Part shown: positions 1-64,000 of the stretch, piece by piece
Position numbering within the stretch: the first letter of the stretch is position 1
How the letters are laid out: the number at the start of each line of letters is the position of its first letter
Assembly (NCBI RefSeq): GCF_019059575.1
Contig: NW_024881706.1
Coordinates: forward strand, 620,001-684,000
Direction: 5' to 3'
DNA from: Amphibalanus amphitrite
Taxonomy: Eukaryota; Arthropoda; Thecostraca; Balanomorpha; Balanidae
DNA: 64,000 nt
Program-made: the position numbers and the translations under genes
The notes under the pieces: model-generated
The model's database searches: none
What the model saw: only the letters and a program-made list of their open reading frames with translations
Told to the model about the DNA's origin: nothing

Positions 1-176
1 TTCTCGTCGTAGTTCTCCTTGGACGAGTCGTCGTCCTGTGAGGAGGGCGCCGTGCCGCCGCCGTTGGTCAGGCCCGAGCCGGAGCCGGCCGGAGCGGTGG
101 CCGGCCGAGGCGTGCCCGGCGCACTGCTCGTCTTCTCCAGGCTCGGCCAGTCGCCCAGGTCACTGAAGTCGGACGC
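1..176 (-). CDS. Larp1: Larp1 coding exon 3 (cut by window edge)
   Basis: The exon starts after CAG (179-177) in phase 0 and encodes ASDFSDLGDWPSLEK, then a Ser/Gly/Pro-rich stretch ending in DDDSSKENYDE at the edge of the window. The FxDxxDWPS core is the conserved LARP1 element. Confidence 0.82.
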
Positions 177-3100
177 CTGCGGGTCGGCACGCGGCGTCAC
201 CGTCACACGCGGCTCACGGTCTCCGGCGGAGCGCAGCGCCATGGCCGAGCGTCGGCCGGCGCCTGCGGGCGCCACAGCTGCCGGCCGGCGGCGCACCGAC
301 CGGCCACAGCTGACGACACGGCCCCGCCCACGGCCCGGCCCCTCGTCCCCCGTCAGCCCCGGGGAGCACACCACCCGCGTCCCCAGACTCACCTTCGCAT
401 TGATTTTTGACTTGTCACCCGAGTTGGCTCGTACGACGGTGGGCGGCCGCGCCGGCCCGTCTGGAACAAAGAGGCGGGCCCAGGTCAGCGGCGTCAACAC
501 CCCGGCGCATGGCATGTCTGTCCTGGCAGACGGCCGAACGCGAACTCGCCGCGGCGGCGATCAACAGTGGCGTCGCGGCGTTCCGGCGTACCGCAGGGGT
601 TCGTGATGGCCCCTCAATCACAGGTAGGCGGCAGCGGCTACCGCGGTCGGGATTCCCGCCGCACGAGGCACGGGAATTCTCGCGACATCTCCAGTTCGCG
701 CTAAGCGGCGGGTGCAGTGGTGCAGCCAGTAGCTCTGGCCGGGCGGAGTGCGGACAGTGGCGAGCCGAGGCAGGGTCGAGCGAGAGCATCCCACCTCCCA
801 GCCCTCCCCGGGCCGGACGGGCCGCGCGCCGGTGCACCCTCCCCCGCCGGCGACGACCCTCGCCGCTCGGCCCGTCCTCTGCACCGGCCCGACAGCTGCC
901 CAGGCGCTCAGACAGCGACGGGACCGCGCCGCCGCCCATTCCCCCAGTTGCCATGGTTTTCCAAGCAGGCTCGTGACGCAATTCGAGAAACACGACCAAA
1001 ACCGGTTCGCCAACGTTTCACCGGATAGGTAAAGCTGATACCGCTGAGGGCTATACATACATAAACAAATGACCTTGTGGTACAGCAAAATTAAACTGAC
1101 ACCAGGCTCGCCACCCATATGCTGAACTGGCAACACAGGTCCGTTACTGCTTTTCACTACATTCCACTACTATTCTATTTACGGAGATTTGGCGGCCGGG
1201 CAGAAACCGCTCATCAGTTGGCGCTCGGCCAAACGTTACTAGGCGGTGCGGTTTTTAAGTGCGTGTATAGTGAAGCGCCCTGCCGGACCACTCCTGTCTC
1301 GGGGCGGCGCGGACAGTGACCTTGGAGCTGGCGGCCGGCGACGACTGACACCTCCTGGCCGCGCTGCGTGCCCGTACTGCGTAGCGCCGCGGCGGCCGCT
1401 GGCACTTGTCCACCCGAGTGGCCGCACGCTAAACTGGGCGGCGCCGCCGAACCAAACGGCGCCACCGACGCTGGCCGACCAGGAACGTAAACACGGCCCA
1501 GCCACCGAGAAGCGCGGATTTAGACGACAGCCAACACTACTAAATAAGTACGCGCCCCGCTACCATGTGCCAAACGCGGGGCGCAGCGGTTATTTGGTCT
1601 GATACCGCAAATGCTTTAATGTCAGCAATAATAACCACTGAATCTAAAAAAAAAAAAAAAATATGAGCGATCGTGTCTTTAGGTTACAAAGAATCAACAT
1701 GCGTCACTCATTTCATTGTACTGCTAAATTCCCTGGTAACAAAGGATTTTTTCAAGACATCTGGACAGACAGGTTTGGAGCACGCAGTAAAACCTGAATA
1801 TGACTGGATAGTAACATTTCTTGAAACATATGCGTTTAAGAACCCCCGCACTCACAATACGCATCTCCAGTGCCAGCATTGAAATATTAAGTCAGAATGT
1901 ATACAACATTTCGACTGAAACTTGTTTAGACGCAATAAAACGTGGGCGTGAACATTTAGGGATAAAACAATTCAAAATGCGGACGGCGGTAGACCCGAGA
2001 CCGAGCGACACCGTAAGTTTGGTGCAACGAAAACTCGAATAAATAATCGAAATATGAGTGTCACGCAGTGAACCATAAGACACGAGTGCCACCCGCTGGG
2101 TGAAGGTCTGGGACAACAGGTGTGTCGGTTCCGAGACCAGGATTTGATCCGGACAGTACATGAAACGCTGTTTTCCTGTTACATATTATACCTTACTGGA
2201 ACTGTTATCGGTTTTAAGATGGTGAGTCTCTAAGAGAATGCAACCATATCCACTTCACACAGCAAACTACGCGCGAGCATCGAGAGAACAAGTTGAACAG
2301 CAGAAAAGCAAATCAGAGACTTTATCAAACCCGTACTTCCAAGCAGGCGCTTGATTCCACAAGGAGCCCAAATGCTTAGATTTACGAAGGAAATGTTTGT
2401 AAATTAACTGCCTATGAAACGCGCCTGCTTTCAGCCCACAAACTCCAGTCTCAATTCGTGACATTGCGGTCTGATACAGGATAGCTGTCAATCTATGGTC
2501 AAACTAGGGAAACGGGTTACGATTAAAAACGATTAGAAACGGGTTATCGTGTCATCGGCACACAATGGAAACACGATACGAACAGATGATCACGTGCATC
2601 TTTAGAGTCATCGCTACTGCGGTGGCTGGAAAACCCCAGTAGCACACAAACTGCGACCTAACAAAATACAGTCATTCAATTAAAAAGGATCGAATTAATG
2701 AGTGGGGATGTGTGATTTATGCGGAGGATTTCATTAGCTCATGAAGCATGAGATGACCTAAAGATGACCCCAAAAACATGTGTTTCTAAGAACGCCTGAG
2801 CAAGTCAAGGTGATATACTAGTTTGGGGAATATTTGAAAACAAATCTCCCGCAAAAGAAGGTACATAAGAAACCTCAGGACAGGAAAACACGCCATGAGG
2901 CTACACGAATTGGTGGATCATCAACTGCGCAGCATCAGAGCCACTGTCCCCTAAGGTCACGAGTTGACCCGATCCAACTCGAAATTTTGGAAAACTAATG
3001 AGCTATGACTAAGCGCTGAGAAGTGAGCAGTCTATTACCCTTCAAGGTTACTAACAAATGTACACAAAGCCTTAAGGGTGCGCTCGCGAATCAATTAACG

Positions 3101-6100
3101 CGATGAAACCTCACCGACATTCGCTTCTGCAATGCATCATTTGACGTCACATGAGGGAGGTGCCGATTGTTACAACCCTTTTATGATATAGCCCCTAACT
3201 GAATAAGTTTCACACAAAAAATTAGTGTGTTACTCTCTGCGAGAGAAGACGATGGTACTGGATTTCAAGGTCTCAGATAAGACGACGATCTCGCAGGCCA
3301 CGTCAAAGAATAAAATAGGGGTTTGATTTGGTGAGCAGGAAACTTCTAAAAAACGATCGTCGGGTAAAAATGACGGCACTGCATCAAGACGTTTCGTATT
3401 GTTAAGACGCGTCGAATGGTGTACTTTTTGGTGAGAAAAGGTCAAGGTCGACAGCAAGTGTCTGGATTACCTGGGATGACTAGTGACGGGTCATATATGA
3501 ATGACCTGAGTCCTGACAGATGAAGAGCTCAGAGACAGAGCTCAGTGACATGACCTAGCAAAATCCTTACATTTTCAGAGAATAAGTTCAAAGGATGAAC
3601 GAAACGCTAGCCAAATTTCAGCCCCATCCACCCATACGTTCTGGATATGCCCGAACAAACTCACGGGGTTGTATCGGCGCCTTCCTGTGCCGGCGAGTGT
3701 TCTGAGGCAGACGTTTTCGTGTGGGGCGGATGCCACCCAGTGAAGACGCTCCCGCGACCATCGCCGGCCGATAGGACACCACCGCTCGCTTACAAAGGTT
3801 GGTGCGCGGAAAGGCCATGGCGTGCCTCGGCCAGCGGCTCGAGCAGTACACGGTGCCAGAGAGCCCAGAGACCGGGACAGACCAGACGGCTGATCCCGGA
3901 GATAGTAATACGGGGAACCACTGAGAGAGAGAGACAGCGCCGCCACCGCCAGAGCTGCCGTCAGCGGCAAACTTTACCGATATAGTGCGATTTAACTATG
4001 TGGGTTACCGACTATTACAGGCACTGTGCGCTCTCAATATCACGGATGTAACAGGCGCGATGTTTCATGATGGCCGACTAGGTACCTATGCAATGCGTGC
4101 GACTCGGCTCGTGATATCTGCCAGAAATGTGTGTCTCTGGCTCTACACAACGTGCAGCACTAAGCTTCTGTTTCATTGGCACCTTGCACTAACAGAAGAG
4201 TAGGAGCAGTTACAATTTTCGGACAATTGGATAAAAATACAACTTCCGTAAAGAAAACTAGGAGAAGCTATGGCTAAAGAAATCCCACTTTCAGAACTTA
4301 TGTTAACTGGAAGGACCGGAATATCTCTTGCCATTTTTACGCTTCCCAAAAAGTCACACATATCGGTGATTTAAGACAGCCATTTACACAAAAAAACAGT
4401 TGCAAGGTCAATGACCTTTACTACTGACCCCATTGCTTTCATTCATGTCCAGAGAGGGCACTTCCGGCAGGAGAAACGCAGCACGTACACGAGGAAAAAA
4501 TCGCAATGTCCTCACTTGTTAATGTCGCTCCTATTCGTCCTCATTAATCATTTGTAACGGCAAAAATATCAAGCTTACGTTGAAAGTTGACGTTTCCCAA
4601 AAACGCATCGCGACAAGAGACGGCCAAGGTCAATGGCCGTGAGGTCAATGACCTTTACCTAGCCATTGTGATTGTTGTGTCTACATTTCATGACAGGGCA
4701 GGATAATGGTTATTTCATTGCAAGCAAATGCTGCATTATGTGAACTGACTACAGCAGAAATTTGAAGGACCATTGATGGCACAGATCAGCTTTGGGAATT
4801 TCTGTTAATAATATTTGCCCACTACAGCAGATCTGGGGCCGTATTCACGTCGATTATTTTCGTGAGAATTTCTTTACGAATGACCTACTTCTTAAAGGGA
4901 CCCTCCCACCTTAACATTAGTTTTGAGTTGAGATAGCCAAGTTTGCGCGGCCAGGCTCAGAAACCACCATTTATCCTGGTCGCAACCCCCGCAGCTTTAT
5001 GGTGATCAAGAAATTTCTTCCCTTTACTTGCAGGGTGGGACCAGCGTGGTCCCTATCTCTTAAAGGGACCCTCCCACCTTCAAAAAAGTTAATGAATTGG
5101 CATGAAAGTGATGTCGCTCGGTTCAGAAAGAGCAAAAACGAATATCTACCAAATTTCATCGAAAAATATTCACCGGTTTTCAAGATATTAGACTTTTACT
5201 TTTGTTTACTTTTTGGGATCTCCGCTGTTCCTAGCGACTTTATTTGAAAGTGCGGCATTTGTTGCGCGCAAAGCAGCATATACCACCGCGTGCTATAAAA
5301 CGTTTTAGTCAAACATTTAACGGACGTTCGAAAGCCTGATGACGTCATCAGATTCCCGTAATGGTTAAGAGATAGGGACCACGCTGGTCCCACCCTGCAA
5401 GTAAAGGGAAGAAATTTCTTGAACACCATGAAGCTGCGGGGGTTGCGACCAGGATAAATGGTGGTTTCTGAGCCTGGCCGCAAACTTGGCTATCTCAACT
5501 CAAAACTAATGTTAAGGTGGGAGGGTCCCTTTAACCATTACGGGAGTCTGATGACGTCATCAGGCTTTCGAACGTCCGTTAAATGTTTGACTAAAACGTT
5601 TTGTAGCACGCGGTGGTACATGCTGCTTTGCGCGCAACAAATGCCACACTTTGAAATAAAGTCGCTAGGAACAGCGGAGATCCCAAAAAGTAAACAAAAG
5701 TAAAAGTCTAATATCTTGAAAACCGGTGAATATTTTTCGATGAAATTTGGTAGATATTCGTTTTTGCTCTTTCTGAACCGAGCGACATCACTTTCATGCC
5801 AATTCATTAACTTTTTTGAAGGTGGGAGGGTCCCTTTAAGCAAATTGTTTTAATCACGTGAACTCCGTCGATAAAAACTTAAGAAGTGTCGACGTGAATA
5901 CCATATTATACTTAGGAAAGAAAATCAACTTACGAAGTCGACGTGAATACGGCCCCAGATGCCTATTCTAGTATTGTAAGTTTGGTAACACAAATATTAA
6001 ATATATCAGAGCTTTCAGTAGCAACTAGCATTTGACCTTCTATTAGTAAAATTTTATCATAAAATGCAACACACAACATAAGTTAACACAAGCATACAAC

Positions 6101-6802
6101 GTCCACAGTTAACTGTTGCATTGTTATCGCGCCGGCGGGTTCCGCGAACGGGCCGATGGTGTGCGGCTCGGCCACAATTAGCTCCGTGTCGCCGCGCGAC
6201 TCACCTGTGCTGGCCGGTTTGGGGACGGCCGCCGTCGCAGCAGGCCGAGCCGCCGCAGCCGGCGGCGGCTCCGGCTTCTGAGCGGGCTCGGCCGGCGCCG
6301 CCGCCGCCGCCGCGGGGGCCGCCGGCTGCGCAGCACCGGCCTGCTTCTTACTCCAGGCGTTCTCCTTCGGCGGCGGCGCGTCCACGAACTTGGTCTCGTC
6401 GGCGGCCGGCGCGCCGGCCTCCTCGCCCGAGACGGCCGCGTCGCCGGCAGCCGGCTGCGCGGCCGGCGCCGTCTGCTCACCGGTGGCGGCGCGGTCGCCC
6501 TCCTCCGGCTGCGCGGCCGCTGAGGGCGGCGGGCCGCGGTGCGGACGCTCGCGGCGCTCCCGGCGCACGCGCTGGTCACGACGCTCGCGGGCCTGCTGCC
6601 GCTTGTCGGCGCGCCGGTTCTTGGACTGTTTCCACTCTCCGGACTCGTCGTGTTCGGCGCTGTCGGCCGGCGCGCCCAGCTCGGGGAACTCCTCCGCAGC
6701 GTCGCCGCCGTCGGCCAGCGAGCGGCCGCGCAGCGCCTGCGCGTACGAGGAGCCGGCCGCGTCGGCGTCGCCGGCGCGCTCGTCCAGCGCCGGCTCGGAC
6801 AT
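1..6802 (-). CDS. Larp1: La-related protein 1 (Larp1), 5' part, three exons, continues past the left edge
   Basis: Larp1 is a cytoplasmic RNA-binding protein that regulates translation and stability of TOP mRNAs downstream of TOR. Coding exons on the minus strand are 6205-6802, 393-460 and 1-176 (partial). Joined, they give about 280 residues of the unstructured N-terminal region; the La module and the DM15 cap-binding repeats must lie left of the window. Recognition rests on three LARP1 signatures in the right order: KFVDAPPPKENAW (residues 138-150), VVRA followed by a Lys-rich stretch in exon 2, and SDFSDLGDWPSLEK at the start of exon 3, matching the region before the WPTPGE motif of vertebrate LARP1. 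The splice phases agree (1, then 0). Residues 85-200 are very rich in Ala and Pro. The start was chosen because it opens the long frame and is followed by an acidic segment containing SSYAQAL. Intron 1 is 5.7 kb and holds the nested MITEs. Confidence 0.85.
393..460 (-). CDS. Larp1: Larp1 coding exon 2
   Basis: This 68-bp exon lies between a strong acceptor (pyrimidine-rich tract then CAG at 463-461) and a donor GTGAGT (392-387). Read in the phase set by exon 1, it encodes VVRANSGDKSKINAK at its end, which aligns with the VVRA and Lys-rich block of vertebrate LARP1. Confidence 0.8.
4896..5835 (-). mobile_element. TTAA-flanked MITE, host copy of the nest
   Basis: The copy is flanked by TTAA at 4892-4895 and 5836-5839, and its ends begin AGGGACCCTCCCACC. 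It lies in the opposite orientation to the inner copy: its right half is at 4896-5059 and its left half at 5535-5835, interrupted by the inner copy exactly at an internal TTAA. The TTAA target duplication is the hallmark of the piggyBac superfamily; assignment of this family to it is inference, because no transposase is present. Confidence 0.8.
5064..5530 (+). mobile_element. TTAA-flanked MITE, inner copy (467 bp)
   Basis: A complete copy flanked by TTAA at 5060-5063 and 5531-5534. The ends are AGGGACCCTCCCACC and its reverse complement. The inner copy itself contains the uninterrupted target site (TAATGGTTAAGAGATAGGG, around 5359-5377), which shows where it landed in the outer copy. Open frames of 80-100 codons across it recur in other copies and reflect the repeat, not a gene. 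Confidence 0.85.
6205..6802 (-). CDS. Larp1: Larp1 coding exon 1
   Basis: The exon is 598 bp, opens with ATG at 6802-6800 and ends in phase 1 at a donor GTGAGT (6204-6199). It encodes 199 codons plus one base, including the Arg-rich segment at residues 62-90 and the conserved KFVDAPPPK motif. A CAG at 6823-6821 could be the acceptor of a 5'UTR intron just upstream of the ATG. Confidence 0.85.
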
Positions 6803-6882
6803 GGCCGGCGCGCGCCTCTACTGCAGTGGCGCAGCCGTGATGCAGATACCTGGGCCAGCACACAAAGGGCAAGGTCACAACC

Positions 6883-7069
6883 AGGGACCGATTCGCGTTG
6901 GCGCACTAAGGCCCTAGTGACACTTGATTTCAAGCGTCACTATGCAATTTCGGTTCGCGCTGAGCCACTAGCCGATTGGTGTAAAATACCGCTTAGTGTC
7001 ACTACATTAAAGTGTCACTTGGCCGCCTAGTCTTACTAGCTTCCTAGTGCGCCATCTCGAATCGGCCCC
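6883..7069. mobile_element. Short inverted-repeat element (MITE) upstream of the Larp1 start
   Basis: The left end GGGACCGATTCGCGTTGGCG (6884-6903) pairs with the right end GAATCGGCCCC (about 7045-7069) with a few mismatches, and the arms continue into GCACTAGG-type sequence. The inside carries several AGTGTCACT/AGTGACACT motifs in both orientations. It is 187 bp with no coding potential. Confidence 0.55.
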
Positions 7070-8124
7070 AGGACATCACACACAATCTGCATATCTATGA
7101 AATAAATAAAATGTAACTGGGTCATGAAGCATAACCAGCACACAGTGGTGAAAAGCCTTGATTTTGAGTTATAATCTGTTAGTTTGATTGTTCCATCGGT
7201 GGAGAAACTGACAAAAGGCAGTGGGCTAAGCATTCCAGAGGTTTTCGCAAACAGAAGAACCCAAATATGACCATGTTCTTCAATAAGCTCCTCTGACTTG
7301 ACAGCTAAAATATTTGTGCTTTAGTCCCTTCTGCCTAAGCAAGTATTCATTCAATATTGAAGAGCCCCTCCCCCCCCCAAAAAAAAGCTCAAACTGTAAA
7401 AAAAACATGGAATTTACATAGAATCTTCAGCACCTGAAATATTTGTCACATCAGACTAAGTAAAGGCATCTATCTGCCTTTGAGCACTGAATTCAAGTCA
7501 TAGCATTTCATTTGCCAGTGCATCACATGAGTAAAAAAATGAGATAGCTAAAATTGTCAATTGGTCTCTATTCTTGTTAACAAAACAGTAATGTCTTCAC
7601 AACAACCAATCAATAAATGCTGTATATGTTTGTTTATATGTTTTAAATGTCATTTGTTTTTGTCCATGCTATTTGATATCAGCTGACGATAAAATAATCA
7701 TAAAAAGGGGACAATTTTTATTCATCAATCAGGCAGCTCCACAAATTCTAATAGAACATATAAGATAAGGTATCCTGCTTAACAGCATTAAAGGATCACT
7801 TGCTCTTTCAATCCCAGGAGAAGAGCACGGTAAATGTATGAAGCAGAAATTTAGTATATGACATTTAACATGTGTTAAGTTATCCTTTACATCTAGTTTT
7901 GCAAATAACCTTAGTAAGGGGCACAAGGAGTAATGTAAGTGCTCAAGCTATAAGAGTCTACTAATCATTTGAGTATGACAAGGTGACAATCATAATTCAT
8001 ATCACATATGATACTGGCTTATCACTCAAAATGTCCAAAAGCAAAAGGTGACAGAGTTTATTCCTCATTTGATTCACAATGTGGTCAGACTCCTTAAAAC
8101 TCAGCATGTCAAATTGAAGGACAA

Positions 8125-8266
8125 CGGTGAAAACAGGGCGCCTGGGGCGATTTGATCAAGGTTCGTGAAATTCACACGTGACGTTAAGCATATAGAAGGC
8201 CCACAACGGGGGAGAAGCTCCAAATGTCACGTGACTAATATGCCCTCCGGCGCCCTGTTTTCACCG
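8125..8266. mobile_element. 142-bp MITE with 18-bp terminal inverted repeats
   Basis: The left end CGGTGAAAACAGGGCGCC and the right end GGCGCCCTGTTTTCACCG are perfect reverse complements. The inner sequence also pairs partly (two CACGTGAC-like motifs). The terminus resembles that of the 19593-19891 element. Confidence 0.65.
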
Positions 8267-9433
8267 GCGTCCAAATTGAAGAAAAACTGTACAAAAGGGA
8301 TCATATTACTAGTTTTCCTTAAATCACATCAACCCAGCCAAATGTGGAACATCTCAGTCTACAGCTGGTAAGATGAGCAAGCAAGAAATAATCATAACAA
8401 ATAGTTAATATTAAATCATGAGTCTTGTTATCGCAAAAATATATTTTTGTCAGATCTGGCAAGAAAAGATGACCTAAAAGACACAGAATTACGTAGTAGA
8501 CCTCGATTCGCACACGTGCTGAACAGACGTGAGCCAAATATGGCGCAGAACCCAACACATGTCCCATACTGATGCCACCAATTCGGCAAACATCTTCAAT
8601 AAAACGGGAACGAAATAATGACCAAACGCGCAAATACGCACCTTGTTTGATTTATTCGCCAAAATAAAGCGAAAGAAATAAAATATAAGTAACTATAATG
8701 CCTAAATTGCACACCACAAATAACCCTGCGCACACGGCCTCGCTTCTTTCCGTATTCCAAGAACTCTACAAAATTGCGGTTGTACTTTTCTTTCATTTAA
8801 AACTGGCTTTTTCAGCTTAAATCAATTTTGTAAGCAAAGAAAACAATTTAAATTTATCTCTTACAATTTCTACGTTTTATATGTACACTTGTTTTGTTAA
8901 CTTATATTTTAGTGTAACTAAAATTTCCCCAAAATTGCGATAAATTGATATGTCATAATTATTTTCGAGACAACTGTTATCAATTTAGTTATGAAATTAT
9001 CATCAATAAGAATAAAATTTTGCCAAGCAAAGGGCAGTTGTGAGTTTTGTACTTTTGTCATCTCTATCCAACATGTGCTTTGTTTACTTTCCAAAGCAGC
9101 GATTTGTGAGAACGGCGGCAGCGGCGGCGGCAGGTTAGAGGGCCTTGGGCGGCAGAGAAGTGACGCGGTCGGGGGAGGGCGGATGTGTAGAAGGTAGTGG
9201 CAAGTTTTACTTGACCTTATTCAAGAAATAAGAATGTTGTGGTTTTAATTTGTAAGTTGTCACTGACAAGTGAAGCGCAGGCCGACAGGCTCGACTCGAA
9301 GAATAGACAAGGACCGCGGTTTGGGTTGCGGTGGCGGTGCCAGTGCGGTTAAATTTTTATAGCAGGTAAAGTTGATGGCTTAGTTATATTTGATTATTAT
9401 TAATGACTGATATGTTTTATTGCATTGACTCTA

Positions 9434-9925
9434 TGGGTCTGTTCCCGTCGCTCCTCCCAAAAAATCTCGGATGAGCTTGGATGAGCTTGGAGGAGAGCCG
9501 TTTCAGAGGAGCCACGGGAACATTTTCGCGAGGAAATCAGCTGTTTGCGGGCTGTAACGGTCGGCGATTTATGGCGCGCAAACATAAATCAAGAGATAAT
9601 AATCGCTTTCTAATAAAATAACCTTAGATTAATATCAAACATTACTATTTAAAGATATCCAATTGTCATCAATCACTAAAATCATTTCCACTTCCCTCAA
9701 ATCTCATTTACAAACAATTCACATTTGTATTACGTGCGCCAAATATGTCTACGCAAGAGCCTCCTCCAAAAAACCAACTTTCGTTTGGGATGAGGGAGGA
9801 GGCAAATAGTGGTGGTGAGATGTGAAATCAAGATGAGCTTGGAGGAGCTTGGAGGAGCGACGGGAACAATTTTTTGAAACGAGAGGAGGTTGGAGGAGGT
9901 TAGAGGAGCGACGGGAACAAACCCA
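9434..9925. mobile_element. 492-bp MITE with GGAGGAGC repeats
   Basis: The left end TGGGTCTGTTCCCGTCGCTC (from 9434) and the right end, which reads TGGGTTTGTTCCCGTCGCTC on the minus strand (to 9925), differ at one base. Both subterminal regions contain repeated GATGAGCTTGGAGGAGC/GGAGGTTGGAGGAGG-like units. No open reading frame of note. Confidence 0.65.
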
Positions 9926-10017
9926 ATCAGTATGAATTTGCTATGACAACTGCTTCATAAAGCAAATGACTGACGGCTCTGTCACACAGCATACAGCTTA
10001 CCTACGCAGAGCCTCCA

Positions 10018-10290
10018 GCGGTATTAGTAGAGCAGATGTCACATGAGGGTTTTCCAACCAAGGAGAAGCGCCATACCCGGACGTGCTTCTTTCTAGGAAG
10101 ACCTAAACAAACCTAACCTAACCTGACCTAACCTAGCCTACAACCTACAACCTACAACCTACAAACCTACCTACAACCTAAAAACCTACAACCTACAAAC
10201 CTACAAACCCACCCTACAACCTACGAATCTACAGCGCCTCTCCTCTGTTGGAAAACCTTCAGGTGATGTCTGCTCTACTAATGCCCTTCC
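10018..10290. mobile_element. Foldback element with a telomere-like CCTAA core
   Basis: The left arm (10018-10082: TATTAGTAGAGCAGATG..., GGTTTTCCAAC, GGAGAAGCGCC) pairs with the right arm (10232-10290) at high identity. The loop, about 10095-10225, is a CCTAACCTAACCT-type array drifting into ACAACCTAC repeats. CCTAA is the complement of the TTAGG arthropod telomere unit. Confidence 0.6.
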
Positions 10291-12067
10291 AGTTCCAGCT
10301 AGGTGGGTTGAGGTACCTACCTACCTACCTACCTATTCATATTGGTAAAATGGTAGGTACTTTTTCAGGTCAATACTTTACTCATGACCCGGCAGCGTCG
10401 GGTAGCTGCGTATGATCAGATAGGACAGGGTCTGGGTGCTTGATGTCAAATGTGTATTCTGCACCAATTCAAACTGGGTGGATGATTTTCAACTAAATTA
10501 AAATCCCACATGTGAATAGGCTCAGTGATTTAAAAGAGTACATACCTATTCAATATCTGACATGGTGCTTTGAACTGAGCCAGGTTGAGATAGCAGTTGG
10601 TTAGCCTGAAATCAAGACAATGAAGTCCAGACCCCACCAGTAGCCTTCACATCTCAAATTTACCACCAAGAACATGAAGGCTAGCTTCTATAGCTACTTA
10701 ATACCTTCCACCTTGCTGGACAATGTATGGACTAGATGTTTGTCAGTAGTCAGATCTCACATGGCTTAAGATATACAAAACCTGAAAGGAGATCAAAGGA
10801 GAGCAACTAAGTGATTCAAGAAATCAGGTCTCACCTTGTCAACTTACTTGGAAAGTGGTCTTAAAGGCCAGCAGTCTGTTTGCACAGAAGATAGACTGCA
10901 AAATATGAGCTTGAGTAAGGACAAGGAGGGTCAGGCTGGTCTTGGTAATCTGTTTATGAAAAGACCTACAAGATTCTGACTAATAAACTTGCCATTGATC
11001 CTAAGAGGATGGTCAACTTTTGATAACTGAAGGACCAGGGGACTGGGCTTGAAGCTGAAGAAGAAGAGGAGGCTGGATCTCACTACTTAAAAAACAACAC
11101 TTCTTATCCTCAAACTGGACTCTTTTTTCAAAACGTGGAAAACTGGACTCTCTTATGAGCTGCATGGTTATGTTATATCTGTGCCATCAGTAAGTTTTAA
11201 GATTGAAACAGACTTGACTGACACTGGGCTAGCAACCATCAATCTCAGTCATCATTCTGACTCATACTTTTCCTCATAGCTTTTCAAGCCTGGGCTTAAT
11301 ATTTCATACTGTAAGCTATTCACAAATAATGGTATTCTGAAGTGATTGCTTCTAACCCATATTACTGGTTATCAATGCACAAATTGGTAAACACCAGCAT
11401 TGTTGATTTCACATCTTTATCAAAAGCAGTCCAAGACATTCATTCTGTTTTTTTTTTTTGACATATATATCACATGCCCTAACTTCAATGTTTTGCATTG
11501 TGTTGGGAAGTGAGCCAGATCCAAGAAGGTGTATAGATTTATGTAATTTCATCTGAATCTCTATGCCATTTCTACTGCATATAATGTCATAAGTTCAATA
11601 ATAGCTAAGAAGTTATTAGAGGGAGGAGGACAAAAACCAGTAATGAGGTATTGTATTTTTCTTTTGGCCTAAAAGTCCCTCAGCATGATGGCTAGAATTG
11701 CTGTGCATTTTTTCCTTTTAATTGGAACTAATGAGAAAGAATAATGCTTCTGTTTTCTATTTTGTCTGTAACTTTGGTTAGTGTCTTCTACTGGTCTCAT
11801 TGGTCTTTTTTATTTTGGCTTTGGCCTTGACGTTTGGCAGATTTCATAGTTTTAGTAGTGTTTCATGCACAGTTTTCATGTATGTTTCCATGCCCCCCCC
11901 CCCAACACACACTTTTCAGCCATTTTTTAAGTAAAATCTTTATTTTTTATTTAGATGCAAAACAAAGAGCAGGAAATGGTTCAGCAAGGTGAGATGAACA
12001 CAAAACTGCAAATGATTTCTTCATATGGGTATTGGGGCTCCCACGAAGTGTCACTGAAGTTTCACTG

Positions 12068-12087
12068 CCCCCCCCCCCCCCCCCCCC
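12068..12087 (+). repeat. C homopolymer (20 C)
   Basis: Uninterrupted run of 20 C. It is one of several long C or G runs near the zinc transporter gene. Confidence 0.9.
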
Positions 12088-12715
12088 AACTTTTCATGAG
12101 GTTCCTACGCCCATGGTATCATGCTGCTACCAGCTGTCAGTTACAGAGGTCTCACCATTTTTCATCCAGGTATTTACTGGGTGCTTCACCATTAGGTACT
12201 TTGCCATCTTTTCCATTGTTACTTCAGTCTGTATCGCGGCTGCTCGACACTGCTGTGATCTTTCATGGCCAGATAGGTGCTGGATAGGAGGAATAAATCT
12301 AAACTGGACAGTGGACACCTATGAGATCTACATACTCATTATTGTGATCTGCCGTAACTGTTTTCTGTCCCCCTCCCCCCGCGCAATTATTAGCGTATGT
12401 CTGTTACCGGGCGCAGACGGAACGGAGCTCATGCCGGTCGCCTCCGTGTCGTGCTGTCATGAACAAGGCACGGACGGTCGGCTCCACTACCTTACCCACC
12501 CCAGGGACCATTGTACCGAGCACGTGCCTCGACCGCATCACGTGTGCTTTGCGGCAGTTTGGACCTACAGAGTACACACACCCTCCCGACTTTGTATCAG
12601 TGGTCGTGTACGGAACCCGCTCCAGTCTACTCCGGTCGGGGTGGAGTGTCGCCGTCAGTTACCTTTTTGTCTGTCGCAGTAGGCATTACTCGCCCTGGGC
12701 TCACCGCGGCCGCGG

Positions 12716-12737
12716 GCGCGCACCTTTTTATGCGCGC
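12716..12737. promoter_or_regulatory. Two metal-response-element-like cores
   Basis: GCGCGCA at 12716-12722 (minus-strand TGCGCGC) and TGCGCGC at 12731-12737 both fit the MTF-1 core TGCRCNC. ZnT1 genes are known MTF-1 targets and these cores lie about 600 bp upstream of the ATG. The extended GGCC half of the consensus is missing and the region is GC-rich, so chance matches are likely. Confidence 0.2.
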
Positions 12738-13325
12738 ACAAAAACGGCCTTGTCTGACGGGGGGTCGGCGCGGCACCGACAGCTGTTGAGGCCGCTGATG
12801 GGTCAGCTGCTGCGCGGGATCGGTACAATTGACTGGTCTGGGTCTGTGGTCTGCCAGTTGGTCTGTGGTCCGGCGCACGGAACGGAGCTCCGGTAGTGGC
12901 TCTGCGGTCTCTACTTCGTGTTCACGGTATCCAGTGAACCCTGCTGTTGGCCTTAGTGGGCCTGGTGGCCTTAGCTTGAATACCGAACAAGTGCTGAGAG
13001 TGAACAAAAGGTACTTGCTGACGATGCCATATTGGTGTAGGTTTTTAGGTTTTGATTGGCCGAGTTGTGATGACGGCTCTAGTTCAGTGTCGTTTTTTCG
13101 AAGCTGGAATGGTAACTGCTGCATCAGCATAGCGGCGCCATTGCATAGCTTTAACCGTCAGCTGATATGACGTAGGTTTGAAAAACGATTGCATTGAAGT
13201 GCGTCTGTGACCATTTTCACCCATTTCCCGTATGTCGCAGCAAAGTGTCGCGATGTGCCAGATCCCAGATTACGTTAATCCTGGTATAGGGACCTGACCC
13301 ATGCTGACCATCTGTTCGCCAGACC

Positions 13326-13502
13326 ATGGGTAAATACTCTGGCAAGAAATGCCGGCTGCTGACCATGTTCAGCCTGACCACCACCTTCTTCCTGGTGGAG
13401 ATCATCGTCGGCTACGCCACCAACTCGATGGCGCTGGTGGCCGACAGTTTCCACATGCTCAGCGACGTGGTGGCGCTGGTCGTGGCCTTCCTGGCAGTGC
13501 GG
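13326..13502 (+). CDS. SLC30A1: ZnT1 exon 1 (TM1-TM2)
   Basis: 177 bp, residues 1-59, ending in phase 0 at donor GTGAGT (13503). It contains TM1 and the zinc-binding SFHMLSD of TM2. An upstream CAG (13320-13322) just before the ATG may be the acceptor of a 5'UTR intron. Confidence 0.92.
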
Positions 13503-16500
13503 GTGAGTGTCCGACCGACTCGAGTGGCCGCGCACGCCATCCACGTGTGCTGCGTGTGTTTGTTTTGCCATTTCCGGACGATACCGTTCTTACTGCCCTA
13601 TTTCACGTGGGTTCATTGAGCAAAGTTCGCTTATCTGGGCACTTACAGGACAAGTGATTGGAAACGTCAGAAAAACGGTAATTTTACATCGATTCACCCT
13701 GCCGTTCCTGTGATATTGCGCCCCTTCTTGAGTGTCACTTATTGGCTACGTTTCCATGGCACAAGCTAAGCCGATTTTGAAAAATGGATTTGCTCCATCA
13801 TAGCATTTAGGCACAATTTAAAAATGTAAATATAGGATTAGGTGCTAGCTAAAACCATATATACGCTCATTTTTTGCATAAGATAAATAGTTTCCGAGAA
13901 AAACGCACGTGAAATTTCGCTAAATCGATTTAGACGTGTTATGGAAACGTAGTGATTGCTGCTCCGCTGTTCCAACAGATGTCTCCAAAGAAGTGGTCCA
14001 AGAACACGTTCGGCTGGGCACGAGCGGAGGTGCTCGGCGCCCTGGTCAACTCCGTGTTCCTCATCGCCCTCTGCTTCTCCATCTTTGTCGAGTCGCTGAA
14101 AAGGTAGGTCGGCATAGACCGTGCTTATTGACTAACTACATCAATAGCCCCAATAAAGTAACAATTGCGGTCATTCGGTATCCACCCGATCGAAAAACCG
14201 TCGTGGTGTCTCATATTACCGCGGCCGCTATCACCCTTTCCCCGTGCGGTGATGGGTATACGCGGATGTCACCGGCGCAGTCCGGTTGTCTCGTGCTGCT
14301 TTCATCACTGAGATATCTGGTTTCACCGTCTAGATAGTTCACGATGGTCGTACTGCGTCACAAACCAGCGCTTTCCGAGAAATCATGTCCTAATCATCGC
14401 CAGATGCGCTGCGATGTTTACATGATTGTGGAGAGCTATCTTCGCGCGCATCGTTTGCCTCATTACCTTCTGAAACTGTGTTGTACCCAGGAGTATAATT
14501 AATGTCCTTTAGGTTGGACCTGACTCCTGAATAAGGTGGCGCAAGTGCTTTGATTTGCCATTTACTATTCTTATTTCCGTCCGCCGAAAACGCAATCAGT
14601 TGTTCAGATTGCAGCAGTTTAGACCACTTCACTCGATAGCGGCTGGCTGGCCGCTACTAGATCATGATCTTTGCCCGTGTGTTTGTTTTGTGTTGTGTGC
14701 AATTCGTTTCCTGTGCTGTGTGCAACATCCTGCTGATTCATAGCAAGGATGTTACAGCACAACAACCTGCAGTTGAGTAATGCTGAGTATTGAGCGTCTC
14801 AACAACGTCTATTGTACAACGAGTATTGAGCGCCTCATGTTGCTCCAATGTTCCGTAATCTATTTCTAGTAGGCATTACACTATCCAAAATACAAGTGCT
14901 CGCAAGCGGTGCCTTGGCTATAAAGTGAATCCGATGGTTTTACCGCATTATCACGTGGCCATTAGCTTTGTCCCATGACAAGAATACTTTTGAAGAGTGT
15001 GGTTTAGTATGAATATTTCCAGAGAAATGTCTAATCAGTTGACAAGATACATTTAAACTGCAAGACGCTGTATGTGTACCGTTGACTGATATCGGGCCCC
15101 TTGCCTTTTTGTTTATCAAACCGCTTACACTCCATTAAATGACGAATTCAGACACTGTTATCCTGTATCATCTCTTCTTACTAACCTGTAAACAGGTAGT
15201 AGTCACGGTGACTATAAATAGTAGTAGTCACGCAGCCCACGTTGGCTGTGCTCGCTCTCAGCTCCTCCCGCGGTGGGCGTCTCTCGTCACCGAGTGCTTT
15301 ACGTCGTTTCAGGTTTTACGAGGTGGAGGACATCACCAATCCGGAGATGATTCTGATTGTGGGCGTGCTGGGTCTGGTGGTGAACGTTATCGGCCTGGGA
15401 CTGTTTGCCAGTGAGTACCTTTGGGACTGTTTGCTAGTGAGTACCTTTGGGACTGTTTGCTAGTGAGTACCTCTGGGACTGTTTGCCAGTGAGTACCTAC
15501 CTGTCCGCGGCAGTCGGTGACCTGAGCCAATATGACCCCGCAGCGGCCGCTGATCTACCCTCAGTTAGAGCCCCCCCCCCCCCCCCCCTCCATCTCCATA
15601 GGCCCCTGATCTGCTCTAGGTAGATCTCCGGCCCTCACCTGCTTCAGTCAGCTTCCTGTCCCTGACCAGCCCTTCCTCCGGCCTTCGTCCTGCAGCGGCC
15701 CCTGATTGCCCCCCCCCCCCCTTCTCGGCCTCTTCTTGGCTGACCACATATCCTGGGTCCGTCTCTGTCTATTTGCGAACCATTCTCTCCCTCTGGGCTG
15801 CCGGGGTCGCTGGGTCGTATCCCGTAACCCTTCGGAGTCTTGTTTTGACGGCAGGGTACGAATTTGTGTGCCGGGTGCTATAACTGCCCGTGTGTTTACA
15901 ATGCAAATCGACGTCCGGTTATGTTGATGAAGGGGTTGGCAGGTACACGATACCTAGGATAAATGAACGAGCATGAGTAAGCCTTGTGCTGTCCAGTGTC
16001 AATTTTCAGTAGACGATGTTGTACTGGTTGTTGTAATAAAGGTAATGTGCTAATTTTGTATGCATACAGATGTGCTATCAGCCCTCGCCCGTGCCACTAT
16101 CAATTCACTCACTGGGAAAAATCGCTCCATCGCCGGAGTGTTTTTCAGCACTGGCATAAGTTATGTTGATTCATGTATCAACAATAATGGCACTTGCCAG
16201 AGTGATATTGTCCGCCTCTGGTGAAGTGTAATTTATACAGCACGGACCGGGCGCTTCTTTGGTGTAATAGCTAGCCGCTCTGTCATTTGGCCGCTCAATG
16301 GCCATGGTCGATTTGGGTTAATGACATTCTGCGCACATCGATATCACGCCACGGGCGTGGCCGGGCGGCCGTCGCTGGGCCGGGTCCCATAGATACAGCG
16401 TGAGCCATCACCGGCCGCCAGCTTCCCATTGATAGAGCTGTCGCTGGGCGCGTCCCATTGATACAGGTATCGCTGGGCGCGTCCCATTGCTGCGGCCGCC

Positions 16501-19500
16501 GCTACCTGTTCCGGATACCGGAAACGCCACTCAACTACCGCCTGCTTCACGTTTGTCTGTATAACCGAACAATGGTAATAGAAACAGGTGGGGAACCAGT
16601 GCCGCCCGCGGTTCCCGATAACTGCTATGTACTCCTACTTTATGATCGGTACACTTCCGTATCGGTAATTCTGCTCTGTCCCGCTCCCTCCGCTGACCCC
16701 TGCCCCCCCCCCCCCCCACAGACCACAGTCACGGCCACAGTCACGGTGGCGGCAGTCACGGCCACTCGCACGGCGGCGTCTCCAAGAAGGCGGCCGCCGC
16801 CGAGACGCCGTCGCCGCAGCTGCAGCCGCTGCCCAACACGGCGCGCGGCCACCTCAGCTCGTTCGTGGCTGATGACGACGCCGAGGAGACGGGTCAGGCG
16901 CTGGTGGATGGCCGGCCGCGCACCGCCGGCGCCCAGCAGATGAACATGCGCGGCGTGTTCCTGCACGTGCTGGCCGACGCCATCGGCTCCGTCATCGTCA
17001 TCATCTCTGCGGTGGTGATCTGGAAGACGGACTGGGAGTATCGGATGTACGTCGACCCGGCGCTAAGCGTCATCATGGTGATGCTGATTCTGCGCAGCGT
17101 CTACCCACTGTGTGAGTATCGCTGGTGGAAAAGGGAGGGGGCACTACGGTAGATTAGGATACTTCTGCTGTGGGCGGGGAAGAGCACGTTACGAGATTTA
17201 TGGTAGAGACACAGAAGTGTGAACTCCGGTGGTGTCCCGTGAACCACTCAGGCGGTGTCAAATGCACAGCTCAGGTGGCGTCAAATGCGCCGGTAGGCTC
17301 GCTGTGTGGTCGCCCGGTGGCCCGAGGTGGTAGACCTGGGTTTGTTTTGCACCGCGGCGTCAGCGTCGCCGGCCGCTCCGGCGGTGTCCGGTGAAGCACA
17401 CTGCACGCGTGTTAGTTCGGTGTACCGGGTGGAGTCTGTTGTTGTGCCGGATGACGCTCTGCTGCGTGCCGCGTCTGGTGACGCCTCGCTGTCAGCCTGA
17501 GCCTGGTGAACTCCGCTGTACTGGGTGGAGTCTTTCCGTGGTTGTGCCGGGTGACGGGCTACTGTTCATTGTGCCGGGTGGAATCCGCTGCGTCGGATGA
17601 ATTCTCTCCGTTTCTGTACCGTGCGGAGTCCGTCCGTGTCTGTGCCGGGTGACGGCCCGATGCGCCCGGCACGGGTACCGCTCGGGTTACTCGGTCCGTC
17701 CCCACTCCCGCGTGCCGGGCGCAGCGGAGACGGCGGAGGAGCGGGCTGAGCCGCCGAGTCTGGGAGCAGGCGGCTGCACGGAGACGGGGAGTTGCGCCCG
17801 GCCGGCTGTGTGGCGTGTGCGGCCTGAGTCAGCGGGATGGGGCGGCAGAGGGCGGACAGCTGCTGCTGGCGGGCAGCTCAGCCACGCCGCCCGGCAGTAG
17901 GGGGGGGGGGGGGGGGGGGCTGCGTGCTGCAGGGCCAGCGCATGGTGACCGGGTTTCACTGGCGTCACGAATCCAGCGCAGTTTTCTACGATCAGCTGGT
18001 GCCAGCGAAAGGGAAAGGCGTTACACTCTGCTGCTCTGGGACTTTCTTTTAGACGGTTTGATAACTTTTCTCTGATGGCGTTGGATGCGATTGGCCTTTG
18101 CATAAGAGCGTTATGTTGCTCTTTGTGTGCCAAATGGCGGTCGTAACCGTTCCGGACTAATGGATATTCATCTCCATTCGACTGATGCGAGTTAATGGGA
18201 CGTAAGCCACTCGACGGCCATGGGGAAGCTGTTGGGATTTATGAGTCGCGGTGCGGCCGGCCATTATTGCCGTGATTCGTGACTGCCGGCGTTCGTCCGT
18301 CCGGCGTGGCGGGCCAGGCGGCAGAGCGGAGCGGTGCGGCATCCCTCCCCCGCCGGCGCCGCTGGCTGGCACACGGCCAGCCGAGAGCAGCGCGAACCCG
18401 GCCACCCGCACTGGACGGCTCGCTGCCAGCGCGTGCAGGGCAACGCACCGCACCCGTGACGTGACGCTCGGCACGGGGTCACGCCGGCAGCCTGAGCTGT
18501 GCGTCTGTCTGCTAGATTCTTAATCTAACACAATTATCATCTTAACGAGCCGGGGGCGGGAGTTGCAGGCAGGCTGTCTGGCCGTGCCTCTGTCACTGCT
18601 TGGCGTGGGTGTCTCTCTTTGTCTCTCTGTGTCTGTTTTTCCGTCTACTTGTCTGATTGTCTGTCTGGCGTGGGTGTTTCGCCCGGGCCACTGCCGCCCT
18701 GATAGATCTGAGCGAGCCGCGGGGGCGGCAGTCGCCGGGCGGCCTGGCCTTGGCACTGTGATCGATAGTCGTTTGATACTCCGCCGCGTCGTGCGAACCG
18801 CGGCGGCGGGCGGCTGTAGGCGTTCTTCCCGCCGTCCCCAGTGACTCGGGGAACACTGAGAAACTCCCCACGGAGGGAGGGGGAGGGGGCGGCCGTCTCT
18901 GGGTCAGTGGGTCAACAGACCACCCTGCAATGGTACTGTTATGGAATAGAGCGGGCCGGCGCACCGCCCGCCCTCGGATAGACCCCGCTCTGTGGGAGGC
19001 GGGGGTAGGCGCCGTGCGATGGAGCGGACGGGCCGCCCGCTCCGGGACCAGCGATGTTTTTTGTGCGGGCGCCACTGTGCGGGTCGGAGCCAAGCCAGCC
19101 TCGGTTCAAGGTTGTCAGACAGAGACAGGGTTCGGCGGTTGGTTACAGGCCGCCGAGCCAAGGTAACCAGATGTGGCGGGTGTAATTTGTAGTTGGCGGA
19201 TAGTCAGTCGGCGTCACAGGGATGGATGATTGATAACGCTATCACGCTAGACGCCCTTCATCGTCCTCCCACTCAGCGATCCAAACAGACCAGACATGTA
19301 TTCAGTCATAGTGATTTTCATGGACCGATGCGTCAACAAACGTTGGTATTCATTGAATTCCTGGCTGCAAGAATGAGTCTAACATGCAAATGCAACCCTG
19401 AGCTATGCATTCATGCATTGAAGCCGCGTCAAAAATATCTATGATATCGTGAATGAACGGTCCGGTCAAATGCTAGGCGTGTTACCCGAAGCAGGTAGCT

Positions 19501-22500
19501 GACGAAGACTACCGGCTAGTAAGGTATTGAGGGTGCATCCGTTTTCACAATATAAACTAACCCACGTCATCCCCGAGGCCGGTTGCCAACCCGGGCCCTG
19601 TTTCACCGGTGATAGCAGCACGCTACTATCAAATTGCGCGAGCTGACGTGATGTGATGAGGGCACGCTAATGACGTTTCGTGTAATCCGTGAGCTGCGTT
19701 TGGAACAGAGTTGCTGTTTCGTTGAATGCGTTTGATAATATTTGTTTGATAGCACGGCCATGAAGCTGCTGGCAGCAATATTTGATGACATCACACAGAT
19801 TGACGGCGTCATGGTTTGCTGATGTTTCCATGGAAACCCAATTTGACACGTGTGATAGCAGCGTGCTGCTATCACCGGTGAAACAGGGCCCAAGTGTTAC
19901 GATGTTAACTTATTCGGAGTATTGTACTAACGACGACTCGTTCCCTTCCCTCCGTGCTTTGCGAAATGGCCTTTGTCGCCGAGGCGTCCTACCCTCCCCC
20001 CCTCCCCTCCTCCGTGCTCTTGGAGTGATAATCAGCGGGTATTAATGTCCGCTCTCTCCCTGTTCCGGCAGTGGGGGACAGCGTGTAGTTACTAACTCCC
20101 ATTCCCTCCCTGTTTCCTCCGACAGTGCTGGACAGCGTGTACTAACGCCCATTCCCTCCCTGTTTCCTCCGACAGTGCTGGACAGCGCGATGATCCTGCT
20201 GCAGACGGTGCCCACCCACATCCAGGTGGACTTCATCGAACAGAAGATCCTGCGTGAGATCGACGGCGTGCTGGCCGTGCACGAGTTTCACGTGTGGCAG
20301 CTGGCCGGCGACCGGATCATCGCCTCGGCGCACATCCGCTGCCACAACCTGGCCGACTACATGACCATCGCCGAGCAGATCAAGCAGCTCTTCCACAACG
20401 AGGGCATCCACTCCACCACCATACAGCCAGAGTTTGTCGACGTGAGTACTGTGCCAGCTGCGGGGGGCGGGGTCGCTCGCACACATTAGTTATGTAAGTG
20501 GTGTCTTGTCACGGTGTCGTTTCTAAGAATATTCAATGGAGCATTCCTGCGTTATCGACTTTGCCGATGTTCGGCTTCTCGTGTGTGCTTTCGAAATGAC
20601 CTTCCAGTGTGCGTACTGCGTAGTGTTGCCACCCGGGGTACTGATGCCCTGCCCTGTTACTGGGCGCCAACCTTTGGGTGAATGTGCGTCCAGTACAGTC
20701 ACTGTGTTGGCTATAATTTCCCCCCGTGTTTATTATCGTTTGGTGTGAGCCCGCTGTGAACCCAGTGTTTGTCAGGATGTGCCGTTCCTTCTCAGTGACA
20801 CACACACCGTTTGTATCGGTATGCTACCCCCCTCCCCTCCCTATCTGTGGCTCTCGGCCATATGCCTGTCAGTGCCCGTCAGTCTGCTGTTCTCCCAATG
20901 ACCTCACTCCTTTGTCATCTGCGGAATCCTGAGTGACCTTGGTCTTCCAGTTCATTAGCGGTCGAGTTCAAGGAGGAGGAATCCTGAGTGACCTTGGTCT
21001 TCCAGTTCATTAGCGGTCGAGTTCAAGGAGGAGGAATGCCTGCCTTTGTTTTTATTCTACCATGGTTTTTATTGTTTTTTTTTATATCGTGGCTGATTCT
21101 GGAAGTTATCTGCCAATACCTGCCGTTCAACCATTATCATCCATCCATCCATCCATTATCGTGCCTGTCGGTATTACCGTCCTCCCTAAAGGCTGGAACA
21201 CAGCATCCACGCGTGCAAACTGCGTCTCGCTCATTTCATGAGGTTACAGTAATTTCAGCGCGCTCCACACTTCTACCTGCTGACCCAACCAGCGAATTCT
21301 GCTGTGCTGGTTAAGACTCATAAACTTGCGTATTTTTGTTGTCAGCTTGCAACTCATGCCGTGAGAGTTGGGAGCGAAAAAATGTCTTCCAACGGGGGAG
21401 CGAGGCGCGATATTTTGCACGCGCGAGAGCTGTGTTCCAGCCTTAACTCCTGCTCCCTGTGTTCGTCGGTATCTATCGTTAAACCATATCAACCATATTC
21501 CCGCCTTTGTGCTTGGTAACAATACAGCTGTCCTTTCAACTATCGCCCCTTTGTTTTTCAGTACGAGGAGGAGGCGCACACGACCAAGAGCGAGACTTGC
21601 ATACTGGACTGTCCGCCGTCCGACAACGATGCCTGTGTGGCGCAAAAGTGCTGCACGGCCAAAAAGGTACGTCCTCTTCCTCCTCTCTCCCCCGATCACG
21701 CTGACTCGGCGGTTCGTGAAGGGTCTCGTCCGGTGGGGGCGGGAGTCGGGCTCACGCCAGCCGGGGACGGGAGAGACTGTTCCGGGTCGGTCTGCCGCCG
21801 CGGTCGGCTGTTCTCGCCCGCTCAGCCGTGCTCTATAACCGGAGCGGTTTCGCCAGCTCGATGTGGTTATTGGTCACGTTTCGCCATTGTTTGTTCACTG
21901 GGCTGATCGATATTCGGTCTGTGACCGTGCGCTGACGGCTGTTGCACGCTGCCCGCGGTGGTTTTCGGCGGGGCAGCAGCTGTGCGGCCGCAGGTGTGCT
22001 CAGCGCCGGGGCAGGTCTCTGTGTTCGGTCGTAACACAGGAACACAGAACAGACACTGAACACGGCGCCCATCTGTGCCCACCACACGTGTGGCGCGTCA
22101 GTGGCGCGTCGGCTGTAATCGGCGCTGACGTCTGCCCCGCCGAGCTGGGTGACTCAGGCTGAGCTGGTGACCTGCGCGGTATCCCGCCCTCGGTGGTGTG
22201 CTATGACCGCGTCCGCGCCCGCTCCGACGGCTCGGGCGGATCTGACGCGACCTTGGCTCGGACGAGGAAATGGCCAGGCGTCACGGAACCACTTGTAGAA
22301 GGGACGGGTTCGCCAGGCTGAGTGTCACGTGTAGTCTGGGTGATCGCGTGCGTCTCTGCTCAGCGGAGTGGACGCCACCTCTCAGCAGATCGAACAGTCT
22401 GCCAATAGAAACAATCGGGAAGTTTACGCGCTGTCAGAGACCGTAATTTCAGCGCGTTCCAAATTTTTACTTGATGACCTCACAAATAAATACTGCTGCG

Positions 22501-23764
22501 CTGGATAAAACTTGGGAAACTGAGTGATCTTGTTCGAGACGCACCGCTTCGCTTTAACCTGGTTGTTCGGTAAATGTCATCGTTGTATTACTGATGTTGT
22601 ACTCTGGGAAAAAAGCGGAAAATCATCCCAAGACATTGGGCTGCGGAGTTGATGGATTTTTAGTGACTCCAACTCCGACTCCGGCTTCCAAAAATTAACT
22701 CCGACTTCGACTCCGGCCAGAACTATTGACTCCGACTGACTCCAATTCCGACTCCGCAGCCCTGCCAGTTCTGCGGAGTCTATGGATTTTCGGTGCCTCC
22801 GACTCCGGTTTATAAAACCGACTCCGACTCCTGTCAGAACTTTCGACTCCAACCAACTCAGACTCCTACTCCGACTCCGAGTCCGCAGCCCTGCATAAGC
22901 ATTATCCATCACGCACTCCAGTTCAGTGGAGCTTGTCGGATATGTTCTGCGCCATAGCATTCTGTTGTTTTCGACTTCGCTGAGTGTGTGTCAACATGTT
23001 TGTCGGTCGCGCTGGGCTCATTGACCCAGCGGCCGCCTTTGCGAAGCTCTCTGACCGTGTTTCCAAAAGTGCGTACTGTGTTCCTGTTCCCAGTACTGAT
23101 GGCCTGCTGGTCTGACCGCTGCATCTCTGCGTCTGCCGCATTCCCTGCGTATTGAGTGTTGTGTTCTCCCCGGTCCTGATGGCGTGGATACACTGACCGC
23201 TTTCTGTCTGCCGTATTTCCTGTGTGCTCTTCCCATTCCTGATGGCTGAGGTGCGCTGACCGCTGTCTACCTGTCTGCCGTATTCTATGTGTACTGTGGT
23301 CCCGGTCCCGATAGCCTGAACACGCTGACCGCTGCGTCTGCCTGTCTGCCGTTCTCCCCGCGTACTGTGTCCCCGGTCCCGATGGCTGGGACACGCTGAC
23401 CGCTGTCTGCCTGTCTGCCGTATTCTCTGTGTACTGTGGTCCCGGTCCCGATGGCTGGCATACGCTGACCGCTCTGTCTGCCTGTCTGCCTTATTCCCCG
23501 TGTTCTGTGTCCCCGGTCCCGATGGTTGGGACACGCTGATCTATGTCTACTACCTGTCTGCCGTTCTCCCCGTGTTCTGTGTCCCCGGTCCCGATGGCTG
23601 GGATACGCTGACCTCTGTCTACCTGTCTACCGTTCCAGTCGGACGAGACGGAGAGCCTGCTGGTGCGCCAGCGGACGGGCGGCGCCAGCGACCTGCCGCC
23701 CTACACGGACACCGACACGGGCCTGGAGGGCGTCTCGGTCCGGCCGGGCTCAGCGGGGGTCTGA
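13326..23764 (+). CDS. SLC30A1: Zinc transporter of the ZnT1/SLC30A1 type (CDF family), complete, 7 exons
   Basis: A cation diffusion facilitator that exports cytosolic zinc, usually at the plasma membrane, as a proton-coupled dimer. Exons: 13326-13502, 13979-14103, 15313-15410, 16722-17111, 20176-20441, 21562-21666, 23639-23764; total 1287 bp, 428 aa, all phases closing. Zinc-site residues are in place: H43 and D47 in TM2 (SFHMLSD) and H215 and D219 in TM5 (LHVLADAIGS). The His-rich loop (residues 135-152, HSHG repeats) lies between TM4 and TM5. The C-terminal cytosolic domain has VHEFHVWQLAGDRIIASAHI and HSTTIQPEF, which are diagnostic for ZnT1 (Drosophila ZnT63C). Exon 6 adds a Cys-rich tail (CVAQKCC). 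Six predicted membrane helices fit the family, and the length is somewhat short of vertebrate ZnT1. The ATG is in a perfect ACCATGG context. Zinc induction through MTF-1 is likely from the family but not shown here. Confidence 0.93.
13979..14103 (+). CDS. SLC30A1: ZnT1 exon 2 (TM3)
   Basis: 125 bp after CAG, before GTAGGT. It encodes KNTFGWARAEVLGALVNSVF, the strongly conserved FGWxRAEVxGALVN motif at the start of TM3. Confidence 0.92.
15313..15410 (+). CDS. SLC30A1: ZnT1 exon 3 (TM4)
   Basis: 98 bp after TTTCAG. It encodes RFYEVEDITNPEMILIVGVL and on to VNVIGLGLFA. The donor CCA|GTGAGT is the first of four tandem copies of this exon end and donor. Confidence 0.9.
15397..15500 (+). repeat. 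Four tandem 26-bp copies of the ZnT1 exon 3 donor
   Basis: The unit is GGGACTGTTTGCCAGTGAGT followed by ACCTTT, near-identical in all four copies. Each unit holds the last exon bases plus a full GTGAGT donor. The first gives the conserved protein. Using the second shifts the frame, and reading through in the exon's own frame meets a TAG at 15461-15463. Confidence 0.95.
15571..15589 (+). repeat. C homopolymer in ZnT1 intron 3
   Basis: A run of about 19 C, with another C run at about 15711-15721. The rest of intron 3 (15501-16721) shows nothing that I can identify. Confidence 0.85.
16722..17111 (+). CDS. SLC30A1: ZnT1 exon 4 (His-rich loop, TM5-TM6)
   Basis: 390 bp. The acceptor follows a pure C15 tract. 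It encodes the histidine-rich loop, an acidic linker, and TM5 with MNMRGVFLHVLADAIGS, then TM6 ending RSVYPL. The donor is GTGAGT at 17112. Confidence 0.92.
17112..20051 (+). other. SLC30A1: ZnT1 intron 4
   Basis: A 3-kb GC-rich intron. About 17.2-17.65 kb contains loose repeats of GTGCCGGGTG(G/A) units. A G run (about 18 G) lies at 17899-17918. The MITE at 19593-19891 is the only clear mobile element. No hidden exon was recognised. Confidence 0.5.
19593..19891. mobile_element. 299-bp MITE with 30-bp terminal inverted repeats
   Basis: The left end GGGCCCTGTTTCACCGGTGA and the right end TCACCGGTGAAACAGGGCCC are perfect reverse complements, and pairing continues through TAGCAGCACGCT with few mismatches. 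The interior contains further short inverted motifs. It is non-coding and its termini resemble those of 8125-8266. Confidence 0.75.
20052..20190 (+). repeat. Three tandem 3' splice modules before ZnT1 exon 5
   Basis: Units of about 50 bp each hold a pyrimidine tract (CCCTCCCTGTTTCCTCCGAC), CAG, the first exon bases TGCTGGACAGCG and, in the first two, a branch-point-like ACTAAC. Acceptors end at 20071, 20125 and 20175; only the last gives the conserved protein. The 20125 acceptor reads into TAA after six codons. Confidence 0.92.
20176..20441 (+). CDS. SLC30A1: ZnT1 exon 5 (C-terminal zinc-sensing domain)
   Basis: 266 bp after CCGACAG, encoding LLQTVPTHIQVDF through EFHVWQLAGDRIIASAHIRC to TTIQPEFVD. 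The acceptor is the last of three tandem acceptor modules (see the repeat at 20052-20190). The donor is GTGAGT at 20442. Confidence 0.92.
20922..21033 (+). repeat. Perfect 56-bp tandem duplication in ZnT1 intron 5
   Basis: Two identical copies (20922-20977 and 20978-21033) beginning GGAATCCTGAGTGACC. Each contains a GTCTTCCAG acceptor-like stretch, but no exon follows. Confidence 0.9.
21562..21666 (+). CDS. SLC30A1: ZnT1 exon 6 (Cys-rich tail)
   Basis: 105 bp, phase 0 at both ends, after TTTTTCAG and before GTACGT. It encodes an acidic segment and then TCILDCPPSDNDACVAQKCC. A Cys-rich tail is also seen in vertebrate ZnT1 after the SxVxxCELACRTQC region, so it fits the family. Confidence 0.85.
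22637..22900. repeat. Degenerate CTCCGA-rich repeat, possibly hAT-like
   Basis: Two head-to-tail segments are built of ACTCCGACTCCGGC units, each bounded by GGGCTGCGGAG or CTCCGCAGCCCTG motifs (22637, 22757-22769, 22887-22897). The boundary resembles the CAGGGATGCGGAGCC end of the 35022-35898 element. No target duplication was visible. Confidence 0.45.
23080..23638 (+). repeat. 70-bp minisatellite abutting the ZnT1 exon 7 acceptor
   Basis: About eight diverged units of CCCCGGTCCCGATGGCTGGG then ACACGCTGACCGCTGTCTGCC-type sequence. The last unit ends in the functional CGTTCCAG acceptor, so exon 7 uses the array for its pyrimidine tract. Open frames through the array are repeat artefacts. Confidence 0.9.
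23639..23764 (+). CDS. SLC30A1: ZnT1 exon 7 (terminal)
   Basis: 126 bp after GTTCCAG, with stop TGA at 23762-23764. It encodes a hydrophilic tail starting SDETESLLVRQRTGG, which includes a possible dileucine-type sorting signal (ETESLL). The phase matches exon 6. The pyrimidine tract belongs to the minisatellite that fills the end of intron 6. Confidence 0.75.
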   Translation, partial: SDETESLLVRQRTGGASDLPPYTDTDTGLEGVSVRPGSAGV

Positions 23765-26112
23765 CCGGAGCTGATGGGGCGAGCGGCGCGCCCGGCGAGG
23801 TGTCCTGACTGTCTGCAGGGCGGCAGGTGGACTAGAGGTCACTGAGCGACACCGGTGGGTCGGAGGATGACCTGACCTCTGGACAGACCCGTGTGGACTG
23901 GACAGTGCTGCTGCGTCAGGAGTGGTCAGAAAGACCGCCTCCTGGGTGACGAGTTCATCCGCCCCGTCCAGCCTCAAACTGTCCGTGTGCCGTCCGGTAC
24001 TGGCCGCCCTGCTGTGGTCGCTGACGCGTTCACTGGCGGGCTGTCGCGGCAGACCGGCCCTCCGTCCTCGGCCTTACGGACGGTTCCTCAGATCAGTCAG
24101 CGCAGACGGTCACCGGGGCCACACACAGTGACGGAATACTCCGACTGGAAATTAACCACCGCCCGGCCCGCACGTATTCGGCCGGGCCTATTTATCACTT
24201 TTGTTCACCGTTTCACACATTTTAGACAGACGGCGAGTCGAACGGATGCGATGAGCTTACGGTTTGGCTGATAGGACTCGAAATACCTACTGGTCAGCCC
24301 TTATGCCGATCTCTGTAGCTTTACGAGCGAAAAGGAGTGACATTATTTGACTATCTCACCGATGCTAATATGCATGGCAACCTCCGAACGTTAACAATCG
24401 TTTGCAATTTTAGTTCGGGCTGAACATTGTGTGTTCATATGCATGTGTGGGTTTCAAGCTGCTGTGAATAGTGGCGAAGCGAATCAATTGATGACAAATT
24501 GATGAATTATGTAACTTGGGGTCGGGAGCACGTACTCTGATATTTTAACTGAATGTTTCTCACAACATTGCCTACTCACCACTATTTGATGTTGACATTT
24601 ACGTTTATGACTGCATTTGATATTGTTACCAAAGATTACGGAGCAGTTGATTTAGGTCTAGGAACGTGAAATCTCTGTACTGGCTCTCTATTCCCGCGAT
24701 GTGCGGCGGGAGCGCGCTCACCCGCCGCGCCGGCGCCACCCGTCAGTCGAGGCGTACCCCCGCCGGCAGTCGGGCTCAGTCGCCTGCAGCTGCGACGGCC
24801 GTGGACGTGCCTGGAGGGCGGATCGCACCGGTCCTCCTCTCCCCTCCGGCGGGAGGTGTTCACGGCGCACTGTGACATGGACCGGAGCGTCACGGAGCCG
24901 CCGCGGGCTCCGTGACGCAGAGGCGACAGTCGTGACGCGGGGTTTATTGGTCTGGAACGAGTCAGATGGCCGCGAATGCTATAGTGAAAACGGCTTGTGA
25001 TGCGGAGTGATCTAATCGCGCGTGGTTTGTGACTTTGGGGGTAGACAGTCTGCTTTCTGAGCTGGTAACTCGGGTGATGTCCTGCATAGTAGTGGCCAGG
25101 CGACAGCACAGTCACAGTAGTCAGTCGGTGTCGGCGTTGCGTCGTGTGTGCTCGGACGGCCTGCAAGGGGTGCGGCGGACGCGCGGTGACCTGTCGGTGC
25201 TCCAAGCCGTACCTGAGAGCAGCTCCATCGTGTTCAGTCAGTGTGCGTATAAACACATCATAGTAACTGCGTAACAAATTATCAACGTGTGAATGACATC
25301 GCAAATACATGTGTTCGAGTGCCGCGCGCCGTCTGTAGCCTCACAGTCCATCGAGCACGAGCCGAGGTGAATATGTATGTATATTTGGCAGGAGCCAGGT
25401 GCGGGGCAGCCCGCAAACATCGACACAATACGGTATGGTTTGACATACGACCACGAAAAGACGGTCCATTCACTGCGGTGCCCTGTCCCGCTTCCTGAGT
25501 CTAACGCCGGCGCCCTCTCCCGGCCAGCCCCTGGCCGCCCTCTCCCAGCCATTTCAAGGGTGCACCCTCCCGGCCAGTTCGAGGGCGCCGCCTCCCGGCC
25601 AGTTCTTGGGCGCCCTCTCCCGGCCCGCCTCCGACACCAGCCGCGGCCACTCGCACTCTGAGCCCCGCTCCAGTGACCGTTCCTCAGACCTTCGTCGTCT
25701 TCTCGGCACCGCCTGCAGCACACTATACTAATCACTACAGAGGATAGGGAGGGGCCACGGCCCGAGCAGACCGCCAGCACTACAGTCACTACACCGAGAC
25801 CCCTCACACGTGACGAAATGAACTTTTGTGGCAAGCCTGGTATTGCAAATTACCGGGGCCAAGCGCACGCTCGGTCTCGGCCGTTCGCCAAACGCGCGTC
25901 CCGGTATCAGTCACCATAAAATACAGCTATAACTATATAGAAACTAGCTTATACTTCGACCGTACTTACAGAAACTACTTAGACCATTTGAGGGCTCCCG
26001 TGGTAGCAGTCACAACAACGATCTGACTTAAAACTAACCACAAAGGTACCGAGAGGAAAGCCAGGGACACTGATCTCTCTCACACAGTGGCTCATACAGT
26101 CTCTAAGAGCAG
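23765..26112. other. Intergenic region downstream of ZnT1
   Basis: Presumed ZnT1 3'UTR, then intergenic DNA. I found no convincing poly(A) signal. A small diverged minisatellite at 25505-25635 (CCCGGCCAGTTCGAGGGCG-like units) is the only structured feature. No coding exon was recognised. Confidence 0.5.
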
Positions 26113-26196
26113 GTGAACAAGAAGTACGCGGCGCTCGAGGCGATGCAGCATCAACTCAACGTCAACAAAGGAAGACTGCTGGAACGGCGGCGATAA
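26113..26196 (+). CDS. Possible short terminal exon of an unidentified gene
   Basis: After an AG at 26111-26112 an open stretch of 27 codons plus TAA reads VNKKYAALEAMQHQLNVNKG and on to LLERRR, amphipathic and helix-like. It looks more like real protein than the surrounding sequence, but no partner exon, donor or homologue is recognisable, and GTGAAC at its start could be coincidence. It could be a pseudogene fragment. Confidence 0.2.
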   Translation: MNKKYAALEAMQHQLNVNKGRLLERRR

Positions 26197-26516
26197 GCGC
26201 CCGAGGGACATAGCGCCGACACCGGGCGGGGGCGCGGCACGCGCACATGTGCAGACATAACCCTACACAGGACATACGACATCGAAGAGATGAAAACCTA
26301 CCAACTATTTGGTATAAGGATCACGTCTTTCTTAATCTGAGCGTGCGCCACTTATGGCCAAAATTGCACGATGTTTTATGCCGACATTCAACTGTCGGTC
26401 TCAGCAGTGTGTGCGTCAGCTGAGCCATACGACCCCGTACTTCTGAACTCAGAGACGTTAGGTGCTACCCAGCTAGGCGCGAAAGGGAGTTTGCTGGGTC
26501 TGCGAGCCGCATAAGT

Positions 26517-28655
26517 GGCTGGAACAAGCCGAAGGCTCGCGGCCGCCCAAAGGACGGCATCACTGCAGACAAGTTTGTGCTCGTCGCCTACGATTTCGCG
26601 CGAGCATATGATACCATCGACCACAAGATGCTCCAGAACAAACTGCTGAGACACCTACCTAAATGCCTCGTCACCTGGATCTTCCAGCTGCTCAGGGATC
26701 GCCGAGCCTGCGTGGAGGTAAACGGCGTTCGCAGCCGGGACAGGCCCTTCAGAGCCGGCCTGCCGCAGGGATCCGTGCTCGCGCCGACCCTATACACGCT
26801 CTGGGCCGCCGACCTCATCGAGGAGCTGCGCAAGGTGCCCCGCACGGACTGCTACATGTACGCAGACGACACCGCCACAGTGAGCGCCGGCCCGAACATC
26901 CAGATGGCTCTGTCCCGAGCACAGCAATCGGCAGACATGATGGCGAGATGGGCGACCAAGAACAAGATGAACATCGCCGGCCACAAAACCCAAATCCTGG
27001 TTCTGTCTCAGTGGGCCCCTGACGCCAAGAATGTCACGCTCAAGGTCGCAGGATCGGACGTCACCGCAACATCTCATGTCAAGCTGCTGGGAGTGACGCT
27101 AGACCGCCTCCTCCACTTCGGCGAGCACTGCGCCAGCCTGCGCCGCAAGGTCCGCCCACGCACAGCACAGTTGAGGAAGCTCACCGGCCACTCATGGGGA
27201 CTACGAGAGCATCACCTGCGCACAGTAGCCAACGGCTATGTTCGCGGCGCGTTAGAGTACGCTGCAGCAGCCTGGCTGCCGGCGGCCTCCCCGTCCCACG
27301 TGGAGCTGGTCGATCGGGAACTGCGCGCGGCGGCCAGGGCAGTCACCGGCTGTCCCATGTCGACGCCGACGCACGGCCTGATGGCGGAGGCCGGCATGGC
27401 CACGGCAGAGATGCGACGCACCACTCTAGCCACGAGAATGGTGATGAGAGCAGCCTCGCTGCCTCCAGACGACCCACTGAGAGCCGTGGCCACCGCGACA
27501 CAGCACTCCCGCCTCTCCGCCGTTCGCGGCTGGCGCGAGCTGGGGCGCAACACCCTACGCGACCTGGGAGCGCTGGATGTTCCAGTCGAGCCCAGCCTTG
27601 CGGCAACTCTCCCTCCGTGGACTCCTACGGAAGGAGTCTCCATCGCCCCCACCGCTGGACCCGCATGCGCAAGAGGCAGATCAGATGAGTCCCGGAGAAC
27701 CGCGGCAGAGGACCTACTAGAGAAGCTCCCGGGGGCGGAGCGCGCGATCTGGATATGGTCGGACGGATCAGCGACAGGAGGAGTGACATCGGGCGGAGGA
27801 GGCGCCCACATCACCCTCCCGAACGGCAACACGGAAGAGGTCAGAACCCCAGCAGGCGTCTACTGTTCGAGCACAAGAGCGGAGCTGGTTGCACTCCGAG
27901 ACGCGCTCGCAAAGATCGTGGAGATCGAGCAAGAGGACGCCGCCCCCGCCGGCGGTGACGACCCAATCATAGCCTGCCTAGACTCCCGTGCGGCGCTGAT
28001 GACACTGGAGAGCGGTCCCGCAGCCCAGACTACCCAGCTGGGAGCCACCATCTGGCAGCAGCTGCTGCTACTGGTGGAGCGCGGTCGACCGGTGCACCTC
28101 CAGTGGGTGCCCGCCCACTGTGGCCTGGCCGGCAACGAGCGCGCCGATGCAATCGCAAAGGAGGCCGCAGGCATGGACCAGTCAAATGCCCCTATTGACA
28201 CCAGGAGCGCCACCCGCGCCGCCGCCAGGTCTGCCCGGCGCCAGTGGCAACGTGCATGGCCAGACGGCTGGTACAAGGAAATATTCGGTGAAGAACATCT
28301 ACCGGGACCGGTCAGCGGTGACAACCGGATGGCCGCGGTTGACACACATCAGCTGCGGGCGGGACACTGGAGCCAGTCGGCCCAGTACCTGCACCGCATC
28401 GGACGCCGCCCAACTGACACCTGTCAGGGCTGCGCCGACACCGAGTGCCCAGCGGCTCGATGCCTGGTGTGCGGCGAGGAGGCGGATACGCCGCGACACG
28501 TGCTGCTTCGCTGCCCGTGCCTGTGCGGCACGCGCCTCCACGCGCTGGGAAACATGCACGGTCGACCACCTGACCTACGACGGGACGACGTGGTGGCGGC
28601 CTTTGCCGCCGGCTTTCGCTCATTCCAGAGCCGATCGGCTACGCCCCGGCAATAG
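26517..28655 (+). CDS. LINE ORF2 fragment: reverse transcriptase C-terminal half, RNase H, CCHC-like tail
   Basis: An unbroken frame of about 712 codons to TAG at 28653-28655, with no start of its own because the element is truncated. In order: the RT block with LVAYDFARAYDTID (first catalytic Asp), the LPQGSVLAPTLY motif, the YADDT catalytic box, and a thumb-like region. Then RNase H with WSDGSATGG, STRAELVAL, CLDSRAAL and WVPAHCGLAGNERAD, carrying the D-E-D-D catalytic set. Then a Cys/His tail (CQGC, CLVCGEEADTPRHVLLRC) typical of this group. The missing upstream part includes RT blocks 0-2. The fragment cannot mobilise itself. Codon use is as GC-rich as the neighbouring genes. Confidence 0.88.
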   Translation, partial: GWNKPKARGRPKDGITADKFVLVAYDFARAYDTIDHKMLQNKLLRHLPKCLVTWIFQLLRDRRACVEVNGVRSRDRPFRAGLPQGSVLAPTLYTLWAADLIEELRKVPRTDCYMYADDTATVSAGPNIQMALSRAQQSADMMARWATKNKMNIAGHKTQILVLSQWAPDAKNVTLKVAGSDVTATSHVKLLGVTLDRLLHFGEHCASLRRKVRPRTAQLRKLTGHSWGLREHHLRTVANGYVRGALEYAAAAWLPAASPSHVELVDRELRAAARAVTGCPMSTPTHGLMAEAGMATAEMRRTTLATRMVMRAASLPPDDPLRAVATATQHSRLSAVRGWRELGRNTLRDLGALDVPVEPSLAATLPPWTPTEGVSIAPTAGPACARGRSDESRRTAAEDLLEKLPGAERAIWIWSDGSATGGVTSGGGGAHITLPNGNTEEVRTPAGVYCSSTRAELVALRDALAKIVEIEQEDAAPAGGDDPIIACLDSRAALMTLESGPAAQTTQLGATIWQQLLLLVERGRPVHLQWVPAHCGLAGNERADAIAKEAAGMDQSNAPIDTRSATRAAARSARRQWQRAWPDGWYKEIFGEEHLPGPVSGDNRMAAVDTHQLRAGHWSQSAQYLHRIGRRPTDTCQGCADTECPAARCLVCGEEADTPRHVLLRCPCLCGTRLHALGNMHGRPPDLRRDDVVAAFAAGFRSFQSRSATPRQ

Positions 28656-28696
28656 CTGGGGCCGGGAGGAACATCATCATCATCATCATCATCATC
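26517..28696 (+). mobile_element. 5'-truncated non-LTR retrotransposon (I-group LINE)
   Basis: The insertion is bounded by an exact 12-bp target duplication AGCCGCATAAGT (26505-26516 and 28697-28708) and ends in an (ATC)n tail (about 28671-28696). The body begins inside the reverse transcriptase domain, so the endonuclease, ORF1 and 5' promoter are gone, as expected from incomplete target-primed reverse transcription. The presence of an RNase H domain points to the I/LOA/Ingi-like group rather than Jockey or CR1. An intact frame and a perfect target duplication suggest a young insertion. Confidence 0.9.
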
Positions 28697-29747
28697 AGCC
28701 GCATAAGTTACCGACACGCCCGCATTGGATGGATAGTCAGCTAGAATCGGTGGTGCCAATTCGGGAAATGCCGTGCTAAATTAGTTTTGTGAGGCTAGTT
28801 TTTGATTAGGGACACTTTTTGAGTTCAGCTGCAATAGGATTTTGGGCTGCACTCTGTAACGTTGGTAAGCCCCGGATGATGCCTTCCCTCCCCCAGGGGA
28901 GGGGGATGCCTCCCCTCCCCCAGCTCCCTCGGCGATATCGCTGGTGTCCCGCAGTCTCCCTTCATCCCGAACTTATAACGCGCTCGCCGGTAACATCAAT
29001 ACCAGTGTCAGTCGACCCGTTACATTAGACCAAAGCGGCTTCTCGGCCACCCGTGCAGTTCTCTCGAGGCAAAAGCACGCGACGCATTTACAGATCTCTC
29101 GACATTGGAACCCAGAGGCATCACCAGGCTCCCTGCTTTCTCACTTTTCCCAATGGTATTCGGTCAAGATGACCGATAAATCGAAGCCTTGGCACTAGGC
29201 AAGCTCTGAACCTCAAAGGAAATGTGTAGCAGCACCGGCCCCGGAAGCTGATGCTATGGAACCCGCGATCGGCGTCCCGGACGATCACCAATGAAAGCGC
29301 GATATACACCCGCTCCGCGAGTGTCTTCCAGCAGAGGTCAGGTGTGTGAAGGTGGGGCACGGGCGTCCCGCGGCGGATACCCGCTCTACTGAGCGGGCTA
29401 GGACCGGGACCGCGCCGGCTGGGGCGCCCTCTCTACTAAAGGCTGATAAAAGCTCCGGCGCAGCCGGCGGGCGATTGCTCCGCCGCGCTGAGAGCTGTGC
29501 CATTTCTCCCAGTAGGCCCCGACACCCGCGAGGGAGCCTGTTTGAACTAACGCCCATCCCTGTTTGAACTAACGCCCATGCCCGTTTGAACTAAAGTCCG
29601 CGTGAGCCCATAGCCGCCGCTGTGCGGAACACCTACTGATCAGTCAACGCGGCCGCTGCTGGGCTGACTGAGCTGATACTGCTGAACAGACAGCAGAACA
29701 CCTCCTAGCCGACTAAGCCGATACTGCTGGGTAGACAGCAGCACCAC
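28697..29747. other. Intergenic region between LINE and TMEM86
   Basis: No gene recognised. There is a short repeat GTTTGAACTAACGCCCATCC in three partial copies (about 29541-29597) and two loose copies of a GATACTGCTGRRYAGACAGC unit (29670-29740) next to the TMEM86 stop. This region should hold the TMEM86 3'UTR. Confidence 0.5.
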
Positions 29748-29993
29748 CTACTGAGCGGCGGCCACGGCAGCGGCGGCGGCCATTGTAGCGCACGGAGCGG
29801 CAGCGATCGTGGCGCAGGGAGCAGCGGCAAATGTGGCGCACGGGGCGGCGGCGTTGAGCGCACTCTTCGTCGCGCCGTCGGCGGTCAGTCTCTGCTTCTC
29901 GCGGCGCCTGGCGTCCAGGTAGGAGGCCTTGGAGTCGACCACGCTGAGGGCGATGCCCAGCTGGCCAGCGTAGTAGAGCACCATCACCGCCGC
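29748..29993 (-). CDS. TMEM86: TMEM86 exon 5 (terminal, with Ala/Cys repeat tail)
   Basis: 246 bp after CCGCCAG, with stop TAG at 29750-29748. It starts AAVMVLYYAGQLGIALSVVD, the conserved last helix, then a basic segment (RRREKQR). Three 24-bp units coding AAAPCAT plus F, I or M follow, and a poly-Ala end. Confidence 0.88.
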   Translation of the reverse strand, partial: AAVMVLYYAGQLGIALSVVDSKASYLDARRREKQRLTADGATKSALNAAAPCATFAAAPCATIAAAPCATMAAAAAVAAAQ

Positions 29994-32900
29994 CTGGCGG
30001 CAGGTGGGAGAAACTCTGTCACCAAGGCGGGAGTGTTGGCGGAGCTCACCCAGCCGGGGAGGGGCGAGTACGGGGAACCGAGCTACAGGTGACATTTGTT
30101 ACATCAGGTGACGGTTTCATGATCGTAAGCGATAAAATGCAGTGCGCGTTTCGTGTGCCACATTAAAAGTATGACATAGACCGCTGTACATCGTAGACTT
30201 GGTGTACAGAGGTCTATGATCATGATATTCAATAATCACAGGATACACTGCCGCTTGCTTTCTAAACACAGAGCTGTAACAAATAAGCATTTTAAAATTA
30301 ACAATGTTGAAAATGTGAATAATTTTGAAACAAGTGCAATGTACATTACATCTATATATCAATTTAACTCACAACACAATTTTACCAGGGCCCCATAACC
30401 TGTTTTGTGAGAGAAGGACGAACGTCATGATGTTGAATCAGCGCAATCTGTTTGTTTCACAAATCCCGACCTGTCCCACACAACACCCATCCAGCTTGAC
30501 AAACTAGTTGCAGTGCAGGTCAAGGTTTCATATATCCCCACTGCCGGTCCGCTGAGCAGGTCTGATAGCTCGGCGTATGATGCATCAACCAGCCGGGCGG
30601 GGTTAGCGCAACCCGAGCCAGCGCGCCGGTCTTCACACCACGGGGCCAGCGGCGAGTCCCCAGCGGTTCGGGCGGAGCGCTCACCTGTATGTACGGGGCG
30701 CCGTAGAACACGTGGAAGCCGATGAAGGTGTCCGAGATGACGAAGCAGATGCCGCCGATGCAGGAGCACAGTTTGGTCCAGGTCCAGAAGTCCTCGAGCA
30801 GGCGGACGCGGGCGATGGCGCGCCATACCATGGTGATGAGTGCGCCGGCGTACACGGGCAGGCCGACGACGAACACACCCTCAGCGCCCGGCATCAGCAG
30901 GTACAGCGCTGGAAGATACAAACAGAGACACAGTCAGACGACGAACACACCCTCAGCGCCCGGCATCAGCAGGTACAGCGCTGGAAGATACAAACAGAGA
31001 CACAGTCAGACGACGAACACACCCTCGGCGCCCGGCATCAGCAGGTACAGCGCTGGAAGATACAAACAGAGACACAGTCAGTCACAGTCAGACGGACAGA
31101 CAGGACGGCTCGCCCGGCGTCACCAGGTACAGCGCTGGAAGACACCATAGTCACAGACAGTCAGACATGGACGCAGACACAACAAGACACAGAAGAGTAC
31201 TCCGTCCAACACAGATACGGTCCGACAGCGGCTAGCACTTTCATTCACAATCACACAAAGGGCCGGCCGGCACCGGCCGATATTCGGTCATTTACGGGGT
31301 CGGGAGTCTGTCTGCACAAGCTAATGACACCCAAACACGAGCCCTCGGTCAATGCAGTTGCCCATGTTGCGTGCATTGTTTCGTTGGGCAATTTAGCGGG
31401 ATGACGGGTCGTGCTGATTGACACACAGGTCGGCTCTGTTGTGGCACGATTAGCGTCAGGTAAGCTCTTGTTTTTGTCATCGGTTTCGGCAGATATCCTT
31501 GGAGAGACGGCTCAGTCTTTGTCTGCGGCCTATCGCCAGCCGTGCTATCATTGGGACGGGCCGGCCCAGCGGTGCGCTCTCCAGTACACATGCACCGGGC
31601 GTCCGGGCGTTCCGGGAGGCTCGTCAGGTCGACCGTCCGGCCGGGCACCGTTAAAACGACCAGCTACGAGCGACGGCTGCCGGCGGCGCTAACCGGCCCG
31701 GCCGGCGGCGGAGCTTACTCAGGAAAAGTAGCCGCCGGCGGAGCTTGAATGGCCAGTAGCCAGAGGAGCTAACTGACCTAGCGGTGACGGGCGATCACTG
31801 GGCTAGCGCAGCGGTCAGCAGGGCTTACTGGACCAGGAGCCCGCTGAGCTAACGAGGCCCGCTGCCAACGGACAGCGGAGTCCGCCATACCAGCGGCCAG
31901 CGACGCTCACAAACCAGGGGTCACATCGGCTCAGCGAACCAGCGATCGGCGGTCACGCACGTGCTACTCGGCCGTCACATGAAACGCCCTAAGGCCGTCA
32001 CATGAGACGCATTCATTGTTTTTAGGTCAACAGCCGCATATCATATGTCAGCGGGCGTGCTGAGCAGGAGTCTCGGGCAGCCGGGAAACGCTGATAAACT
32101 CCGAGACACCCAGGAGACTATATGAGATTGAAACGTTCCAAACGACTCAGCTACCAAACGTAGCCCAATAACAAGATTATCGTATCAAGTAATGCGGTAT
32201 ACGAGTAGTCACGCGCTGTCATCAGACGCGGTACATCTTGATCTCAAACCAGCCCGAGCTGGCATCAGATCGGTTCAACGCGTCCGACAGAGCAGGAAGA
32301 CATCAGTCAGTTAGTTACGCCGGACGCGGCGCCGAACCGGTTAGGGGCGGCTTCCGGACCGCGGAACGGGCCGCCTGTGAGGGTGAAACGGGCCGGGCCT
32401 GTGAGGTCATAGAGTACGAATGAGAGACAAGTACACATCGTCAACGGAGTAATGAGTGAGTGAGTGAGTGAGTGAGTGAGTGAGTGAGTGAGTGAGTGAG
32501 TGAGTGAGTGAGTGAGTAAGGGAGGAAGGGAGCGCTGGAGTAATAAAGTGAGTGAGTGTGAGTGAATGAGTAGGGTTGTTTCAGGGTGTCTTCTGTGTAT
32601 AGTGTATCCCAGACTGCACCGAGCACTCGCGCCCAAGTGACGAGCGACAGCGGGCACTTAAACACGTCACCTGAAAATTGAGAACCCAGAACTTACCGGC
32701 CGCTCCGAGCGAGTACAGCACGGGTAACTTACCGGCCGCTCCGAGCGAGTACAGCACGGGTAACTTACCGGCCGCTCCGAGCGAGTACAGCACGGCGCCC
32801 GCGTACGGGTTGACGGGTTTGAAGCCGAAGGCCGATATGTAGAAGAGGTGTCCGGCGGCGAAGGCAGCCATCCCCTCCAGGAAGAAGCCAGGGAAGACGA

Positions 32901-35900
32901 GCAGCGCGTCACCCAGCATGCAGCAGCTCAGGCCGAGCATGATGCGCCGCGCGTACGCGTACCTGCCGGGGAGAACAGACACAGTGCGGTGAACACGGAA
33001 CATAACGAGAATGAAGGTACTTGGACTGCTGAGCGAGACCGTGGCTCCCTACCTGAACTAACACCAAAATGTAACACCAGAATGTAATGGCTAATGTAAT
33101 GGCTAAATGTAATGGCTTTCTTCTTGATGTAACTAAATAATGCTAAAAAATTGACACAGTCATTGGCGCGTTAACATGCTAGTACACTTTATCAACTGGC
33201 CCGTAACATCCAATAAGACCGATTCATCATATGAATTCATCAATCATCATGCAGGTTTTAACTGGCTTCGACATTCACCACTGTGTTGAAAGGTAATTTT
33301 GCCCCCCTAGTCGCTGTGCTTCCGCGGTGCTAGGCCCGGGAAAATGCTGCCAAGGGCGTACTCGTATACGGTGCAGGGGCATCGCAGCAAGCGCGGTAGC
33401 ATACGGTCCAAATCCCACAGTTGTGGGAGGTACCCTGTTGATATCCTTTGAAACTTCTTCCATGGTAGATGCATGATAACGATATTTGCTCCGATATTTC
33501 CCGGTAGTTGCGGTGTCAGGAATGTGTTGTTCGAATGCTTTTCATACAAACAAATACTGCGAGAGGTATAGTACTTGTTTTCGACCACTGATATCGATAT
33601 TTCCCACAGTGAGACTGAGACAATTTGAGAGCGGCAGAGCGCACAGCGGTCCGAATATTTGAGTGCCGTACGGGGACCCGCAGTTGCTACTGTACAGCAA
33701 CCCTGAGTAAATTGTCTCAGCACCCTCATAGGGAACAACGATAAGCTGTCAGAGGGCACGCACAGAAAACCTCAGCTGCTCTTGTACAGGGACCGGCAGT
33801 CGATATCAATGTTATCGGTTGTTACTGGACAGGACAGACGGCTAGAGTTGGGGTTCGTGTACAGTAGCAACTGCGGGTCCCCGTACCACACGGAGGAGCT
33901 AAGTGGTCACTGAGCGCCGGGTGGCCAGCAGCAGTCGCATACGATACACGGTCGGTATTCAGCATATTCTAGGGACAAATGACGACATATCAGAGAACAG
34001 GAGGCGGTGGCCGAGACCGAGTCAGGTTGCAGCGGTTCAACAGCAGACACAATGCAGCTTAAAATAAACCACTACGGTAAAGCTTACGGTCAAAGTGTCG
34101 AGTACGCACTCTTGACGCCCACTTTCAGCGCAAGTCCTCCCGTTTGATTTCACCATACAAAGTGGATAGCACCATAAGTATCTGGGCTGTGAATGTTCGG
34201 GATGACCCCACTTACAGACTGGGAGGCCCTGATAGCACTCTCGGAGACAGTGATAAGTTCGGCGGCCTCCGCGACAGCCGGTGTCAAGGTCGAGCAGCGT
34301 CTGTAGGGTGGGAAAAGACGCGGCGCAGGGCACCGGTCAGGAAAACCCCACCAGAGGCGCTAGTCCTGCGAATGACCACCTCAGTCACCTGGACGTTGTT
34401 TTTCATAGAGCCCCGGCATAGAGCTGAGTATTCATTCACTAATCTACAATCCGCTCGACAACTTCCCGCAGGATATGCGTTACTCCTTACTCACGTAATC
34501 CTCGGATTTAACCTTCGCATGCCAGTGTTTGGCGGCCACAGGATGGGGCCAGTTTTGGCATTACGACTGATGCGGACGGTTCCAGTCCTGACCGCCGCCT
34601 TTGTTCGAATGCAGCGCATATCAGCACGTCTGACAATCCGCGGTTTGGGACCAGTTCCGCGCAGCAGTCACGAAGTCGCCGGCCGGGTCTGAGCTGGAGT
34701 TGTGATTACCAGTCACTTCGCTGACAGGGTCCCGGCCACTGGAGCCCAGGGGACAGTGCCCCGAAGACCGGGCTCGGCTCCATGGCGGACTCGGAAGAGC
34801 CCATTTCGGTGGAGTCCCGGCGGCCGGCCGCCTGACGGAACTCGGAGATTGACGGACCGTAACCCCGTCCGGGGGCTGTTCTATTGGCTCGACGTTGGGC
34901 CACGTCCGGAGGCGACCAGAGCCGTCAGCGCCGCCGTCCGATCGCTCCCGACATCGATCGCAACCAATTAGATGGAAGGTCAATAGACAGCTCCGGCGCT
35001 CTCGACCAAAATACCTACAAGCAGGGATGCGGAGCCGTGGAAATTTCAGACGGCTCCGGCTCCGGCTCCGGCTCCGGAGGAAAAAATCGACTCCGGCTCC
35101 GGCTCCGGCTCCGGGTGAAATGTTGTGGTGGCTCCGGCTCCGGCTCCGGCTCCGAGTAAAATGGTCCGGCTCCGGCGGCTCCGGCTCCGGCGGCTCCGGC
35201 TCCGACTCAGTACATCCCCTATGCAATCAATTAAATACGAGTGGAAGAAAAATTGGATTGGTTATACGCGTTACTCTTTGCCATGACCGGCTCACCGCGT
35301 CCCCGCGCAAACGCACCTCGGAGAGAACCGAGAACTGGCAGAACAAAGGACTAGGAAGCGATGGCATTGGAAACGCAGTCGCCGCGAATTGGAGTTCACT
35401 GAACCATCGTAAGCTGACACCAGTCTCGGCTGCATTGGGGGGTGGGAGTGGGGGGGGGGGAGGGGAAGAGACGGTGCTGGGAGTCGCAGTCCACTGCCAC
35501 TGGCTTGAAAACAATGGCCGTCACCTGATGACCGGTCCTCATGTTCTGGGGATGCAGTAGACGTGGGGGGGGGAGGAGCAGACAAGAAGTTGATTGCGTA
35601 CCTACTGTGGGATACTGGGGATATTCGGCTTTTTTTCATTCACTTGATGGCCCATGACGTAAGTAAAGTACCATATGTTTTACTGCCTTGTACTGTCAAA
35701 CCGAACTAGGTCAATTATTTTTTTTCCTCTTCAAAAAATAAAAAGGAGCCGGAGTCGCCCCCTTTTTTGGCGGCTCCGGCTCCGGCTCCGGCTCCGGGCT
35801 ATATTGTTTCACGGCTCCGGCTCCGGCTCCGGCTCCGGGCAAAATATGTCGGCTCCGGCGGCTCCGGCTCCGACTCCGGCTCCGGCTCCGCATCCCTGCC

Positions 35901-38900
35901 TACAAGCACGGTAAATAAACTCAACAATATTGATTCAGTATCATCAACAAATGGCAACACCAATATCGGAATCCCAAAATACCATACAGGTAGGCAGCTT
36001 GAGTGATGCATTAGGAATGGCTGCGCAGTGTGTACGGCAAGCACTCAGATTAATTTCACCGCATGTGCTACGACTCGAGAACGATCGAAAACGTTGAACA
36101 AGAACGACCAGCCCAATATATGGCCAAACATGGCCAAACTTTACGAGTGAGAAGTTTCTGTTAGCGATGGCAAGGGATGGCAAGCGAAGGCAGTGATGAC
36201 AATTTTCTCATACCTGAAACGGTATGATTTGGAAACGTCGGCAACCGGTCAGACCTGGCCCAAACTAGTAGAATTAAAACCAATTGGGGGTCTTTTATCT
36301 TGCAGCTCCCGAGGGAACGTCAATTATAGGTATGTGGGTCGAGACAACCATCGAAATAACAAATACGGTTATATAAGAGCAAGGTCTGTTGTGAAGATGA
36401 ATAAACATAACGATCAATTTCGACAGTGTAAATATGCATACCACCGAAGAGAAAACATGAGTCCGTTGAATACATCTCTGTGATAGATCTGTACCTAGTC
36501 GAACCAGAATGACACCATACTTGCACTGTACCAAAGACCAAAGTTGTGGCTGGTAAGTAGAGCATACATTATGCACATAAGTAGGACATTTAAATTAAGC
36601 AGCCAGCCCAAGACAACACGACAAATCTGACTGAATAAACAATGGGTATATCAGAGAACACCGCTGCCTCAAACGCTTCCATAAGGTCCACACTTCCTAC
36701 TTCATCAATATTAAAGCCCCAGTTCGGTAGTATGAGAGAAACATGACGCCCATAGCAGCACGGGGCCCCACAGCCCGCCACTATTTACTGAGACTGACTC
36801 CGGACGGTCGGGCACGGCCTCCGCCGGCCAAGGCCGTCCATTGCCTGTCCCGAGCTCTGCGCTGGCTGCTGCCGGGCGAGGACGGACAGCGGGACCGGCG
36901 GCGGGCCGCCGGGCGGCCTGGTTATTCCTGGTTCGGCCGGTCCACGAGCCAAAACACGGCATTAGCAACGACTGCCGTATGACGGGGCGGCATCCGGCCT
37001 CCGAGTCCAAACCTTCGGTGACCTGGTAAAATCAACAGAGAAGGGAGACGCCGGTCCCGGCTGCCAGCGGCGTCATATAATGATACAGGGTCAGTGGCAG
37101 GGAACTCACGACTGCGACTGAGAGATCGCTGACAATACCGATCACAATAATAGCCAAATACTGGCATTTGTAGTGGTTTATTTTTGTGTTTTTCTGAGAA
37201 TCCATGCTTAAGGTCATCGGATATCGAGCATAACTGAATAATCTCTTGGCATATGCAAATCGTGTGTAAACAGCGTGGTTCATATTTATCGGTCTCAAGT
37301 ATGCTCCTTTTATGCATAGGCCGAATGCCTATGCATAAAAGCGGGTGCACAATAATAGTTGAACCATAGCCCAAGCCTGTAGTCACTACGTCACGATTGC
37401 GATGGCTAATAATTAAATGAATAAAGCTGACCATAGCATGCAGGAATGCCGCAGTAAAAGTTCAGTAAAAGCTATATAGATTACAAGACCGAAAATGGTA
37501 CCGGACTAAAAAACCAAACCGAGCAGCCAAAAGCTCAGTTTTCATAGCTCTGTCACCGCACACAACCAACCAGAGTTGAAAGTTTCGTAAGCTGCTCGCC
37601 CAACCTGATTCGAATGATTTGTACACTCCGCGAACCCGTTTCTGAACGACCAGGTACTGGAATCCAAGAAATCAACAGAATGGACATTTCCAGCTAACAG
37701 AATAGACGGCGATTCATCCGAGTCAACGACGGAAAACAAACCAACACAAATGTTTGGGCCGTGAGGGCTGGCGCAATTGGCGGATCAAAACTCGAGAGAC
37801 CGTGGAACTTCAACGGCGTCGCGGTTTCATCGCATCTTCATCACACAAAACAATGAAAGAAAGGGGTCGTACTGATGTGTACCACGGGTTAGCGATGACA
37901 ACAATTCAGCGCTTTAAATTCGAAGTTCATTCTTGTATAATTTGCAATTTCAAATTTAACTACCTATATCCAAATGTTTTTTTCGGGCTGTAATTTTGAC
38001 GTCAAAATCGAAAATGCATTCCCCACCCGAGTCTACCCCTGGGCTACAGGTGCGAACAAGCACACGGATCTGCAATACATATATGCATGATCAGTTACAG
38101 TAAAGGTACAATCGCCACTCACCTTGACCTGTACCCGTGTGCTCGTTCGTCTCCGTGTACTGACTCGATTCTGACCGTCCCCGCGTACTTGTTTATCCCC
38201 GTGTACTCAGTCGCCCCCAAGTACTCGCTCGTCCCGGTGTAATCACTCGTTCTGTGTACTGACTCGCTCCCGGTTCGCTCCCTCGTCCCCATGTACTCGC
38301 TCGTCCCGGTGTACTCACTCGTCCCCGTGTACTGTCTCAATCCCAGTGTGCTCACTCGTCCCCAGCTAGGTACTCCCTCGTCCCCGTGTACTGACTCGCT
38401 CCCGGTCTGCTCACTCGTCCCCGTGTACTGACTCGCTCTCGGTCTGCTCACTCGTCCCCGTGTACTGACTCGCTCCCGGTCTGCTCACTAGTCCCCAGCA
38501 AGGTACTCACTCGTCGCCGAGGCTCATGCCGTGCAGTAACACGAAGATGAGCAGCGAGAGGACCGGCAGGCACTTGATGACCAGCGCCAGCCAGGAGGGC
38601 CGGTCCTCCGGGATAAACAGCACAAAGTACACCGCCGCAGTCTTGAAGAACGGCACCAGCTTCGGACCCACGCTCTTTATCTGAAATGAACATTGTGTTG
38701 TATTGATACATTAACCACACCCAACAGCGCATTAAAGGGACCCTCCCACCTTCAAAAAAGTTTATGAATTGGCATGAAAGTGATGTCGCTCGGTTCAGAA
38801 AGATCGAAAACGAATATCTACCAAATTTCACCGAAAAATATTCACCGGTTTTCAAGATAATAGACTTTTACTTTTGTTTACTTTTTGGGATCTCCGCTGT

Positions 38901-39389
38901 TCCTAGCGACTTTATTTGGAAGCAATAGTTTGGCAGCTGAAAGTGCGGCACTTGTTGCGCGCAAAGCAGCATATACCACCGCGTGCTACAAAACGTTTTA
39001 GTCAAACATTTAAAAATCGTTAGATATCTGCGCTGACGTCACACATTCAGAGGGGTATTCCTATGCATTAGCCCCTCTGAATCAAAATGCTGCAATTTTG
39101 AAATTCAATATTTCCAATTTAAGGCATTTCTCGATGTTGTGAGTGCCGAAACCGGTAATTGTGAGCCAGGGACCCCATTTTGGCTATCTCAACTCAAATC
39201 TAATGTTAAGGTGGGAGGGTCCCTTTAAGTAAATGGGAAACAACTCTACAGCATGCCATAAACAATGTTCCCCAATGACAATATGTAAGCATGTACATTG
39301 TACTTGTTTTGTCATGCTCATTGCTGAGTCTGTGCATGTTGGTAGTTGAAATAAGAGGGAAGACTTACCACAGTTGTTGGTGAAACCAT
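29748..39389 (-). CDS. TMEM86: TMEM86-type lysoplasmalogenase (YhhN family), complete, 5 exons
   Basis: A multi-pass ER membrane enzyme that hydrolyses the vinyl-ether bond of lysoplasmalogens. Exons on the minus strand: 39369-39389, 38511-38680, 32769-32962, 30685-30908, 29748-29993; total 855 bp, 284 aa, all phases closing. The N-terminus MVSPTTVIKSVGPKLVPFFK aligns closely with vertebrate TMEM86A (MVSPVTVVKSEGPKLVPFFK). Further family marks are SWLALVIKCLPV, the GDALLVFP motif with a conserved Asp in exon 3, and WRAIA, WTKLC and FVISDTFIGF in exon 4 (ISD is conserved), then VLYYAGQLGIALSVVDS in exon 5. About eight membrane helices are expected. The tail is odd: three copies of AAAPCAT plus F, I or M, then an Ala run extend it about 30 residues past the family norm. 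Whether it is the 86A or 86B type cannot be decided. Confidence 0.9.
30685..30908 (-). CDS. TMEM86: TMEM86 exon 4
   Basis: 224 bp. It encodes LYLLMPGAEGVFVVGLPVY through WRAIARVRLLEDFWTWTKLC and CFVISDTFIGFHVFYGAPY. The first 44 bp and the acceptor CTTCCAG are repeated upstream in tandem 72-bp units. The donor is GTGAGC (30684-30679). Confidence 0.9.
30865..31140 (-). repeat. 72-bp tandem units copying the TMEM86 exon 4 acceptor
   Basis: Three near-identical 72-bp units start at 30865, 30937 and 31009, and a diverged fourth runs to about 31140. Each carries the CTTCCAG acceptor and the first 44 bp of exon 4. The units are whole codons long, but reading from a distal acceptor hits TGA right after VFVV, so only the proximal copy is productive. 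Confidence 0.95.
31141..32689 (-). other. TMEM86: TMEM86 intron 3, remaining part
   Basis: GC-rich sequence with loose GAGCTAAC(T/C)/CGGCCGGCGGAGC repeats around 31.69-31.9 kb and the GAGT microsatellite at 32452-32520. No exon recognised. Confidence 0.5.
32452..32517 (+). repeat. (GAGT)n microsatellite
   Basis: About 16 perfect GAGT units in TMEM86 intron 3, followed by a looser GAGTGAGTG patch up to 32570. On the transcribed strand it reads ACTC. Confidence 0.95.
32690..32797 (-). repeat. Three tandem 36-bp copies of the TMEM86 exon 3 donor
   Basis: Units start at 32690, 32726 and 32762. Each holds the last 25 exon bases (coding VLYSLGAAG) and a GTAAGTTACCC donor. The 36-bp length keeps the frame and there is no stop, so use of the second or third donor would add 12 or 24 residues (unit GKLPVLYSLGAA). 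Confidence 0.95.
32769..32962 (-). CDS. TMEM86: TMEM86 exon 3
   Basis: 194 bp after CCGGCAG. It encodes YAYARRIMLGLSCCMLGDAL through GHLFYISAFGFKP to VLYSLGAAG. The donor GTAAGT (32768-32763) is the first of three identical tandem copies. Confidence 0.9.
33667..33886. repeat. Perfect 29-bp inverted repeat around a 160-bp spacer
   Basis: 33667-33695 (starts GTACGGGGACCCGCAGTTGC) is the exact reverse complement of 33858-33886. A second inverted pair, GAGACAATTT/AAATTGTCTC (33609-33618 and 33709-33718), suggests a larger degenerate foldback element. Confidence 0.7.
35022..35898. mobile_element. Non-autonomous hAT-type transposon (877 bp)
   Basis: Exact 8-bp target duplication CCTACAAG (35014-35021 and 35899-35906). 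Terminal inverted repeats are CAGGGATGCGGAGCC and GGCTCCGCATCCCTG. An 8-bp duplication and CAGGG ends are typical of the hAT superfamily. The subterminal regions are long (GGCTCC)n hexamer arrays, which resemble arrays of transposase-binding sites. No transposase is encoded; the Ser/Gly- or Arg-rich open frames are translations of the hexamer. Confidence 0.85.
37307..37341. repeat. Perfect 15-bp hairpin with 5-base loop
   Basis: CTTTTATGCATAGGC, loop CGAAT, GCCTATGCATAAAAG. It lies in TMEM86 intron 2. Function unknown; it could be the tip of a decayed foldback element. Confidence 0.8.
38119..38510 (-). repeat. Minisatellite built from TMEM86 exon 2 donor-like units
   Basis: On the coding strand the units read GGGGACGAGTGAG plus CAGACCGGGAGCGAGTCAGTAC and variants, repeated about ten times. 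The exon 2 end and donor is GGCGACGAGTGAGTACC, so the array looks like an amplification of the splice donor. Most units keep a GTGAG pentamer. Confidence 0.85.
38511..38680 (-). CDS. TMEM86: TMEM86 exon 2
   Basis: 170 bp after CATTTCAG. It encodes IKSVGPKLVPFFKTAAVYF and on to HGMSLGDE. The donor GA|GTGAGT (38510-38505) is directly followed by a minisatellite made of donor-like units. Confidence 0.9.
38736..39224 (+). mobile_element. TTAA-flanked MITE, third copy (489 bp)
   Basis: Flanked by TTAA at 38732-38735 and 39225-39228, with the same AGGGACCCTCCCACC ends as the copies at 4896-5835 and 5064-5530. The left 270 bp is closely similar, but the middle-right part differs, containing TTCAGAGGGGTATTCC and its complement. 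It sits in TMEM86 intron 1. Confidence 0.88.
39369..39389 (-). CDS. TMEM86: TMEM86 exon 1 (start codon, 7 codons)
   Basis: ATG at 39389-39387 encodes MVSPTTV, followed by donor GTAAGT (39368-39363). The match to the TMEM86A N-terminus decides the start. A TTTTCAG at 39424-39418 could be a 5'UTR acceptor. Confidence 0.85.
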
Positions 39390-42300
39390 GATTAATCCTT
39401 TAAGCACAGCTGACAGCCTGAAAATCATAACAGTTAGAGTACCATCTAACAATGAATTTTAAGGTGACTGTAGGGTATATACTCAATATGTCTGACATAT
39501 TCTTCACAGCTATCATTCAATCAACCTTCATTACATGTCACCATCTTCAAAGTTCAATGATAGCAAATTGCTCTTTAAGATGATCAAGCAGGTTTCTAGG
39601 ATAAAAATCCAAGGTCCCATTGGATTTAAGCTACAAAGTACAACTTATGGCTACATTCATTATTGGGCACATGCAAGGGATTCTTATTTCAATGCATTTT
39701 GTCTCTTTTGTTTGGTTTTATAAAAATGATTTTATGTTTGTGATAAAAATATCCAATTAAAAGGCACTTACACACAGCGATTAAGACAAGTTTCTTACAT
39801 TTCAAAGCATTTTGGGCTTAATCATTGCTTAAAATTTGCAAACTGATGCAAATATAAAAAAGATAAAACAGCATTAAGATAAGCATAATCTCATTGCAGA
39901 GTTAGATACCATACCTAACAATTTGGGCAAATATGCCAATATATGCCTATGTTTCCATAATTGCATACTTATAAGTTAACTTTAAACAGCAAAATATAAA
40001 CCAAATCATAACCATTTATGGGTAACAGATACAAGTCACACTGAGGGTAATAAGAACAGGTGTGGGGTAAGCAATACATAAGGATATTTTTGCAGACATC
40101 TAATACACCATCCTCAGAAAACAAAGAGACAAGAGCTCACAAGCAAACAAAAGGTACTGGCACAACTTGAACTGCAATGAGTTTGAGATGGAAGCGAACT
40201 CTGCAAAATGTTATTGTGCTATAGCAGTAATTATAATGAACTTGAGTTACAGCCAATTACAGGAGACTCTAAAATTGACTATGGTTAGTGTTTCGTCAGA
40301 GCACTAAGCTAAATTAGGGTGAAAGGTGATCCGTAATAAAACCGTTGACTTCAACTTGGACTGCATCCTTCATCATTTCAATTTGCGAAGGGCCACACTC
40401 ACACAGAACACATAAAATTCAAACTAATATCACTTTTCATGGATTAACAATTACCTATCAAGGGTAAATTCACCGTATCTAGTACGATGCCCAAGCCGAT
40501 AAGCCGTAATCCGACACCGTATTCCCCTCAACCCGACCACTAAAATGCCCAGCAGCAGAATGCTTCAGTTGAGATTTGCTGCTGGGCAGCGTTTCGTTTG
40601 TTTACGACGTAGGAACAGCTGATCGACAAAGCTCTTTCCGATATCTCATGTGAATGACGTATATTACAAATTTAGCTTTCAAAATCCTTCATATATGCAT
40701 TTTACTTCTTGACATTAGAATAAAAATTGTCAATTTCAATATTTAGCTCATTTTATTGCATTTTATACGACTATATATCCTAATTTATTTATAAGCGCAA
40801 TAATAAATAGGGTAAACAAAGGTGAAAAATGAATGAGCAAATGACGCAGCAGGGACATAATGCGATGCAGGAAGCGGCTACTAAATTCAATTTTTCAGCT
40901 TCACGGTGTATCAATACCAAAAGTTTTCGTGAAGCAAGGACGTGTTTGAGAAGAATTTGTATTTTGATCAATTTACTTTGAATTAACTTCGTTTTCATGA
41001 AACAATTCATGGACCATTTTCTTTGGATTGTTTCTATGACAGTTATTGGCCTTATATTCCCTTTGCTGGAATGATGCCATCAAGACTCTTTTGCCGTTGT
41101 AAGGTAAAGTAAAAACGCCCTTATAGCATCGGTGTCCTTTTGTTATGTAATGCTTAGGGCACGTGGGGCATGGACTGGGGTTTGGCGGGCGATTGCGACA
41201 CATTTTGCCAAAGGTGCAAAATGTGTCGCATTTAAAATAAAAAAAATGTCGCATTTAAAATAGGTATATAGGGCCTTGCAAAGGTGTGGTCGTGGTGGGT
41301 GGTAAGGAAAATTGTGTAGAATATATGGGAAGAGATTTTAATGTGGTGGCAGGTTAAAGGGATAAAAGCAAGATGCTGTTGCAGTTGTCCACCAGGTCAT
41401 ATTGATAATGATATGGGGCCCTGGTCATCCATTGGTAGTTTGAGTTATGTCAACAAAGTTACTTATTTCCGTTTCATATTAATGTAGCTAGATAGGTAGG
41501 TCATTGCACTTATTTTTGTGTATCAATGCAATGTTAAATCTGGAGTGGCAGGTTCAAAATAATTCAAATCAATTGAGCATCATAATACTTGGATCTCATT
41601 ATACTATTACTTGGATTGGATCTCGTTAAATGGAACTGTATCAAGGCGCATTCTTTTATAAATAATCCATCAAGTTATTCATATACTTGTTGCCATCATA
41701 TAGGATTGCTTTAAAGGGATGAAAAGATCAAAAAGTTTTGGGAAAGCTCTCAGGTTACACTAGAAACAAGTTCAAGTTTCCTTTTATCAAGCTAAGTCAA
41801 TGGCATACTGCATATCATATGTATGCCTGCCTGACAAACAGGGTTGAATAATTATGAATAGGTAGTGTGTCAAATCTCAAGCTGAATTAGGTAATGCACA
41901 ATTGCAATGAGATTATTAGTTTGGTGGGTGTAAACTAAACATTTACTATACCTATGCATTTTCATGAATAGTTAGAATGGTGCAACTTCCATCAAGACAG
42001 TTGAAGATTGCACAAATCACTCAACAACTAGATTATGCATGCCACTTTGTATGGATGTGCTGATATCTAATGCTTTCCACATATTCACATTTGTATAAAA
42101 AAAATAATTCTTCATATTCTTTGTCTCCTTGGCATTGTAGAGATAAAGGACTGAGGCACAGCCAGCTCTGTTTCTGTGGTAAAAATACAGAAACATCAGT
42201 TGTACTTACCACTCTCATAGTTACATTGGTTAAATATATAGGTATGTCATTTTCCAGACAATTCTTTGGCTTATTACATAAAATCTTATCAATTTTTAGC

Positions 42301-42849
42301 CATATTTCACATATGGATGTGAATTGCTTCATTAATAACTAGAAACCTAAGTTGTGTGAAACTTCTGCATTTAAAATTTGTGGAGTGACCTGTATTATCG
42401 CTCCCTCATCATAAATTGTTCAGTGATTATGCCAATCATTACTCATTTTGTTGCTGTCCAGAGCCTGCAAACTGACATCAATGTATCTGACAAATGTATA
42501 TATCCAATGTGACTATAAACCTAATATTAGACTTATTTGTGCAACTATTTCAAGATGACTACCTATGCTAAATGCTTAGCTGATGTTGGCTTCTTGCAAG
42601 AAGCAACCTTCTGTCAACCATGTGAAGCCTTTTGGTGTGGTTTGTCTCCTTGTTCATTTGTTTGTTATTTTTTTTATTGCTTGTTTGTTTGTTTGTTTGT
42701 TTGTTTGCTTGCTTGCTTGCTTGTTTTTTTTTTTGCCTTGCTTTGTCTGACCATGTTCTATCATTTTCAGAATACCTCTTTTCTGTTTTTGCATGTGTGC
42801 AGTGTGCTGCCAAATAGCTGCATAGTTTGGGAATGCTCTAGGACTCACC
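39390..42849. other. AT-rich intergenic region between divergent TMEM86 and XPC
   Basis: About 3.4 kb, clearly AT-rich from 39.2 to 42.8 kb, sharply replaced by GC-rich XPC coding sequence. It must hold both promoters. A tetranucleotide repeat lies at 42682-42724. No exon, RNA gene or clear transposon is recognised; ORFs here are short and without recognisable protein features. Confidence 0.55.
42682..42724 (+). repeat. (TTTG)n(CTTG)n microsatellite
   Basis: About six GTTT units followed by about four GCTT units, then a T run. It lies about 130 bp upstream of the first possible XPC start codon. Confidence 0.9.
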
Positions 42850-42945
42850 ATGCGAGCAGAGGTGACGTCACGCAGTGGACAGCCGCGGAGATCGGTCCGT
42901 AATGCGGCTCCGTCCCCAGGGCCTCCCGGCGCGCCGTCGGCGGTC

Positions 42946-44586
42946 ATGGCCGACCCGTCGCTAAGTCCGGCCAAGAAACTGGCCAAGATGCTGAGAGAAG
43001 GTCGCTCAGGAGCACTGAAGGATTCAGAGTCAGCTAGCCAGAGCCCAGCTCAGGGAAAGCGCAAAGGAGGCTCTGTGGGCAGGAAGGATGGTAAACCTAC
43101 TCACCAGCTAGAAGGGAAGAGCAAATTGGCAAAGTCACGCGACCCAACGAGCACGGAGAAGTCAGATCAGTTCACCAAAATAAAACAAGGTAAAAACCCG
43201 ATCAGGGATAAAGCAAAGAATGTCTCTACCAAAGGTACCTCTAATAATGGTACTGCTAGCAACAAAAAGTTACCAACGAAGGAAAATGACGCAAAAACAA
43301 AGTCCAGAAATCATTCTCAGTCGGTTAACGGTTCCGCTGAGAAGCGATCCAAGCACGAGGGAAGCGGCGTTGAAGGAAAGCGTCCGAAAAAGGACAAGCC
43401 GACACACAAGAACCGTCTTGCTGACAAGGAGTCTCATCAGAACGCGCACGAGGCTTCCACGTCGAGTCCGACCAAGAAACACCACGCGAAGAAGCAGCGG
43501 CCGAAGGCGGAGCGGCCGACCGCGGAGCACGCGGCGGCGGCGGGCGACATCGCGGCCCTGCTGCGGCTCGGCGAGGGCGCCGACGGCGACGCGCCCATGT
43601 CGGACGACTCCGACTGGGAGGCGGTCGACACGCGCGCCTCCGACCTCGTCACCAAGGGATTCGTCGAGGTCACACTGCCCTCGGATGTGGCCGTGCAGAA
43701 GCGCAAGAAGAAGGGGTTCGACGTGGAGGCCTACATGAAGCGCCAGCTGAGTCGCGCTCGTCGTGAGCTGCAGCAGCTCGTGCACAGGGCACACCTGCTC
43801 TGCCTGCTGTCGCGCGCGCTGCAGGTGAACGCGCTGCTCAACTCGGAGACGCAGCTCGCCTGCGCCATGTCCATGCTGCCCTCCAAGTACGCGTACCCGC
43901 CTAAACGGGTGTCCATCTCGTATGTGGAGAAGTTTCTCAAGTGGTTCCGTGAGAAGGTGCCGCTGGAGGCGCCGGCCGAGGGCGGCAGGTGCAGTGAGGA
44001 CGTGTTCGCCACGCTGGAGGTCCGGCTGCGCACCAAGAAGGCGCACACGCCGCTCGAGCTGGTCTGCCTGTTCGTGCTGATCCTGCGCGCCATCGGCGTC
44101 GACTGCCGTCTGGTGATGTCGCTGCAGCCGGTCCCGCTGAAACCGAGTCCGCCGACCAGCGCTGCCGCGGGAAAAACGGCCGCCGCGAAATCCGACAAAT
44201 CTGCCGCAAAGGCCAAACAGCAGTCTAAGAAGAAGGAGACTAGCTCGTCTAACTCTGCCCGTAAGACCTCTGAGACGCCGAAGGGGAAGGCGCGCTCCGC
44301 CCCCACCCCTCCAGCCAGGACGGGCTCCAACAGGAAGGCCAAGCAGCGTCCCGGGCCGTCGGCGGCCGAGGCGGGCTCGTCGGACGACTCCTCCGGGGAC
44401 GAGTTTGAGCCGCGCCGGCCGGACCGGCGCGTGCTGAGTAGCTCGAGCGGCGGCTCGGAGGGGCCGCCGGGCCGGCCGGCGCGCGGCGCGGTCGACTGCT
44501 GGGCCGAGGTGTATGTGGAGGAGGAGCTGCGCTGGATCAGTGTGGACGTGGTCGGCGGCGGCGTCCACTGCGTCACACAGATCAGG
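42946..44586 (+). CDS. XPC: XPC exon 1
   Basis: 1641 bp, residues 1-547, donor AGG|GTGAGT. It holds the disordered N-terminus, the first transglutaminase-fold half and the charged insert. The frame stays open upstream to 42850, where an in-frame TAG precedes another ATG in an ACC context. Confidence 0.9.
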
Positions 44587-47500
44587 GTGAGTTCCACTGG
44601 GGATGTGAGCTGGGAGAAAATTACTTAATGTTGAGACTGAACATCAGTCTTGTGCTCTCATTCCGCCTTACTCCGCTTTGTCGGGCAGCCCCACGTGCCT
44701 TATAAGGAAGGGCAAGGTCGGGTCGGGTCACTGGAGATGCGACATTTCCGACGGACGGGGATGGAAGACTGGGGGTTTCCCGTATTAGAAATCTAGCATC
44801 TCCACACGCCAGCGCTTGGAACGAGGGCTGGCGGAACGAGGGCTGCCGGAACGAGGGCTGCCGGACAAAACGGAGGTAACCCGGAATCAGAGCACAGGTC
44901 TGCTGAACATTGTATGAAAGACAGTGCCGGGCCCGAAGCGTAGTGACCAGTTGATGTAATGGCTTATTGTGCCTTAGTTGAAAATGGTTTCCGCATTTTT
45001 TCAATAATCAATAACAATTAAAGTCACCTTACCATAAAAATGTCGAACGATCGGGTTGTTTTCATAACGATGTCAACATCGATAAGACATCTTTCTAGGT
45101 GCATCAGTGCCGATGCCCGATGTGCTACCTACCAGTACACTAGTCTCAAAGCATTCATGAACATATTGTTGCAGTATTTACTCATTCTGCTATTCTGTCT
45201 CACCCGCAGAAGCGCGCCACCGCTCCTCTGGTGTACGTCGTCGGCTGTGACAACGCCGGCCACATCAAGGATCTGACGGCGCGCTACGACCCCAAGTGGC
45301 ACTCGAGCACGCGCAAACTGCGCGTGGAGCCGGACTGGTGGTCGGAGGCGACCGACGCGTGGCGGGCGGCGCCCACCCGGCGGGATAAGGAGGAGGACGA
45401 GGAGATGATGCGAGATCTGCAGGAGCGGCCCATGCCCCAGTCCATCGCAGAGTAGGTGGTTCACTTTAGCCGCGCCCGCGGAGTGGGGCGATGTCTTAGT
45501 ATAGCTCTTAGTCCATGAGCCGGCGTTAGCGGAGGTTATCGACTTTCGTGCATGTTTACACAGGAAGTTGGGAGTTTATTTGAGCAGCTCCCGACCGTCA
45601 GTTTTGAAATGCTCTGAACGGAAGGATTCACTGACTCATTGACAACCATGTGGAAAGTCCAAGCGCTGTGTTTGGGCCAAACTGTCATATAAACAAACAC
45701 TCTGGCGGAAACGACTAATTTTTTGTTCAACATGCTTGACAAGGAGCTTCCGATTTCGAACGCTCCATATACTTACATTGTCTGTCACATTTCCGCTAAC
45801 TGCTGTGCCCTCTCGCTGTGCATTTTAGGTTCAAGGACCACCCGCTGTACGCGCTGGAGCGGCACCTGCTCAAGTTTGAGGCCATCTACCCACCGACAGC
45901 CGTGCCCCTTGGCTACATCGGCAAGGGCGAGCGGCGCACGCCCGTCTACGCCCGCGAGTGTGTGCGAACGCTGCACTCGCGCGAGACCTGGATCAAACAG
46001 GCGCGCGTCGTCAAAGAGGGCGAGAAACCTTACAAGATCGTCAAGGCCAGACCCAAGTGGGACAGGGTTCGTTACACCCGAACAGTTGGTTTTACTATTC
46101 ATTTTTTTCGCAACTTGCCTTGTGAATGTACTGCCTTTTCTTTAGCGTGACTAGGTAAAAGGTAGTCATATTGACATTTTGTGTGATAAACGTTTTTTTT
46201 TTTTTTGCTTCGCTGGTAATCCGGCAAGTCGGTAACATTGTCAGCTTCATAAGCATTTAATCTTGCCCTAATTCAATACACTCATATATTCGTGACTGTA
46301 CTCTAACCACCGTCATAGTAACCGTGTGACTGCCTCACACCTGGTGCCTTATCCAGTGATGCCTGGCGTCTGACATTTCCCGCTGTGATGTACTTGAATG
46401 TCCGTTGGTCGTCCAATCACCCAGTTCGGCTTGCCCGTTCCTCAGCTCCCCTCACTACCGGTAGCGAGCTTATCTCAAATGTCTTTCCAGTGACTGCATC
46501 CGGCCTGCCCCTTACCAAATACCAGTGGCTCGTGAATGTCCGGTGTCGTCCTGTCCCCCACCTTGGCGCACCAACATAACCGTTATGTCTTCCTGGCTCC
46601 TACCGTACTGCCCACCCTGTCACGCCGTTGGCTTCCCCATTCTCTGCTCACTGGTGACTGCCCCATCCCCATATTCAGTGACTCTGTCCTGTCCCTCCCC
46701 CTCGGAATTTGTCCCGTCCCTGTCCGCTGGTGACTGCTCAGTCCCCATATGTAAATCCCCCCTTTGCCGGGCGCCGCTAACTCTGCGTTCTCCCACTCAT
46801 CCCCGCCTGCCTGCCCTAGGTCCCCTGCCTCCGCTCGCCCGCGACTCTGACTTGTGCCCGCCCGCCCGTAACTGTCTGTGTCTCCGCCTGTGACCCTCCC
46901 GTCCCCGCTGGCCTCAGGTGCTGCAGAAGGCCATCACCGACAAGCCGCTGGAGGTGTTCGGCCGCTGGCAGACGGCCGAGTACGTGCCGCCGCGCGCCGA
47001 GGGCGGCAAGGTGCCGCGCAACGACTACGGAAACGTGGAGCTCTTCAAGCCGAGCATGCTGCCCGGCGGAACGGTGCACCTCAATGGTGGGTCAGGGAGC
47101 GGCGGCCGTCAGGGGGCGCCTTACGCGGAGATCGTCACAGCTGGGTGCCTTTGCGGCCGTCACAATGTGTTTCTGTGACTGTCACAGGGCTCCCAGTGGC
47201 TACTGTTTTAGAGGGAACTGCTGAAAGGCAGCAGCGACATGACAATAGTGACTAGTGAGGCAGAGTTGGGGAATCAACTTTTAGCCTGGGTAAAGGCTAA
47301 GCTTGTTTTTGTGGCTTTGTGAACCACCTGAAATGGGAAATGTTTTTTTTTTAAAGAAATTTTGTCCGAATGGATGAATGGGTGGCTATGGGCCCGGGTG
47401 CCCCGCTAAGCAGTGCTTGTTGCGAATGACACCACGGACCCACCTTGCCCGCGCCCGCTTCACCGGTTTTACGGCTGATCACGAATTTTCTCTCATGTGT

Positions 47501-49301
47501 CGTGCCTTTACAACTCTCGTAGCATTTGACACTGTCGTTTTCTGCGGGTCAAGTTTGTTCGTTGTTGACTGTGTTGTGTTGACGGTGTGTCACTGCCTGC
47601 TGTCCGCAGTGGAGGGCCTGAGTCGGGTGGCCAAGCGGCTGGGCATTGACTGCGCGCCGGCCATGGTCGGATGGGACTACCACTGCGGCGGCTCGCACCC
47701 CGTCTTCGAGGGATACGTCGTCTGCGAGGAGTTCGAGGATACGCTCATGGACGCCTGGGAGGCGGTAAGGAGCGATTACATCCCCACCCCTCCCCGCGTA
47801 GAAGGCGGTAAGGAGCGATCACATCCCTATTTCCTACCCTTCTTTTCCTCCCACGCCACAATTGGCGTGGGAGGCGCCATGTGGCGATTGCATCCCCTTC
47901 CTGCTTGGGAGGCGATATGGCGCATTATATTCCCCCTTCCGCCGCCGCTACCCCGGCGAGCTGATTTCAGATAGATTACCCGCTATTCTGCAATGATCAG
48001 CATTTTTATAACTCCAGTGTGCATAGCATAGAGGCTTGGGCATGCGTGTAGTTTACAGTGTAGTTTGCGTTACATAAGCCTGTTTCTCTGTGATAAAATC
48101 GTGTCTGAAAGCGCATGTCGTGACTGCCAACTCAGTCCGGCAGACGGGCGCACTGTTGGACGTCCTTGCCTTCGGATCGTCGTGACTGTCATATTTGTGA
48201 AGGTTTTAGTGAGACTCGACTGGGGAAGCCGAAGACGTGACGAATTTGTGGCCCAAAGACACACTTAAATTTCTATCTAACCCTCCCTCGCTGCCCGATT
48301 TCTATCTAACCTCCCCCTCGCTGCCCGCTCCTCAGGACCAGCGGGAGGCCCGGCGCCGACAGCGCGAGAAGCGGGAGAAGCGCATTCTGGACAACTGGCG
48401 CCGCCTGGTGCGGGGCCTGCTCATCCGGCAGCGGCTCGCCAGGAAGTACGACTTCCAGGACGAGCAGCCGGGCGCCAAACGGCCGGCCGGAGCTCACCGC
48501 CCCGACGGCAGCAAAAAGGCCCGCGCTCACACCGCCGACAAGCCCGGTCCGGGCCCCAAGACGGAGCCGGGGCCGCTGCTGCCGAACTTTGAGCCCAAGG
48601 TGGAGCCGGCACAGTCGGGAGCGAAAACGGCGGTGAAGTCTGAGCCGACTCTAGCAGGGAAGGTGAGCGCTATGATGCGGGCGACGCAGGGGGCCAAACA
48701 GCCGCCGAAACGGGAGTCGAAGCGGAAGCCCAAGGAGGAGCCGAAGGTGGAGCCCAAGGAGGAGCCGAAGGGGGCCGGGTCGGAGGACGAGGAGGTGCCC
48801 GAGACCCAGGAGGAGGTGGCGCGCCGCGTGGAGGCCTCCATGGCCAGTATGGGGCTGCGCCGGGTGGCGCTCAGCTCGGACAGTGAGGCCGGCTCGGACG
48901 CAGAGGACGCCAAACCCGCCAGAACCGGGGCCCGGTTCGGCGCGGCGGTGATGGCCAAACTCAGTCCGGCCGTGACGAACGGAGCCGCCCGCAGTCCGGC
49001 GCCGGCCGGGCGCAAACGCCGCTCGGCGCCGGCGGCCCGACGGCGCGCGCGGCGGGCCTCCCCTGCCAGCCGCTCGCCGTCCCCCGACCCGGCTGTCCCG
49101 GCGGCCGTTCGGGCCGCGCGGCGCCGCTCCGCGCGCACCGCGGCCGTCAACTACCGCGAGACGGCCGGCTCCGGGTCCGACGAGGACGGCGAGGCGCCCA
49201 TACGAGAGGATGACCTCACCTCTGACGAGGAGCAGCCGTTCGCCAAGGCCGCCGACGCCGCCGCCAGCTCCGGGGAGGACAGCGACTTCATGGGCTTCTG
49301 A
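42946..49301 (+). CDS. XPC: DNA damage recognition protein XPC (Rad4 family), complete, 6 exons
   Basis: XPC is the nuclear sensor of helix-distorting lesions that starts global-genome nucleotide excision repair with RAD23 and centrin. Exons: 42946-44586, 45210-45451, 45829-46066, 46918-47086, 47610-47764, 48336-49301; total 3411 bp, 1136 aa. Layout: basic Lys-rich disordered N-terminus (1-250); first half of the transglutaminase-like domain (about 256-395, with [18 protein letters not shown] and [20 protein letters not shown]); long charged insert (about 396-515); second half ([18 protein letters not shown] and [20 protein letters not shown]). Then BHD1 ([21 protein letters not shown] split across the exon border), BHD2 ([26 protein letters not shown]) and BHD3 ([30 protein letters not shown]). 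Exon 6 adds [15 protein letters not shown] and a 300-residue charged tail, longer than usual. An in-frame ATG at 42850 could add 32 residues; 42946 was preferred for MADPSLSP and its GxxATGG context. Confidence 0.93.
44587..45209 (+). other. XPC: XPC intron 1
   Basis: 623 bp. It contains three copies of an 18-bp unit (GGAACGAGGGCTGCC type) at about 44818-44872. Nothing else seen. Confidence 0.6.
45210..45451 (+). CDS. XPC: XPC exon 2
   Basis: 242 bp after CACCCGCAG, donor GTAGGT. It encodes [20 protein letters not shown] through WWSEATDAW to PMPQSIAE. Confidence 0.92.
45829..46066 (+). CDS. XPC: XPC exon 3 (BHD1)
   Basis: 238 bp after CATTTTAG. It encodes [40 protein letters not shown] and KPYKIVKA. 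The donor AGG|GTTCGT is weak but is the only phase-consistent one. Confidence 0.9.
46067..46917 (+). other. XPC: XPC intron 3
   Basis: 851 bp, C-rich towards the acceptor. The second half contains loose repeats of CCCGTCCC/GGTGACTGC(C/T)C(A/C)-type sequence. A T run lies at 46194-46206. No exon recognised. Confidence 0.55.
46918..47086 (+). CDS. XPC: XPC exon 4 (BHD2)
   Basis: 169 bp after GGCCTCAG, donor GTGGGT. It encodes [40 protein letters not shown] and GTVHLN. Confidence 0.92.
47087..47609 (+). other. XPC: XPC intron 4
   Basis: 523 bp without recognisable repeats or exons. A T run lies at about 47342-47351. Confidence 0.55.
47610..47764 (+). CDS. XPC: XPC exon 5 (BHD3)
   Basis: 155 bp after TCCGCAG, encoding [38 protein letters not shown]. 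The donor GTAAGG is copied in tandem just downstream. Confidence 0.92.
47757..47940 (+). repeat. Tandem, diverging copies of the XPC exon 5 donor
   Basis: The exon end and donor GGGAGGCGGTAAGGAGCGAT plus TACATCCCC recurs with the donor intact at 47801-47830 (GAAGGCGGTAAGGAGCGATC). Two degenerate copies follow (GGGAGGCGCCATGTGGCGAT at 47870 and GGGAGGCGATATGGCGCATT at 47908). The second donor lies 43 nt downstream and would shift the frame. Confidence 0.8.
48269..48327 (+). repeat. Duplicated branch-point and pyrimidine module before XPC exon 6
   Basis: Two copies of ATTTCTATCTAACCCTCCCT followed by CGCTGCCCG (48269-48297 and 48298-48327), then CTCCTCAG. Each has a CTAAC branch-point-like motif and a pyrimidine tract, but only one AG follows. 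Confidence 0.9.
48336..49301 (+). CDS. XPC: XPC exon 6 (terminal)
   Basis: 966 bp after CTCCTCAG with TGA at 49299-49301. It encodes [33 protein letters not shown], then a low-complexity charged tail with KEEPK repeats ending EDSDFMGF. The start aligns with the ERKEKEKKEKRALGNW region of human XPC. Confidence 0.92.
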   Translation, partial: DQREARRRQREKREKRILDNWRRLVRGLLIRQRLARKYDFQDEQPGAKRPAGAHRPDGSKKARAHTADKPGPGPKTEPGPLLPNFEPKVEPAQSGAKTAVKSEPTLAGKVSAMMRATQGAKQPPKRESKRKPKEEPKVEPKEEPKGAGSEDEEVPETQEEVARRVEASMASMGLRRVALSSDSEAGSDAEDAKPARTGARFGAAVMAKLSPAVTNGAARSPAPAGRKRRSAPAARRRARRASPASRSPSPDPAVPAAVRAARRRSARTAAVNYRETAGSGSDEDGEAPIREDDLTSDEEQPFAKAADAAASSGEDSDFMGF

Positions 49302-50373
49302 TTGGGACGGGGAACCAGTGGAGCCGGTCTGGAGTCGAATCTCGAGCCTGGTAAACCGTGATGCGGCCTTGAGTCTGTTGGAGCTGAACTACTGCCGTTA
49401 TTCTCTGGACAACTGCCATACTCTTGAGTTGGGTGTACCTGATTGGTATTTGTTTTATACATTCCGCCTTAGCTTGGGTCGGAAGATCCTCAGAACACGA
49501 TCGCTTCATCGCAGTGTTTTAGACTGCGAGTGAAATAGTCTTCATCGCCTTTTCTATGCCTTTTTTAGTCAGTCATGCTGAGATTTAGTCAAAGTAGAAC
49601 TGTGATGTGATGTGAACCGCCCGCTCCCCTAGTAGTCGTCGGGCGCCCTTCCGAAGAAACGGTGTGAGGTCTCGCGGCTAGCTCCAGTAGGATGTCTCCG
49701 GCGACAGATCGTACCTGAGTCCATGATCATTGATCATCCGTAGTCAGATTTGATATTGTTGTTAGATGGCGCCAGGCGTGCCCAGCTGTTACGTAGTCTT
49801 TATGCAGGAAATACACACCTTTTTACAAACCGGCATCTCTATGTATTATTCATAACATCTTGCATACCATGACTAGTCGGATTCTACACTCTGATATGGG
49901 TCTGTCCGTGCGCGCGGGGCGGGGCGCTGTGGTGTGCGGCGGCGGCGCGCCCGGCCCGGCCCCCCTATTGCTGACGGACGGACGGCCCGTTTGGCACCAG
50001 GAGCGCGGCGGAGAACGAGCCCGCTCCCGTCGGATCACAGCCGCTCACACGCGGCCGGCGCCCGCCCGGCGGCGCGGCGGGCGGCCTCTCAACAGTCGGC
50101 ACACGACGCGTGATTAAATACGGGGGCGGCGCGCATCACACACGGCACCGCGGCGGACTCGGGCGCACTGGCACTCGCGCAGCTCACTCGGCTCTCACTC
50201 TGTCACACTCGCGTCACTCACTCACTCTCACTCGTCCGTCCGCGCAAGGACACATCACAGAGTGTACGGGGCACGCGACTCGCGCTGACAGTTCGGCGCT
50301 GGCCCGGTGGCCGCGCGCGCGGCCGCGAGTCGGAGATCAGTCGGGGCGCTGTAAGGCAGGCGCTCCGGGCGCG
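49302..50373. other. Intergenic region between convergent XPC and NDR kinase
   Basis: About 1.1 kb holding both 3'UTRs. An ATTAAA at 50113-50118 on the plus strand is a possible XPC poly(A) signal. A CT-rich stretch with CACTC repeats lies at 50165-50240. No gene recognised. Confidence 0.5.
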
Positions 50374-62410
<12,037 letters not shown>

Positions 62411-64000
62411 CTACGGGACGGAGAGCGGGGTCAGCAAGGTCAGGTCAGGGCAGAGCAGAGCGTGCAGGGCAGCACAGGGCCGGGTAGGGTATTGAGAGCA
62501 CTACAGGGCAAGACGGTAAGAGATAGCATAGCACAGAAAAAGAAACCAAACTGTGAAAAAAACATGGCAGTAAAGCTGGGAGGGACCACGGACCCATACA
62601 CGAGACTGGAGAAAGCACAGAGCAGTCTCGGGAGAGATATCAGACAGTTTGTCGCGATGGTATGCATGAGTTTGGCATCGTATGCCCTCAGAGGCCGCCT
62701 GGAGAGCCATGGCATCTCGACGGTGAACTGTAAGTCGTATTGGATGGAGTCGTCAGAAAGAATGGCAGATTGTACGGCCGGCGGCCGCCGGTCCGGCCAG
62801 CTGTGCCGAGTATCACCGAGCCCGGCCCGAGTCGGGATATCCCGGAGCCTCCCCACTGAGAGGGAAGCACAGCACAGGTCCGCGACTCGAGCGTCGTCGC
62901 ACGGCCGGCCTAATGCTGACACAGCGGCCAAGGCACGACATAAAGCACGCTCAGCCGTCCCCAGGCCGCTAACCACGGCGGGTGCCGTCACGGCGACCAA
63001 TGAGGGGCGTCCATCACGGCCTGCACCCCGCAGGTCTGTAGTGCACACTGCACACTGCACTGTGCACTGTGCACGCCCGCCGTGACAGACCTTGGCCGGG
63101 AGACAAAGCTGCGAAACCGAGAGGAAAAACCGGCCGACCGGCTCGCTCCCGAGAGGTGTCGCCGGCCGCGCTGGTCGTTCCCACGCTGGGTAAAAACGGC
63201 CGCCACTGGTCACACAGGGTGGTGCGCACCCGCGCCGTGACGGCTCCCGGTGCAGGCGACCGGCGGCCGCTCTCGGATAAAAGAACTGGGCCACCCGAGC
63301 AGCAGCAGCAACGGCAGGGCAGGCGTGGTCCACCGCTGGCCCACATCGCTGACAGATTTCCGAGCGGCTGACTGCGCCGCGCAGAGACCGGCTGGAGATG
63401 TCAGCTGAGACGACAGCCGGGAGCTGCAGCACTGCGCTGCGCTGCGCCGGGCCGGCGGCTGCGTGCGACCGGTCGGGAATCGTTCATCACCCGGTGTCAG
63501 AGAGGTCTCCGGGGACTCTGGGCTGTCGCCGTCTCACACCCACCCACCCGAGTCCCCAGCTGACGCCGTGGGACTCGGTCGGTCGCCGGCGGCGGCGCGT
63601 CACGGCCGAGCGGAACTCGGCGAGTTCGAGCGCGGCTCGGCCGGCCGCATCAGCGGCATTTGGCCGGAGCCAGCCTGTAGCTCTGCAGGGTCTGCACTGC
63701 ACGCCCGTCCCGCCGGGAATATCAGAGGTGTCAGCTGTCCACGCGGGCAGTGTGGTCTGGTGTCCGAGCAGAACCCAGCGTGTGCTGACAGTGTGAACAG
63801 ATGACGGAAGGCAGCACGTGGCGTCCAAAAAACAGCCGACGAGCGAAGTAGTCCCGGCACCACCACCCCCAGAACAAACTAGTCCAGCACAAGCACACCC
63901 AAAACAAACTTAGCCCAGTACAACCACTCCCAGAACAAACTAGTCCCCGCACGGCGCCCATTGAGCAGGAAGAACCTTATGAGACTCGAAAGGCTCCGTC
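62411..64000 (-). other. trc: Upstream NDR kinase intron (to window edge)
   Basis: The exon with the glycine loop (GxGxxGE) expected before VRLVQKK is not found here, so this is taken as intron. There is a short palindromic GTGCACTGTGCAC-type run at 63040-63077 and a repeated CCCAGAACAAACTAGTCC unit at about 63865-63950. Confidence 0.45.

Follow-up and report, generated by a model that had tools for sequence, protein, structure and literature searches.

Tandem repeats spanning splice junctions in three genes of an animal genomic window, probably minisatellites of the mirage type

Tandem duplications containing a splice site were present in three genes, ZnT1, TMEM86 and XPC, within the window, the term used here for the whole 64,000-nucleotide stretch of DNA that was analysed. 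They are best explained, at a probability of roughly three in four, as minisatellites of the mirage type, that is, short tandem duplications over existing splice junctions, some of which were expanded to three or four copies and all of which were tolerated. The kind of repeat is already known, from amphioxus and human, while the lineage that hosts it here is possibly new. A first-pass annotation of the same DNA had reported such repeats at splice junctions across the three genes; its observation is partly confirmed, being largely real and overstated.

Gene reconstruction in the window, which is animal nuclear DNA with a GC content of 53.9% (that of amphioxus is approximately 41%), yielded five genes. 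On the forward strand are ZnT1/SLC30A1 (7 exons, 428 amino acids) and XPC (6 exons, 1168 amino acids), and on the reverse strand TMEM86 (5 exons, 284 amino acids) and two partial genes, which we take to be a STK38/tricornered-like kinase (8 exons) and a LARP-like gene (3 exons). All five models read through with no internal stop codons. They contain 24 introns and 49 junctions, comprising 24 donors and 25 acceptors, where 48 junctions had been given previously. Every donor is GT and every acceptor AG, although the GT/AG rule was itself used in placing the junctions. Pfam agreed with the models for the scanned set, namely the whole of ZnT1, the whole of TMEM86, the STK38 piece and a 311 amino acid piece of XPC. 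The nearest solved relatives of ZnT1 and XPC are human SLC30A1 and human XPC, and the human chains aligned without gaps over ZnT1 introns 2 and 4 and, with the 311 amino acid piece as query, over XPC introns 2, 4 and 5. The positions of these introns are therefore set by homology as well as by the GT/AG rule.

Several other elements were noted in the window. A tract of CCTAA-like pentamers, with a period of 5 at 10101-10140, is followed by CCTACAA repeats (10101-10233 in total). TTAGG is the arthropod telomere repeat, of which the CCTAA-like tract is reminiscent; CCTAACCTAA occurs once in the window and CCCTAACCCTAA does not occur in it. Together with the GC content and the general look of the proteins, the tract gives a hint, and no more, of an arthropod source instead of a lancelet. 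Two exact patterns of 33 and 29 bases, taken from a repeated element of the window, had no match in one scan each of viral_contigs and genome_contigs, in which records close to the window's own genome may be left aside. Near-perfect inverted repeats lie at 4892-5840, 57809-58436 and 51471-51705; they include a nested element of approximately 950 bp that starts with TTAAAGGGACCCTCCCACC, and two further pairs have arms of 179 nt (96%) and 82 nt (89%). A related AGGGACCCTCCCACC sequence was seen by eye near 38733-39230, where arms of at least 40 nt were not found. The inverted repeats look like foldback or MITE-type elements. A long ORF at 26424-28655 on the forward strand resembles, by eye, a non-LTR retrotransposon with reverse transcriptase and RNase H-like parts. 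The sequence CTAACGCCCAT occurs three times, against 0.08 expected from shuffling, and only in two tandem arrays 9 kb apart, at 20142-20152 (the end of ZnT1 intron 4) and 29547-29579 (downstream of TMEM86).

A junction was scored as copied when the 24-mer centred on it recurred no more than 300 bp away, the score being the number of matching positions out of 24. Four junctions lie within clean arrays:

15396..15498, forward strand: array of 26 bp x 4 at the ZnT1 exon 3 donor, junction 15410/15411
20064..20187, forward strand: array of ~50 bp x 2.4 at the ZnT1 exon 5 acceptor, junction 20175/20176
30865..31143, reverse strand: array of 72 bp x 3 plus a diverged fourth copy at the TMEM86 exon 4 acceptor, junction 30908/30909
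32690..32795, reverse strand: array of 36 bp x 2.9 at the TMEM86 exon 3 donor, junction 32768/32769

Two of these arrays are at donors and two at acceptors, and in all four the unit (26, 36, 50 or 72 bp) contains the exon-intron boundary. The best copy of the junction 24-mer scored 23/24 at a period of 26 for the ZnT1 exon 3 donor, and 24/24 for the ZnT1 exon 5 acceptor (period 50), the TMEM86 exon 4 acceptor (period 72) and the TMEM86 exon 3 donor (period 36). The unit at ZnT1 exon 5 holds TACTAAC, a pyrimidine tract, the AG and the first exon bases. The open reading frame is kept by copy 1 at the ZnT1 exon 3 donor, by the last copy at the ZnT1 exon 5 acceptor and by the exon-proximal copy at the TMEM86 exon 4 acceptor. 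At TMEM86 exon 3 an identical donor occurs three times at 36-bp spacing, and the reading frame stays open across every one (+0, +12 and +24 amino acids). The acceptor part of the diverged fourth copy at TMEM86 exon 4 occupies 31118-31143, and this older copy is a sign of repeated turnover. It also bears, together with point differences between copies, on whether the arrays are assembly artefacts, with repeats collapsed or expanded from heterozygous reads. One amphioxus mirage was aberrantly assembled in a draft genome, according to the available text of PMC3087553, but such divergence among copies makes an artefact very improbable here.

At four further junctions the repeats were weaker, or stopped short of the splice site:

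47760..47827, forward strand: direct repeat of 25 bp, 24/25 identical, period 43, at the XPC exon 5 donor, junction 47764/47765
38196..38496, reverse strand: minisatellite of 18/37 bp at the start of TMEM86 intron 2 (exon 2 donor), natural junction 38510/38511
23167..23635, forward strand: minisatellite of 71/140 bp adjoining the ZnT1 exon 7 acceptor, junction 23638/23639
48269..48327, forward strand: duplication of 29 bp x 2 preceding the XPC exon 6 acceptor, junction 48335/48336

The XPC exon 5 donor had a best copy of 21/24, with repetition confined to a 25-bp core, and with a joint of -18 bp it is not a clean duplication. The minisatellite of TMEM86 intron 2 consists of degenerate versions of the exon 2 donor, GACGA followed across the junction by GTGAGTAC; its edge is approximately 14 bp from the donor and the best copy of the junction 24-mer scored 19/24. 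The junction of the ZnT1 exon 7 acceptor is uncopied (13/24), the array edge falling approximately 3 bp short, as is that of the XPC exon 6 acceptor (15/24, approximately 8 bp short), where the duplicated part is the branch-site and pyrimidine region and the AG lies outside it. No copied junction was found among the 19 of STK38 and LARP, for which the top 24-mer score within 300 bp was 16/24. The first-pass annotation had counted eight copied junctions; four of these stand as clean, the XPC exon 5 and TMEM86 exon 2 donors stand in weaker form, and the ZnT1 exon 7 and XPC exon 6 acceptors do not. Scores of at least 19/24 were obtained at 6 of the 49 junctions, four of which reached 23-24/24, so that some junctions are indeed affected, at a rate of only 4-6/49 where about one in six had been claimed.

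At all six affected sites a full reading frame was obtained from the exon-proximal copy. Sixteen intron-side copies were tested, including a real extra AG site at a shift of -104 at ZnT1 exon 5 and, for the TMEM86 exon 2 minisatellite, five sites of the GTGAG/GTAAG type that are a subset of its degenerate units. Fourteen of the sixteen led to a frameshift or early stop, and the only extra copies that kept the frame were donors 2 and 3 of TMEM86 exon 3. Several of the decoys match the real site exactly across the donor 9-mer or the acceptor core. From the reading frames, the exon-proximal site is probably the one used in splicing; for TMEM86 exon 3 this choice is an assumption, since all three donors keep the frame, and use of donors 2 and 3 would give predicted isoforms of +12 and +24 amino acids. 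Tandem alternative donor sites are a known class, which the three identical in-frame donors resemble, although those of TMEM86 came from duplication of a unit. The spliceosome must either pass over identical decoys or produce some faulty mRNA.

These copies bear on the proposal that the repeats are selected for redundancy, as the first-pass annotation had also suggested, or serve regulated alternative splicing, with spare sites buffering mutation or giving isoforms. The TMEM86 exon 3 donors would suit such a role, and alternative splicing has been linked, in the part of PMC2812944 available, to tandem repeats that human duplicated genes carry at exon-intron boundaries. Against it stands the loss of frame from nearly all the extra copies tested; selection for redundancy found no positive support, and this explanation is very improbable.

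The possibility that ordinary neutral tandem duplications are scattered across introns and fall at some junctions by chance, with no link to splice sites, was weighed using 21 TRF arrays from the whole window (period of at least 15, score of at least 80). With random positions across the window for all 21 arrays, 1.8 strict overlaps with a junction were expected and 4 observed (p 0.10), a result that chance would accommodate, and 7 arrays came within 25 bp where 2.5 were expected (p 0.009). Chance is favoured further by the 14 of 21 arrays that lie more than 25 bp from every junction, contrary to the earlier statement that only a few tandem repeats occur elsewhere, by the unaffected junctions of STK38 and LARP, and by the post hoc choice of the finding. 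A null restricted to introns is fairer, because exons rarely tolerate duplications. For this, 14 of the 21 arrays were retained as intronic; five outside gene models and two inside exons were left out, one of the former, at 63853, being an array that may lie in a STK38 intron. With the 14 arrays placed in introns with an exon overhang of up to 45 bp (20,000 draws), strict overlap was 4 against 0.8 (p 0.007) and 7 arrays were within 25 bp against 1.3, a number matched in none of the 20,000 draws; an overhang of 20 instead of 45 gave smaller expectations. The remaining seven intronic arrays lie farther than 25 bp from junctions.

When the introns-only null was matched for GC content, strict overlap was 4 against 0.9 (p 0.011) and 7 of 14 arrays were within 25 bp against 1.4 (p 0.0001), which upholds, for this window and post hoc, the earlier claim that repeats are concentrated at junctions. 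GC content was rejected as the source of the excess, which survives this matching. The excess also held after removal of the pair of arrays whose edges fall short of their junctions (5/12 against 1.1, p 0.003), and enrichment persisted without STK38 and LARP. Comparison of junction 24-mers with all intron positions was less decisive, giving 6/49 against 3.2 at a threshold of 18/24 (p 0.10), 6/49 against 2.6 at 19/24 (p 0.045), 5/49 against 2.1 at 20/24 (p 0.06) and 5/49 against 1.7 at 21/24 (p 0.03). Intronic arrays thus crowd the intron ends approximately fivefold in this window, a suggestive excess that is weak under the strictest tests (p 0.03-0.10) and comes from post hoc tests of a single window. 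Placement by chance is a possible explanation, but a doubtful one given the intron-restricted results.

The repeats might alternatively be traces of intron gain through tandem duplication of an AGGT segment, as the first-pass annotation had proposed. The duplications do include the GT or AG, and in the available text of the papers the same route is proposed for amphioxus mirages (PMC3087553), reported for human boundary tandem repeats (PMC2812944) and shown for a potato gene (PMC4974935). AGGT, however, is present at none of the six affected junctions, and AGGT-centred duplication was rejected. End to end, the five affected introns scored 13, 15, 15, 16 and 17 of 24, none in register, which goes against the proposed route, and at 571-5548 bp they are far longer than the units. 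TMEM86 intron 3 has an array at either end; the units of the two are unrelated, and the best end-to-end score is 15/24.

Start and end of one and the same intron were alike at 17/24 or more in 8 of 24 introns; the corresponding figures for ends of different introns were 7/97 pairs within a gene and 25/446 pairs between genes (6-7%). Shuffles gave approximately 1.4 such pairs per 24 and reached 8 in none of 40 trials. Three of the eight similar pairs align exon to exon and two fall within one base of register, the rest mostly not; one near-register pair is in STK38, formed by junctions 56320 and 52893 between exons 56321-56460 and 52762-52893. Only one affected intron is among the eight. Seven 24/24 matches between different introns disappeared once nine pairs with overlapping windows were removed. 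The excess of similarity between the ends of one intron raises the odds of intron gain slightly; as the origin of the arrays, intron gain seems highly improbable.

The joints of the arrays provide some indication of how the mirage-type duplications may have formed. Joint overlap in the four clean arrays was -1, -2, +1 and -2 bp, that is, no more than 1 bp. An array within ZnT1 intron 5 taken for comparison, a clean 55-bp duplication at 20923-21042 and approximately 480 bp from the closest junction, has a joint overlap of +5 bp, unlike the junction arrays. Staggered-break fill-in followed by end joining is expected to yield a duplication with little homology. The scant microhomology fits such fill-in end joining better than slippage between existing repeats, as we infer it, and the low overlap may stem partly from later mutation at the array edges. 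Each array would have started with one short duplication requiring little or no homology, and growth to three or four copies would have followed by slippage or unequal exchange. The exon-proximal donor (the first copy) or acceptor (the last copy) would still be used, and the array would be tolerated because of this, the surplus copies leaving with the intron. The excess of arrays at intron ends would then reflect a mutational or retention bias and not the birth of the affected introns.

In the available text of PMC3087553 and PMC3902484, the name mirages was given in amphioxus Adh3 to tandem repeats over exon-intron boundaries, and these are described also in the globins BflGb6 and BflGb9, TnC and PGBD5. 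Their units are 10-160 bp, at either intron end, with AG or GT in many copies; regular splicing is suggested by the Adh3 data and globin RT-PCR, their length is unstable, and a tie to intron gain was suggested. The present arrays are likewise minisatellite-like boundary duplications at donors and acceptors, with units of 26-72 bp within that range. They differ in the genes concerned, probably in phylum, and in that an intron-end excess was tested, such a test not having been found in the text available from those two papers. Human segmentally duplicated genes, in the part of PMC2812944 available, carry variable tandem repeats with a mean unit of 30 bp x 4, some at exon-intron boundaries, and 27 intron modifications are given for them, with new introns and alternative splicing. 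The resemblance lies in minisatellites of which some sit at exon-intron boundaries; the human repeats concern recent paralogues, are backed by RNA evidence and are tied to new introns, whereas the genes here are unrelated. These comparisons, and that with tandem alternative donors, are made on the DNA sequence of the window.

The ATP2A1 and potato RdRp cases, as given in the available text of PMC4974935, share a short tandem duplication holding splice signals. Here, unlike in those cases, duplication affects a single end of an intron that is long and already existed; the junction lacks AGGT, and the two ends of the affected introns carry no copies in register. Papers on earthworm and C. elegans minisatellites describe intronic minisatellites, and in the portions available no duplication of junctions was found.

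It is tentatively proposed, as a possibility that may well not hold, that a genome-wide process operates in a non-chordate animal, whereby duplications are placed or retained approximately five times more often at intron ends than inside introns, so that mirages would be a general mutational feature of junctions and not a peculiarity of a handful of chordate genes. Splice sites repeated identically at intervals of 26-72 bp provide natural tests of the choice of the spliceosome among copies, and in most arrays here the full protein would come only from the exon-proximal copy. Were mirages confirmed in another phylum, they would count as a mutational product that arises repeatedly at splice junctions, of use in tracing duplications made by repair and in judging the role suggested for them in the evolution of introns.
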